Shown here: positions 1 to 64,000 of the stretch, one piece after another
How the letters are laid out: each line of letters begins with the position of its first letter
How positions within the stretch are numbered: the first letter of the stretch is position 1
Assembly (NCBI GenBank): GCA_949130485.1
Contig: OX422189.1
Coordinates: 9,455,992-9,519,991 of the forward strand
DNA length: 64,000 bases
Direction: 5' to 3'
Origin: Agelas oroides
Taxonomy: Eukaryota > Porifera > Demospongiae > Agelasida > Agelasidae
The notes under the pieces: model-generated
What the model saw: the letters and a program-made list of their open reading frames with translations, nothing else
Database searches by the model: none
What the model was told of the DNA's origin: nothing
Program-made: the position numbers and the translations under genes

Positions 1-255
1 CAGTTACTGTATGAAGGTGTAGTGTGTATGGTAGTGATTGTGAATTCTTCCTGTGCCTTTATACAGAAATGTTTCAGCATTTGTCGTTTCATCAATGTCA
101 TAGTTATGCTATGAATAAACGAGGAGCCTATATGTATTATGTACACTGCTTAGTCTTTCAATGATGACAGTTACCACCACCATATTTGGTATGATCATCA
201 GTCACATGGAGCTGCAGTGCATTGTGTACATCATTGTGGGTCTTGACTTCCTCAG

Positions 256-3180
256 CACTGGACCAAACTGGACATCACTGGAGGTCCCAGGCCGTGTGCA
301 AGGTCCAACCATGCTGCCTGTTGTATTGCTGGTCCCCTCACTGGACAGAAGCACCCACTACTGCTGGTGGGAGGTGGGCTCAGTGGAAGTATGTTCAGTC
401 GAAGTGTACTCAAAGACATGTGGGTGTTGGATGTTGACAGAGGAGTGTGGAGTGAGGTTAGTGAGTTGATTTCTCTGGTGTATGATGAGTTGTATCAAGA
501 GTGCATGTTATACATACGTACCATTGCTTACATACATGTGGCTGTGTGCCTTGAATCTCTTGTATAGCTAGCTACAGCAGCATGTACCCAGTGGATGTAT
601 ATATCAAATGTACATAGACTCATAGTTATGGATTTATGCTGAGCACAGTTTGCATATCTGAACAGTGTGTGTTCCAATGTACTTGCAATACTAGTGTACA
701 CACTAACACAAGTATGTTATGTAACGGATGTTTCATCAGCTGCTATTGCCTCCTCCTGTACAGGTTACTCTTCCCCAAGAAATGGGACCACGACGTGACC
801 ACACTGCTACTGTGTTTGGGTCTGGACACAACTTCAGGATGGTGGTCATGTTCGGTGGGATAAGGAGGCTTTTTGGAGACCTAATAGCTGAGACAACCCT
901 CCTTCATCTTGGTGAGTGTGCAGTTTGGAACATAACATGATACATGAGCAGGAACATTGGTGAAGCTGGACTCGAGTATTAGACCACCATCTGTGCAAAG
1001 TGTGGAAAATTTTGTTTTACCACAGTTTTTTTGCTCTCAGGGAGCACTTAAAATTGGTTTATTTCAGCTATAAGATGAGAGCTGTGTGAGTATGAAAGTA
1101 TAATTGTCGCTTTTAGCATTGTTTTAAGAAGTCAAGAAGTGTTTTTTATTGCTCTTTGGCTATAAAATTAAAGCAAAAGGACAAAACGGAACTAAAATGT
1201 AACTCAGTAATATGCATGATAGAAGTTCTTCATAAACAGCTGGACCAAAAGGTGGTCCCGGTCAAAAGCAGACCAGCCAGAGTGGTGATGCCACCACTAT
1301 ACATTCACCACCCAGTCCTATCTGCAAAGGAGTTAACAAAATCGCAAAAGAGAATGTCAACTGGTTTGGCTAGAGTCTATGAAATGAATTACTTGTGTAG
1401 CGTAATCTCTTATACTCTGCCACAGGGTCATAGTGCATGACTGAGTGGTAAGGGTATCTGACTGGCACTCAGAATCAACTGGGAAGTGAAGTACATTGTA
1501 CACTATATCAAATGATGTTTTCTGTTCCTTCCATTTCTTGGATATTTCAGCTGTCATGCCACCTTCTAGCTATGTCCATTTTGGGTTTGGTTAACATTGG
1601 TGCCCTAAGTTCAGATGCCGGCCTGTGTATTTCTCCTTCCTCCTCCCACACTTTCACACTTCTTTCCTTCGTCTCAGAGTGCCGCAGGGGTAGGTGGCAA
1701 GTAACAAGGGTTGTGACGAAGGGGGAGCTGGGGAAACCAGTAGAGAGGCTGAGGGAGCAGATGGAGAAGCTGCAGCTGCGTTCATCACACAGATCTGATG
1801 GGAAAGCAGGCATGTTGGAACAACAGCTGCCCGTGGCTGAGGAGAGCGTGAGGAGGTTGGAGGCAGAGAAACAGGCAGCTGAAACAAGAGCTGATATTGC
1901 AGAGAGAAGGGTAAATACTAGAGAAGTCTGGAAGGAGACAAACTGGTCGGATCAGAGAGAAGAGCTCTCTACATTACTAAACCTGTTCTCACTACCCAAT
2001 CTTCCTCACATTCATTCTACAGATTGCTGACCTACAGAGGAGAGCAGAAGAGGCAGAGAGGAGAGCCAGAGATGCAGAGAATACCACTACCGACCTCATA
2101 AGGCAGACCACTGATGCTAACCAGAGAATGAGGGAGGCAGAGGCTAGAGCTTGGGAATCCACACAAACTGTCGCACAAGCTGAACAAAGAGCTGCACAAT
2201 CTGACCAAAGGGCTACACAAGCTGAGCAAAGGGCCACACAAGCTGAGCAAAGGGCCACACAAGCTGAGCAAAGGGCTACACGAGCTGAGGCAGGAGCACA
2301 TTTCTTGCAGCAGCAGAATGAAGAAATGGCAGTGAGGGTGAGACAAGCGGAGCAGACAGCAAGAGAGGCGCAGGAGAGAGCAAGGATGACTGAGCAGAGA
2401 GCCCAGAGACTGGAGGCAAGAAGTCATGATCAGTTCTGGGTAGTAAATAGAGAAGAGATCCAGCTAACCCACCAGGAACTGGGCAGAGGTGGATGGGCTG
2501 TAGTGAAAGTAGCCAAGTTCCGAGGCCTCCGAGTGGCAGCCAAGTGTCTGCATACCCTCATTGTCTCTGACTACAACCGACAGCTGTTTGTGAGGGAGAT
2601 GAGTATTGCTGCCAGAGTGCGCCACCCCAACCTGGTGCAGTTCATTGGAGCTATGATGGAGGCAGAACCCATCATCCTGACAGAGCTGATGTCCACAAGC
2701 CTGAGGGCTGTCTTAGAGCGTAGGCCGTTCAACCATGCTCAGATCACCTCCATCAGCCTGGATGTGGCCAGAGCCCTCAACTACCTCCACCTGATGCACC
2801 CTGACCCCATCATCCATCGAGACATCAGCAGTGCTAACGTCCTGCTGGAGCCTGCGCCCAGCAACAGCTGGAGGGCCAAAGTATCTGACTATGGCTCAGC
2901 CAACTTCCTCCAGCAGCTGAGAACAGCAGGTCCTGGAAACCCAACATATGCTGCCCCAGAAGCCGACATTCCCTCTCAGCAGTCACCAAAAATGGATGTC
3001 TATAGCTATGGTGTTCTCCTGCTGGAGACGTGCAGCCGAAGGTTTCCCAATCCTGAAGAGTGTGAAGCCCTTCTCCAGCGAGTGCAGCAGCCAACCATGG
3101 TGGCACTGATCCGACAATGCATGGAACGAGAACCTACGAGAAGACCGACAATGAGTGACATCATTGGACAGTTGGAGTGA
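256..3180 (+). CDS. U1: Kelch-coiled coil-kinase gene, 5' truncated by window (exons 3-6)
   Basis: Visible exons are 256-456 (Kelch blade 5), 764-911 (blade 6), 1678-1910 (coiled coil) and 2023-3180 (coiled coil plus kinase, stop TGA). Splice sites are cag/GT type and phases match the complete copies. Exons 1-2 must lie upstream; bases 1-255 are intron 2. Exon 3 carries LLLVGGG and LKDMWVLDVD, exon 4 carries VVMFGG. The coiled coil has five QRA[AT] heptads. The kinase has a glycine loop (ELGRGGWAVV), VAAK lysine, REM glutamate in helix C, HRDISSAN catalytic loop, DYG in place of DFG, and APE. Relative to U2 the kinase differs at a few residues (MMEAE for MMEGE, LMSTS for LMATS, FNHAQ for FNPAQ). 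Exons and introns are nearly identical to U2 at an offset of about 9.29 kb. Intracellular signalling kinase by inference. Confidence 0.85.
2175..2290 (+). repeat. U1 21-bp heptad-coding repeat
   Basis: In-frame 21-bp units encoding QAEQRAT-type heptads in exon 6; I count five QRA[AT] cores. One unit equals one coiled-coil heptad, so copy number can change without a frameshift. Confidence 0.85.
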
Positions 3181-3948
3181 TGTGCACTATATAACACAAT
3201 CGTTTACGTAGAGCAATTAACTAGAAAGGCAATGGCATTGTTTTCACTTGTATCATCCAGATACTATAGCTGTTTGTTGAGTAACTATAAATCATGGTAT
3301 ATGTTTTTTGGTAATATTCTATATGAATTTTTATGTACAAATAAGTGTAATTATTGTGAGTGTGCGTTCTGAGTTTGTAGTGTGTGTCCTAGTTTGTTCT
3401 GAGTTTGCGCCATGTTCTTGCTACCCTGGACTGACTTGATGACAACACTTTGTGCAACCAGAACTGGTACAATCTGTGGATGGTACAAAATACAGTAATG
3501 AGATTCCAAATCCAAACTAGCTGTCAACTGGTCTTGTTCCCAGACCTCTCCCAAACATTTAGAAATTACTTTTGGTTTAGTTTAGTTAATTTTACAATTT
3601 TTTTCAGTTAGTTATAGTTTCAATTACTAAAACTCCAAACCCCCTTACTAAAAGGTATTTAGTTATAGTTATCAATGAAAAAAACATTGTTTCCAGTTTA
3701 GTTTAGTTATAGTTTCCACTTTAGTAAGAAAAATTTAGTTAGCCTCACTCCCATATGGCTAATGATGATAGCAGTGAGAGCATGGGAATGAGGTTAGCAA
3801 TGAAGGGCCCTCAACTTACTGAGCACAAATCTGTCAGCAGCCCCAAAGGTCAGCCACTATCTTCTAAACTACATAATAAGCTACAAGAAGATACGATACT
3901 AACATAAAAATATGTAGCAACTACCAACCATCAACGCCACACTGAAGA

Positions 3949-4478
3949 CTAGTCTCATCCCAGACCCTCAGCAAGACCCCCAGTAAGAAGGAAGGAGGGT
4001 CTGGTGAATATAGTTTCGAGCACTGGAGGAATTTTGGAGGTAACAATCTCATTGGCCAATTATCTTGTATGTACTAGCTTCCTGACCACAAGTACTTAGC
4101 TTTACTCATCACACATTTACAGACCTGCTTATCACACTTTCAATTTACTGAAGCCCAGCAAGTAACTTCAAAAGCTTAGCTTTACTGCTAGCCTGTGGAG
4201 TACCTTAATGTTACTTTTAATTGTGCATACTTAATTTAGCGATTTTTAATACACCTCGTTTAGCGTGTATTAATTTTAGCGTTTTTTTAACAGAAAGTTT
4301 AGTATAATGACATTCATACATTATTAATTGCGAGTACTTATTTTAGCGATAATGACTCTGACCGCTAAAATCGCTAAATTTAGTACGCGCAATTAAAAGT
4401 AACATTAAGGTATGTCACCAGACCATCCTCTCGCGTGCGTGTACCGTGTACCATACCGAGGGTCTGGGAATGAGACTA
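3949..4478. mobile_element. MITE with TAGTCTCAT termini and 8-bp target duplication (hAT-like), U1-U2 spacer
   Basis: The left end TAGTCTCATCCCAGACCCTC and right end GAGGGTCTGGGAATGAGACTA are inverted repeats. ACTGAAGA flanks both sides (3941-3948 and 4479-4486). No coding capacity. A second MITE is nested inside. An 8-bp duplication points to a hAT-type transposase acting in trans; that assignment is inference. Confidence 0.75.
4201..4412. mobile_element. Nested 212-bp MITE with about 45-bp TIRs and TA ends
   Basis: Left end TACCTTAATGTTACTTTTAA and right end TTAAAAGTAACATTAAGGTA are inverted repeats that extend to about 45 bp through AAATTTAGCGATTT. TA ends suggest a Tc1/mariner-type element. 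No ORF. Confidence 0.75.
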
Positions 4479-4781
4479 ACTGAAGATCTACTGGTAGATC
4501 ACACATTTGCTGCCAAACAATGACCTTGCTGGTTTGGGGGAGAGTGTAGTATTGTATTGAAACTATGTGAACTGGGTACGAGGCTACAAAAATTTGGTGT
4601 ATTGAAACCTCCTTACTCAGCTACTGCAAGAGACGTACAAGCTGAATAATGGGAAAATTTTTTGCAGTATAGCTATGGCTTATTAGCAGCAGTGATACTG
4701 TGGGTATATTCATACAAACAGTGGCTAAAATATGGGGGTATCACTGCCCAAATGGACCATGATAAATTGACGATAAACACA

Positions 4782-4880
4782 AATTTGACTAAATGTATTA
4801 CTGCACTGCAGCACTGCAAATTGCAACAATATAATAAAATATTATCATGCAATTTGCAGTGCTGCAGTAAAAGTCAAACT
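4782..4880. repeat. Long inverted repeat (hairpin), U1-U2 spacer
   Basis: TTACTGCA...GCACTGCAAATTGCA pairs with TGCAATTTGCAGTGCTGCAG; the arm is about 23 bp with a 5-nt insertion, an AT-rich loop and outer TTTGACT/AGTCAAA arms. It sits in a module of about 400 bp (4736-5140) that long spacers lack. Possible MITE or structured RNA source. Confidence 0.65.
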
Positions 4881-5894
4881 TATGACTCAAGGTCATTGAA
4901 ATTGAGGTTTATCACATTTCCTCCATGTACACTGCACTCACCCCATCAGAGCTGTATGGTACAATCTGTGGATGGTGTAGAACCCAATAGAATCCAATAC
5001 TACATGTGTCAACCGAGAGATCTGCTACAAGTGATCCGCTACAAGAGAAACCTTGTGTTGTCAATTGCTCCCAGTCTCTTCCTCCAGTATGCAGTGAAAG
5101 CTTGGAAGAGCTTCGGGCTACTGTCAATCACTGTCTGAAATATCTCATAGTTTTGTTGCCCTCATCATTCACTTGCACTAGCTCAGTATGCTGAATTATA
5201 CCCTGCCAGTACCATGACCACAATACTGTAGAACGTTTTACTTACTATACATAATTTGTGTACAGTAAACAGCGTATCAGTATGCTGACAGTATAACTGA
5301 ACAATCAACGAACCACATCTCCCTTTAAAAAATAGGCCTAGATGTACGCATCATTGCTTACACTGGGCCTAACATTTTGACAGAAACCTTGGCCAATCAG
5401 CATCTGGGGTAGCATTACGTTCTCGTTAGCCACACTACACATCCTAGCTACTAGAGTCTGCAAAGGAACTAATACTGCCACAACAAAATACACTGATCAC
5501 TCAAAGTCTCCATGCTGCTGCAAAACGTACCTTACCAGTGTTTGCTGATGATGGGCTCTAATTAGAGGCAAATGAGGGCGGGGCTGGAATTGCTGGAATG
5601 TAATCCGAACTTGAAAGGGCGTTGTACACCAAGTCGACTGTTTGCAACAAAGAGAGTGAGTTTTGGGGTATAAAATGATTGGATAGTATCAGGAATGCTT
5701 AATTCCTGCAAATAGTGCTCTGTGGACTGAGAAGGAACTGTGATTCCTACTTCCACAGTGCACAATGAAAAGGGAGGCAACTACACATTGCCATTGTCCA
5801 CCCTAACCTAACCCTAGTCTCGTGCTCAGACGACTTTTCACTGAGCGGGAATATAGTCTGGTAAACTGCGTATACCGTTTTGGTTCAATTACTG

Positions 5895-6389
5895 TGACGT
5901 CAGAGAGCAGGATGTCCCCCTGTGCATATTGCCCCATCGGACCACACTAACACATTGCCATTGTTCGCCCTATTAACCTAGTCTCGTGCTCAGACTACTT
6001 TTCACTGAGCGGGAATATAGTCTAGTCTGGTAAACTGTGTATACCATTTTTGGTTCCAAATTACTGTGACGTCACGTGAAATGGATTATGAATTATTAAA
6101 TTACTGTGATGTCAGAGGGCAGGATGTCCCCCCGGACATTGCACCCTAGTGCACAATGCCCCCCAGTGCAGAATGTCTCCCCGCCTACGTTATGCATGCA
6201 AACAGTCAACTGGATCATGAATCTAAAAATGCTCTAGCAAACAGCAAACTCTGAGACAGCCACTTGTGCTCCTTTCAAAAGATAGAATAACCTAGTCCAC
6301 GCGGTAGCTAGGGCCGCCTGATCAACGTTCATTTCGCTAGAGGATCGTTGGCACGTACGTAGTGTGGAATGTAATCTTCAATGACGTCA
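5895..6389 (+). promoter_or_regulatory. Cluster of CRE-like TGACGTCA sites upstream of U2
   Basis: Perfect TGACGTCA palindromes at 5895-5902, 6067-6074 and 6382-6389, plus a TGATGTCA near 6108. The second overlaps an E-box (TGACGTCACGTG, CACGTG at 6073-6078). The sites lie 1.1-1.6 kb upstream of the U2 ATG in a block built from two tandem partial copies. CREB/ATF control is a possibility from the motif only; no transcription start is identified. Confidence 0.4.
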
Positions 6390-6506
6390 AGCGGAAAAGA
6401 GTAATGCACCAGCATTCCGGTACAGTTTAATGAAAATGGAATAGGCAGTTTCCAGACCCATTTTTCCGGCAGGCATGAAAAGTGGGGTCTGGGAACAAGA
6501 AGACTA

Positions 6507-6525
6507 TCCTTACCCTAACCCTAAC
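6507..6525. repeat. Interstitial telomere-like CCCTAA motif
   Basis: TACCCTAACCCTAACC upstream of U2. The same short motif recurs upstream of every copy, near 15802, 27805, 37326, 49074 and 60355. Too short to be a former telomere; inherited with the duplicated unit. Confidence 0.6.
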
Positions 6526-7495
6526 CATTGTTCCTAAACCATGTAGCCATTGTTCTCAAATTAGTAGCAGCGATTCTGGATACTCAAAATTTCTGTCAAA
6601 AACTTCTGTCAAAAACTGCAGGCACTATCCATTATCAAAATTCAAACATCTATACACCGGAAAGCTCTCAGTGAGCTCATTTGATCAACTTTGCTGATAC
6701 GGAAGTTGCAATTAAATTCTAATTGAAGGAGAATTAAAAACTGGTACTAGACCTGATTAGTTTCAGACTAGTGTGTTGGTCACTCGTAGCTCGTTTTTAA
6801 TTTTCCATATTAAATGAAAATGTAAGTACTAAAGCCAATTACGTTCAGACTACCCACGATTTTTTGCAAAGAGCAGGCGTTGGGACATTGTTTGATGTGC
6901 ATTGGTCACTCGTACATGTAGCACAAGCCAATTCTGAGAACAACCTGCTTCTATCAATCTTCTGGAACCACTATATTAAGAGACAACACCAAGTATGAAC
7001 CATGAGAGGGCGTACCCTCTTACGTATGAATGATTTTCAGGGTCTGCCTCTAGGCGTATTGGCACCCTAGAATATCTCTGTATTGTATTACAAAGATCAT
7101 TAAGTTTCTGTAATTCTCCATAAACTAGTGTGTGTCTCAGGAAAGTAAAGTTTTTGTCTCAGGGTAGACAATTAGTGATGTCATCCACAGTTAATAAATG
7201 GAATAGCCCAATAATCCTACCAAGGGGTATGGCCGGAAGTTATTGGGATTTTTATAAAGTGTTCTCTAAAAAATACTAACCAATTTATATGGTGATCTCA
7301 GCTACCTAGTTGTAACTAATGTTTCTTTGACCTGAAATCCAGTGGACTATGATACGTGTGCATACCGTACACAAAGATATTTGTGTTGTGTTAGCGGTCA
7401 AGACGATGATGTTATTTTGGAGTTTGTATTATCATATGCCTACTCATCTCTAATTGTATATATGACTTCATTGTGCTACCACTATACAGTAAACT

Positions 7496-10400
7496 ATGGC
7501 TGCTCATTACACCAGCTATGAGCCACTGCCCAGATCTATCCATGCTACTGTTGCTATGGACAATAAGCTGCACATGTGGGGTGGGTTCACTGCGTCAAAG
7601 GAGAAGTCACGACAGGTAGCACGAAAAATTGAGGTGTTTGACATCTCCAAGGAACTATGGGAGCAGAAACCAACCCATGGCACCCCACCACCTGGACTGT
7701 GGGACACTGCGTACACAGTGGTGGGGTCATGTCTGTTTGTGTTTGGAGGGTCTGATGGTATGTCCCGTCACAACACCCTCTTCAAGCTTGACCTACGCAC
7801 CTTTCAGTGGGAGCAGGTGCAAGTATCAAACCCCTCCAGTGGCCCACAGAGGAAGGATGGCTGCGGGATGGTTTCCTATGGTGATAACCAGCTGGTGGTT
7901 TTTGGTGGGTCCATGGGTGTTGCTGAGTACACAGATGAACTGCATGTCTTTGACTTAGGCAAAGGTGAGTACAGTCTGTGTACCAAACCACAAGCCAAGC
8001 AATATTATACGGTTCATGCATATGGTGCAGTAAGGACGTTATGCCTGGAGTGACTGTTATCAGATTCTGAGTGGGTACAACCAAGGGAGCACTGACCACA
8101 AACTTGACTTGATGAGCCCTTGGTATAACAGTCCCTCCAGACTTTGGTGATGCCAGACAAGAAGGGTGGCAGCAACAACATGCTACTCACGATAAACGTA
8201 AACAGATTTGATTGTACACAAAGTGTACCTTGTGTTGGTTGCTAGTCTCATTGAGCACACTCTGTTAAGTTGTGTTGATTGATTTGCTTCAACTTGTTTT
8301 CCTTGATGAGAATGTTGAGTAGTCCATCTGAACAAGTCACCAAGCTGCAGATGGTTGGATTGTGCACACATGAACTATGGCCTGGGAATAAGACTAGTGG
8401 AAGATTAAAGTGTTCCAGATCTCTCTTAGCTGTATGTGTGGTTCATTGTCCAACTAATCAGTGCGCAATAATGTGGTTGTTGGAGGAAATCTCAATCTAC
8501 TACTTGTGTGCCATAGGACAACCTACACATGTTCTGACCTGTATTAGTGGTCATCTCCAGTTGAGACTCTCTTCACTATAATTATGTGTGAATCATTGTC
8601 CAACTAATCAGGTCACAATGCTGTATTGTCATGTTCCTCTCCACTGTTACAACAGGAGAGTGGTCATCTCCAGCTGTGACTGGCACAAAGCCGCCTCCTC
8701 TCTCCGCCTTCTCCTTCACCAAAGTTGACAGCAGGAGGGCTGTGGTGTATGGAGGGAGGACAGATGGAGGAACATCTGGTGATGCCTATATACTTGAGCT
8801 GGATAAGTGGGTGTGTGCAATATAGAATTGTGTAACATGTGACAATATGTTAATGACTAGCTTTGATTGGAAAGGAGCAATGATACTTGCAGTTGTTGAC
8901 ATGTAACTAGGCTGTGTTGTCATGAACCTTCACGTTCAACAATGGAGCTCTTTCATGTTAAAACCACTCTAAGTATGTGAGTCAATTTCGAATACCACTA
9001 GTGTACGGTGGGAGGACAGCTGGTTGTCAGTCAGTTATGTACATGAGCTGGATAAGTGTGTGAGTGTAACGGGTTGTGGACTAGTTTTGAAGTAGGTCAT
9101 TGGAAGGAAGCCACAATATTTGATTGTTGACATGATGTAACTAGGTTATGTTGTCATGACAGTACTTTCAACTTGTAACCTAATTAATGTTGGAAATTAG
9201 ATACTGCAGCATGTTTTATCACTCTAACAAGGTTGAGGATATACAAACTATCAGTTACTGTATGAAGGTGTAGTGTGTATGGTAGTGATTGTGAATTCTT
9301 CCTGTGCCTTTATACAGAAATGTTTCAGCATTTGTCGTTTCATCAATGTCATAGTTATGCTATGAATAAACGAGGAGCCTATATGTATTATGTACACTGC
9401 TTAGTCTTTCAATGATGACAGTTACCACCACCATATTTGGTATGATCATCAGTCACATGGAGCTGCAGTGCATTGTGTACATGACTGTGGGTCTTGACTT
9501 CCTCAGCACTGGACCAAACTGGACATCACTGGAGGTCCCAGGCCGTGTGCAAGGTCCAACCATGCTGCCTGTTGTATTGCTGGTCCCCTCACTGGACAGA
9601 AGCACCCACTACTGCTGGTGGGAGGTGGGCTCAGTGGAAGTATGTTCAGTCGAAGTGTACTCAAAGACATGTGGGTGTTGGATGTTGACAGAGGAGTGTG
9701 GAGTGAGGTTAGTGAGTTGATTTCTCTGGTGTATGATGAGTTGTATCAAGAGTGCATGTTATACATACGTACCATTGCTTACATACATGTGGCTGTGTGC
9801 CTTGAATCTCTTGTATAGCTAGCTACAGCAGCATGTACCCAGTGGATGTATATATCAAATGTACATAGACTCATAGTTATGGATTTATGCTGAGCACAGT
9901 TTGCATATCTGAACAGTGTGTGTTCCAATGTACTTGCAATACTAGTGTACACACTAACACAAGTATGTTATGTAACGGATGTTTCATCAGCTGCTATTGC
10001 CTCCTCCTGTACAGGTTACTCTTCCCCAAGAAATGGGACCACGACGTGACCACACTGCTACTGTGTTTGGGTCTGGACACAACTTCAGGATGGTGGTCAT
10101 GTTCGGTGGGATAAGGAGGCTTTTTGGAGACCTAATAGCTGAGACAACCCTCCTTCATCTTGGTGAGTGTGCAGTTTGGAACATAACATGATACATGAGC
10201 AGGAACATTGGTGAAGCTGGACTCGAGTATTAGACCACCATCTGTGCAAAGTGTGGAAAATTTTGTTTTACCACAGTTTTTTTGCTCTCAGGGAGCACTT
10301 AAAATTGGTTTATTTCAGCTATAAGATGAGAGCTGTGTGAGTATGAAAGTATAATTGTCGCTTTTAGCATTGTTTTAAGAAGTCAAGAAGTGTTTTTTAT

Positions 10401-12473
10401 TGCTCTTTGGCTATAAAATTAAAGCAAAAGGACAAAACGGAACTAAAATGTAACTCAGTAATATGCATGATAGAAGTTCTTCATAAACAGCTGGACCAAA
10501 AGGTGGTCCCGGTCAAAAGCAGACCAGCCAGAGTGGTGATGCCACCACTATACATTCACCACCCAGTCCTATCTGCAAAGGAGTTAACAAAATCGCAAAA
10601 GAGAATGTCAACTGGTTTGGCTAGAGTCTATGAAATGAATTACTTGTGTAGCGTAATCTCTTATACTCTGCCACAGGGTCATAGTGCATGACTGAGTGGT
10701 AAGGGTATCTGACTGGCACTCAGAATCAACTGGGAAGTGAAGTACATTGTACACTATATCAAATGATGTTTTCTGTTCCTTCCATTTCTTGGATATTTCA
10801 GCTGTCATGCCACCTTCTAGCTATGTCCATTTTGGGTTTGGTTAACATTGGTGCCCTAAGTTCAGATGCCGGCCTGTGTATTTCTCCTTCCTCCTCCCAC
10901 ACTTTCACACTTCTTTCCTTCGTCTCAGAGTGCCGCAGGGGTAGGTGGCAAGTAACAAGGGTTGTGACGAAGGGGGAGCTGGGGAAACCAGTAGAGAGGC
11001 TGAGGGAGCAGATGGAGAAGCTGCAGCTGCGTTCATCACACAGATCTGATGGGAAAGCAGGCATGTTGGAACAACAGCTGCCCGTGGCTGAGGAGAGCGT
11101 GAGGAGGTTGGAGGCAGAGAAACAGGCAGCTGAAACAAGAGCTGATATTGCAGAGAGAAGGGTAAATACTAGAGATGTCTGGAAGGAGACAAACTGGTCG
11201 GATCAGAGAGAAGAGCTCTCTACATTACTAAACCTGTTCTCACTACCCAATCTTCCTCACATTCATTCTACAGATTGCTGACCTACAGAGGAGAGCAGAA
11301 GAGGCAGAGAGGAGAGCCAGAGATGCAGAGAATACCACTACCGACCTCATAAGGCAGACCACTGATGCTAACCAGAGAATGAGGGAGACAGAGGCTAGAG
11401 CTTGGGAATCCACACAAACTGTCGCACAAGCTGAACAAAGAGCTGCACAATCTGACCAAAGGGCTACACAAGCTGAGCAAAGGGCCACACAAGCTGAGCA
11501 AAGGGCCACACAAGCTGAGCAAAGGGCCACACAAGCTGAGCAAAGGGCCACACAAGCTGAGCAAAGGGCTACACGAGCTGAGGCAGGAGCACATTTCTTG
11601 CAGCAGCAGAATGAAGAAATGGCAGTGAGGGTGAGACAAGCGGAGCAGACAGCAAGAGAGGCGCAGGAGAGAGCAAGGATGACTGAGCAGAGAGCCCAGA
11701 GACTGGAGGCAAGAAGTCATGATCAGTTCTGGGTAGTAAATAGAGAAGAGATCCAGCTAACCCACCAGGAGCTGGGCAGAGGTGGGTGGGCTGTAGTGAA
11801 AGTAGCCAAGTTCCGAGGCCTCCGAGTGGCAGCCAAGTGTCTGCATACCCTCATTGTCTCTGACTACAACCGACAGCTGTTTGTGAGGGAGATGAGTATT
11901 GCTGCCAGAGTGCGCCACCCCAACCTGGTGCAGTTCATTGGAGCTATGATGGAGGGAGAACCCATCATCCTGACAGAGCTGATGGCCACAAGCCTGAGGG
12001 CTGTCTTAGAGCGTAGGCCGTTCAACCCTGCTCAGATCACCTCCATCAGCCTGGATGTGGCCAGAGCCCTCAACTACCTCCACCTGATGCACCCTGACCC
12101 CATCATCCATCGAGACATCAGCAGTGCTAACGTCCTGCTGGAGCCTGCGCCCAGCAACAGCTGGAGGGCCAAAGTATCTGACTATGGCTCAGCCAACTTC
12201 CTCCAGCAGCTGAGAACAGCAGGTCCTGGAAACCCAACATATGCTGCCCCAGAAGCCGACATTCCCTCTCAGCAGTCACCAAAAATGGATGTCTACAGCT
12301 ACGGTGTTCTCCTGCTGGAGACGTGCAGTCGAAGGTTTCCCAATCCAGAAGAGTGTGAAGCCCTTCTCCAGCGAGTGCAGCAGCCAACCATGGTGGCACT
12401 GATCCGACAATGCATGGAACGAGAACCTACGAGAAGGCCGACAATGAGTGACATCATTGGACAGTTGGAGTGA
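7496..12473 (+). CDS. U2: six-exon Kelch-propeller / coiled-coil / TKL-like kinase, 801 aa
   Basis: Exons: 7496-7964, 8656-8810, 9507-9707, 10015-10162, 10929-11161, 11274-12473; intron phases 1,0,0,1,0. The spliced length is 2406 nt with no internal stop. The start is fixed by an in-frame TAA two codons upstream (TAA ACT ATG). Residues about 1-325 form six Kelch repeats (LHMWGG, LFVFGG, LVVFGG, AVVYGG, LLLVGGG, VVMFGG). A coiled coil of about 210 residues follows, with seven QRA[AT] heptads. The C-terminal kinase has its ATP lysine near 590, HRD near 681 and DYG near 705. The kinase ends in a TKL-like manner (DVYSYGVLLLE, RRPTMSDI). No signal peptide or membrane helix, so probably cytosolic. 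Function inferred: propeller binds a ligand, coiled coil oligomerises, kinase signals. Intron 4 (about 770 bp) holds no recognisable gene. Confidence 0.9.
11425..11582 (+). repeat. U2 21-bp heptad-coding repeat
   Basis: Same repeat with seven QRA[AT] cores, two more than the otherwise near-identical U1. The recent change therefore added or removed exactly 42 bp. Confidence 0.85.
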
Positions 12474-13238
12474 TGTGCACTATATAACACAATTGTTTAC
12501 GTAGAGCAATTAACTAGAAAGGCAATGGCATTGTTTTCACTTGTATCATCCAGATACTATAGCTGTTTGTTGAGTAACTATAAATCATGGTCTATGTTTT
12601 TGGTAATATTCTATATGAATTTTTATGTACAAATAAGTGTAATTATTGTGAGTGTGCGTTCTGAGTTTGTAGTGTGTCCTAGTTTGTTCTGAGTTTGCAC
12701 CATGTTCTTGCTACCCTGGACTGACTTGCTGACAACACTTTGTGCAACCAGAACTGGTACAATCTGTGGAGGGTACAAAATACAGTAATGAGATTCCAAA
12801 TCCAAACTAGCTGTCAACTGGTCTTGTTCCCAGACCTCTCCCAAACATTTAGAAATTACTTTTGGTTTAGTTTAGTTAATTTTACAATTTTTTTCAGTTA
12901 GTTATAGTTTCAATTACTAAAACTCCAAACCCCCTTACTAAAAGGTATTTAGTTATAGTTATCAATGAAAAAAACATTGTTTCCAGTTTAGTTTAGTTAT
13001 AGTTTCCACTTTAGTAAGAAAAATTTAGTTAGCCTCACTCCCATATGGCTAATGATGATAGCAGTGAGAGCATGGGAATGAGGTTAGCAATGAAGGGCCC
13101 TCAACTTACTGAGCACAAATCTGTCAGCAGCCCCAAAGGTCAGCCACTATCTTCTAAACTACATAATAAGCTACAAGAAGATACGATACTAACATAAAAA
13201 TATGTAGCAACTACCAACCATCAACGCCACACTGAAGA

Positions 13239-13768
13239 CTAGTCTCATCCCAGACCCTCAGCAAGACCCCCAGTAAGAAGGAAGGAGGGTCTGGTGAATA
13301 TAGTTTCGAGCACTGGAGGAATTTTGGAGGTAACAATCTCATTGGCCAATTATCTTGTATGTACTAGCTTCCTGACCACAAGTACTTAGCTTTACTCATC
13401 ACACATTTACAGACCTGCTTATCACACTTTCAATTTACTGAAGCCCAGCAAGTAACTTCAAAAGCTTAGCTTTACTGCTAGCCTGTGGAGTACCTTAATG
13501 TTACTTTTAATTGTGCATACTTAATTTAGCGATTTTTAATACACCTCGTTTAGCGTGTATTAATTTTAGCGTTTTTTTAACAGAAAGTTTAGTATAATGA
13601 CATTCATACATTATTAATTGCGAGTACTTATTTTAGCGATAATGACTCTGACCGCTAAAATCGCTAAATTTAGTACGCGCAATTAAAAGTAACATTAAGG
13701 TATGTCACCAGACCATCCTCTCGCGTGCGTGTACCGTGTACCATACCGAGGGTCTGGGAATGAGACTA
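13239..13768. mobile_element. MITE with TAGTCTCAT termini, U2-U3 spacer copy
   Basis: Orthologous by duplication to the element at 3949; same ACTGAAGA flanks and the same nested inner MITE. Confidence 0.75.
13491..13702. mobile_element. Nested 212-bp TA-ended MITE, U2-U3 spacer copy
   Basis: Duplicate of the inner element at 4201-4412; same TIRs. Confidence 0.75.
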
Positions 13769-14072
13769 ACTGAAGATCTACTGGTAGATCACACATTTGC
13801 TGCCAAACAATGACCTTGCTGGTTTGGGGGAGAGTGTAGTATTGTATTGAAACTATGTGAACTGGGTACGAGGCTACAAAAATTTGGTGTATTGAAACCT
13901 CCTTACTCAGCTACTGCAAGAGACGTACAAGCTGAATCATGGGAAAATTTTTTGCAGTATAGCTATGGCTTATTAGCAGCAGTGATACTGTGGGTATATT
14001 CATACAAACAGTGGCTAAAATATGGGGGTATCACTGCCCAAATGGACCATGATAAATTGACGATAAACACAA

Positions 14073-14171
14073 ATTTGACTAAATGTATTACTGCACTGCA
14101 GCACTGCAAATTGCAACAATATAATAAAATATTATCATGCAATTTGCAGTGCTGCAGTAAAAGTCAAACTT
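14073..14171. repeat. Long inverted repeat (hairpin), U2-U3 spacer
   Basis: Same hairpin as at 4782, identical where compared. Confidence 0.65.
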
Positions 14172-15185
14172 ATGACTCAAGGTCATTGAAATTGAGGTTT
14201 ATCACATTTCCTCCATGTACACTGCACTCACCCCATCAGAGCTGTATGGTACAATCTGTGGATGGTGTAGAACCCAATAGAATCCAATACTACATGTGTC
14301 AACCGAGAGATCTGCTACAAGTGATCCGCTACAAGAGAAACCTTGTGTTGTCAATTGCTCCCAGTCTCTTCCTCCAGTATGCAGTGAAAGCTTGGAAGAG
14401 CTTCGGGCTACTGTCAATCACTGTCTGAAATATCTCATAGTTTTGTTGCCCTCATCATTCACTTGCACTAGCTCAGTATGCTGAATTATACCCTGCCAGT
14501 ACCATGACCACAATACTGTAGAACGTTTTACTTACTATACATAATTTGTGTACAGTAAAACAGCGTATCAGTATGCTGACAGTATAACTGAACAATCAAC
14601 GAACCACATCTCCATTTAAAAAATAGGCCTAGATGTACGCATCATTGCTTACACTGGGCCTAACATTTTGACAGAAACCTTGGCCAATCAGCATCTGGGG
14701 TAGCATTACGTTCTCGTTAGCCACACTACACATCCTAGCTACTAGAGTCTGCAAAGGAACTAATACTGCCACAACAAAATACACTGATCACTCAAAGTCT
14801 CCATGCTGCTGCAAAACGTACCTTACCAGTGTTTGCTGATGATGGGCTCTAATTAGAGGCAAATGAGGGCGGGGCTGGAATTGCTGGAATGTAATCCGAA
14901 CTTGAAAGGGCGTTGTACACCAAGTCGACTGTTTGCAACAAAGAGAGTGAGTTTTGGGGTATAAAATGATTGGATAGTATCAGGAATGCTTAATTCCTGC
15001 AAATAGTGCTCTGTGGACTGAGAAGGAACTGTGATTCCTACTTCCACAGTGCACAATGAAAAGGGAGGCAACTACACATTGCCATTGTCCACCCTAACCT
15101 AACCCTAGTCTCGTGCTCAGACGACTTTTCACTGAGCGGGAATATAGTCTGGTAAACTGCGTATACCGTTTTGGTTCAATTACTG

Positions 15186-15680
15186 TGACGTCAGAGAGCA
15201 GGATGTCCCCCTGTGCATATTGCCCCATCGGACCACACTAACACATTGCCATTGTTCGCCCTATTAACCTAGTCTCGTGCTCAGACTACTTTTCACTGAG
15301 CGGGAATATAGTCTAGTCTGGTAAACTGTGTATACCATTTTTGGTTCCAAATTACTGTGACGTCACGTGAAATGGATTATGAATTATTAAATTACTGTGA
15401 TGTCAGAGGGCAGGATGTCCCCCCGGACATTGCACCCTAGTGCACAATGCCCCCCAGTGCAGAATGTCTCCCCGCCTACGTTATGCATGCAAACAGTCAA
15501 CTGGATCATGAATCTAAAAATGCTCTAGCAAACAGCAAACTCTGAGACAGCCACTTGTGCTCCTTTCAAAAGATAGAATAACCTAGTCCACGCGGTAGCT
15601 AGGGCCGCCTGATCAACGTTCATTTCGCTAGAGGATCGTTGGCATGTACGTAGTGTGGAATGTAATCTTCAATGACGTCA
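15186..15680 (+). promoter_or_regulatory. Cluster of CRE-like TGACGTCA sites upstream of U3
   Basis: Same arrangement: TGACGTCA at 15186-15193, 15358-15365 (with overlapping CACGTG) and 15673-15680. Confidence 0.4.
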
Positions 15681-16803
15681 AGCGGAAAAGAGTAATGCAC
15701 CAGCATTCCGGTACAGTTTAATGAAAATGGAATAGGCAGTTTCCAGACCCATTTTTCCGGCAGGCATGAAAAATGGGGTCTGGGAACAACAAGACTATCC
15801 TTACCCTAACCCTAACCATTGTTCCTAAACCATGTAGCCATTGTTCTCAAATTAGTAGCAGCAATTCTGGATACTCAAAATTTCTGTCAAAAACTTCTGT
15901 CAAAAACTGCAGGCACTATCCATTATCAAAATTCAAACATCTATACACCAGAAAGCTCTCAGTGAGCTCATTTGATCAACTTTGCTGATACGGAAGTTAC
16001 AATTAAATTCTAATTGAAGGAGAATTAAAAACTGGTACTAGACCTGATTAGTTTCAGACTAGTGTGTTGGTCACTCGTAGCTCGTTTTTAATTTTCCATA
16101 TTAAATGAAAATGTAAGTACTAAAGCCAATTACGTTCAGACTACCCACGATTTTTTGCAAAGAGCAGGCGTTGGGACATTGTTTGATGTGCATTGGTCAC
16201 TCGTACATGTAGCACAAGCCAATTCTGAGAACAACCTGCTTCTTTCAATCTTCCGGAATCACTATTAAGAGACAACACCAAGTATGAACCATGAGAGGGC
16301 GTACCCTCTTACGTATGAATGATTTTCAGTGTCTGCCCCTAGGCGTATTGGCACCCTAGAATATCTCTGTATTGTATTACAAAGATCATTAAGTTTCTGT
16401 AATTCTCCATGAACTAGTGTGTGTTGTAGGAAAGTAAAGTTTTGTCTCAGGGTAGACAAATAGTGATGTCATCCGCAGTTAATAAATGGGATAGCCCAAT
16501 AATCCCACCAAGGGGTATGGCCGGAAGTTATGGGGATTTTTATAAAGTGTTCTCTAAAAAATACTAACCAATTTATATGGTTATCTCAGCTACCTGCTAA
16601 CTAATGTCTCTTTAACCTGAAATCATGTGGACTATGATACGTGTGCATACCGTACACAAAGATATTTCTGTTGTGTTAGTGGTCAAGACGTCTCCAAACA
16701 AAATACCACAATGACGGTATTTTGGACTTTGTATTATCATATGCCTACTCATCTCTAATTGTATATCTGACTTCATTGTGCTACCACCACTATACAGTAA
16801 ACT

Positions 16804-19800
16804 ATGGCTGCTCATCACACCAGCTATGAGCCACTGCCCAGATCTCAACATGCTGCTGTTGCTGTGGACAATAAGCTGCACATGTGGGGTGGGTTCACTG
16901 CGTCAAAGGAGAAGTCACGACAGGTAGCACGAAAAATTGAGGTGTTTGACATCTCCAAGGAACTATGGGAGCAGAAACCAACCCATGGCACCCCACCACC
17001 TGGACTGTGTGGCACTGCATACACAGTGGTGGGGTCATATCTGTTTGTGTTTGGAGGGTGGGATGGTGAGTCCGTTCACAACACCCTCTTCAAGCTTGAC
17101 CTACGTACCTTTCAGTGGGAGCAGGTGCAAGTATCAAACCCCTCCAGTGGACCACAGAGGAAGAGAGGCTGCAGTATGGTGTCCTATGGTGATAACCAGC
17201 TGGTGGTCTTTGGTGGACGGACGGGCAGTGCGAGGACAGACGAACTGCATGTCTTTGACTTAGACAAAGGTGAGTACAGTCTGTGTACCAAACCACAAGC
17301 CAAGCAATATTACGTGGTTCATGCATATGGTGCAGTAAGGACGTTTAGATGTTATGGTTGGAGTGACTGTTATCGGATTCTGAGTGGGTACAACCAAGGG
17401 CACATTGACCACAAACTCAACTCAATGAGCCCTTGGTATAACAGTCCCTCCAGACTTTGGTGATACCAGTCAAGAAGGGTGGCAGCAACAACATGCCACT
17501 CATGATAAACGTAAACAGATTTGATTGTACACAAAGTGTACCTTGTGTTGGTTGCTAGTCTCATTGAGCACACTCTGTTAAGTTGTGTTGATTGATTTGC
17601 TTCATGTCATACTACTTGTTTTCCTTGATGAGAATGTTGAGTAGTCCATCTGAACAAGTCACCAAGCTGCAGATGGTTGGATTGTGCACACATGAACTAT
17701 GGCCTGGGAATAAGACTAGTGGAAGATTAAAGTGTTCCGGATCCCTCTTAGCCATATGTGAGGTTCATTGTCCAACTAATCAGTGCACAATAATGTGGTT
17801 GTTGGAGGAAATCTCAATCAACTACTTGTGTGCCATAGGACAACCTACACATGTACTGACCTGTATTATTAACATTACACCATAAAACTTACCGCCATGT
17901 TGTGTATTGTATATTTGAAACTTCAGTGGTGTATGTTCCTCCATCCCCACTGCTTCAGGAGAGTGGTCATCTCCAGCTGAGACTCTCTTCACTATAATCA
18001 TGTGTGGATCAATGTCCAACTAATCAGTACACAATACTGTATTGTCATGTTCCTCTCCACTGTTCCAGGAGAGTGGTCATCTCCAGCTGTGACTGGGACA
18101 AAGCCGCCTCCTCTCTCCTGGTTCTCCTTCAACAAAGTAGACAGCAGGAGGGCTGTGGTGTGTGGAGGGTTCGCAGGTGGAGCAGTAAATGGTGATGCCT
18201 ATGTACTTGAGCTGGATAAGTGGGTGCGTGCAATATAGAATTGTGTAACATGTGACAATATGTTAATGACTAGCTTTGATTGGAAAGAAGCCACGATACT
18301 TGCAGTTGTTGAGATGTAACTAGGCTGTGTTGTCATGAACCTTCACGTTCAACAATGGAGCTCTTTCATGTTAAAACCACTCTAAGTATGTGAGTCAATT
18401 TTGAATACCACTAGTGTACGGTGGGAGGACAGCTGGTTGTCAGTCAGTTATGTACATGAGCTGGATAAGTGTGTGATTGTGTTGTGGACTAGTTTTGAAG
18501 TTGGCCATTGGAAGAAAGCCACAATATTTGATGACATGATGTAACTAGGTTATGTTGTCATGACAGTACTTTCAACTTGTAATCTAATTAGTTTTGGAAA
18601 TTAGATACTGCAACATGTTTTATCACTCTACAGGAGTTGAGGATATACAAACTATCAGTTACTGTATGAATGTGTACTGTGTATAGTAGTGATTGTGAAT
18701 TCATACTGTCATGCAGAAATGTTTCAGCATTTGTCGTTTGATCATTTGCAATCAATGTCATAGTTATATGTGCTATGAATAAACGAGGAGCCTATATGTA
18801 TTATGTACACTGCTTAGTCTTTCAATAATGACAGTTACCACATATTTAGTATGATCATCAGTCACATGGAGCTGCAGTGCATTGTGTACATGACTGTGGG
18901 TCTTGACTTCCTCAGCACTGGACCAAACTGGACACCACTGGAGGTCCCAGGCCACCTGCAAGGTATGACCATGCTGCCAGTTATATTGCTGGTCCCCTCA
19001 CTGGACAGGAGCACCCACTACTGCTGGTGGGAGGTGGATACGGTGATGGTGGTGAGCTGAAAGACATGTGGGTGTTGGATGTTGACAGAGGAGTGTGGAG
19101 TGAGGTTAGTGAGTTGATTCTCTGGTGTATGATGAGTTGCATCAAGAGTGCATGTTATACATATGTGCTGTTGCTTACATACATGTGGCTGTGTGCCTTG
19201 AATCTCTTGTATAGCTAGCTACAGTAGGATGTACCCAGTGGATGTATATACCAAATGTACATAGACTCATATTTATGGATTTATGCTAAGCATAGTTTGC
19301 ATACCTGAACAGTGTGTGTTCCAATGTACTTGCAATACTAGTGTACACACTAACACAAGTATGTTATGTAACGGATGTTTCATCAGTTGCTATTGCCTCC
19401 TCCTGTACAGGTTACTCTTCCTCATGGAATGGGACCACGATGTGGCCACACTGCTACTGTGTTTGGGTCTGGACACAACTTCAGGATGGTGGTCATGTTT
19501 GGTGGGGAGAGGAGGATTGGGGGAGACCCAATAGCCGAGACAACCCTCCTCCATCTTGGTGAGTGTGCAGTTTGGAACATAACATGTTACATGAGGAGGA
19601 GCATTCCCTTCGGCAAAGTGTCCACATCAGGGGCACCCCCAGCCACTTGAAGGTGGTCAGACCACCAGAGTAATAATCCTTGTGAAGTATGTTTTTTAGT
19701 GCTGTTCAGCTAAGACAAGAGCAGTACAAGTATAGAAGAATGACTGAAAGTGAACTGAGTAATGATAGAGAATTGTGTATGTAAGAGCTGATCAATTACA

Positions 19801-22147
19801 CACATTAATTGTAAAGATTTTGCTTCAGTTACCACTGTATTCAGCAGTCAGGAAATGTTCTCCTAGCATCTTAGTGTACCTTATTGCTTTTTAGTTATGA
19901 GACCGGAGCTATGAAACGAAAGTAGCTAACCCTCTCTAATGTAACTGATTCTACACGTGATAGTCATAAACCTGAACCAGCCAGACTAAAACCACCACTG
20001 TATACATTCACCCACCCAGTTCCACAGCCCCCATCTGCAAGGAAGCTAACAAAATCATGAGAGAGAAATATCAACTGGTTCCTGAATTGATTGTGTATAT
20101 CCTACGTAATGATTCATACTCTGCCATGGGGTCATAGTGCATGACTGAGTGGTAGGGGTATCTGACTGGCACTCAGAATCAACTCCCAGTTGAACATTTT
20201 TCTCTCTGAGAAGTGAAGTCCATTGTACATGACACTATCAAACAATGCTCTCTTACGTTGTTTCCATTCAGTATTCCATCTGTCATAAATTATTACCATC
20301 TAGCTGTGTCAGTGTTTAGTAGCCAATACAATTCAGATTCCTGTCTTTGTATTTCCATTTCAAGAGTGAGAGTCAGTTGAAATTCAGCTGAGGCCTCTTG
20401 GCATTGCTGCTAATGTAGCTTGTCTTCCGCTCCTCTGCCGTGGGTCCAAGTGGCTCAGTGGTAAGCGCATCTGACTAGTATTCAGAAGGTCTTGGGTGCG
20501 AATCCCAGCTGGATCCCGGAATTTTTCACATGGATTTATTTCTCACTCTCTCAGCAAAAACATCATAATCTTTCTCATGTTTTCTACTTTGATGTACCAA
20601 CAATGAATCTCTTGCAACTCTCCTTCCTCCTCCCACACTTTGTCACTCCTTTCCTCCATCTCAGAGTGCGGCAGGGTCAGGTGGCAGGTGACAAGGGTGG
20701 TGACAAAGGGGGAGCTGGGGAGACCAGCGGAGAGGCTGAGGGAGCAGATGGAGAAGCTGCAGCTGCATTCAGCAAAGGTGGTCATGTTGGAGCAACAGCT
20801 GGCCATGGCTGAGGAGAGGGTGAGGAGACTGGAGACAGAGAAACAGGCAGCTGAAACAAGAGCTGAAATAAGAGCTGAGAGAAGGGTGAGTTGTACAGAA
20901 TGCTGGAAGAGGATGGAGGGAGAGAAACAGATCAGAACTGACAGAAGAGCTCTTCAACCTGTTCCCACTACCTAATCTTCCTCACATTCATTCTGCAGAT
21001 TGCTGACCTACAGAGGAGAGCAGAAGAGGCAGAGAGGAGAGCCAGAGATGCAGAGAATACCACTACCGACCTCATAAGGCAGACCACTGATGCTAACCAG
21101 AGAATGAGGGAGGCAGAGGCCAGGGCTCAACAGTATCATCGAGAATCCACACAAACTGTCGCACAAGCTGAACAAAGAGCTGCACAATCTGACCAAAGGG
21201 CCACACAAGCTGAGCAAAGGGCCACACAAGCTGAGCAAAGGGCCACACAAGCTGAGGCAGGAGCACGTTTCTTGCAGCAGCAGAATGAAGAAATGGCAGT
21301 GAGGGTGAGACAAGCGGAGCAGACAGCAAGAGAGGCACAGGAGAGAGCAAGGACAACTGAGCAGAGACCCCAGAGACTGGAGGCAAGAAGTCATGATCAG
21401 TTCTGGGTAGTAAATAGAGAAGAGATCCAGCTAACCGACCAGGAACTGGGCAGAGGTGGATGGGCTGTAGTGAAAGTAGCCAAGTTCCGAGGCCTCCGAG
21501 TGGCAGCCAAGTGTCTGCATACCCTCATTGTCTCTGACTACAACCGACAGCTGTTTGTGAGGGAGATGAGTATTGCTGCTAGAGTGCGCCACCCCAACCT
21601 GGTGCAGTTCATTGGTGCCATGATGGAGGGAGAACCTATCATCCTGACAGAGCTGATGTCCACAAGCCTGAGGGCTGTCTTAGAGCGCAGGCCATTCAAC
21701 CCTGCTCAGATCACCTCCATCAGCCTGGATGTGGCCAGAGCCCTCAACTATCTCCACCTGATGCAACCTGACCCTATCATCCACCGTGACATCAGTAGCG
21801 CAAATGTCCTGCTGGAGCCAGGGCCCAGCAACAGCTGGAGGGCCAAAGTATCCGACTATGGCTCAGCCAACTTCCTCCAGCAACTGAGAACAGCTGGTCC
21901 TGGCAACCCGACATATGCTGCCCCAGAAGCTGGCATTCCCTCTCAGCAGTCACCACAAATGGATGTCTACAGCTATGGTGTTCTCCTGCTGGAGACGTGC
22001 AGTCGAAGGTTTCCCAATCCTGAAGAGTGTGAAGCCCTTCTCCAGCGAGTGCAGCAGCCAACCATGGTGGCACTGATCCAACAATGCATGGAACGAGAAC
22101 CTATGAGAAGGCCTACAATGAGTGACATCATTGGACAGTTGGAGTGA
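16804..22147 (+). CDS. U3: six-exon Kelch-propeller / coiled-coil / TKL-like kinase, 775 aa
   Basis: Exons: 16804-17269, 18069-18223, 18916-19104, 19411-19558, 20665-20885, 20999-22147; 2328 nt, open throughout. In-frame TAA two codons before ATG. Blades: residues 1-155 (blades 1-3), 156-207 (4), 208-270 (5), 271-320 (6). Coiled coil about 321-535 with four QRA[AT] heptads. Kinase about 536-775: ELGRGG at 542-547, lysine 564, helix-C glutamate 582, HRD 655-657, DYG 679-681, APE 701-703. The Lys normally found two residues after HRD Asp is Ser (HRDISSAN). Loop residues differ from the other copies (GGWDGESVH, GGRTGSAR, GGFAGGAVN). Exons 5-6 and intron 4 are nearly identical to those of U6. Intron 4 is about 1.1 kb and holds a tRNA-like sequence. 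The kinase ends CMEREPMRRP, a small change from CMEREPTRRP elsewhere. Confidence 0.9.
20443..20516 (+). tRNA. tRNA-Thr(AGT)-like sequence in U3 intron 4
   Basis: A 74-nt cloverleaf can be drawn: acceptor GGTCCAA with CTGGATC, D arm around GGCTCAGTGGTAAGCGC, anticodon arm TCTGA-CTAGTAT-TCAGA (anticodon AGT), variable AGGTC, T arm TTGGG-TGCGAAT-CCCAG. Three nt instead of two lie before the D stem, and the D and T arms carry changes from consensus. It may be a tRNA-derived SINE head or a decayed tRNA gene. Confidence 0.45.
21162..21256 (+). repeat. U3 21-bp heptad-coding repeat
   Basis: Four QRA[AT] cores; ends in QAEAGARF rather than RAEAGAHF as in U1, U2 and U4. Confidence 0.8.
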
Positions 22148-22519
22148 TGTGCTTCCATAACACAATTGGTAGAACAATTAACTAGAAAGGCAATGCCACT
22201 GTTTTCCACTTGTATTAGCCAGATACTAGCTGTTTGTTTAGGAACTAAATCATTGTGTATGTTTTTGTAACTAGTTGGTAATATTCTATATGAATTTTAT
22301 GTACAAATAAGATTGTTGTGAGTGCGTGTTCTGAGTCTGTACTGTGTCCTAGTTTGTTCTGAGTTTGCGCCATGTTCTTGCTACCCTGGACTGACTTGAT
22401 GACAACACTTTGTGCAACCAGAACTGGTACAATCTGTGGATGGTACAAAATACAGTAATGAGATTCCAAATCCAAACTAACTGTCAACTGGTCTTGTTCC
22501 CAGACTTCTCCCCAACATT

Positions 22520-22885
22520 ATCATACATGATGAAAACTGGGGAGGAGCCTGGCCATGTCCCTGGCATCACTGCTGGAGGGTGATCCCATTCCCCTCATTG
22601 TCAAGCAATCACTGCTTGCAGATGTGGTATGTGGATTGCAATTCCTCCACACCTTCATTGTACACAAGAGATCTAACTGCCCAGAATGTTCTTCTAAATT
22701 CATCTCAAGTTGCCAAAATCAGTGACTTTGGTAGCTAGCTGCTGCATCATGAAACTGCAGAAAATGACCAAGCTCACTCAAATGCCTGGTTCTATAACAT
22801 GCATGCCCCTGAAGCATTTGCAGATACTCCACTATACAATGTCGAGAAATTTGACATCTCCTTCAACACAAGTCAGAAAGTGGTT
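22520..22885 (+). pseudogene. Tyrosine-kinase relic, U3-U4 spacer
   Basis: Kinase motifs are spread over shifted frames: SLASLLEGDPIPL and SLLADVVCGLQFLH (helix E region) in one frame, then TRDLTAQNVLL and SQVAKISDFGS in another, then NMHAPEAFADTPLYN. RDLTAQN and DFG recall receptor-type tyrosine kinases and differ from the array's own HRDISSAN/DYG. At least two frameshifts and a stop right after DFGS make it non-functional. Confidence 0.65.
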
Positions 22886-23174
22886 GAATAGTAGCATTAA
22901 TTACCTATTGTCATGCAGCCTTGTTATAGTCTTATCATATATAGACCCTTGTTACATTCATTTCTGTATGCTCTATGATGTGTAGCCTCAATTGCATGTT
23001 ATGGCTTGTCTGGCATGACGACATTTTCATGGTAAGCCACAACGATGCGACAAAACATTTTGAAGAGATATAATAGTAAATTCCTTTCCCTTTCAACTGA
23101 TCCAGCAGTCCCCCCACTGACCTGCACTCTGCTTCCACTGATGTGCCACAGTCTCAGCCAGTAAGTAATTTTCT

Positions 23175-23760
23175 ACCTTCAAGAGCCGTAACCATGAGAT
23201 TGACTAGTGTGGCTCTGGAGAGTCCAAGGTTTGTTTTCAGCTTGAGGAAGCCAGTGGGATTGGGTATTCCTCGTGACCCCACTTCTATTGTCACCAGGCT
23301 TGCTGTTTATCCGGCGTCCTGAATGGTATCCAGTAGTTCCTGGTACCTGTCTTCTTTCCACTTGATGGCACCTTCAAACAGAGTGTCAAAGCACACTGTT
23401 AGTTCAATGAGGGACACCTTCAAACAGAGTGTCAAAGCACACTGTTAGTTCAATGAGGGACACCTTCTTTGTTGTCTCATCCCAGTAGATGATGTCTGGT
23501 CTCAGATCAACAATGTGGCAGGGGAAGGAATACTCTGAGCTGATGAGATCCACTGTTGATGAGGTTGTGTCTGGGAGGTGTTCTTTGACCACTTCATAGA
23601 GAAGGGCCAGCACTGCATTTAGTCTTGCTTTCGGAATGTAGTGTGCAAGCTCAAATAGTCTTTTTCTTTTGATTATCTCTAATAGGGCATCCACTCAGTG
23701 GCAAAGAACTCCTTGCACTAAAAGACGACATAATGCCGGAAGATGTGATTGCAATTATCA
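23175..23760 (-). pseudogene. Retroelement-derived ORF relic with PD-(D/E)xK-like motif, U3-U4 spacer
   Basis: On the reverse strand, LRPDIIYWDETTKKVSLIEL and TVCFDTLFEG match a region common at the C-terminal end of invertebrate retroelement proteins (RPDIxxW...ELTV...VEVGxRG type). A 46-bp tandem duplication around 23371-23462 shifts the frame. The element class is not certain. Confidence 0.5.
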
Positions 23761-24084
23761 GTTGACAGTTGTTGCTGGGTTCAATACTGTTTTCTTTTGT
23801 TGTTGATTTGTGTACAATGCATCTGAAAATCCTAGTAAACGGACTTGTAAGGTGCTCTGCCCATGGGCGCTCTTACTACAGTGGATGTAAATTTTGACCT
23901 CAGGGTGGTAGAATGGGGAAGGAGTCCAAATCTCCTATTAAAGCAATATGACAGTGGATGAGACATCAACTCATGTTACTGCACCCCCCTCCCCCTCCCC
24001 CCATCACAGCAAACAAAAACAGTGTGTAAAGAGTTAATAAACAAATTGTGTCTGTAATGTGTTCTGATTGTATGAACTGTTATA

Positions 24085-24330
24085 GGTATCCTGAATGAGA
24101 AGCCAACTCTATATGGCCTCATGGAGAAGGTCGCAGTTGATATCCCAGCCAAATGGGAGGAGGTGGGCTATGCCCTTGGGACTACAAGACCATATACAGC
24201 GTATCAAGTATGAAATTACTCCATTACTTATCCCAATGACAGCATATCGAGAGATGTTTGCCCACTGGCTAAAGAATGAAGAGTGCAGTTTTGAGATCAG
24301 TAAATCAAGAGGAAGATGGACCACTAGTTG
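24085..24330 (+). pseudogene. Death-domain exon relic, U3-U4 spacer
   Basis: After an acceptor-like TTATAG, one frame reads NEKPTLYGLMEKVAVDIP and AKWEEVGYALG; after a frameshift another reads IQRIKYEITPLLIPMTAYRE and MFAHWLKNEE. The W-E-x-V/L-G and Y-x-E-M-F-x-x-W-L pattern is that of a Death domain. The frameshift lies near 24185. Confidence 0.6.
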
Positions 24331-24545
24331 AGATCAGTAAATCAAGAGGAAGATGGACCACCAGTTGAGATCAGTAAATCAAGAGGAAGATGGACCACCA
24401 GTTGAGATCAGTAAATCAAGAGGAAGATGGACCACCAGTTGAGATCAGTAAATCAAGAGGAAGATAGACCACCAGTTGAGATCAGTAAATCAAGAGGAAG
24501 ATAGACCACCAGTTGAGATCAGTAAATCAAGAGGAAGATAGACCG
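24294..24545. repeat. 37-bp tandem repeat, about 7 copies
   Basis: Unit begins AGATCAGTAAATCAAGAGGA; starts at 24294, 24331, 24368, 24405, 24442, 24479 and 24516. It arises from the sequence just after the Death-domain relic, which is single copy at 45735. Confidence 0.9.
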
Positions 24546-24824
24546 CTATAGCTAGCTGCAAACTTAAAAAAGTATAAATTTGTACCACAGAACTTTCAAC
24601 TGTAGAACTGATAACTTTGTCTTCTAGCTAGTAATTATTGTCATATCATATGTTCATGCAATTGAGTTCCAATCACAATTAGTATAGAAAGACTTTGCAA
24701 TACCATAATTATGCATACATTGTAATTACAGACTACACTATAATTATATAGCGTTGTTTAGGGAATGAGGGTGACATGTACATAGCTATGTACCAATGTA
24801 TGCCACGTGCATGCATGACTGCTG

Positions 24825-25459
24825 TGTACACCAATCAAGCAATCAATAATAGTAATAACCAGCATATCCTAGCTTCACACATGTACACCAATCAAGCAAT
24901 CAACAATAGCAACAACCACCATATCCTAGCTTCACACATGTACACCAATCAAGCAATCAATAATAGCAACAACCACCATATCCTAGCTTCACACATGTAC
25001 ACCAATCAAGCAATCAACAACCACCATACCCTAGCTTCACACATGTACACCAATCAAGCAATCAACAACCACCATATCCTAGCTTCACACATGTACACCA
25101 ATCAAGCAATCAACAACCACCATATCCTAGCTTCACACATGTACACCAATCAAGCAATCAATAATAGCAACAACCACCATATCCTAGCTTCACACATGTA
25201 CACCAATCAAGCAATCAACAACCACCATATCCTAGCTTCACACATGTACACCAATCAAGCAATCAATAATAGCAACAACCACCATATCCTAGCTTCACAC
25301 AATCATGTACACCAATCAAGCAATCAACAACCACCATATCCTAGTTTCACACATGTACACCAATCAAGCAATCAACAACCACCATATCCTAGCTTCACAC
25401 ATGTACACCAATCAAGCAATCAATAATAGCAACAACAACCATATCCTAGCTTCACACAT
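24825..25459. repeat. 48/57-bp minisatellite, about 12 copies
   Basis: Units start TGTACACCAATCAAGCAATC and end CCTAGCTTCACACA. They are 48 bp, or 57 bp with an extra AATAGCAAC-type insert, both multiples of three. One 4-nt insertion near 25301 breaks the frame. Confidence 0.9.
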
Positions 25460-25464
25460 GTATA

Positions 25465-25680
25465 TCCGGAATGAGAAGCCAGCTCTATATTGACCTCATG
25501 GAGAAGGTTGCAGCTGAGATTCCAGCCAAATGGGAGGAGGTGGGCTATGCCCTTGGAATTACAAGACCATCCATGCAGCGTAACCCAATGACAGCGTATC
25601 TGGAGATGTTTACCCACTGGCTGCAGAATGAAACTGAGCAGCAGTGCACATGCAGTGTTTACCCACTGGCAAAATAAAGA
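25465..25680 (+). pseudogene. Second Death-domain relic, U3-U4 spacer
   Basis: An ORF of 68 aa starting at 25471 reads LYIDLMEKVAAEIPAKWEEV, GYALGITRP and MTAYLEMFTHWLQNE, a recognisable but shortened Death domain. One extra T near 25490 breaks the frame with the upstream NEKPALY. Confidence 0.55.
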
Positions 25681-25944
25681 ACGAAACTGAGCAGCAGTGC
25701 ACATGGAGTGCAGTGTTGCGACCACTTGCCAGTAAACAAGTGGAAGATAGACTGCTAGCTGCAAAAATTAGAAAATAATTAACTTTTACAACAATGTGAT
25801 TGTTCTGTTCAGAAGAATAGCACATGATTGTTGCACCAGTACCATGATATGTACTGTACACAACCCTGCAATGAATAACACACATATGAACACACACACA
25901 CAAATGCAGTGGACCTACTATAGATCAAAATTGCAATCATCTAG

Positions 25945-26028
25945 TGCTGTTGTGTTTGTTAATGTCCTGAGGGGGGTCCTGGTGGAGATGTGCACAGCTC
26001 GCTTCCCTGAGGTGGCTGATCGTGAGTG
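25945..26028 (+). pseudogene. Kinase C-lobe scrap, U3-U4 spacer
   Basis: An open stretch reads LRGVLVEMCTARFPEVADRE, typical of kinase subdomains IX-X (VLLVEMC). It probably continues the relic kinase at 22520, separated by inserted sequence. Ends at a half MITE. Confidence 0.5.
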
Positions 26029-26106
26029 TACTTATTTTAGTGATAATGACTCTGATCACTAAAATCGCTAAATTTAGTACGCGCAATTAAAAGTAACATT
26101 AAGGTA
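26022..26106. mobile_element. Right half of the TA-ended MITE, U3-U4 spacer
   Basis: Only the right arm remains, joined at GATCGTGAGTGTACTTATTT to kinase-derived sequence. The left arm and the left part of the outer element are missing. Confidence 0.65.
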
Positions 26107-28702
26107 TGTCACCAGACCATCCTCTCTTGCGTGCATGTACCGTGTACCATACCGAGGGTCTGGGAATGAGACTAACTGAAGATCTACTGGTAGACCACAC
26201 ACTTGCTGCCAAACAATGACCTTGCTGGTTTAGGGGAGAGTGTAGCCTTGTATTGAAACTATGTGAACTGGGTACGAGGCTACAAAAATTTGGTGTATTG
26301 AAACCTCCTTACTCAGCTACTGCAAGAGACGTACAAGCTGAATCATGGGAAAAGCTGTTGCAGTATAGCTATGGCTTATTAGCAGCAGTGATACCCTGGG
26401 GTACATTCATACAAACAGTGCCTAAAATATGGGAATATCTCATAGTTTTGTTGCCCTCATCATTCACTTGCACTAGCTCAGTATGTTGAATACCCTGCCA
26501 GTACCATGACCAAAATACTGTAGAATGTTTTACTTACTATACATTGTGTACAGTAAACAGCGTATCAGTAAGCTGACATTATAACTGAACAATCAACGAA
26601 CCACATCTCCCTTTAAAGAATAGGCCTAGATGTATGCATGCTTACACTGGGCCTAACATTTAGACAGAAACCTTGGCCAAATTATCAGCATCTGGGGTAG
26701 CACTACGTTCTCGTTAGCCACACTACACATCCTAGCTATTAGAGTCTGCAAAGGAACTAATACTGCCACAACAAAATACACTGATCACTCAAAGTCTCCA
26801 TGCTGCTGCAAAACGTGCCTTACCAGTGTTTGCTGATGATGGGCTCTAATTAGAGAAAATGAGGGCGGGGCTGGAATTGCTGGAATGTAATCCGAACTTC
26901 AAGGGCGTTGTACACCAGGTCGACTGTTTGCAACAAAGAGAGTGAGTTTTGGGGTATAAAATGATTGGATAGTATCAGGAATGCTTAATTCCTGCAAATT
27001 GTGCTCTGTGGACTGAGAAAGAACTGTGATTCATACTTCCACAGTGCACAATGAAAAGGGAGGCAACTTGGTGTTCCAAGACACTATACACATTGCCATT
27101 GTCCACCCTAACCTAACCCTAGTCTTGTGCTCAGACTACTTTTCACTGAGTGGGAAAATAGTCTGTTAAACTGTGTATACCGTTTTGGTTCAATCACTGT
27201 AACGTCAGAGAGCAGGATGTCCCCCTGTGCATATTGCCCCATCGGACATACCACACTAACACATTGCCATTGTTCGCCCTATTAACCTAACCCTAGTCTC
27301 GTGCTCAGACTACTTTTCACTGAGCGGGAATATAGTCTGGTAAACTGTGTATACCATTTTTGGTTCCAAATTACTGTGACGTCAGAGGGCAGGATGTCCC
27401 CCCGGACATTGCGCCCTAGTGCACAATGCCCCCCTCCCCCCAGTGCAGATAGTCTCCCCGCCTACGTTATGCATGCAAACAGTCAACTGGATTATGAATC
27501 TAAAAATGTTCTAGTAAACAGCGAACTCTGAGACAGCTTGTGCTCCTTTCAAAAGATAGAATAACCTAGTCCATGCGGTAGCTAGGGTCGCCTGATTAAC
27601 GTTCATTTCGCTAGCAGATCGTTGGCACGTAGTGTGGAATGTAATCTTCAATGACGTCAAGCATTATATTAGAAAAGAGCAGTGCACCAGCATTCCGGTA
27701 CAGTTTAATGAAAATGGAATAGGCAGTTTCCAGACCCATTTTTTTCGGCAGGCATGAAAAATGTGGTCTGGAAACTGCCCAGTCTGGGAACAACAAGACT
27801 ATCCTTACCCTAACCCTAACCATTGTTCCTAAACCATGTAGCCATTGTTCTCAAATTAGTAGCAGCGATTCTGGATACTCAAAATTTCTGTCAAAAACTT
27901 CTGTCAAAAACTGCAGGCACTATCCATTATCTAAATTCAAATATCTAATCTAAAACACAGAAGAAAGCTCTCAGTGAGCTCATTTGATCAATTACCATTG
28001 ATTGTTGCAAAACTTTGTTGATACGGAAGTTACACACTTTTAAAACCAAATTATAATTGAAGGAGAAGATACTAGACCTGATTAGTTCCTGACTACCCAC
28101 GTAGTGTGCTGGTCACTCGTAGCTTAAGTCAATCCTAAGAATGAGCTGCTTCTTTCAGTCTTCCGGAATTACTATATTAAGAGACAACACCAAGTATGAA
28201 CCATGAGAGGGCGTACCTTCTTATCAATGATTTTCAGGGTCTGCCCCTAGGCGTATTGGCACCCTAGAATATCTCTGTATTGTATTACAAAGATCATTAA
28301 GTTTCTGTAATTCTCCATAAACTAGTGTGTGTCTTAGGAAAGCAAAATTTTTGTCTCAGGGTAGCCAAATAGTGATGTCATCCACAGTTAATAAATGGGA
28401 TAGCCCAATAATCCCACCAAGGTGTATGGCCTGAAGTTTTTATAAAGTGTTCTCTAAAATTACTAACCAGTTTATATGGTTATCTCAGCTACCTGCTAAC
28501 TAATGTCTCTTTGACCTGAAATCCTGTGAACTATGATACGTGTGCATACCATACACAAAGATATTTGTGTTGTGTTAGCAGTCAAGACGTCTCCAAACAA
28601 AATACCACAATGACGGTATTTTGGAGTTTGTATTATCATATGCCTACTCATCTCTAATTGTATATCTGACTTCATTGTGCTACCACCACTATACAGTAAA
28701 CC

Positions 28703-31700
28703 ATGGCTGCTCATCACACCAGCTATGAGCCACTGCCCAGATCTATCCATGCTGCTGTTGCTATGGACAATAAGCTGCACATGTGGGGTGGCTGGGCTGG
28801 GTCTGCAGAGAAGTCACGAGAGGTAGCAGACAAAATGGAGGTGTTTGACATCTCCAAGGAACTATGGGAGCAGAAACCAACCCATGGCACCCCACCACCT
28901 GGACTGTCAGCCACCGCATACACAGTGGTGGGGTCATGTCTGTTTGTGTTTGGGGGGTATGATGGTGTGACCCGTCACAACACCCTCTTCAAGCTTGACC
29001 TACGTACCTTTCAGTGGGAGCAGGTGCAAGTATCAAACCCCTCTAGTGGCCCACAGAGGAAGACAGGCTGCGGGATGGTTTCCTATGGTGATAACCTGCT
29101 GGTGGTCTTTGCTGGGTGGACAGGCAGTGCATACACAGATGAACTGCATGTCTTTGACTTAGACAAAGGTGCATGAGTACAGTCTGTGTACCAAACCACA
29201 AGCCAAGCAATATTATATGGTTCATGTGGTGCAGTAAGGAAGTTTAGATGTTATGTCTGGAGTGACTGTTATCTGATTCTGAGTGGGTATAACCAAGGGA
29301 GCACTGACCACAAACTCGACTCGATGAGCCCTTGGTATAAGAGTCCCTCCAGACTTTGGTGATGGTAGACAAGAAGGGTGGCAGCAACAACATGCCACTC
29401 ACGATAAACGTAAACAGATTTGATTGTACACAAAGTGTACCTTGTGTTGGTTGCTAGTCTCATTGAGCATAATCTGTTAAGTTGTGTTGATTGATTTGCT
29501 TCATGTCATACTACTTGTTTTCCTTGATGAGAATGTTGAGTAGTCCATCTGAACAAGTCACCAAGCTGCAGATGGTTGGATTGTGCACGCATGAACTATG
29601 GCCTGGACAGATTAAGATGTTCCGGAGGTTCATTGTCCAACTAATCAGTGCACAATAATGTGGTTGTTGGAGGAAATCTCAATCTACTGCTTGTGTGCCA
29701 CAGGACAACCTGCACATGTACTGACCTGTATTACTAACATCACACCATATCTTACAGCTATGTGTATGTTGTGTATTGTACTTCAGTGGTGTATGTTCCT
29801 CGATCCCCACTGCTTCAGGGAAGTGGTCATCTCCAGCTATGACTCTCTTCACTATAATTCTCTTCACAATAATTATGTGTGGATCATTGTCCAACTATTC
29901 AGTACACAATACTGTATTGTCATGTTCCTCTCCACTGTTACAGGAGAGTGGTCATCTCCAGCTGAGACTGGGACAAAGCCTCCTCCTCTCTCCATCTTCT
30001 CCTTCACCAAAGTTGACAGCAGGAGGGCTGTGGTGTATGGAGGGGCTGCAGGTTTGGAGAGATATGGTGATGCCTATGTACTTGAGCTGGATAAGTGGGT
30101 GCGTGCATAATAGAATTGTGTAACATGTGACAATATGTTTATGACTAGCTTTGATTCAAAAGAAGCCACGATACTTGTAGTTGTTGACATGTAACTAGAC
30201 TATGTTGACATGAACCTTCACGTTCAACAATGGTGCTCTTTCATGTTAAAACCACTCTAAGTATGTGAGTCAATTTTGAATACCACTAGTGTACGGTGGG
30301 AGGACAGCTGGTTGTCAGTCAGTTATGTACATGAGCTGGATAAGTGTGTGAGTGTAACATGTTGTGGACTAGTTTTGAAGTAAGCCATTGGAAGGAAGTC
30401 ACAATATTTGATTGTTGACATGATGTAACTAGGTTATGTTGTCATGCCAGTACTTTCAATATATAACTAATTAATTTGGGAAATTGGATACTGCAGCATG
30501 TTTTATCACTCTAACAAGGTTGAGGATATACAAACTATCAGTTACTGTATGAAGGTGTACTGTGTATAGTAGTGATTATGAATCGTTCCTGTCAGAGTGC
30601 CTTTATACAGAAATGTTTCAGCATTTGTCGTTTGATCAATGTCATAGTTATGCTATGAATAAACGAGCCTATATGTATTATGTACACTGCTTAGTCTTTC
30701 AATGATGACAGTTACCACCACCATATTTGGTATGATCATCAGTCACATGGAGCTGCAGTGCATTGTGTACATGACTGTGGGTCTTGACATCCTCAGCACT
30801 GGACCAAACTGGACACCACTGGAGGTCCCAGGCCATGTGCAAGGTTCGACCATGCTGCATCTTGTATTGGTGGTCCCCTCACTGGGCAGGAGCATCCACT
30901 GCTGCTGGTGGGAGGTGGATACGGTGGTGGTGTGCTCAAAGACATGTGGGTGTTGGATGTTGACAGAGGAGTGTGGAGTAAGGTTAGTGAGTTGATTTCT
31001 CTGGTGTATGATGAGTTGCATCAAGAGTGCATGTTATACGTACGTACCGTTGCTTACATACATGTGGCTGTGTGCCTTGAATCTCTTGTATAGCTAGCTA
31101 CAGTGTACCCAGTGGATGTATATATCAAATGTACATAGACTCATGTTTATGGATTTATGCTAAGCATAGTTTGTATACCTGAACAGTATGTGTTCAAATG
31201 TACTTGCAATACTAGTGTACACACTAACACAAGTATGTTATGCAACAGATGTTTCATCAGTTGCTACTGCCTCCTCCTGTACAGGTTACTCTTCCCCAAG
31301 GAATGGTACCATGGTATGAGCACATTGCTACTGTGTTTGGGTCTGGACCAAACTTCAGGATGGTGGTCATGTTTGGTGGGAGAAGGGAGTTTCTGGAAGA
31401 CCCAATAGCCGAGACAACCCTTGTTCATCTTGGTGAGTGTGCAGTTGGGAACATAACAGGTTACACAAGCAGGAACATCCCCTTTGCATGGTAAAGTGTC
31501 TACATCAGGGGCAGCAGTGGCAACTTGAAGGTGGTCAAGCCACTTGAGTAATAATCCTTGTGAAGTAGTGCTGTTCAGCTAAGACAAGAGCAGTACAAGT
31601 ATAGAAGAATGACTGAATGTGAACTGAGTAATGATAGAGAATTGTGTATGTAAGAGCTGATCAATTGCACACATTTATTGTAAAGATTTTGCTTCAGCTA

Positions 31701-34182
31701 GCACTGTATTCAGCAGTTAGGAAATGTTCTCCTAGTGTATTTTATTGCTCTTTAGTTATGAGACCAGAGCTATGAAACGAAAGTAGCTAACCCTCTCTAA
31801 TGTAACTGATTCTACACGTGATAGTCATAAACCTGAACCAGCCAGACTAAAACCACCACTGTATACATTCACCCACCCAGTTCCACAGACCCCATCTGCA
31901 AGGAAGCTAACAAATCATGAGAGAGAAATATCAACTGGTTCCTGAATTGATTGTGTATAGCCTACTACGTAATGATTCATACTCTGCCACAGGGTCATAG
32001 TGCATGACTGAGTGGTAGGGGTATCCGACTGGCACTCAGAATCAACTCCCAGTTGAACACCTAAACCCCAGTTGACAATTTTTCTCTCCAAGGAGTAAAG
32101 TCCATTGCACATGGCACTATCAAACAATGGTCTCTTACGTTGTTTCCATTCAGTATTCCATCTGTCATAAATTATTACCATCTAGCTGTGTCAGTTTTTA
32201 GTAGCCTATACAATTCAGATTCCTGTCTGTGTATTTCCATTTCAAGAGTGAGAGTCAGTTGAAATTCAGCTGAGGCCTCTTGGCATTGCTGCTAATGTAG
32301 CTTGTCTTCCACTCTTCTGCCACGGGTCCAAGTGGCTCAGTGGTAAGAGCATCTGACTAGTATTCAGAAGGTCTTGGGTTCGAATCCCAGCTGGATCCCG
32401 GAATTTTTCACATGGATTTATTTCTCGCTCTCTCAGCAAAAACATCATAATCTTTCTCATGTTTTTCTACTTTGATGTACCATGTGAATTACCAGAACCA
32501 ACAGCAAATCTCTCACAACTCACCTTCCTCCTCCTACACTTTCTCACTCCTTTACTCCATACCAGAGCGGCGTGATGGTTTCTGGAAGCTGACAAGAGGC
32601 AGGTGGCAGGTGACGAGGGTGGTGACAAAGGAGGAGCTGGGGAGACCTGTGGAGAGGCTGAGGGAGCAGATGGAGAAGCTGCAGCTGCATTCAGCAAAGG
32701 TGGTCATGTTGGAGCAACAGCTGGCCATGGCTGAGGAGAGGGTGAGGAGACTGGAGACAGAGAAACAGGCAGCTGAAACAAGAGCTGAAATAAGAGCTGA
32801 GAGAAGGGTGAGTTGTACAGAATGCTGGAAGAGGATGGAGGGAGAGAAACAGATCACAACTGACAAAAAGCTCTGAAACCTGTTCCCACTACCTAATCTT
32901 CCTCACATTCATTCTGCAGATTGCTGACCTACAGAGGAGAGCAGAAGAGGCAGAGAGGAGAGCCAGAGATGCAGAGAATACCACTACCAACCTCATAAGG
33001 CAGACCACTGATGCTAACCAGAGAATGAGGGAGGCAGAGGCCAGGGCTCAACAGTATCATCAAAGAGCGACACAAGCAGAGCAGGGAGCCACACAAGCAG
33101 AGCAGAGAGCCACACAATCTGACCAAAGGGCCACACAAGCTGAGCAGAGAGCCACACGAGCTGAGCAAAGGGCTACACAAGCTGACCAAAGGGCTACACA
33201 AGCTGACCAAAGGGCCACACAAGCTGACCAAAGGGCTACACAAGCTGACCAAAGGGCTACACAAGCTGAGCAAAGGGCCACACGAGCTGAGGCAGGAGCA
33301 CATTTCTTGCAGCAGCAGAATGAAGAAATGGTAGTGAGGGTGAGACAAGCGGAGCAGACAGCAAGAGAGGCACAGGAGAGAGCAAGGACAACTGAGCAGA
33401 GAGCCCAGAGACTGGAGGCAAGAAGTCATGATCAGTTCTGGGTAGTAAATAGAGAAGAGATCCAGCTAACCGACCAGGAACTGGGCAGAGGTGGATGGGC
33501 TGTAGTGAAAGTAGCCAAGTTCCGAGGCCTCAGAGTGGCAGCCAAGTGTCTGCATACCCTCATTATCTCTGACTACAACCGACAGCTGTTTGTGAGGGAG
33601 ATGAGTATTGCTGCTAGAGTGCGTCACCCCAACCTGGTGCAGTTCATTGGGGCCATGATGGAGGGAGAACCCATCATCCTGACAGAGCTGATGGCCACAA
33701 GCCTGAGGGCTGTCTTAGAGCGCAGGCCATTCAACCATGCTCAGATCACCTCCATCAGCCTGGATGTGGCCAGAGCCCTCAACTACCTCCACCTGATGCA
33801 CCCTGACCCCATCATCCATCGTGACATCAGCAGTGCCAATGTCCTGCTGGAGCCATGGCCCAGCAACAGCTGGAGGGCCAAAGTATCCGACTACGGCTCA
33901 GCCAACTTCCTCCAGCAGCTGAGAACAGCTGGTCCTGGAAACCCGACATATGCTGCCCCAGAAGCTGGCATTCCCTCTCAGCAGTCACCAAAAATGGATG
34001 TCTACAGCTATGGTGTTCTCCTGCTGGAGATGTGCAGTCGAAGGTTTCCCAATCCTGAGGAGTGTGAAGCCCTTCTCCTGCGAGTGCAGCAGCCAACCAT
34101 GGTGGCACTGATCCGACAATGCATGGAACGAGAACCTACGAGAAGGCCTACAATGAGTGACATCATTGGACAGTTGGAGTGA
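28703..34182 (+). CDS. U4: six-exon Kelch-propeller / coiled-coil / TKL-like kinase, 819 aa, longest coiled coil
   Basis: Exons: 28703-29168, 29944-30098, 30797-30982, 31285-31432, 32566-32807, 32920-34182; 2460 nt, open throughout. Start follows an in-frame TAA (TAA ACC ATG). It is the most divergent complete copy in the Kelch loops (GGWAGSAEKSREV, GLSATA, GGYDGVTRH, GGAAGLERYG, VPWYEH). Exon 5 is seven codons longer at its 5' end than in U3, U5 and U6 (ERRDGFWKLTRGRW against ECGRVRW). Exon 6 has eleven QRA[AT]/QGAT heptads, including a run of QADQRAT units. The kinase is complete, with HRDISSAN, DYG and APE. The intron 1 donor reads AAAG|GTGCAT because of a 4-nt insertion relative to GTGAGT in other copies, so splicing there may be weaker. 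Otherwise it looks functional. Confidence 0.88.
32325..32398 (+). tRNA. tRNA-Thr(AGT)-like sequence in U4 intron 4
   Basis: Best preserved copy: D arm GCTC/GAGC pairs perfectly, T loop is the consensus TTCGAAT with B box GGTTCGAATCC, anticodon AGT. Acceptor pairing has one A-C mismatch. Confidence 0.5.
33058..33291 (+). repeat. U4 21-bp heptad-coding repeat, expanded
   Basis: Eleven cores, including four successive QADQRAT units, the largest expansion in the window. The Glu/Asp alternation differs from the QAEQRAT runs of other copies, so this expansion is independent. Confidence 0.85.
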
Positions 34183-34938
34183 TGTGCACTATATAACACA
34201 ATCGTTTACGTTGAGCAATTAACTAGAAAGGCAATGGCATTGTTTTCACTTGTATCATCCAGATACTATAGCTGTTTGTTGAGTAACTATAAATCATGGT
34301 ATATGTTTTTGGTAATATTCTATATGAATTTTTATGTACAATTATTGTGAGTGTGCGTTCTGAGTTTGTAGTGTGTCCTAGTTTGTTCTGAGTTTGCGCC
34401 ATGTTCTTGCTACCCTGGACTGACTTGATGACAACACTTTGTGCAACCAGAACTGGTACAGTCTGTGGATGGTACAAAATACAGTAATGAGATTCCAAAT
34501 CCAAACTACCTGTCAACTGGTCTTGTTCCCAGACTTCTCCCAAACATTTAGAAATTACTTTTGGTTTAGTTTAGTTAATTTTACAATTTTTTTCAGTTAG
34601 TTATAGTTTCAATTACTAAAACTCCAAAACCCCTTACTAAAAGGTATTTAGTTATAGTTATCAATGAAAAAAACATTGTTTCCAGTTTAGTTTAGTTATA
34701 GTTTCCAGTTTGGCAAGAAAAATTTAGTTAGCCTCACTCCCATATGGCTAATGATGATATCAGTGAGAGCATGGGAATGAGGTTAGCAATGAAGGGCCCT
34801 CAACTTTACTGAGCACAAATCTGTCAGCAGCCCCAAAGGTCAGCCACCATCTTCTAAACTACATAATAAGATACAACAAGGTATGATACTAACATAAAAA
34901 TATGTAGCAACTACCAACCATAAACGCCACACTGAAGA

Positions 34939-35367
34939 CTAGTCTCGTCCCAGACCCTCAGCAAGACCCCCAGTAAGAAGGAAGGAGGGTCTGGTGAATG
35001 TGGTTTTAAGCACCCAGGACTTTTTGGAGGTAACAATCTGATTGGTTCATTGGCTAATTATCTTGTATGTACTGGGCTCCCTGACCACAATTCATGTTAC
35101 TTTTAATTGCGCATACTTAATTTAGTGATTTTGAATACACCTTGTTTAGTGTGTACTATTTTAGCGGTTTTAAACAGAAGTTTAGTACAATGACATTCAT
35201 ACATTATTGGAATTATTATTGCGAGTACTTATTTTAGCGATAATGTCTCTGATCGCTAAAATCGCTAAATTTAGTATGCGCAATTAAAAGTAACATTAAG
35301 GTATGTCACCAGACCATGCTCTCTTGTGTGTACCGTGTACCGTACCGAGGGTCTGGGAATGAGACTA
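34939..35367. mobile_element. MITE with TAGTCTC termini, U4-U5 spacer copy
   Basis: Left AGTCTCGTCCCAGACCCTC and right GGGTCTGGGAATGAGACTA, flanked by ACTGAAGA on both sides. Interior shorter than the copy at 3949. Contains the inner TA-ended MITE at about 35094-35303. Confidence 0.7.
35094..35303. mobile_element. Nested TA-ended MITE, U4-U5 spacer copy
   Basis: Left end ATGTTACTTTTAATTGCGCA and right end TTAAAAGTAACATTAAGGTA; the outermost left bases are eroded. Diverged from the copies at 4201 and 13491. Confidence 0.65.
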
Positions 35368-35984
35368 ACTGAAGATCTACTGGTAGACCACACACTTGCT
35401 GCCAAACAATGACCTTGCTGGTTTGGGGGAGAGTGTAGCCTTGTATTGAGACTACTAGGTGAACTGAGGGCGAGAGAACTACACTGTGTATGACCTCCCA
35501 ATACTAAGCCCAGCTGTTTAGCAACAGCCAAAAAAGAGTTACATATCAACAGGCAAAAAGGCAGTGACAAAACATCTGCATGAGCAAGTCAATAACTGCA
35601 CATACTTACTGTCACACACAGTAATCAACTAGTCTCATTCCCAGGATAATAATTAGTGCAGTGACAGTGTGGGAATGAGGTTAGCAATGAACACTACTAG
35701 GACACTCAACTTACAATCACAAATCTGTCAGCATGCAGCCCCAAAGGGCAAGCCACCATCTTCTAAACGACATAATAAGATACAATAAGATATGATCCTA
35801 ACATAAAGTATATACAAACAACGAGCATAAGCACCACACTGAAGACCTACTGGTACACCACACATTGCTGTCACAGAATGGCCTTGCTGGTCTGCAGCAG
35901 GGTATATTCATACAAAACAGTGGCTAAAATATGGGGGTATCACTGCCCAAATGGACCATGATAAATTGATGATAAGCACAAATT

Positions 35985-36083
35985 TGACTAAATGTATTAC
36001 TGCACTACAGCACTGCAAATTGCAACAATATAATAAAATATTATCATGCAATTTGCAGTGCTGTAGTAAAAGTCAAACTTATG
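35985..36083. repeat. Long inverted repeat (hairpin), U4-U5 spacer
   Basis: Same hairpin with changes on both arms (CACTACAGCACTGC and GCAGTGCTGTAGTAAA). The two changes preserve pairing: the left arm reads CTACAG and the right arm CTGTAG where the other copies have CTGCAG on both sides. Confidence 0.65.
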
Positions 36084-38214
36084 ACTCAAGGTCATTGAAA
36101 TTCAGCTTTATCACATTTCCTCCATGTACACTGCACTCACCCCATCAGAGCTGTATGGTACAATCTGTGGATGGTGTAGAACCCAATAGAACCCAATACT
36201 GCATGTGTCAACCGAGAGATCCGCTACAAGAGATCCGCTACAAGAGAAACCTTGTGTTGTCAATTGCTCCCAGTCTCTTCCTCCAGTATGCAGTGAAAGC
36301 TTGGAAGAGCTTCGGGCTACTGTCAATCACTGTCTGAAATATCTCATAGTTTTGTTGTCCTCATCGTTCACTTGGACTAGCTCAGTATGTTGAATACCCT
36401 GCCATTAATTATAATGACCACAATACTGTAGAACGTTTTAATTACTATACATTGTGTACAGTAAACAACGTATCAGTATGCTGACATTATAACTGAACAA
36501 TCAACAAACCACACCTCCTTTAAAGGCCTAGATGTATGCATGCTTACACTGGGCCTAACATTTAGACAGAAACCTTGGCCAATCAGCATCTGGGGTAGCA
36601 CTACGTTCTCGTTAGCCACACTACACATCCTAGCTACTAGAGTCTGCAAAGGAACTAATACTGCCACAACAAAATACACTGATCACTCAAAGTCTCCATG
36701 CTGCTGCAAAACGTACCTTACCAGTGTTTGCTGATGGGCTCTAACTAGAGGAAAATGAGGGCGGAGCTGGAATTGTTGGAATGTAATCCGAACTTGAAAG
36801 GGCGTTGTACACCAGGTCGGCTGTTTCATGCTGTTTGCAACAAAGAGAGTGAGTTTTGGGGTATAAAATGATTGGATAGTTTCAATTCCTGCAAATTGTG
36901 CTCTGTGGACTGAGAAGGAACTGTGATTCCTACTTCAACAGTGCACAATGATAAGGGAGGCAACTTGGTGTTGCAAGACACTAACACATTGCCATTGTCC
37001 ACCCTAACCCTAGTCTTGTGCTCAGACTACTTTTCACTGAGTGGGAAAATCGTCTAGTAAACTGTGTATACCGTTTTGGTTCCAATATAAAATTACAATA
37101 ACCTAGTTTACACGTGGTAGCTAGGGTCGCCCGATCAACGTTCATTTCACTAGCAGATTGTTGGCACGTAGTGTGGAATGTAATCTTCAATGACATCAAG
37201 CGTTAAATTAGAAAAGAGCAATGCACCAGCCTTCGGTATAGTTTAACGAAAATGGAATAGGCAGTTTCCAGACCCATTTTTTCGGCGGGCATGAAAAATG
37301 GGGTCTGGGAACAACAAGACTATCCTTACCCTAACCCTAACCATTGTTCCTAAACCATGTAGCCAATGTTCTCAAATTAGTAGCAGCGATTCTGGATACT
37401 CCAAACTTCTGTCACTTCCGTCAAAAACTGCAGACACTATCCATTATCTAAATTCAAATATCTAATCTAAAACACAGAAGAAAGCTCTCAGTGAGCTCAT
37501 TTGATCAATTACCATTGATTGTTGTAAAACTTTGTTGAAACGGAAGTTACACACTTTTAAAATTAAATTACAATTGAAGGAGAAGATACTAGACCTGATT
37601 AGTTTCAGACTACCCACGTAGTGTGCTGGTCACTCGTAGCACAAGCCAATTCTGAGAACGACCTGCTTCTTTCTATCTTCTGGAACCACTATATTAAGAG
37701 ACAACACCAAGTATGAACCAAGAGAGGGCGTACCTTCTTATGAATGATTTTCAGGGTCTGGGCATTGAAAGCCCTAGAATGTCTATGTATTGTATTACAA
37801 AGTTTCTGTAATTCTCCATAAACTAGTGTGTGTCTTAGGAAAGTAAAGTTTTTGTCTCAGGGTAGGCAAATAGTGATGTCATCCGCAGTTAATAAATGGA
37901 ACAGCCCAATAATCCCACCAAGGGGTATGGCCAGAAGTTACAGGATTATTATAAAGTGTTCTCTAAAATTACTAACCAGTTTATATGGTTATCTCAGCTA
38001 CCTGCTAACTAGTGTCTCTTTAACCTGAAATCATGTGAACTATGATACGTGTGCACACCGTACACAAAGATATTTGTGTTGTGTTAGCGGTCAAGACGTC
38101 TCCAAAAAAAATGCCGCAATGATGTTATTTTGGAGTTTGTATTATCATATGCCTACTCATCTCTAATTGCACTATTATATCTGACTTCATTGTGCCACCA
38201 CTATACAGTAAACT

Positions 38215-41200
38215 ATGGCTGCTCATCGCACCAGCTATGAACCACTGCCCAGAGCTGGACATGCTGCTGTTGCTGTGGACGATAAGCTGCACATGTGGGG
38301 TGGGTGGGCTGGGTCAAAGGAGAAGTCACAAGAGCTAGCACCAAAAATTGAATTGTTGGACATCTCCAAGGAGCTATGGGAGCAGAAACCGACCCATGGG
38401 ACCCCACCACCTGGACTATGGGACATTGCATACACAGTGGTGGGGTCATATCTGTTTGTGTTTGGAGGGTGGGATGGTTTGTCCCGTCACAACACCCTCT
38501 TCAAGCTTGACCTACGCACCTTACAGTGGGAGAAGGTGCAAGTATCAAACCCCTTTAGTGGCCCACAGAGGAAGAATGGCTGCGGGATGGTGTCCTATGG
38601 TGATAACCTGCTGGTAGTCTTTGCTGGGTACACAGGCCGTGCAAGGACAGATGAACTGCATGTCTTTGACTTAGACAAAGGTGAGTACAGTCTGTGTACC
38701 AAACCACAAGCCAAGCAATATTACATGGTTCATGTGGTGCAGTAAGGAAGTTATATCTGGAGTGACTGTTGTACTCACTCAGATTCTGAGTGGGTATAAT
38801 CAAGGGAGCACTGACCACAAACTTGACTTGATGAGCCCTTGGTATAACAGTCCCTCCAGACTTTGGTGATACCAGACAAGAAGGGTGGCAGCAACAACAT
38901 GCCACTCACGATAAATGTAAACAGATTTGATTGTACACAAAGTGTACCTTGTGTTGGTTGCTAGTCTCATTGAGCATACTCTGTTAAGTTGTGTTGATTG
39001 ATTTGCTTCAACTTGTTTTCCTTGATGAGAATGTTGAGTAGTCCATCTGAACAAGTCACCAAGCTGCAGATGGTTGGATTGTGCACACATGAACTATGGC
39101 CTGGGAATAAGACTAGTGGAAGATTAAAGTGTTCTGGATCCCTCTTAGCTGTATGTGTGGTTCATTGTCCAACTAATCAGTGCACAATAATGTGGTTGTT
39201 GGAGGAAATCTCAATCAACTACTTGTGTGCCACAGGACAACCTACACACGTTCTGACCTGTAATAGTGGTCATCTCCAGTTGAGACTCTCTTCACTATGA
39301 TTATGTGTGAATCATTGTCCAACTAATCAGGTCACAATGCTGTATTGTCATGCATGTTCCTCTCCACTGTTACAGGAGAGTGGTCATCTCCAGCTGAGAC
39401 TGGGACAAAGCCGCCTCCTCTCTCCTGGTTCTCCTTCAACAAAGTTGACAGCAGGCGGGCTGTGGTGTATGGAGGGAGGACAGATGGAGGAATATCTGGT
39501 GATGCCTATGTACTTGAGCTGGATAAGTGGGTGCGTGCAATATAGAATTGTGTAACATGTGACAATATGTTAATGACTAGCTTTGATTGGAAAGGAGCCA
39601 TGATACTTGCAGTTGTTGAGATGTAACTAGGCTGTGTTGTCATGAACCTTCACGTTCAACAATGGAGCTCTTTCATGTTAAAACCACTCTAAGTATGTGA
39701 GTCAATTTTGTATACAACTAGTGTACGGCGGGAGGACAGTTGGTTTTCAGTCAGTTATGTACATGAGCTGGATAAGTGTGTGAGTGTAACGTGTTGTGGA
39801 CTAGTAGGCCATTGGGAGGAAGCCACAATATTTGATTGTTGACATGATGTAACTAGGTTATGTTGTCATGACAGTACTTTCAACTTGTAATCTAATTAGT
39901 TTTGGAAATTGGATACTGCAGCATGTTATCAGTTACTGTATTAAGGTGTACTGTGTATAGTAGTGATTGTGAATTCTTCCTGGCAGAGTGCCACTTATTA
40001 CGGAAATGTTTCAGCATTTCTCGTTTGATCATTTGTGATCAATGTCATAGTTATGCTATGAATAAACGAGGAGCCTATATGTATTATGTACACTGCTTAG
40101 TCTTTCAATGACGACAGTTACCACCACCATATTTGGTATCATCATCAGTCACATGGAGCTGCAGTGCATTGTGTACATGACTGTGGGTCTTGACTTCCTC
40201 AGCACTGGACCAAACTGGACACCACTGGAAGTCCCAGGCCACGTGCAAGGTACCACCATGCTACATGTTGTATTGCTGGTCCCCTCACTGGACAGGAGCA
40301 CCCACTGCTGCTGGTGGGAGGTGGGCTCAGTGGAAGTGTGTTCGGTGGAAGTATGTTCGGTCGAAGTGTACTCAAAGACATGTGGGTGTTGGATGTTGAC
40401 AGAGGGATGTGGAGTGAGGTTAGTGAGTTGATTTCTCTGATGTATGATGAGTTGTATCAAAAGTGCTGTTATACATATGTGTAGTCTATCAAGCTAGACC
40501 CTCTCTCACCTTCTAAGCTTGATAGACTAACATATGTGCTGTTGCCTGGTGTATGATGAGTTGCATCAAGAGTGCATGTTATACATATGTGCTGTTGCTT
40601 ACATACATGTGGCTGTGTGCCTTGAATCTCTTGTATAGCTAGCTACAGTTTAGCCAGTGGATGTATACACCAAATGTTCATAGACTCATGTTTATGGATT
40701 TATGCTAACATAGTTTGCATACCTGAACAGTGTGTGTTCCAATGTACTTGCAATACTAGTGTACACACTAACACAAGTATGTTATGTAACGGATGTTTCA
40801 TCAGTTGCTATTGCCTCCTCCTGTACAGGTTACTCTTCCTCAAGAAATGGGACCACGATTTCGGCACACTTCTACTGTGTTTGGGTCTGGACCAAACCTT
40901 AGGATGGTGGTCATGTTTGGTGGGAGGAGGAAGTTTATGGGAGACCCAGTAGCCGAGACAACCCTCCTCCATCTTGGTGAGTGTGCAGTTTGGAACATAA
41001 CATGATACATGAGCAGGAACATTGGTAAAGTGTCCACATCAGGGGTAGCAGTGGCAACTTGAAGGTGGTCAGACCACTAGAGTAATAATCCTTGAGAAAT
41101 ATGGAAATGTTGTTTTAGCATTGCTTTTGGCTATCAGGAGCACTTGCTCTTTTTAGTGCTGTTCAGCTAAGACGAGAGCAGTGCAAGTATAGAAGAATGA

Positions 41201-43573
41201 ATGTGAACTCAGCAATAAGTATGATAGAGAATTGTGTATGTAAGAGCTGATCAATTGCACACATCTATTGTAAACATTTTGCTTCAGCTAGCACTGTATT
41301 CAGCAGTCAGGAAATGTTCTCCTAGCATGTTGGTGTACTTTAGTTATGAGACCAGAGCTATGAAACGAAAGTAGCTAACCCTCTCTAATGTAACTGATTC
41401 TACACGTGATAGTCATAAACCTGAACCAGCCAGACTAAAACCACCACTGTATACATTCACCCACCCAGTCCCACAGCCCCCATCTGCAAGGAAGCTAACA
41501 AAATCATGAGAGAGAAATATCAACTGGTTCCTGAATTGATTGTGTATAGCCTACGTAATGATTCATACTCTGCCATGGGGTCATAGTGCATGGCTGAGTG
41601 GTAGGGGTATCCGACTGGCACTCAGAATCAACTCCAAGTTGAACACCTAGACATTTTTCTCTCTGAAAAGTGAAGTCCATTGTACATGGCACTATCAAAC
41701 AATGGTCTCTTACGTTGTTTCCATTCAGTATTCCAGCTGTCATAAATTGTTACCACCTAGCTGCGTTAGGTTTTGGTAGCCTATACAATTCAGATACCTG
41801 TCTGTGTATTTCCATTTCAAGAGTGAGAATCAGTTGGAATTCGGCTGAGGCCTCTTGGCAATTGCTGCTTATGTAGCTTGTCTTCCGCTCTTCTGCCACG
41901 GGTCCAAGTGGCTTAATGGTAAGAGCATCTGACTATAGTATTCAGAAGGTCTTGGGTTTGAATCCCAGCTGGATCCCGGATTTTTTCACATGGATTTATT
42001 TCTCGCTCTCTCATCATAATCTTTCTCATGTTTTCTACTTTGATGTACCATGTGAATTACCAGAACCAGCAGCAAATCTCTTGCAACTCTCCTTCCTCCT
42101 CCCACACTTTCCCACTCCTTTCCTTCGTCTCAGAGTGCCGCAGGGGCAGGTGGCAGGTGACGAGGGTGGTGACAAAGGGGGAGCTGGGGAGACCAGCGGA
42201 GAGGCTGAGGGAGCAGATGGAGAAGCTGCAGCTGCATTCAGCAAAGGTGGTCATGTTTGAGCAACAGCTGGCCATGGCTGAGGAGAGGGTGAGGAGACTG
42301 GAGACAGAGAAACAGGCAGCTGAAACAAGAGCTGAAATACGAGCTGAGAAAAGGGTGAGTTGTACAGAATGCTGGAAGAGGATGGAGGGAGAGAAACAGA
42401 TCACAACTGACAAAAAGCTCTGAAACCTGTTCCCACTACCTAATCTTCCTCACATTCATTCTGCAGATTGCTGACCTACAGAGGAGAGCCAGAGATGCAG
42501 AGAATACCACTACCGACCTCATAAGGCAGACCACTGATGCTAACCAGAGAATGAGGGAGGCAGAGGCCAGGGCTCAACAGTATCATCGAGAATCCACACA
42601 AACTGTCGCACAAGCTGAACAAAGAGCTGCACAATCTGACCAAAGGGCCACACAAGCTGAGCAAAGGGCCACACAAGCTGAGGCAGGAGCACGTTTCTTG
42701 CAGCAGCAGAATGAAGAAATGGCAGTGAGGGTGAGACAAGCGGAGCAGACAGCAAGAGAGGCACAGGAGAGAGCAAGGACAACTGAGCAGAGAGCCCAGA
42801 GACTGGAGGCAAGAAGTCATGATCAGTTCTGGGTAGTAAATAGAGAAGAGATCCAGCTAACCGACCAGGAACTGGGCAGAGGTGGATGGGCTGTAGTGAA
42901 AGTAGCCAAGTTCCGAGGCCTCCGAGTGGCAGCCAAGTGTCTGCATACCCTCATTGTCTCTGACTACAACCGACAGCTGTTTGTGAGGGAGATGAGTATT
43001 GCTGATAGAGTGCGCCACCCCAACCTGGTGCAGTTCATTGGTGCCATGATGGAGGGAGAACCCATCATCCTGACAGAGCTGATGTCCACAAGCCTGAGGG
43101 CTGTCTTAGAGCGTAGGCCGTTCAACTCTGCTCAGATCACCTCCATCAGCCTGGATGTGGCCAGAGCCCTCAACTACCTCCACCTGATGCACCCTGACCC
43201 CATCATCCATCGAGACATCAGCAGTGCTAACGTCCTGCTGGAGCCTGCGCCCAGCAACAGCTGGAGGGCCAAAGTCTCTGACTATGGCTCAGCCAACTTC
43301 CTCCAGCAGCTGAGAACAGCTGGTCCTGGAAACCCGACATATGCTGCCCCAGAAGCCGACATTCCCTCTCAGCAATCACCAAAAATGGATGTCTACAGCT
43401 ATGGTGTTCTCCTGCTGGAGATGTGCAGTCGAAGGTTTCCCAATCCTGAAGAGTGTGAAGCCCTTCTCCAGCGAGTGCAGCAGCCAGCCATGGTGGCACT
43501 GATCCGACAATGCATGGAACGAGAACCTACGAGAAGGCCGACAATGAGTGACATCATTGGACAGTTGGAGTGA
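38215..43573 (+). CDS. U5: six-exon Kelch-propeller / coiled-coil / TKL-like kinase, 770 aa, shortest coiled coil
   Basis: Exons: 38215-38680, 39376-39530, 40203-40418, 40829-40976, 42134-42354, 42467-43573; 2313 nt, open. In-frame TAA two codons before ATG. The blade 5 exon is the longest of the family (216 nt): the loop after GGG is expanded by duplication of a Gly/Ser/Phe segment (GGGLSGSVFGGSMFGRS). Exon 6 lacks seven codons (one heptad, EEAERRA) right after its 5' end and has only three QRA[AT] heptads. The kinase is complete; one notable change is SIADRVRHPNL for SIAARVRHPNL after helix C. Blade 1 loops are distinct (GGWAGSKEKSQELAPK). Intron 3 contains a 48-bp palindrome and a local duplication not seen in the other copies. 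Intron 4 holds a degenerate tRNA-like sequence. Confidence 0.9.
40482..40529. repeat. 48-bp palindrome in U5 intron 3
   Basis: TAGTCTATCAAGCT and AGCTTGATAGACTA are inverted around a short loop and flanked by ACATATGTG. Next to it is a local duplication of intron sequence (TGTATGATGAGTTG to ACATATGTGCTG). Absent from the other units. Confidence 0.65.
41901..41976 (+). tRNA. Degenerate tRNA-Thr-like sequence in U5 intron 4
   Basis: Same sequence with a 2-nt insertion in the anticodon loop (CTATAGTAT) and changes in the A box (GGCTTAATGGT) and T loop (TTTGAAT). Not expected to work as a tRNA. Confidence 0.4.
42610..42680 (+). repeat. U5 21-bp heptad-coding repeat, minimal
   Basis: Only three QRA[AT] cores, the shortest in the array. 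Confidence 0.8.
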
Positions 43574-43934
43574 TGTGCTTCCATAACACAATCGCTAGAA
43601 CAATTAACTAGAAAGGCAATGCCACTGTTTTCCACTTGTATCAGCCAGATACTAGCTGTTTGTTTAGGAACTAAATCATTGTGTACGTTTTTGTAACTAG
43701 TTGGTAATATTCTATGTGTAATTATTGTGAGTGTGTGTTCTGAGATTGTACTGTGTCCTAGTATGATCGGAGTTTGTGCCATGTTCTTGCTACCCTGGAC
43801 TGACTTGCTGACAACACTTTGTGCAACTAGAACTGGTACAATCTGTGGATGGTACAAAATATAGTAATGACATTCCAAATCCAAACTGACAGTCAACTAG
43901 TCTTGCTCCCAGACTTCTCCCCAACACTATCATA

Positions 43935-44320
43935 CATGATGAAAACTGGGGAGGAGCCTGGCCATGTCCCTGGCATCACTGCTGGAGGGTGATCCCATTC
44001 CCCTCATTGTCAAGCGATCACTGCTTGCAGATGTGGCATGTGGATTGCAATTCCTCCACACCTGTATTCACCTGCACACCTTCATTGTACACAAGAGATC
44101 TAACTGCCCAGAATGTTCTTCTAAATTCATCTCAAGTTGCCAAAATCAGTGACTTTGGTAGCTAGCTGCTGCATCATGAAACTGCAGCAAATGACCAAGC
44201 TCACTCAAATGCCTGGTTCTATAACATGCATGCCCCTGAAGCATTTGCAGATACTCCACTATACAATGTCGAGAAATTTGACATCTCCTTCAACACAAGT
44301 CAGAAAGTGGTTGAATAATA
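43935..44320 (+). pseudogene. Tyrosine-kinase relic, U5-U6 spacer
   Basis: Second copy of the relic at 22520, with the same frameshifts and a slightly longer helix E region (duplicated CACCTGTATTCACCTGCACACC). Inactivation therefore predates the spacer duplication. Confidence 0.65.
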
Positions 44321-44584
44321 GCATTAATTACCTATTGTCATGCAGCCTTGTTATAGTCTTATCATAGACCCTTGTTACATTCATTTCTGTATGCTCTATG
44401 ATGTGCAGCCTCAATTGCATGTTATGGCTTGTCTGGCATGACGACATTTTCATGGTAAGCCACAATGATGCGACAAAACATTTTGAAGAGATATAATAGT
44501 AAATTCCTTTCCCTTTCAACTGATCCAGCAGTCCCCCCACAGTGCCACTGACCTGCACTCTGCTTCCACTGATGTGCCACAGTC

Positions 44585-45223
44585 TCAGCCAGTAAGTAAT
44601 TTTCTACCTTCAAGAGCCGTAACCATGAGATTGACTAGTGTGGCTCTGGAGAGTCCAAGGTTTGTTTTCAGCTTGAGGAAGCCAGTGGGATTGAGTATTC
44701 CTCGTGACCCCACTTCTATTGTCACCAGGCTTGCTGTGTATCCAGCGTCCTGAATGGTATCCAGTAGTTCCTGGTACCTGTCTTCTTTCCGCTTGATGGC
44801 ACCTTCAAACAGAGTGTCAAAACACACTGTTAGTTCAATGAGGGACACCTTCTTTGTTGTCTCATCCCAGTAGATGATGTCTGGTCTCAGATCAGTGGCT
44901 ACAATGTGGCAGGGGAAGGAATACTCTGAGCTGATGAGATCCACTGTTGATGAGGTTGTGTCTGGGAGGTGTTCTTTGACCACTTCATAGAGAAGGGCCA
45001 GCACTGCATTTAGTCTTGCTTTCAGAATGTAGTCTGCAAGCTCAAATAGTCTTTTTCTTTCATCCTGATCGATTATCCCTATAATAGGGCATCCACTCAG
45101 TGGCAAAGAACTCCATGCACTAAAAGACGACATATTGCCAGAAGATGTGATTGCAATTATCAGTTGACAGTTGTTGCTGGGTTCAATACTGTTTTCTTTG
45201 TTGTTGATTTGTGTACAATGCAT
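44585..45223 (-). CDS. Retroelement-derived ORF fragment with PD-(D/E)xK-like motif, 212 aa
   Basis: Reverse-strand open frame with LNAVLALLYEVVKEHLPDTT, TDLRPDIIYWDETTKKVSLI, ELTVCFDTLFEGAIKRKEDR and VTIEVGSRGILNPTGF. The RPDI...LIELTV pair could be a PD-(D/E)xK nuclease core as found beside reverse transcriptases; I recognise the pattern, not the family name. No RT domain is nearby, so it is a fragment of a mobile element rather than a host gene. Better preserved than the copy at 23175. Confidence 0.5.
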   Translation of the reverse strand: MHCTQINNKENSIEPSNNCQLIIAITSSGNMSSFSAWSSLPLSGCPIIGIIDQDERKRLFELADYILKARLNAVLALLYEVVKEHLPDTTSSTVDLISSEYSFPCHIVATDLRPDIIYWDETTKKVSLIELTVCFDTLFEGAIKRKEDRYQELLDTIQDAGYTASLVTIEVGSRGILNPTGFLKLKTNLGLSRATLVNLMVTALEGRKLLTG

Positions 45224-45524
45224 CTGAAAATCCTAGTAAACGGACTTGTAAGGTGCTCCGCCCATGGGCGCTCTTTTGTGAGACTACGGTGGATGTAAAT
45301 TTTGACCTCAGGGTGGTAGAATGGGGAAGGAGGCTACAGCAGCCCCCATCCAACTCCAAATCTCCTATTAAAGCAATATGACTGTGGATGAGAGACATCA
45401 ACTCATGTTACTGCACCCCTCCCCCTCCCCCTCCCCCTCCCCCCATCACAGAAAACAAAAACAGTGTGTAAAGAGTTAATAAACAAATTGTGTCTGTAAT
45501 GTGTTCTGATTGTATGAACTGTTA

Positions 45525-45760
45525 TAGGTATCCTGAATGAGAAGCCAACTCTATATGACCTCATGGAGAAGGTCGCAGCTGATATCCCAGCCAAATGGGA
45601 GGAGGTGGGCTATGCCCTTGGAATTAAAAGACCATATACAGCGTATCAAGTATGAAATTACTCCATTACTTATCCCAATGACAGCATATCGAGAGATGTT
45701 TGCCCACTGGCTAAAGAATGAAGAGTGCAGTGTTGAGATCACTCGCCAGTAAATCAAGAG
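45525..45760 (+). pseudogene. Death-domain exon relic, U5-U6 spacer
   Basis: Same exon as at 24085, with TTATAG acceptor, DLMEKVAADIPAKWEEV and MTAYREMFAHWLKNEE in different frames. The 37-bp repeat that follows at 24294 is unexpanded here. Confidence 0.6.
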
Positions 45761-46036
45761 GAAGATAGACCACTAGCTGCAAACTTAAAAAAATATAAAT
45801 TTGTACCCAGGCTAATTTATACCACAGAACTTTCAACTGTAGAACTGATAACTTTGTCTTCTAGCTACTGATAATTGTTGTAGCATATGTTCATGCAATT
45901 GAGTTTCAATCACAATTAGTATAGAAAGACTTTGCAATACCATAATTATGCATACATTGTAATTATAGACTACACTATAATTATATAGCCTTGTTTAGGG
46001 AATGAGGGTGACATGTACATAGCTACGTAGCAATGT

Positions 46037-46513
46037 ATGCCATGTGCATGCATGACTGCTGTGTACACCAATCAAGCAATCAATAATAGCAACAACCACC
46101 ATATCCTAGCTTCACACATGTACACCAATCAAGCAATCAACGACCACCATATCCTAGCTTCACACATGTACACCAATCAAGCAATCAATAATAGTAACAA
46201 CCACCATATCCTAGCTTCACACATGTACACCAATCAAGCAATCAATAATAGTAACAACCACCATATCCTAGCTTCACACATGTACACCAATCAAGCAATC
46301 AACAACCACCATATCCTGACTTCACACATATTTATATCCGGAATGAGAAGCCAGCTCTATATTGACCTCATGGAGAAGGTTGAAGCTGAGATTCCAGCCA
46401 AATGGGAGGAGGTGGGCTATGCCCTTGGAATTACAAGACCATCCATGCAGCGTAACCCAATGACAGAGTATCGGGAGATGTTTACCCACTGGCAAAATAA
46501 AGAACGAAACTGA
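46037..46513 (+). CDS. Open frame joining a minisatellite to a Death-domain segment, 158 aa
   Basis: One uninterrupted frame runs through five 48/57-bp minisatellite units (YTNQAINN...HHILASHM) and continues into QLYIDLMEKVEAEIPAKWEE, VGYALGITRPSMQRN and MTEYREMFTHWQN, the Death-like segment. No promoter or splice support is visible, and the parallel locus at 24825-25680 is broken by a 4-nt insertion and an extra T. It may be a neutral relic that happens to stay open, or a young coding gene. I lean to relic. Confidence 0.3.
   Translation: MPCACMTAVYTNQAINNSNNHHILASHMYTNQAINDHHILASHMYTNQAINNSNNHHILASHMYTNQAINNSNNHHILASHMYTNQAINNHHILTSHIFISGMRSQLYIDLMEKVEAEIPAKWEEVGYALGITRPSMQRNPMTEYREMFTHWQNKERN
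46063..46329. repeat. 48/57-bp minisatellite, 5 copies
   Basis: Same repeat as at 24825 with three 57-bp and two 48-bp units. Confidence 0.9.
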
Positions 46514-46769
46514 GCAGCAGTGCACATGGAGTGCAGTGTTGAGAGCACTTGCCAGTAAACAAGTGGAAGATAGACTGCTAGCTGCAAACATTAGACAATA
46601 ATTAACTTTTACAACAATGTGATTGTTCTGTTCAGAAGAATAGCACATGATTGTTGCACCAGTACCATGATATGTACTGTACACAACCCTGCAATGAATA
46701 ACACACATATGAACACACACACACACAAATGCAGTGGACCTACTATAGATCAAAATTGCAATCATCTAG

Positions 46770-46845
46770 TGCTGTTGTGTTTGTTAATGTCCTGAGGGGG
46801 GTCCTGGTGGAGATGTGCACAGCTCGCTTCCCTGAGGTGGTTGAT
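46770..46845 (+). pseudogene. Kinase C-lobe scrap, U5-U6 spacer
   Basis: Same sequence as at 25945, with VVDRE for VADRE. Confidence 0.5.
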
Positions 46846-46934
46846 CGTGAGTGTACTTATTTTAGCGATAATGACTCTGATCGCTAAAATCGCTAAATTT
46901 AGTACGTGCAATAATTAAAGGTAACATGAAGGTA
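46846..46934. mobile_element. Right half of the TA-ended MITE, U5-U6 spacer
   Basis: Same truncated form and same junction with kinase-derived sequence as at 26022. Confidence 0.65.
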
Positions 46935-48003
46935 TGTCACCATACCATCCTCTCTTGCGTGCATGTACCGTGTACCATAGATCTACTGGTAGACCACACA
47001 TTTGCTGCCAAAGAATGGCCTTGCTGGTTTGGGGGAGAGTGTAGTATTGTATTGAGACCACTATGTGAACTGGGTACGAGGCTACAAAAATTTGGTGTAT
47101 TGAAACCTCCTTACTCAGCTACTGCAAGAGACGTACAAGCTGACTCATGGGAAAAACTGTTGCAGTATAGCTATGGCTTATTAGCAGCAGTGATACCCTG
47201 GGGTACATTCATACAAACAGTGCCTAAAATATGGGAATATCTCATAGTTTTGTTGTCCTCATCATTCACTTGCACTAGCTCAGTATGTTGAATTATACCC
47301 TGCCAGTACCATGACCACAATACTGTAGAACGTTTTACTTACTATACATTGTGTACAGTAAACAGCGTATCAATATGCTGACATTATAACTGAACAATCA
47401 ACAAACCACATCTCCCTTTAAAAAATAGGCCTTGATGTACGCATGCTTACACTGGGCCTAACATTTAGACAGAAACCTTGGCCAAATTATCAGCATCTGG
47501 GGTAGCACTACGTTCTCGTTAGCCACACTACACATCCTAGCTACTAGAGTCTGCAAAGGAACTAATACTACCACAACAAAATACACTGATCACTCAACGT
47601 CTCCATGCTGCTGCAAAACGTACCTTACCAGTGTTTGCTGATGATGGGCTCTAATTAGAGGAAATGAGGGCGAGGCTGGAATTGCTGGAATGTAACCCGA
47701 ACTTGAAGGGCATTGTACACCAGGTCGGCTGTTTGCAACAAAGAGAGTGAGTTTTGGGGTATAAAATGATTGGATAGTTTCAGGAATGCTTAATTCCTGC
47801 AAATTGTGCTCTGTGGACTGAGAAGGAACTGTGATTGTTACTTCCACAGTGCACAATGAAAAGGGAGGCAACTTGGTGTTGCAAGACACTAACACATTGC
47901 CATTGTCCACCCTAACCTAACCCTAGTCTCGTGCTCAGACTACTTTTCACTGAGTGGGAAAATCGTCTAGTAAACTGCGTATACCGTTTTGGTTCAATTA
48001 CTG

Positions 48004-48939
48004 TGACGTCAGAGAGCAGGATGTCCCCCTGTGCATATTGCCCCATCGGACATACCACACTAACACATTGCCATTGTTCGCCCTATTAACCTAGTCTCGT
48101 GCTCAGACTACTTTTCACTGAGCGGGAATATAGTCTGGTAAACTGTGTATACCATTTTTGGTTCCAAATTACTGTGACGTCACGTGAAATGGATTATGAA
48201 TTATTAAATTACCAGGGTTTCATACAGGATTTTGAGTTGGGGGGGGGAAAACAGGATGGTAGCAGGATGATAGTAGCGTGCGAAAGCATACACACGCGTA
48301 AGCGTGCGTACCTACTAGGGGGGTCTGGGGGCATGCTCCCCCAGGAAAATTTTGAATTTAGATCCTCTCAGATTGCTTCTGACGCAATCTGGGACAAACT
48401 TTCCAAACAACATTTTGATGACACATACTTATGTCCAGCAACATGTAAAATTAAATAGCTAATATTGATGGTACCGTTGAAACATGGTCTAACCACAACC
48501 TCTTTAAATCTCAAGTAGGTGACTCATGTTTGGTGAATAGCCTGGTACCCAGGCTCCTCCCCTGCAACAATAATAACCATACTCAATTTCAAGATTTCTG
48601 GGGGGGGGAAAATTCCAGGGCCCCCCCCCCCCTCTGTATGAAACCCTGATTACTGTGACGTCAGAGGGCAGGATGTCCCCCCGGACATTGCACCCTAGTG
48701 CACAATGCCCCCCAGTGCAGAATGTCTCCCCGCCTACGTTATGCATGTAAACAGTCAACTGGATTATGAATCTAAAAATGCTCTAGCAAACAGCGAACTC
48801 TGAGACAGCCTACTTGTGCTCCTTTCAAAAGATAGAATAACCTAGTCCACGCGGTAGCTAGGGCCGCCTGATCAACGTTCATTTTGCTAGAGGATCATTG
48901 GCACGTACGTAGTGTGGAATGTAATCTTCAATGACGTCA
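48004..48939 (+). promoter_or_regulatory. Cluster of CRE-like sites upstream of U6, split by a TIR element
   Basis: TGACGTCA at 48004-48011, 48175-48182 (with CACGTG), 48656-48663 and 48932-48939. The 436-bp element at 48213-48648 separates the second and third. Confidence 0.4.
48213..48648. mobile_element. 436-bp TIR element inserted in the U5-U6 upstream block
   Basis: Starts CAGGGTTTCATACAG and ends CTGTATGAAACCCTG, perfect 15-bp inverted ends. ATTAC flanks both sides, and other copies have uninterrupted AAATTACTGTGACG at this point, so the empty site is visible in the same window. Contains G-rich and C-rich homopolymer runs and the motif GGGGGCATGCTCCCCCAGG. No convincing ORF. CAGGG ends recall hAT elements, but the visible duplication is 5 bp. 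Confidence 0.8.
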
Positions 48940-50037
48940 AGCGGAAAAGAGTAATGCACCAGCATTCCGGTACAGTTTAATGAAAATGGAATAGGCAGTT
49001 TCCAGACCCATTTTTTCGGCAGGCATGAAAAATGTGGTCTGGAAACTGCCTAGTCTGGGAACAAGACTATCCTTACCCTAACCCTAACCATTGTTCCTAA
49101 ACAATGTAGCCATTGTTCTCAAATTAGTAGCAGCGATTCTGGATACTCAAAATTTCTGTCAAAAACTTCTGTTAACTACAGGCACTATCCATTATCAAAA
49201 TATCTATACACCAGAAAGCTCTCAGTGAGCTCATTTGATCAACTTTGCTGATACGGAAGTTACAATTAAATTCTAAAAACTGGTACTAGACCTGATTAGT
49301 TTCAGACTAGTGTGTTGGTCACTCGTAGCTCGTTTTTAATTTTCCATATTAAATGAAAATGTAAGTACTAAAGCCAATTACGTTCAGACTACCCACAATT
49401 TTTTGCAAAGAGCAGGCATTGGGACATTGTTTGATGTGCATTGGCCAATTCTGAGAACAACCTGCTTCTTTCAGTCTTCCGGAATCACTATATTAAGAGA
49501 CAACACCAAGTATGAACCATGAGAGGGCGTACCCTCTTACGTATGAATGATTTTCAGGGTCTGCCCCTAGGGTATTGGCACCCTAGAATATCTCTGTATT
49601 GTATTACAAAGATCATTAAGTTTCTTGTAATTCTCCATAAACTAGTGTGTGTTGTAGGAAAGTAAAGTTTTGTCTCAGGGTAGACAAATAGTGATGTCAT
49701 CCGCAGTTAATAAATGGGATAGCCCAATAATCCCACCAAGGGGTATGGCCAGAAGTTATGGGGATTTTTATAAAGTGCTCTCTAAAAAATACTAACCAAT
49801 TTATGTTATTATCTCAGCTACCTGCTAACTAATGTTTCTTTGACCTGAAATCCAGTGACCTATGATACATGTGCATACCATACACAAAGATATTTCTGTT
49901 GTGTTAGCGGTCAAGACGTCTCCAAACAAAATACCACAATGATGTTATTTTGGACTTTGTATTATCATATGCCTACTCATCTCTAATTGCATTATTATAT
50001 CTCACTTCATTGTGCTACCACCACTATACAGTAAACT

Positions 50038-53000
50038 ATGGCTGCTCATTACACCAGCTATGAGCCACTGCCCAGAGATGACCATGCTGCTGTTGCTATG
50101 GACAATAAGCTGCACATGTGGGGTGGGTTCACTGCGTCAAAGGAGAAGTCACGACAGGTAGCACGAAAAATTGAGGTGTTTGACATCTGCAAGGAGCTAT
50201 GGGAGCAGAAACCGACCCATGGCACCCCACCACCTGGACTGTGGGGCACTGCATACACAGTGGTGGGGTCGTGTTTGTTTGTGTTTGGAGGGTGGGATGG
50301 TGAGTCCGTTCACAACACCCTCTTCAAGCTTGACCTACGCACCTTTCAGTGGGAGGAGGTGCAAGTATCAAACCCCTCCAGTGGCCCACAGAGGAAGAAT
50401 GGCTGCGAGATGGTTTCCTATGGTGATAACCTGCTGGTGGTCTTTGCTGGGTGGACGGGCAGTGCGAGGACAGATGAACTGCATGTCTTTGACTTAGACG
50501 AAGGTGAGTACAGTCTGTATACCAAACCACAAGCCAAGCAATATTATATGGTTCATGTGGTGCAGTAAGGAAGTTATATCTGGAGTGACTGTTGTACTCA
50601 CTCAGATTCTGAGTGGGTATAACCAAGGGAGCACTGACCACAAACTCGACTCGATGAGCCCTTGCTATAACAGTCCCTCCAGACTTTGGTGATACCAGTC
50701 AAGAAGGGTGGCAGCAACAACATGCCACTCATGATAAACGTAAACAGATTTGATTGCACACAAAGTGTACCTTGTGTTGGTTGCTAGTCTCATTGAGCAC
50801 ACTCTGTTAAGTTGTGTTGATTGATTTGCTTCATGTCATACTACTTGTTGTCCTTGATGAGAATGTTGAGTAGTCCATCTGAACAAGTCACCAAGCTGCA
50901 GATGGTTGGATTGTGCACACATGAACTATGGCCTGGGAATAAGACTAGTGGCAGATTAAAGTGTTCCGGATCCCTCTTAGCTGTATGTGTGGTTCATTGT
51001 CCAACTAATCAGTACATAATAATGTGGTTGTTGGAGGAAATCTCAATCAACTACTTGTGTGCCATAGGACAACCTACACATGTTCTGACCTGTATTAGTG
51101 GTCATCTCCAGTTGAGACTCTCTTCACTATAATTATGTGTGAATCATTGTCCAACTAATCAGGTCACAATACTGTATTGTCATGTTCCTCTCCACTGTTA
51201 CAGGAGAGTGGTCATCTCCAGCTGAGACTGGGACAAAGCCTCCTCCTCTCTCCTGGTTCTCCTTCACCAAAGTTGACAGCAGGAGGGCTGTGGTGTATGG
51301 AGGGAGGACAGATGGAGGAACATCTGGTGATGCCTATGTACTTGAGCTGGATAAGTGGGTGCGTGCAATATAGAATTGTGTAACATGTGACAATATGTTA
51401 ATGACTAGCTTTGATTGGAAAGGAGCCATGATACTTGCAGTTGTTGACATGTAACTAGGCTGTGTTGTCATGAACCTTCACGTTCAACAATGGAGCTCTT
51501 TCATGTTAAAACCACTCTAAGTATGTGAGTCAATTTTGAATACCACTAGTGTACGGTGGGAGGACAGCTGGTTGTCAGTCAGTTATGTACATGAGCTGGA
51601 TAAGTGTGTGAGTGTAATGTGTTGTGGACTAGTTTTGAAGTAGGCCATTGGAAGGAAGCCACAATATTTGATTGTTGACATGATGTAACTAGGTTATGTT
51701 GTCATGACAGTACTTTCAACTTGTAATCTAATTAATGTTGGAAATTAGATACTGCAGCATGTTTTATCACTCTAACAATGTTGAGGATATACAAACTATT
51801 AGTTACTGTATGAAGGTGTACTGTGTATAGTAGTGGTTGTGAAGTTATCCTGTCAGAGTGCAGAGTGCTGTGAAGTTATCCTGGCAGAGTGCCACTTATA
51901 CAGAAATGTTTCAGCATTTGATCCTTTGATCATTTGTGATCAATGTCATTGTTATGCTATGAATAAATGAGCAGCCTATATGTATTATGTACACTGCTTA
52001 GTCTTTCAATGACGATAGTTACCACCACCATATTTGGTATGATCATCAGTCACATGGAGCTGCAGTGCATTGTGTACATGACTGTGGGTCTTGACTTCCT
52101 CAGCACTGGACCAAACTGAACACCACTGGAGGTCCCAGGCCACCTGCAAGGGACTCCCATGCTGCATCCTGTATTGCTGGTCCCCTCACTGGACAGGAGC
52201 ACCCACTACTGCTGGTGGGAGGTGGACACGGTGATGGTGTACTCAAAGACATGTGGGTGTTGGATGTTGACAGAGGAGTGTGGAGTGAGGTTAGTGAGTT
52301 GATTTCTCTGGTGTATGATGAGTTGCATCAAGAGTGCATGTTATACGTATGTGCTTACATACATGTGGCTGTGTGCCTTGAATCTCTTGTATAGCTAGCT
52401 ACAGTAGGATGTACCCAGTGGATGTATATACCAAATGTACATAGACTCATGTTTATGGATTTATGCTAACATAGTTTGTATACCTGAACAGTGTGTGTTC
52501 CAATGTACTTGCAATACTAGTGTACACACTAACACAAGTATGTTATGTAACGGATGTTTCACCAGTTGCTATTGCCTCCTCCTGTACAGGTTACTCTTCC
52601 TCAAGGAATGGGACCACGATATCGGCACACTGCTACTGTGTTTGGGTCTGGACCAAACTTCAGGATGGTGGTCATGTTTGGTGGGAGGAGGAGGATTGGG
52701 GGAGACCCAATAGCTGAGACAACCCTCCTCCATCTTGGTGAATGTGCAGTTTGGAACATAACATGTTACATGAGGAGGAGCATTCCCTTCGGCAAAGTGT
52801 CCACATCAGGGGCACCACCAGCCACTTGAAGGTGGTCAGACCACTAGAGTAATAATCCTTGTGAAGTATGTTTTTTAGTGCTGTTCAGCTAAGACAAGAG
52901 CAGTACAAGTATAGAAGAATGAATGAATGTGAACTGAGTAATGATAGAGAATTGTGTATGTAAGAGCTGATCAATTGCACACATTAATTGTAAAGATTTT

Positions 53001-55356
53001 GCTTCAGTTAGCACTGTATTCAGCAGTCAGGAAATGTTCTCCTAGCATCTTAGTGTACCTTATTGCTTTTTAGTTATGAGACCGGAGCTATGAAACGAAA
53101 GTAGCTAACCCTCTCTAATGTAACTGATTCTACACGTGATAGTCATAAACCTGAACCAGCCAGACTAAAACCACCACTGTATACATTCACCCACCCAGTT
53201 CCACAGCCCCCATCTGCAAGGAAGCTAACAAAATCATGAGAGAGAAATATCAACTGGTTCCTGAATTGATTGTGCATATCCTACGTAATGATTCATACTC
53301 TGCCACAGGGTCATAGTGCATGACTGAGTGGTAGGGGTATCCGACTGGCACTCAGAATCAACTGACTGGCACTCAGAATCAACTCCGAGCTGAACACCTA
53401 AACATTTTTCTCTCTGAAAAGTGAAGTCCATTGCATATGGCACTATCAAAACAATGTTCTCTTACGATGTTTCCATTCAGTATTCCAGCTGTCATAAATT
53501 ATTACCATCTAGCTGTGTCAGTGTTTAGTAGCCTATACAATTCAGATTCCTGTCTGTGTATTTCCATTTCAAGAGTGAGAGTCAGTTGAAATTCAGCTGA
53601 GGCCTCTTGGCATTGCTGCTAATGTAGCTTGTCTTCCGCTCCTCTGCCGTGGGTCCAAGTGGCTCAGTGGTAAGCGCATCTGACTAGTATTCAGAAGGTC
53701 TTGGGTGCGAATCCCAGCTGGATCCCGGAATTTTTCACATGGATTTATTTCTCACTCTCTCAGCAAAAACATCATAATCTTTCTCATGTTTTCTACTTTG
53801 ATGTACCAACAATGAATCTCTTGCAACTCTCCCTCCTCCTCCCACACTTTCTCACTCCTTTCCTCCATCTCAGAGTGTGGCAGGGTCAGGTGGCAGGTGA
53901 CAAGGGTGGTGACAAAGGGGGAGCTGGGGAGACCAGCGGAGAGGCTGAGGGAGCAGATGGAGAAGCTGCAGCTGCATTCAGCAAAGGTGGTCATGTTGGA
54001 GCAACAGCTGGCCATGGCTGAGGAGAGGGTGAGGAGACTGGAGACAGAGAAACAGGCAGCTGAAACAAGAGCTGAAATAAGAGCTGAGAGAAGGGTGAGT
54101 TGTACAGAATGCTGGAAGAGGATGGAGGGAGAGAAACAGATCAGAACTGACAGAAGAGCTCTTCAACCTGTTCCCACTACCTAATCTTCCTCACATTCAT
54201 TCTGCAGATTGCTGACCTACAGAGGAGAGCAGAAGAGGCAGAGAGGAGAGCCAGAGATGCAGAGAATACCACTACCGACCTCATAAGGCAGACCACTGAT
54301 GCTAACCAGAGAATGAGGGAGGCAGAGGCCAGGGCTCAACAGTATCATCGAGAATCCACACAAACTGTCGCACAAGCTGAACAAAGAGCTGCACAATCTG
54401 AGCAAAGGGCCACACAAGCTGAGCAAAGGGCCACACAAGCTGAGCAAAGGGCCACACAAGCTGAGGCAGGAGCACGTTTCTTGCAGCAGCAGAATGAAGA
54501 AATGGCAGTGAGGGTGAGACAAGCGGAGCAGACAGCAAGAGAGGCACAGGAGAGAGCAAGGACAACTGAGCAGAGACCCCAGAGACTGGAGGCAAGAAGT
54601 CATGATCAGTTCTGGGTAGTAAATAGAGAAGAGATCCAGCTAACCGACCAGGAACTGGGCAGAGGTGGATGGGCTGTAGTGAAAGTAGCCAAGTTCCGAG
54701 GCCTCCGAGTGGCAGCCAAGTGTCTGCATACCCTCATTGTCTCTGACTACAACCGACAGCTGTTTGTGAGGGAGATGAGTATTGCTGCTAGAGTGCGCCA
54801 CCCCAACCTGGTGCAGTTCATTGGTGCCATGATGGAGGGAGAACCTATCATCCTGACAGAGCTGATGTCCACAAGCCTGAGGGCTGTCTTAGAGCGCAGG
54901 CCATTCAACCCTGCTCAGATCACCTCCATCAGCCTGGATGTGGCCAGAGCCCTCAACTATCTCCACCTGATGCAACCTGACCCTATCATCCACCGTGACA
55001 TCAGTAGCGCAAATGTCCTGCTGGAGCCAGGGCCCAGCAACAGCTGGAGGGCCAAAGTCTCCGACTATGGCTCAGCCAACTTCCTCCAGCAACTGAGAAC
55101 AGCTGGTCCTGGCAACCCGACATATGCTGCCCCAGAAGCTGGCATTCCCTCTCAGCAGTCACCACAAATGGATGTCTACAGCTATGGTGTTCTCCTGCTG
55201 GAGACGTGCAGTCGAAGGTTTCCCAATCCTGAAGAGTGTGAAGCCCTTCTCCAGCGAGTGCAGCAGCCAACCATGGTGGCACTGATCCGACAATGCATGG
55301 AACAAGAACCTATGAGAAGGCCGACAATGAGTGACATCATCGGACAGTTGGAGTGA
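50038..55356 (+). CDS. U6: six-exon Kelch-propeller / coiled-coil / TKL-like kinase, 774 aa
   Basis: Exons: 50038-50503, 51204-51358, 52104-52289, 52590-52737, 53874-54094, 54208-55356; 2325 nt, open. In-frame TAA two codons before ATG. Exon 1 has RDDH at the first variable pair and shares FTASKEKSRQV with U2 and U3 and GESVH with U3. Exon 2 shares RTDGGTSG with U2. From intron 3 onward it is almost the same as U3, including the RIGGD loop of blade 6 and four QRA[AT] heptads. The kinase is complete (HRDISSAN, DYG, APE); the C-terminus has CMEQEPMRRP. The intron 4 donor is GTGAAT rather than GTGAGT. Intron 4 carries a tRNA-like sequence and a small 21-bp duplication (GACTGGCACTCAGAATCAACT) at about 53344-53385. 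Confidence 0.9.
53652..53725 (+). tRNA. tRNA-Thr(AGT)-like sequence in U6 intron 4
   Basis: Same sequence as the U3 copy, including GCGC in the D arm and TGCGAAT in the T loop, in line with the close U3-U6 relationship. Confidence 0.45.
54371..54465 (+). repeat. U6 21-bp heptad-coding repeat
   Basis: Four cores as in U3, but the second unit is SEQRAT where U3 has SDQRAT. Confidence 0.8.
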
Positions 55357-55739
55357 TGTGCTTCCATAACACAATTGGTAGAACAATTAACTAGAAAGGC
55401 AATGCCACTGTTTTCCACTTGTATCAGCCAGATACTAGCTGTTTGTTTAGGAACTAAATCATTGTGTATGTTTTTGTAACTAGTTGGTAATATTCTATAT
55501 GAATTTTATGTACAAATAAGATTGTTGTGAGTGCGTGTTCTGAGTCTGTACTGTGTCCTAGTTTGTTCTGAGTTTGCGCCATGTTCTTGCTACCCTGGAC
55601 TGACTTGCTGACAACACTTTGTGCAACCAGAACTGGTACAATCTGTGGATGAGACAAAATACAGTAATGAGACTCCAAATCCAAATTAGCTGTCAACTGG
55701 TCTTGTTCCCAGACTTCTCCCAAACATTATCATACATGA

Positions 55740-56018
55740 TGAAAACTGGGGAGGAGCCTGGCCATGTCCCTGGCATCACTGCTGGAGGGTGATCCCATTC
55801 CCCTCGTTGTCAAGCAATCACTGCTTGCAGATGTGGCACGTGGATTGCAATTCCTCCACACCTGTATTCACCTGCACACCTTCATTGTACACAAGAGATC
55901 TAACTGCCCAGAATGTTCTTCTAAATTCATCTCAAGTTGCCAAAATCAGTGACTTTGGTAGCTAGCTGCTGCATCATGAAACTGCAGCAAATGACCAAGC
56001 TCACTCAAATGCCTGGTT
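55740..56018 (+). pseudogene. Tyrosine-kinase relic, truncated, U6-U7 spacer
   Basis: Third copy, cut after AATGCCTGGTT, where it runs into minisatellite sequence (CAACAACCACCATATCC). The missing APE region and downstream 1.8 kb indicate a deletion. Confidence 0.6.
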
Positions 56019-56019
56019 C

Positions 56020-56208
56020 AACAACCACCATATCCTAGCTTCACACCCAATCAAGCAATCAATAATAGCAACAACCACCATATCTTATATATCTTCACAC
56101 ATGTACACCAATCAAGCAATCAACAACCACCATATCCTAGCTTCACACATGTACACCAATCAAGCAATCAATAATAGCAACAACCACCATATCCTAGCTT
56201 CACACATG
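56020..56208. repeat. 48/57-bp minisatellite, about 4 partial or complete copies
   Basis: Same repeat as at 24825, with internal rearrangement (ATCTTATATATCTTCACAC) and a direct junction with the kinase relic. Confidence 0.85.
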
Positions 56209-56385
56209 TATATCCGGAATGAGAAGCCAGCTCTATATGACCTCATGGAGAAGGTTGCAGCTGAGATTCCAGCCAAATGGGAGGAGGTGGGCTATGCCCT
56301 TGGAATTACAAGACCATCCATGCAGCGTAACCCAATGACAGCGTATCGGGAGATGTTTGGTGTTTACCCACTGGCTACAGAATGA
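56101..56385 (+). CDS. Open frame joining minisatellite to Death-domain segment, 94 aa, truncated
   Basis: Two minisatellite units read in frame into RNEKPALYDLMEKVAAEIP, AKWEEVGYALGITRP and MTAYREMF, then stop after GVYPLATE. The normal FTHWL end of the Death domain is lost because a 49-bp repeat begins there. Probably a relic. Confidence 0.25.
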   Translation: MYTNQAINNHHILASHMYTNQAINNSNNHHILASHMYIRNEKPALYDLMEKVAAEIPAKWEEVGYALGITRPSMQRNPMTAYREMFGVYPLATE

Positions 56386-56703
56386 AACTGAGCAGCAGTG
56401 CACATGCAGTGTTTACCCACTGGCTACAGAATGAAACTGAGCAGCAGTGCACATGCAGTGTTTACCCACTGGCTACAGAATGAAACTGAGCAGCAGTGCA
56501 CATGCAGTGTTTACCCACTGGCTACAGAATGAAACTGAGCAGCAGTGCACATGCAGTGTTTACCCACTGTCTACAGAATGAAACTGAGCAGCAGTGCACA
56601 TGCAGTGTTTACCCACTGGCTACACAATGAAACTGAGCAGCAGTGCACATGCAGTGTTTACCCACTGGCTACAGAATGAAACTGAGCAGCAGTGCACATG
56701 GAG
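56361..56703. repeat. 49-bp tandem repeat, 7 copies
   Basis: Unit begins TGTTTACCCACTGGCTACAG and ends CAGTGCACATGCAG; starts at 56361, 56410, 56459, 56508, 56557, 56606 and 56655. Derived from the end of the Death-domain segment (THWLQNETEQQ region at 25610); 49 is not a multiple of three, so it destroys the frame. Confidence 0.9.
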
Positions 56704-56944
56704 TGCAGTGTTGCGACCACTTGCCAGTAAACAAGTGGAAGATAGACTGCTAGCTGCAAAAATTAGAAAATAATTAACTTTTACAACAATGTGATTGTTC
56801 TGTTCAGAAGAATATAGCACATGATTGTTGCACCAGTACCATGATATGTACTGTACACAACCCTGCAATGAATAACACACATATGAACACACACACACAA
56901 ATGCAGTGGACCTACTATAGATCAAAATTGCAATCATCTAGTGC

Positions 56945-57017
56945 TGTTGTGTTTGTTAATGTCCTGAGGGGGGTCCTGGTGGAGATGTGCACAGCTCGCT
57001 TCCCTGAGGTGGCTGAT
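56945..57017 (+). pseudogene. Kinase C-lobe scrap, U6-U7 spacer
   Basis: Third copy of the VEMCTARFPEVADRE fragment, again just before the half MITE. Confidence 0.5.
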
Positions 57018-57106
57018 CGTGAGTGTACTTATTTTAGCGATAATGATTCTGATTGCTAAAATCGCTAAATTTAGTACGTGCAATAATTAAAAGTAACATG
57101 AAGGTA
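57018..57106. mobile_element. Right half of the TA-ended MITE, U6-U7 spacer
   Basis: Same truncated form and junction as at 26022 and 46846, so the breakpoint predates duplication of the long spacers. Confidence 0.65.
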
Positions 57107-58248
57107 TGTCACCATACCATCCTCTCTTGCGTGCGTGTACCGTGTACCATACCGAGGGTCTGGGAATGAGACTAACTGAAGATCTACTGGTAGACCACAC
57201 ACTTGCTGCCAAACAATGACCTTGCTGGTTTGGGGGAGAGTGTAGCCTTGTATTGAGACCAGGGTACGAGGCTACAAAAATTTGGTGTATTGAAACTTCC
57301 TTACTCAGCTACTGCAAGAGACGTACAAGCTGACTCATGGGAAAAGCTGTTGCAGTATAGCTATGGCTTATTAGCAGTAGTGATACCCTGGGGTACATTC
57401 ATACAAACAGTGCCTAAAATATGGGAATATCTCATAGTTTTGTTGTCCTCATCGTTCACTTGCACTAGCTCAGTATGTTGAATACCCTGCCAGTACCAAT
57501 GACCACAATACTGTAGAATGTTTTACTTACTATACATTGTGTACAGTAAACAGCGTATCAGTAAGCTGACATTATAACTGAACAATCACTGAACCACATC
57601 TCCCTTTAAAAATAGGTCTAGATGTACGCATGCTTACACTGGGCCTAACATTTAGACAGAAACCTTGGCCAATCAATTGGGGGTAGCACTACGTTCTCGT
57701 TAGCCACACTACACATCCTAGCTACTAGAGTCTGCAAAGGAACTAATACTGCCACAACAAAATACACTGATCACTCAAAGTCTCCATGCTGCTGCAAAAC
57801 GCACCTTACCAGTGTTTGCTGATGATGGGCTCTAATTCCGAGCGAAGCGAGGCTATACCCGGGTTCAATTGAGATTTTTCGTCGTCGTCGTCGTCAACCG
57901 GAAGTTGGCCTAAAAACTTCGATATCTCAACAATGGTCTACGGGATGACTATCAGACTGGCAGGCATGAAAGCTCTAGCTGTTACTAAACAACTGTGAGC
58001 GAACTGTGTCGGTAGCCTAAGGGAAACAGATGCAGGAGTGAGATATCCGCAAAACACGGATTTCTCCAGAACGGTAGGCACAACAGCTACCAAACTTACT
58101 GGTATGACAGTTCCACCTGTGAGCAACCCACGGCAGACAAATAGCGACTGTACCATAAGACAAACACGCTCTTTGTTCTACCAACTCAAGCTTACAACAG
58201 CAGCCATTTTTACATGGTAAGACTGGTACAAGCCGTTAACGACAGAAT

Positions 58249-58335
58249 GTTAGCATCCGTATGCTATACGGTATTTATACCAGCCCTAACCCAACCCTAA
58301 CCGTATAAATAACTGTATAGCTTACGGATGCTAAC
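58249..58335. mobile_element. 87-bp foldback element with GTTAGCATCCGTA ends
   Basis: The left arm GTTAGCATCCGTATGCTATA pairs with the right arm TATAGCTTACGGATGCTAAC; arms are about 32 bp. The loop holds CCCTAACCCAACCCTAACC, a telomere-like motif. Confidence 0.7.
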
Positions 58336-58338
58336 GTT

Positions 58339-58661
58339 TAGTCTCGTCCCCAGACCCCACCCTCTAACGAGGAGAAACGGTCTGGTGAACCAAGTCGAAT
58401 TTCTTGGGCTAGCGCACACTTTTGCGACAATGTAACCTAGCAACGATCAAAACATTTTGCGGCCAACCTGCTCAAAAAAGGTACGGATACTCGAATGGAG
58501 ATGAACAAATTTTACTGTTGTAAGGGAAGTGCAACGTAATAATTACCGATCTCGCAAACTCATTGGTCATTACCCGTTTTGGGTAATAAGCCCAAGAAAT
58601 TCGACTTCGTTTACCAGACCGTTTCTCGCCGGGAGGCGCGCGCGGGCGGGGCACGAGACTA
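58339..58661. mobile_element. MITE with TAGTCTCGT ends and 8-9 bp target duplication
   Basis: Imperfect TIRs of about 70 bp share TAGTCTCGT, GAGAAACGGTCTGGT and GTCGAATTTCTTGGGCT. Flanked by GCTAACGTT at 58330-58338 and 58662-58670. It inserted against the end of the 87-bp foldback element. The termini match the family at 3949 and 34939, so all may share one transposase source. Confidence 0.75.
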
Positions 58662-58680
58662 GCTAACGTTCTGCTGTTAA

Positions 58681-59272
58681 GGTTACGGGATACCGCTCGC
58701 GCGCGCGTAGTTACCGTATATTCTAAATTTACGTACGCACGTTACAATTTTCACTTGAAACAGCCACGACTAGGTATGTATTTTTCCAGCCAAATGTAGA
58801 GTTCAGCAGCTATGTATATGAAGCGGTTTAACGTCCTAAGTGCTAAAAAATGGACAATGCAGGTCCGGACGGAGAGCTTTTTGGGATAGCGTCAGCTGTC
58901 GTAAGTATACAGAAGTTAATAATTGTGTGGTACGTCGAGTTCAGCGGAAAACAGACTGTTTCTTAAAAAGCGAGAGGTATTTTTCAAAAACGCCTTCGTC
59001 CGGACCTAGAAAATGTTAAGAATTGTCCTTCTGCGTTGCCGTTCCTCCCTTCCGGTTGTTTGCGGAAGCGGAATTTGGCTGGAAAATTCGCGAACTTTGA
59101 CCACGCGTGCACGACCGACCCTTAGAGATCTCTCATTGCTTCTCACTGTGGAAGTTTGTGTCGTGCCTCTCGACTCATCCTTCGTGTTTTGCAGCTGTAG
59201 CCTAACGTACGCAGCCACCGAGAGGTGGTCCATCTGGACCGCTGACCACGCCCACTTCCGTATCCCGTAACC
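58681..59272. mobile_element. 592-bp element flanked by TTAA (piggyBac-like MITE)
   Basis: Left end GGTTACGGGATAC and right end GTATCCCGTAACC, flanked by TTAA at 58677-58680 and 59273-59276. This fits the TTAA target preference of piggyBac-type elements. Small ORFs inside (up to 85 aa) resemble nothing I recognise. Confidence 0.7.
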
Positions 59273-61362
59273 TTAATGGAAATCAGACTGGTCTGGTTCC
59301 CAGGCTACGTGAATTGGGAACGTAGAAACGATACTTGGGAAATACGAGGGCAAACGCGGACGTTCGCGGAGCGAGGTCCATTTGCACAATGTGTATCCCT
59401 AGTTAGAGAAAATGAGGGCGGGGCTGGAATTGCTGGAATGTAATCCGAACTTGAAGGGCGTTGTACACCAGGTCGACTGTTTGCAACAAAGAGAGTGAGT
59501 TTTGGGGTATAAAATGATTGGATAGTATCCGGAATGCTTAATTCCTGCAAATTGTGCTCTGTGGACTGAGCTGAAAGAACTGTGATTCGTACTTCCACAG
59601 TGCACAATGAAAAGGGAGGCAACTTGGTGTTACAAGACACTAACACATTGCCATTGTCCACCCTAACCTAACCCTAGTCTCGTGTTCAACTGCGTATACC
59701 GTTTTGGTTCAATTACTGTGACGTCAGAGAGCAGGATGTCCCCCTGTGCATATTGCCCCATCGGACATACCACACTAACACATTGCCATTGTCCACCCTA
59801 ACCCAACCCTAGTCTCGTGCTCAGACTACTTTTCACTGAGTGGGAATATAGTCTGGTAAACTGTGTATACCATTTTTGGTTCCAAATTACTGTGACGTCA
59901 CGTGAAATGGATTATGAATTATTAAATTACTGTGACGTCAGAGGGCAGGATGTCCCCCCGGACATTGCACCCTAGTGCACAATGCCCCCCAGTGCAGAAT
60001 GTCTCCCCGCCTACGTTATGCATGCAAACAGTCAACTGGATTATGAATCTAAAAATGCTCTAGCAAACAGCGAACTCTGAGACAGCCTACTTGTGCTCCT
60101 TTCAAAAGATAGAATAACCTAGTCCACGCAGTAGCTAGGGCCGCCTGATCAACGTTCATTTCGCTAGAGGATCGTTGGCACGTACGTAGTGTGGAATGTG
60201 ATCTTCAATGACGTCAAGCGGAAAAGAGTAATGCACCAGCATTCCGGTACAGTTTAATGAAAATGGAATAGGCAGTTTCCAGACCCATTTTTCCGCCAGG
60301 CATGAAAATGGGATCTGGAAACTACCCAGTCTGGGAACAACAAGACTATCCTTACCCTAACCCTAACCATTGTTCCTAAACCATATAGCCATTGTTCCCA
60401 AATTAGTAGCAGCGATTCTGGATACTCAAAATTTCTGTCACTTCTGTCAAAAACTGCAGGTACTATCCATTATCAAAATTCAAATATCTAATCTAAAACA
60501 CAGAAGAAAGCTCTCAGTGAGCTCATTTGATCAATTACCATTGATTGTTGCAAACTTTGTTGATACGGAAGTTACACACTTTTAAAATTAAATTCTAATT
60601 GAAGGAGAATTAAAAACTGGTACTAGACCTGATTAGTTTCAGACTAGTGTGTTGGTCACTCGTAGCTCGTTTTTAATTTTCCATATTAAATGAAAATGTA
60701 AGTACTAAAGCCAATTACGTTCAGACTACCCACGATTTTTTGCAAAGAGCAGGCGTTGGGACATTGTTTGATGTGCATTGGTCACTCGTACATGTAGCAC
60801 AAGCCAATTCTGAGAACAACCTGCTTCTTTCAATCTTCCGGAATCACTATTAAGAGACAACACCAAGTATGAACCATGAGAGGGCGTACCCTCTTACGTA
60901 TGAATGATTTTCAGGGTCTGCCCCTAGGCGTATTGGCACCCTAGAATATCTCTGTATTGTATTACAAAGATCATTAAGTTTCTGTAATTCTCCATAAACT
61001 AGTGTGTGTTGCAGGAAAGTAAAGTTTTGTCTCAGGCTAGACAAATAGTGATGTCATCCGCAGTTAATAAATGGGATAGCCCAATAATCCTACCAAGGGG
61101 TATGGCCGGAAGTTATGGGGATTTTTATAAAGTGTTCTCTAAAAAATACTATATGGTTATCTCAGCTACCTGCTAACTAATGTCTCTTTGACCTGAAATC
61201 CAGTGGACTATGATATGTGTGCATACCATACACAAAGATATTTGTGTTGTGTTAGCGGTCAAGACAATGATGTTATTTTGGAGTTTGTATTATCATATGC
61301 CTACTCATCTCTAATTGCATTATTATATCTGACTTCATTGTGCTACCACTATACAGTAAACT

Positions 61363-64000
61363 ATGGCTGCTCGTCACACCAGCTATGAACCACTGCCCAG
61401 AGCTGGACATGCTGCTGTTGCTGTGGACAATAAGCTGCACATGTGGGGTGGGTGGGCTGCGTCAAAGGAGAAGTCACGACAGGTACCACGAAATATTGAG
61501 GTGTTTGACATCTCCAAGGAGCTATGGGAGCAGAAACCAACCCATGGCACCCCACCACCTGGACTGTTCAACACTGCATACACAGTGGTGGGGTCGTGTC
61601 TGTTTGTGTTTGGAGGGTGGGATGGTGGTAGGTCCCGCCACAACACCCTCTTCAAGCTTGACCTACGTAACTTTCAGTGGGAGCGGGTGCAAGTATCAAA
61701 CCCCTCTAGTGGCCCACAGAGGAAGAGAGGCTGCAGGATGGTTTCCTATGGTGATAACCAGCTGGTGGTTTTTGCTGGGTCCATGGGTTTTGCTGAGTAC
61801 ACAGATGAACTGCATGTCTTTGACTTAGACAAAGGTGAGTACAGTCTGTGTACCAAACCATAAGCCAAGCAATATTATATGGTTCATGTGGTGCAGTAAG
61901 GAAGTTTAGATGTTATGTCTGGAGTGACTGTTATCTGATTCTGAGTGGGTACAACCAAGGGCGCATTGACCACAAACTCGACTCGATGAGCCCTTGGTAT
62001 AACAGTCCTCCAGACTTTGGTGATGCCAGACAAGAAGGGTGGCAGCAACAACATGCCACTCACGATAAACGTAAACAGATTTGATTGTACACAAAGTGTA
62101 CCTTGTGTTGGTTGCTAGTCTCATTGAGCATACTCTGTTAAGTTGTTTTGATTGATTTGCTTCATGTCATACTACTTGTTTTCCTTGATGAGAATGTTGA
62201 GTAGTCCATCTGAACAAGTCACCAAGCTGCAGATGGTTGGATTGTGCACGCATGAACTATGGCCTGGGAATAAGACTAGTGGAAGATTAAAGTGTTCTGG
62301 ATCCCTCTTAGCTGTATGTGTGGTTCATTGTCTAACTAATCAGTGCACAATAATGTTGTTGTTGGAGGAAATCTCAATCTACTGCTTGTGTGCCACAACC
62401 TGCACATGTACTGACCTGTATTAGTGGTCATCAGTAGTGTGTATTGTACTTCAGTGGTGTATGTTCCTCGGTCCCCACTGCTTCAGGAGAGTGGTCATCT
62501 CCAGCTGTGTGACTCTCTTCACTATAATTATGTGTGGATCGTCGTCATTGTCCAACTAATCAGTACACAATATTCTACTGTCATGCATGTTCCTCTCCAC
62601 TGTTACAGGAGAGTGGTCATCTCCAGCTGTGACTGGCACAAAGCCTCCTCCTCTCACCAGCTTCTCCTTCACCAAAGTTGACAGCAGGAGGGCTGTGGTG
62701 TATGGAGGGGGTGCAGGTTTGAAGGCGTATGGTGATGCCTATGTACTTGAGCTGGATAAGTGGGTGAGTGCAATATAGAATTGTGTAACATGTAATTATG
62801 TGACAATATGTTTATGACTAGCTTTGATTGGAAAGAAGCCACAATACTTGTAGTTGTTGACATGTAACTAGACTATGTTGTCATGAACCTTCACATTCAA
62901 CAATGTAGCTCTTTCATGTTAAAACCACTCTAAGTATGTGAGTCAATTTTGAATACAACTAGTGTACTGTGGGAGGACAGCTGGTTGTCAGTTAGTTATG
63001 TACATGAGCTGGATAAGTGTGTGAGTGTAACGTGTTGTGGACTAGTTTTGAAGTAGGCCATTGGAAGGAAGCCACAATATTTGATTGTTGACATGATGTA
63101 ACTAGGTTATGTTGTCATGCCAGTACTTTCAATATATAACTAAATTTAATTTGGGAAATTGGATACTGCAGCATGTTTTATCACTCTAACAGGAGTTGAG
63201 GATATACAAACTGTCAGTTACTGTATGAAGGTTTACTGTGTATAGTAGTGATTGTGAAGTTATCCTGTCAGAGTGCCACTTATACAGAAATGTTTCAGCT
63301 TTTGCCGTTTGTGATCAATGTCATAGTTATGCTATCAATAAACGAGTCTATATGTATTATGTACACTGCTTAGTCTTTCAAAGATGACAGTTACCACCAC
63401 CATATTTGGTATGATCATCAGTCACATGGAGCTGCAGTGCATTGTGTACATAACTGTGGGTCTTGACTTCCTCAGCACTGGACCAAACTGGACACCACTG
63501 GAGGTTCCAGGTCACTTGCAAGGTTCGGCCATGCTACATGTTGTATAGCTGGTCCCCTCACTGGGCAGGAGCACCCACTGCTGCTGGTGGGAGGTGGTCT
63601 CAGTGGTGGTGTGTTCAGTCGAAGTGTACTCAAAGACATGTGGGTGTTGGATGTTGACAGAGGAGTGTGGAGTGAGGTTAGTGAGTTGATTTCTCTGGTG
63701 TATGATGAGTTGCATCAAGAGTGCATGTTATACGTACGTACCGTTGCTGTTGCTTACATACATGTGGCTGTGTGCCTTGTGACTCTTGTATAGCTAGCTA
63801 CAGTGTACCCAGTGGATGTACCACCCGTACATAGACTCATGTTTATGGATTTATGCTAACATAGTTTGTATACCTGAACAGTGTGTGTTCCAATGTACTT
63901 GCAATACTAGTGTACACACTAACACAAGTATGTTATGTAACGGATGTTTCACCAGTTGCTATTGCCTCCTCCTGTACAGGTTACTCTTCCCCAAGAAATG
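61363..64000 (+). CDS. U7: Kelch-coiled coil-kinase gene, 3' truncated by window (exons 1-4 start)
   Basis: Visible exons: 61363-61834, 62609-62763, 63476-63676 and the first 21 nt of exon 4 from 63980. Phases and splice sites match the family. In-frame TAA two codons before ATG. Exon 1 is two codons longer than the usual 466 nt because the blade 2 loop (GGWDGGRSRH) and the blade 3 loop (AGSMGFAEYTDE) each have one extra residue. U2 shares the blade 3 variant (SMGVAEY). Exon 2 has a GAGLKAYG loop like U4's AAGLERYG. The exon 2 donor is the consensus GTGAGT, which supports the same junction in copies with GTGCGT or GTGTGT. Coiled coil and kinase presumably lie beyond the window. Confidence 0.85.

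What the first reader, a model, noticed from the sequence alone, without database searches (positions are those of the whole stretch)
7496..63676. Kelch variation is confined to ligand-face positions while the framework is nearly invariant
In U3 numbering, differences between copies fall at residues 14-15, 31-44, 69-70, 86, 89-91, 121 and 124, 139-144, 172-173, 190-196, 224-225, 249-254, 281-282 and 303-308. These are the same two places in each of six blades: the pair before the conserved H/A position, and the loop after GG. Examples: RSIH/RSQH/RAGH/RDDH; GLWDTA/GLCGTA/GLSATA/GLFNTA; QRKDGCG/QRKRGCS/QRKTGCG/QRKNGCE; PRRDH/PRCGH/PWYEH/PRFRH/PRYRH. Between them, stretches such as THGTPPPGL and NTLFKLDLR are identical in all copies. 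In Keap1 the ligand-contacting residues lie at corresponding places. This looks like a recognition repertoire under diversifying selection, in the style of immune or allorecognition receptors.
Basis: partly seen in the sequence, partly recalled or inferred. Interest (0 to 1): 0.92.

Follow-up and report, generated by a model that had tools for sequence, protein, structure and literature searches.

The report
Hypervariable Kelch-kinase gene array
An early-branching animal, probably a sponge, carries a tandem array of some eighteen near-identical genes for a signalling enzyme whose propeller-shaped binding domain has been driven to change mainly on its presumed ligand-binding face, the mark of a recognition repertoire such as those used to tell friend from foe.

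Summary
The window is part of an array (18 close copies at C7:9.21-9.55 Mb, 2 on C6) of genes encoding Kelch propeller, coiled coil and TKL-type kinase; six are open over six exons (770-808 aa), and 19 of 20 close copies are open through the Kelch exons. With site classes set by Kelch-repeat grammar, the d-a pair plus b-c loop have omega 2.1, 6.0, 3.3 and 2.5 in exons 1-4 (own trees) against 0.40-0.55 elsewhere. Opposite-face turns have dN/dS 0.32, the kinase 0.13. Copies recombine, but simulation does not explain the signal. A second gene group (16 copies) points to nearly the same sites, although its face as a whole has omega 0.97. These positions bind Nrf2 in Keap1 and the C-degron in KLHDC2. 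A hydropathy scan shows no transmembrane stretch, so the sensor is probably intracellular. Closest analogue: fungal HNWD proteins, selected in the same two propeller loops. Ligand and immune or allorecognition role are inferred.

The parts
256..3180 (+). Gene U1, 3' part (e3 256-456, e4 764-911, e5 1678-1910, e6 2023-3180); e1-e2 lie left of the window at C7:9454233
   Evidence: open frame of 787 aa with e1-e2 from L002
7496..12473 (+). Gene U2, complete: e1 7496-7964, e2 8656-8810, e3 9507-9707, e4 10015-10162 (Kelch propeller), e5 10929-11161 and e6 11274-12473 (coiled coil and kinase); 801 aa
   Evidence: five introns, each GT-AG; Pfam
16804..22147 (+). Gene U3: e1 16804-17269, e2 18069-18223, e3 18916-19104, e4 19411-19558, e5 20665-20885, e6 20999-22147; 775 aa
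28703..34182 (+). Gene U4: e1 28703-29168, e2 29944-30098, e3 30797-30982, e4 31285-31432, e5 ends 32807 (acceptor uncertain, 32566 or 32599), e6 32920-34182; 819 or 808 aa
38215..43573 (+). Gene U5: e1 38215-38680, e2 39376-39530, e3 40203-40418, e4 40829-40976, e5 42134-42354, e6 42467-43573; 770 aa
50038..55356 (+). Gene U6: e1 50038-50503, e2 51204-51358, e3 52104-52289, e4 52590-52737, e5 53874-54094, e6 54208-55356; 774 aa
61363..63676 (+). Gene U7, 5' part: e1 61363-61834, e2 62609-62763, e3 63476-63676; the rest lies right of the window (e4 read from L037)
7535..7540 (+). Example of a hypervariable d-a pair: codons 14-15 of U2 (blade A; same offset from GG as Keap1 S363-G364 and N414-R415)
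7586..7624 (+). Example of a hypervariable b-c loop: codons 31-43 of U2 (blade A, after GG; the model has a short helix at 35-42)
11745..12470 (+). Kinase domain of U2 with the catalytic motifs present; dN/dS 0.13 among six window copies (251 aa examined, starting nine residues earlier)
   Evidence: motifs read by eye

Best explanation
A germline-encoded, intracellular recognition repertoire. Each gene makes a six-bladed Kelch propeller whose d-a/b-c face binds a protein or peptide ligand. A heptad-repeat coiled coil should oligomerise the protein, and a TKL-type (TAK1/CTR1-like) kinase signals. Duplication, recombination between copies and point mutation supply variants; positive selection keeps changing the binding face while most of the framework, the opposite face and the kinase stay conserved. 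Shown here: architecture, open frames (six exons in six genes, Kelch exons in 19 of 20 close copies), omega above 1 on the face, a conserved kinase, recombination among copies, recurrence of the selected positions in a second gene group. Inferred: ligand binding by this face, activation by oligomerisation, kinase activity, intracellular site, and non-self (microbial or allogeneic) ligands.
For: Omega of face 2.11/5.96/3.33/2.55 in e1/e2/e3/e4 on separate trees, rest 0.45/0.46/0.55/0.40; 2dlnL against face omega=1: 29.5/59.3/32.0/19.4. M8a-M8 2dlnL 93/81/50/41. Opposite-face AB+CD turns dN/dS 0.32. In the same six genes: kinase 0.13 with dS 0.107, Kelch rest 0.38 with dS 0.102, face dN 0.31 with dS 0.205. 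Nine disjoint pairs of copies: face nonsynonymous:synonymous codons 118:22, rest 105:82. Second gene group: M8 omega 3.55, 2dlnL 54.6, seven columns above 0.9 at 31, 70, 86, 91, 121 and two in the insertion after 139. Homologues on other public contigs: Spearman 0.63 of site diversity over 156 sites, 38 of 49 used. Keap1-type offsets (30 of 324 positions) hold 16 of 28 selected sites. Top fold matches are KLHDC10, KLHDC2, LZTR1 and KLHDC3. Null simulations for exon 1 with four spliced trees: largest of 25 is 20.4, observed 87.7.
Against: No ligand, expression, phosphorylation or population data. Six of 28 selected sites lie outside the face classes, two of them in opposite-face turns. The four closest pairs of copies show little of the effect (face 11:3, rest 23:16 codons). 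In the second group the whole face has omega 0.97, and no recombination control was run there. Face four-fold sites are also raised (0.18 against 0.09), as are those within three codons of hot codons (0.112 against 0.087), so part of the excess may be older divergence or local mutation. No kinase match is listed near the two C6 copies. Selection between paralogues can also follow from endogenous partners.
Confidence: 0.67

Rival explanations
1. Functional specialisation to different endogenous partners: each copy acquired a different cellular client (development, gamete or cell-type signalling), with positive selection during divergence but no non-self recognition.
For: The closest Kelch domains (KLHDC2/3/10, LZTR1, Keap1) read endogenous proteins. 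Selection between paralogues cannot by itself tell the two apart, and the four closest pairs of copies changed little on the face (11:3 codons).
Against: Many different residues at the same few positions in 19 copies, in a second gene group and in homologues on other contigs, with face residues passed between copies, are more than stable client specialisation needs.
Confidence: 0.21
2. Localised hypermutation or a dedicated diversification mechanism acting on face codons, with selection secondary.
For: Face four-fold sites are raised (0.18 against 0.09), and four-fold sites within three codons of hot codons slightly so (0.112 against 0.087).
Against: Codon positions 1-2 rise far more than neutral sites. 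Four-fold sites inside pair codons are at background (0.086, 373 comparisons, counted only where the first two bases agree). Omega is above 1.
Confidence: 0.05
3. Relaxed constraint: the face lost its function after duplication and drifts.
For: High variability and some indels in b-c loops.
Against: Omega above 1 in four of four exons; face positions 1-2 differ about 3-5 times as much as introns and about twice as much as the 700 bp upstream; Kelch frames open in 19 of 20 close copies.
Confidence: 0.03
4. Artefact of assembly, alignment or recombination between copies.
For: Recombination is detected (PHI p=0.001 on exons, 0.003 on intron 1) and can inflate site-model tests: null 2dlnL reached 20.4.
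Against: Observed 87.7 for exon 1 is far beyond the 25 null values. Tree-free pairs agree in total. Copies differ by 6-8% in introns and have individual intron lengths. The second group and other contigs agree on positions.
Confidence: 0.04

Closest known systems
Fungal HNWD (HET-D/HET-E/HET-R) allorecognition NLRs of Podospora anserina (PMC1805685: abstract, outline and section 10 seen; PMC2873952: passages seen)
   Same: Gene family with a beta-propeller sensor; exchange between members; positive selection on two pairs of residues per repeat, one in the d-to-a loop and one in the b-c turn, at the interaction face: the same two loops as here.
   Different: WD40, not Kelch; HET and NACHT domains (recalled) instead of coiled coil and kinase; a fungus, not an animal; repeats exchange within the propeller there, whereas here whole genes repeat in tandem and each blade keeps its own sequence.
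KLHDC2/KLHDC3/KLHDC10 Kelch C-degron receptors (PMC11568203 and PMC12169847: passages seen)
   Same: KLHDC2 is the closest solved Kelch domain by sequence and KLHDC10/KLHDC2 by fold of exon 1. The KLHDC2 anchors R236 and R241 and the serine of its blade-4 R-S-R trio align to residues 191, 196 and 225 here (alignment, placed by spacing; the number S269 is recalled).
   Different: Those anchor positions are hypervariable here, and a kinase follows the propeller.
BTB-Kelch proteins (Keap1)
   Same: Selected sites are concentrated at Keap1's ligand-contact offsets.
   Different: No BTB or BACK domain at E up to 0.001 in Pfam; kinase fusion; diversifying tandem family.
Plant and animal NLR/LRR repertoires, including sponge NLRs (Dysidea avara, PMC12909245: passages seen)
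   Same: Expanded multigene families with a recognition domain and a signalling domain (recalled for plants).
   Different: No NACHT or LRR domain at E up to 0.001 here; the sensor is a Kelch propeller with a kinase in the same chain.

Membership tests
TKL-group protein kinase | Kinase fold with catalytic lysine, HRD and DFG-type motifs | tested here: met
   PF00069 and PF07714; AAK, HRDISSAN, DYG and APE read by eye in the sequence; best solved relatives CTR1 and TAK1. Activity not tested.
Kelch six-bladed propeller | Six repeats with GG at the end of strand b | tested here: met
   PF24681; six blade-type GG motifs read in the sequence; AlphaFold of exon 1 shows the strands of three blades. 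The whole propeller was not folded.
HNWD fungal NLR | WD40 sensor with NACHT and HET domains | tested here: not met
   Pfam on the 801-aa protein at E up to 0.001 lists Kelch/beta-propeller families, kinase and a sub-cut-off tropomyosin match only
HNWD-like mode of evolution | Positive selection in d-a and b-c loops of a propeller plus exchange between copies | tested here: met
   compared with PMC1805685 section 10
KLHDC C-degron receptor | Conserved R/F-S-R C-terminus anchor | tested here: not met
   Aligned residues 191, 196 and 225 have 9, 7 and 6 different amino acids among 19 copies. BC-box not tested.
BTB-Kelch (KLHL) | BTB and BACK domains N-terminal to Kelch | tested here: not met
   The Kelch match starts at residue 8 and no BTB is listed; an in-frame TAA lies two codons upstream of the ATG
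NLR receptor | NACHT or NB-ARC domain | tested here: not met
Immune or allorecognition receptor | Binds a non-self ligand and triggers a response | not testable with these tools
   Needs ligand, expression and population data

The most novel reading that the evidence does not exclude
An early-branching animal has a large NLR-independent intracellular non-self recognition system: at least two groups of single-chain Kelch-kinase sensors that reached the same solution as fungal HNWD proteins, diversifying the d-a/b-c face of a propeller while exchanging segments between tandem copies, and that could serve microbial or allogeneic recognition.
Probability: 0.5. Interest if true: 0.93.

Novelty: new variant of a known kind. 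Interest (0 to 1): 0.83.

Why it matters
How animals without adaptive immunity, sponges above all, tell microbes and other individuals apart is open. A kinase-coupled Kelch repertoire with a mapped hypervariable face would give candidate receptors, name the residues to test, and suggest that propellers in animals and fungi were independently turned into diversifying sensors through the same loops.

Tried and rejected
Relaxed constraint, hypermutation and recombination artefact were tested and judged unlikely. NG86 counts gave a face dN/dS of only 1.28, because dS inside face codons is also raised; the codon likelihood models with a shared synonymous rate are the better measure. The strict pair definition failed in blade C: the a priori pair 122-123 is nearly invariant and the variable sites are 121 and 124; it was kept strict in the counts. 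The class scheme agrees with the AlphaFold strands in blades A and B, but in blade C the model continues strands b and c (132-141, 144-153) through most of what I class as loop 139-147. Second gene group: pair plus b-c set omega 0.97, b-c alone 0.90, pair 1.60. The four closest pairs of copies show little excess on the face (11:3 against 23:16 codons). The kinase does not look like a pseudokinase (motifs intact). The host could not be named: mitochondrial COX1 read with table 4 is 88% identical to Anemonia and 87% to Trichoplax in a length-limited search, so a sponge is likely but a cnidarian is not excluded; Dysidea avara (575 Mb) does not fit the 259-Mb assembly. Literature searches listed no paper on a Kelch-kinase repertoire in sponges; only top listings of open-licence PMC texts were seen. 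One of the 25 null fits gave a negative 2dlnL (-3.5), that is, an imperfect optimisation. Rows dropped: C7_9435166 (frameshift in e3) from the site tests; the partial copy C7:9238090 was not modelled; the distant C7_5104967 was left out of ingroup tests; L026, L027 and L029 (L029 is the same place as L048) left out of the second-group test; 11 of 49 homologues of 70% identity or less left out of the Spearman test. Insertion columns were put in the face set.
Full report
WHAT IS THERE. The window is G000:C7:9455992-9519991 of a 259-Mb assembly in 141 contigs. It holds six Kelch first exons (7496, 16804, 28703, 38215, 50038, 61363) and six kinase last exons (ending 3180, 12473, 22147, 34182, 43573, 55356), spaced 9-12 kb apart. 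U2 is a clean six-exon gene with five GT-AG introns: 801 aa, Kelch propeller from exons 1-4, coiled coil and kinase from exons 5-6 (Pfam). Each of the six genes whose kinase exon lies in the window (U1-U6; the first two exons of U1 lie just left of it and were read from L002) gives an open six-exon frame of 770-808 aa; only the exon-5 acceptor of U4 is uncertain. In the assembly, 83 of 115 scored candidates match exon 1 at E up to 0.001, and 20 are close (78-100% identical): 18 at C7:9.21-9.55 Mb and 2 on C6. For the kinase, 150 of 473 candidates were scored and 20 are 94-100% identical. By position, each of the 18 array copies has such a kinase exon 3.7-5.6 kb downstream of its start; none is listed near the two C6 copies.

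INTACTNESS. Exons 1-4 were built for 21 copies, the 20 close ones and one distant. 19 of the 20 close copies are open across the Kelch exons, with GT-AG splice sites at the same places; one (C7:9435166) has a frameshift in exon 3. A partial copy (C7:9238090) was not modelled. Exons 5-6 were checked only for the six window genes.

SITE CLASSES. To avoid circularity, residues were classed by Kelch grammar (distance from GG and from the strand-d tryptophan) and not by variability: d-a pair (12 residues), b-c loop (63), a-b turn (27), c-d turn (25), strands and linker. Blades D-F have longer a-b turns, so their pairs were placed by motif and by the KLHDC2 alignment. Exon 1, folded with 66 sequences, gave pLDDT 92.3 and pTM 0.87. 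Its strands lie where the grammar places them in blades A and B; in blade C strands b and c run on through most of the 'loop' 139-147. The best fold matches are KLHDC10, KLHDC2, LZTR1 and KLHDC3.

SELECTION. Counting (NG86, 19 copies) gives dN/dS 1.82 for pairs, 1.17 for b-c loops, 0.32 for the two opposite-face turns together and 0.43 for all non-face sites. Synonymous change inside face codons is itself raised, so outside yardsticks are better: introns 1-3 differ at 6-8% (pooled p-distance), framework four-fold sites at 9%, the 700 bp upstream at 13%; face codons differ at 26% and 30% in positions 1 and 2, pair codons at 36% and 41%. In a two-class codon model with a shared synonymous rate, fitted per exon on its own tree, omega of face/rest is 2.11/0.45, 5.96/0.46, 3.33/0.55 and 2.55/0.40, and omega(face)=1 is rejected each time (2dlnL 29.5, 59.3, 32.0, 19.4). 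The likelihood code reproduces IQ-TREE (-2442.89 against -2442.93 for exon 1). M8 against M8a: 2dlnL 93.2, 81.0, 50.1, 41.1. 28 sites have posterior above 0.95, 22 of them among the 75 face positions (Fisher p 9e-11). The six exceptions are 121 and 285 (next to a pair), 222 and 281 (three and five residues before one), 101 (c-d turn) and 297 (a-b turn).

CONTROLS. PHI detects recombination in exons (p=0.001) and intron 1 (p=0.003), not in intron 3 (p=0.69); intron 2 had only 6 informative sites. In 25 null data sets for exon 1, with four different trees spliced together and no positive selection, 2dlnL (M1a-M2a) reached at most 20.4; the observed value is 87.7. Nine disjoint pairs of copies, which need no tree, give face nonsynonymous:synonymous 118:22 and rest 105:82 codons (Fisher p 5e-8). 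Most of this comes from the five more distant pairs; the four closest give 11:3 and 23:16. Four-fold sites within three codons of hot codons differ at 0.112 against 0.087 farther away, a slight rise that local hypermutation or linked older divergence would predict, but too small to account for the face. In the same six genes the kinase has dN/dS 0.13 (dS 0.107), the rest of the Kelch domain 0.38 (dS 0.102), and the face dN 0.31 with dS 0.205.

REPLICATION. A second gene group (15 copies on C7 at 8.33-9.09 Mb and one on C1; exon 1 about 40% identical to the first) shows a similar picture: M8 omega 3.55, 2dlnL 54.6 against M8a; the seven columns above 0.9 correspond to 31, 70, 86, 91, 121 and two in the insertion after 139. 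Against this, the whole face set there has omega 0.97, the b-c loop 0.90, and only the pair exceeds 1 (1.60, 2dlnL 5.2); recombination was not controlled there. For 8 of these 16 exons a kinase match lies 3-6 kb downstream. Of 49 homologous exon-1 proteins on other public contigs (species not named), the 38 above 70% identity vary at the same sites (Spearman 0.63 over 156 sites); several report the same longest-contig length, which suggests arrays there too.

LIGAND FACE. Twenty residues of Keap1 named in the binding context in PMC6891428 (abstract and passages) were placed on the Keap1 sequence: 18 fall by offset in the pair (GG-15/-14) or at GG+1, +3 or +6, and S602/G603 by motif. Those offsets define 30 positions here, which hold 16 of the 28 selected sites and 14 of the 19 above 0.99. 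KLHDC2's degron anchors R236 and R241 (PMC12169847) and the serine of its blade-4 R-S-R trio (PMC11568203) align to residues 191, 196 and 225, all among the most variable.

SOURCE OF VARIANTS. U1 and U2 are identical in exons 2-4, yet differ at 11 codons of exon 1, five of them on the face (31-33, 69-70); each face variant is shared with other copies. That is the pattern of short-tract exchange moving face residues between genes. Other variants are private.

HOW IT PROBABLY WORKS. Inference: the ligand is gripped on the d-a/b-c face; the heptad coiled coil (21-bp units, 3.5 to 11 copies by gene) brings kinases together; the kinase (closest solved: CTR1 and TAK1) passes the signal on. The highest 19-residue hydropathy of U2 is 1.12 and the N-terminus is not hydrophobic, so I infer an intracellular sensor; no dedicated signal-peptide or membrane predictor was run.

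COMPARISON. The nearest analogue in mode is the fungal HNWD family, in which four codons per WD40 repeat are under positive selection, one pair in the d-a loop and one in the b-c turn (PMC1805685 section 10). This is not a member: no WD40, NACHT or HET domain is listed. KLHDC and KLHL membership fail on the conserved anchor and the BTB domain. In one sponge transcriptome study two Kelch-motif genes are listed among those changing after microbial stimuli (PMC6208332, passages); whether they are relatives is unknown.

HOST. Mitochondrial COX1 reads with table 4 and is split by about 1.2 kb; the nearest named proteins are Anemonia (88%) and Trichoplax (87%). I take the host to be an early-branching animal, most likely a sponge; that is inference.

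VERDICT.

Noticed in passing
window 20443-20517, 32325-32399, 53652-53726 (and 41902-41975): tRNA-Thr (AGT) genes lie in the intron between exons 4 and 5 of U3, U4 and U6; Rfam alone also finds a tRNA in that intron of U5, and neither tool lists one in U1 or U2.
   Followed up: no
window 2174-2289, 11425-11582, 21162-21256, 33061-33291, 42609-42682, 54371-54465: A 21-bp minisatellite encodes one coiled-coil heptad per unit and ranges from 3.5 to 11 copies by gene, so coil length differs between copies.
   Followed up: partly
window 24291-24544, 24825-25462, 46062-46302, 56018-56210, 56360-56705: Several minisatellites (37-57 bp units) between genes.
   Followed up: no
window 44585-45232 (-): 215-aa open frame on the minus strand without a Pfam match, possibly a mobile-element fragment.
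   Followed up: no
L063 (G000:C107:16176-16808): A second COX1 fragment without stops on another contig, possibly a bacterial contig in the assembly.
   Followed up: no
C7_9212518- and C7_9227811- (L013, L015): Two inverted copies carry a 12-column insertion in exon 2 just before the GG loop of blade D.
   Followed up: no
G000:C6:4876816-4877340 and 4937629-4938153 (L019, L018): Two intact Kelch copies on another chromosome without a kinase match listed nearby; they may be Kelch-only genes.
   Followed up: no
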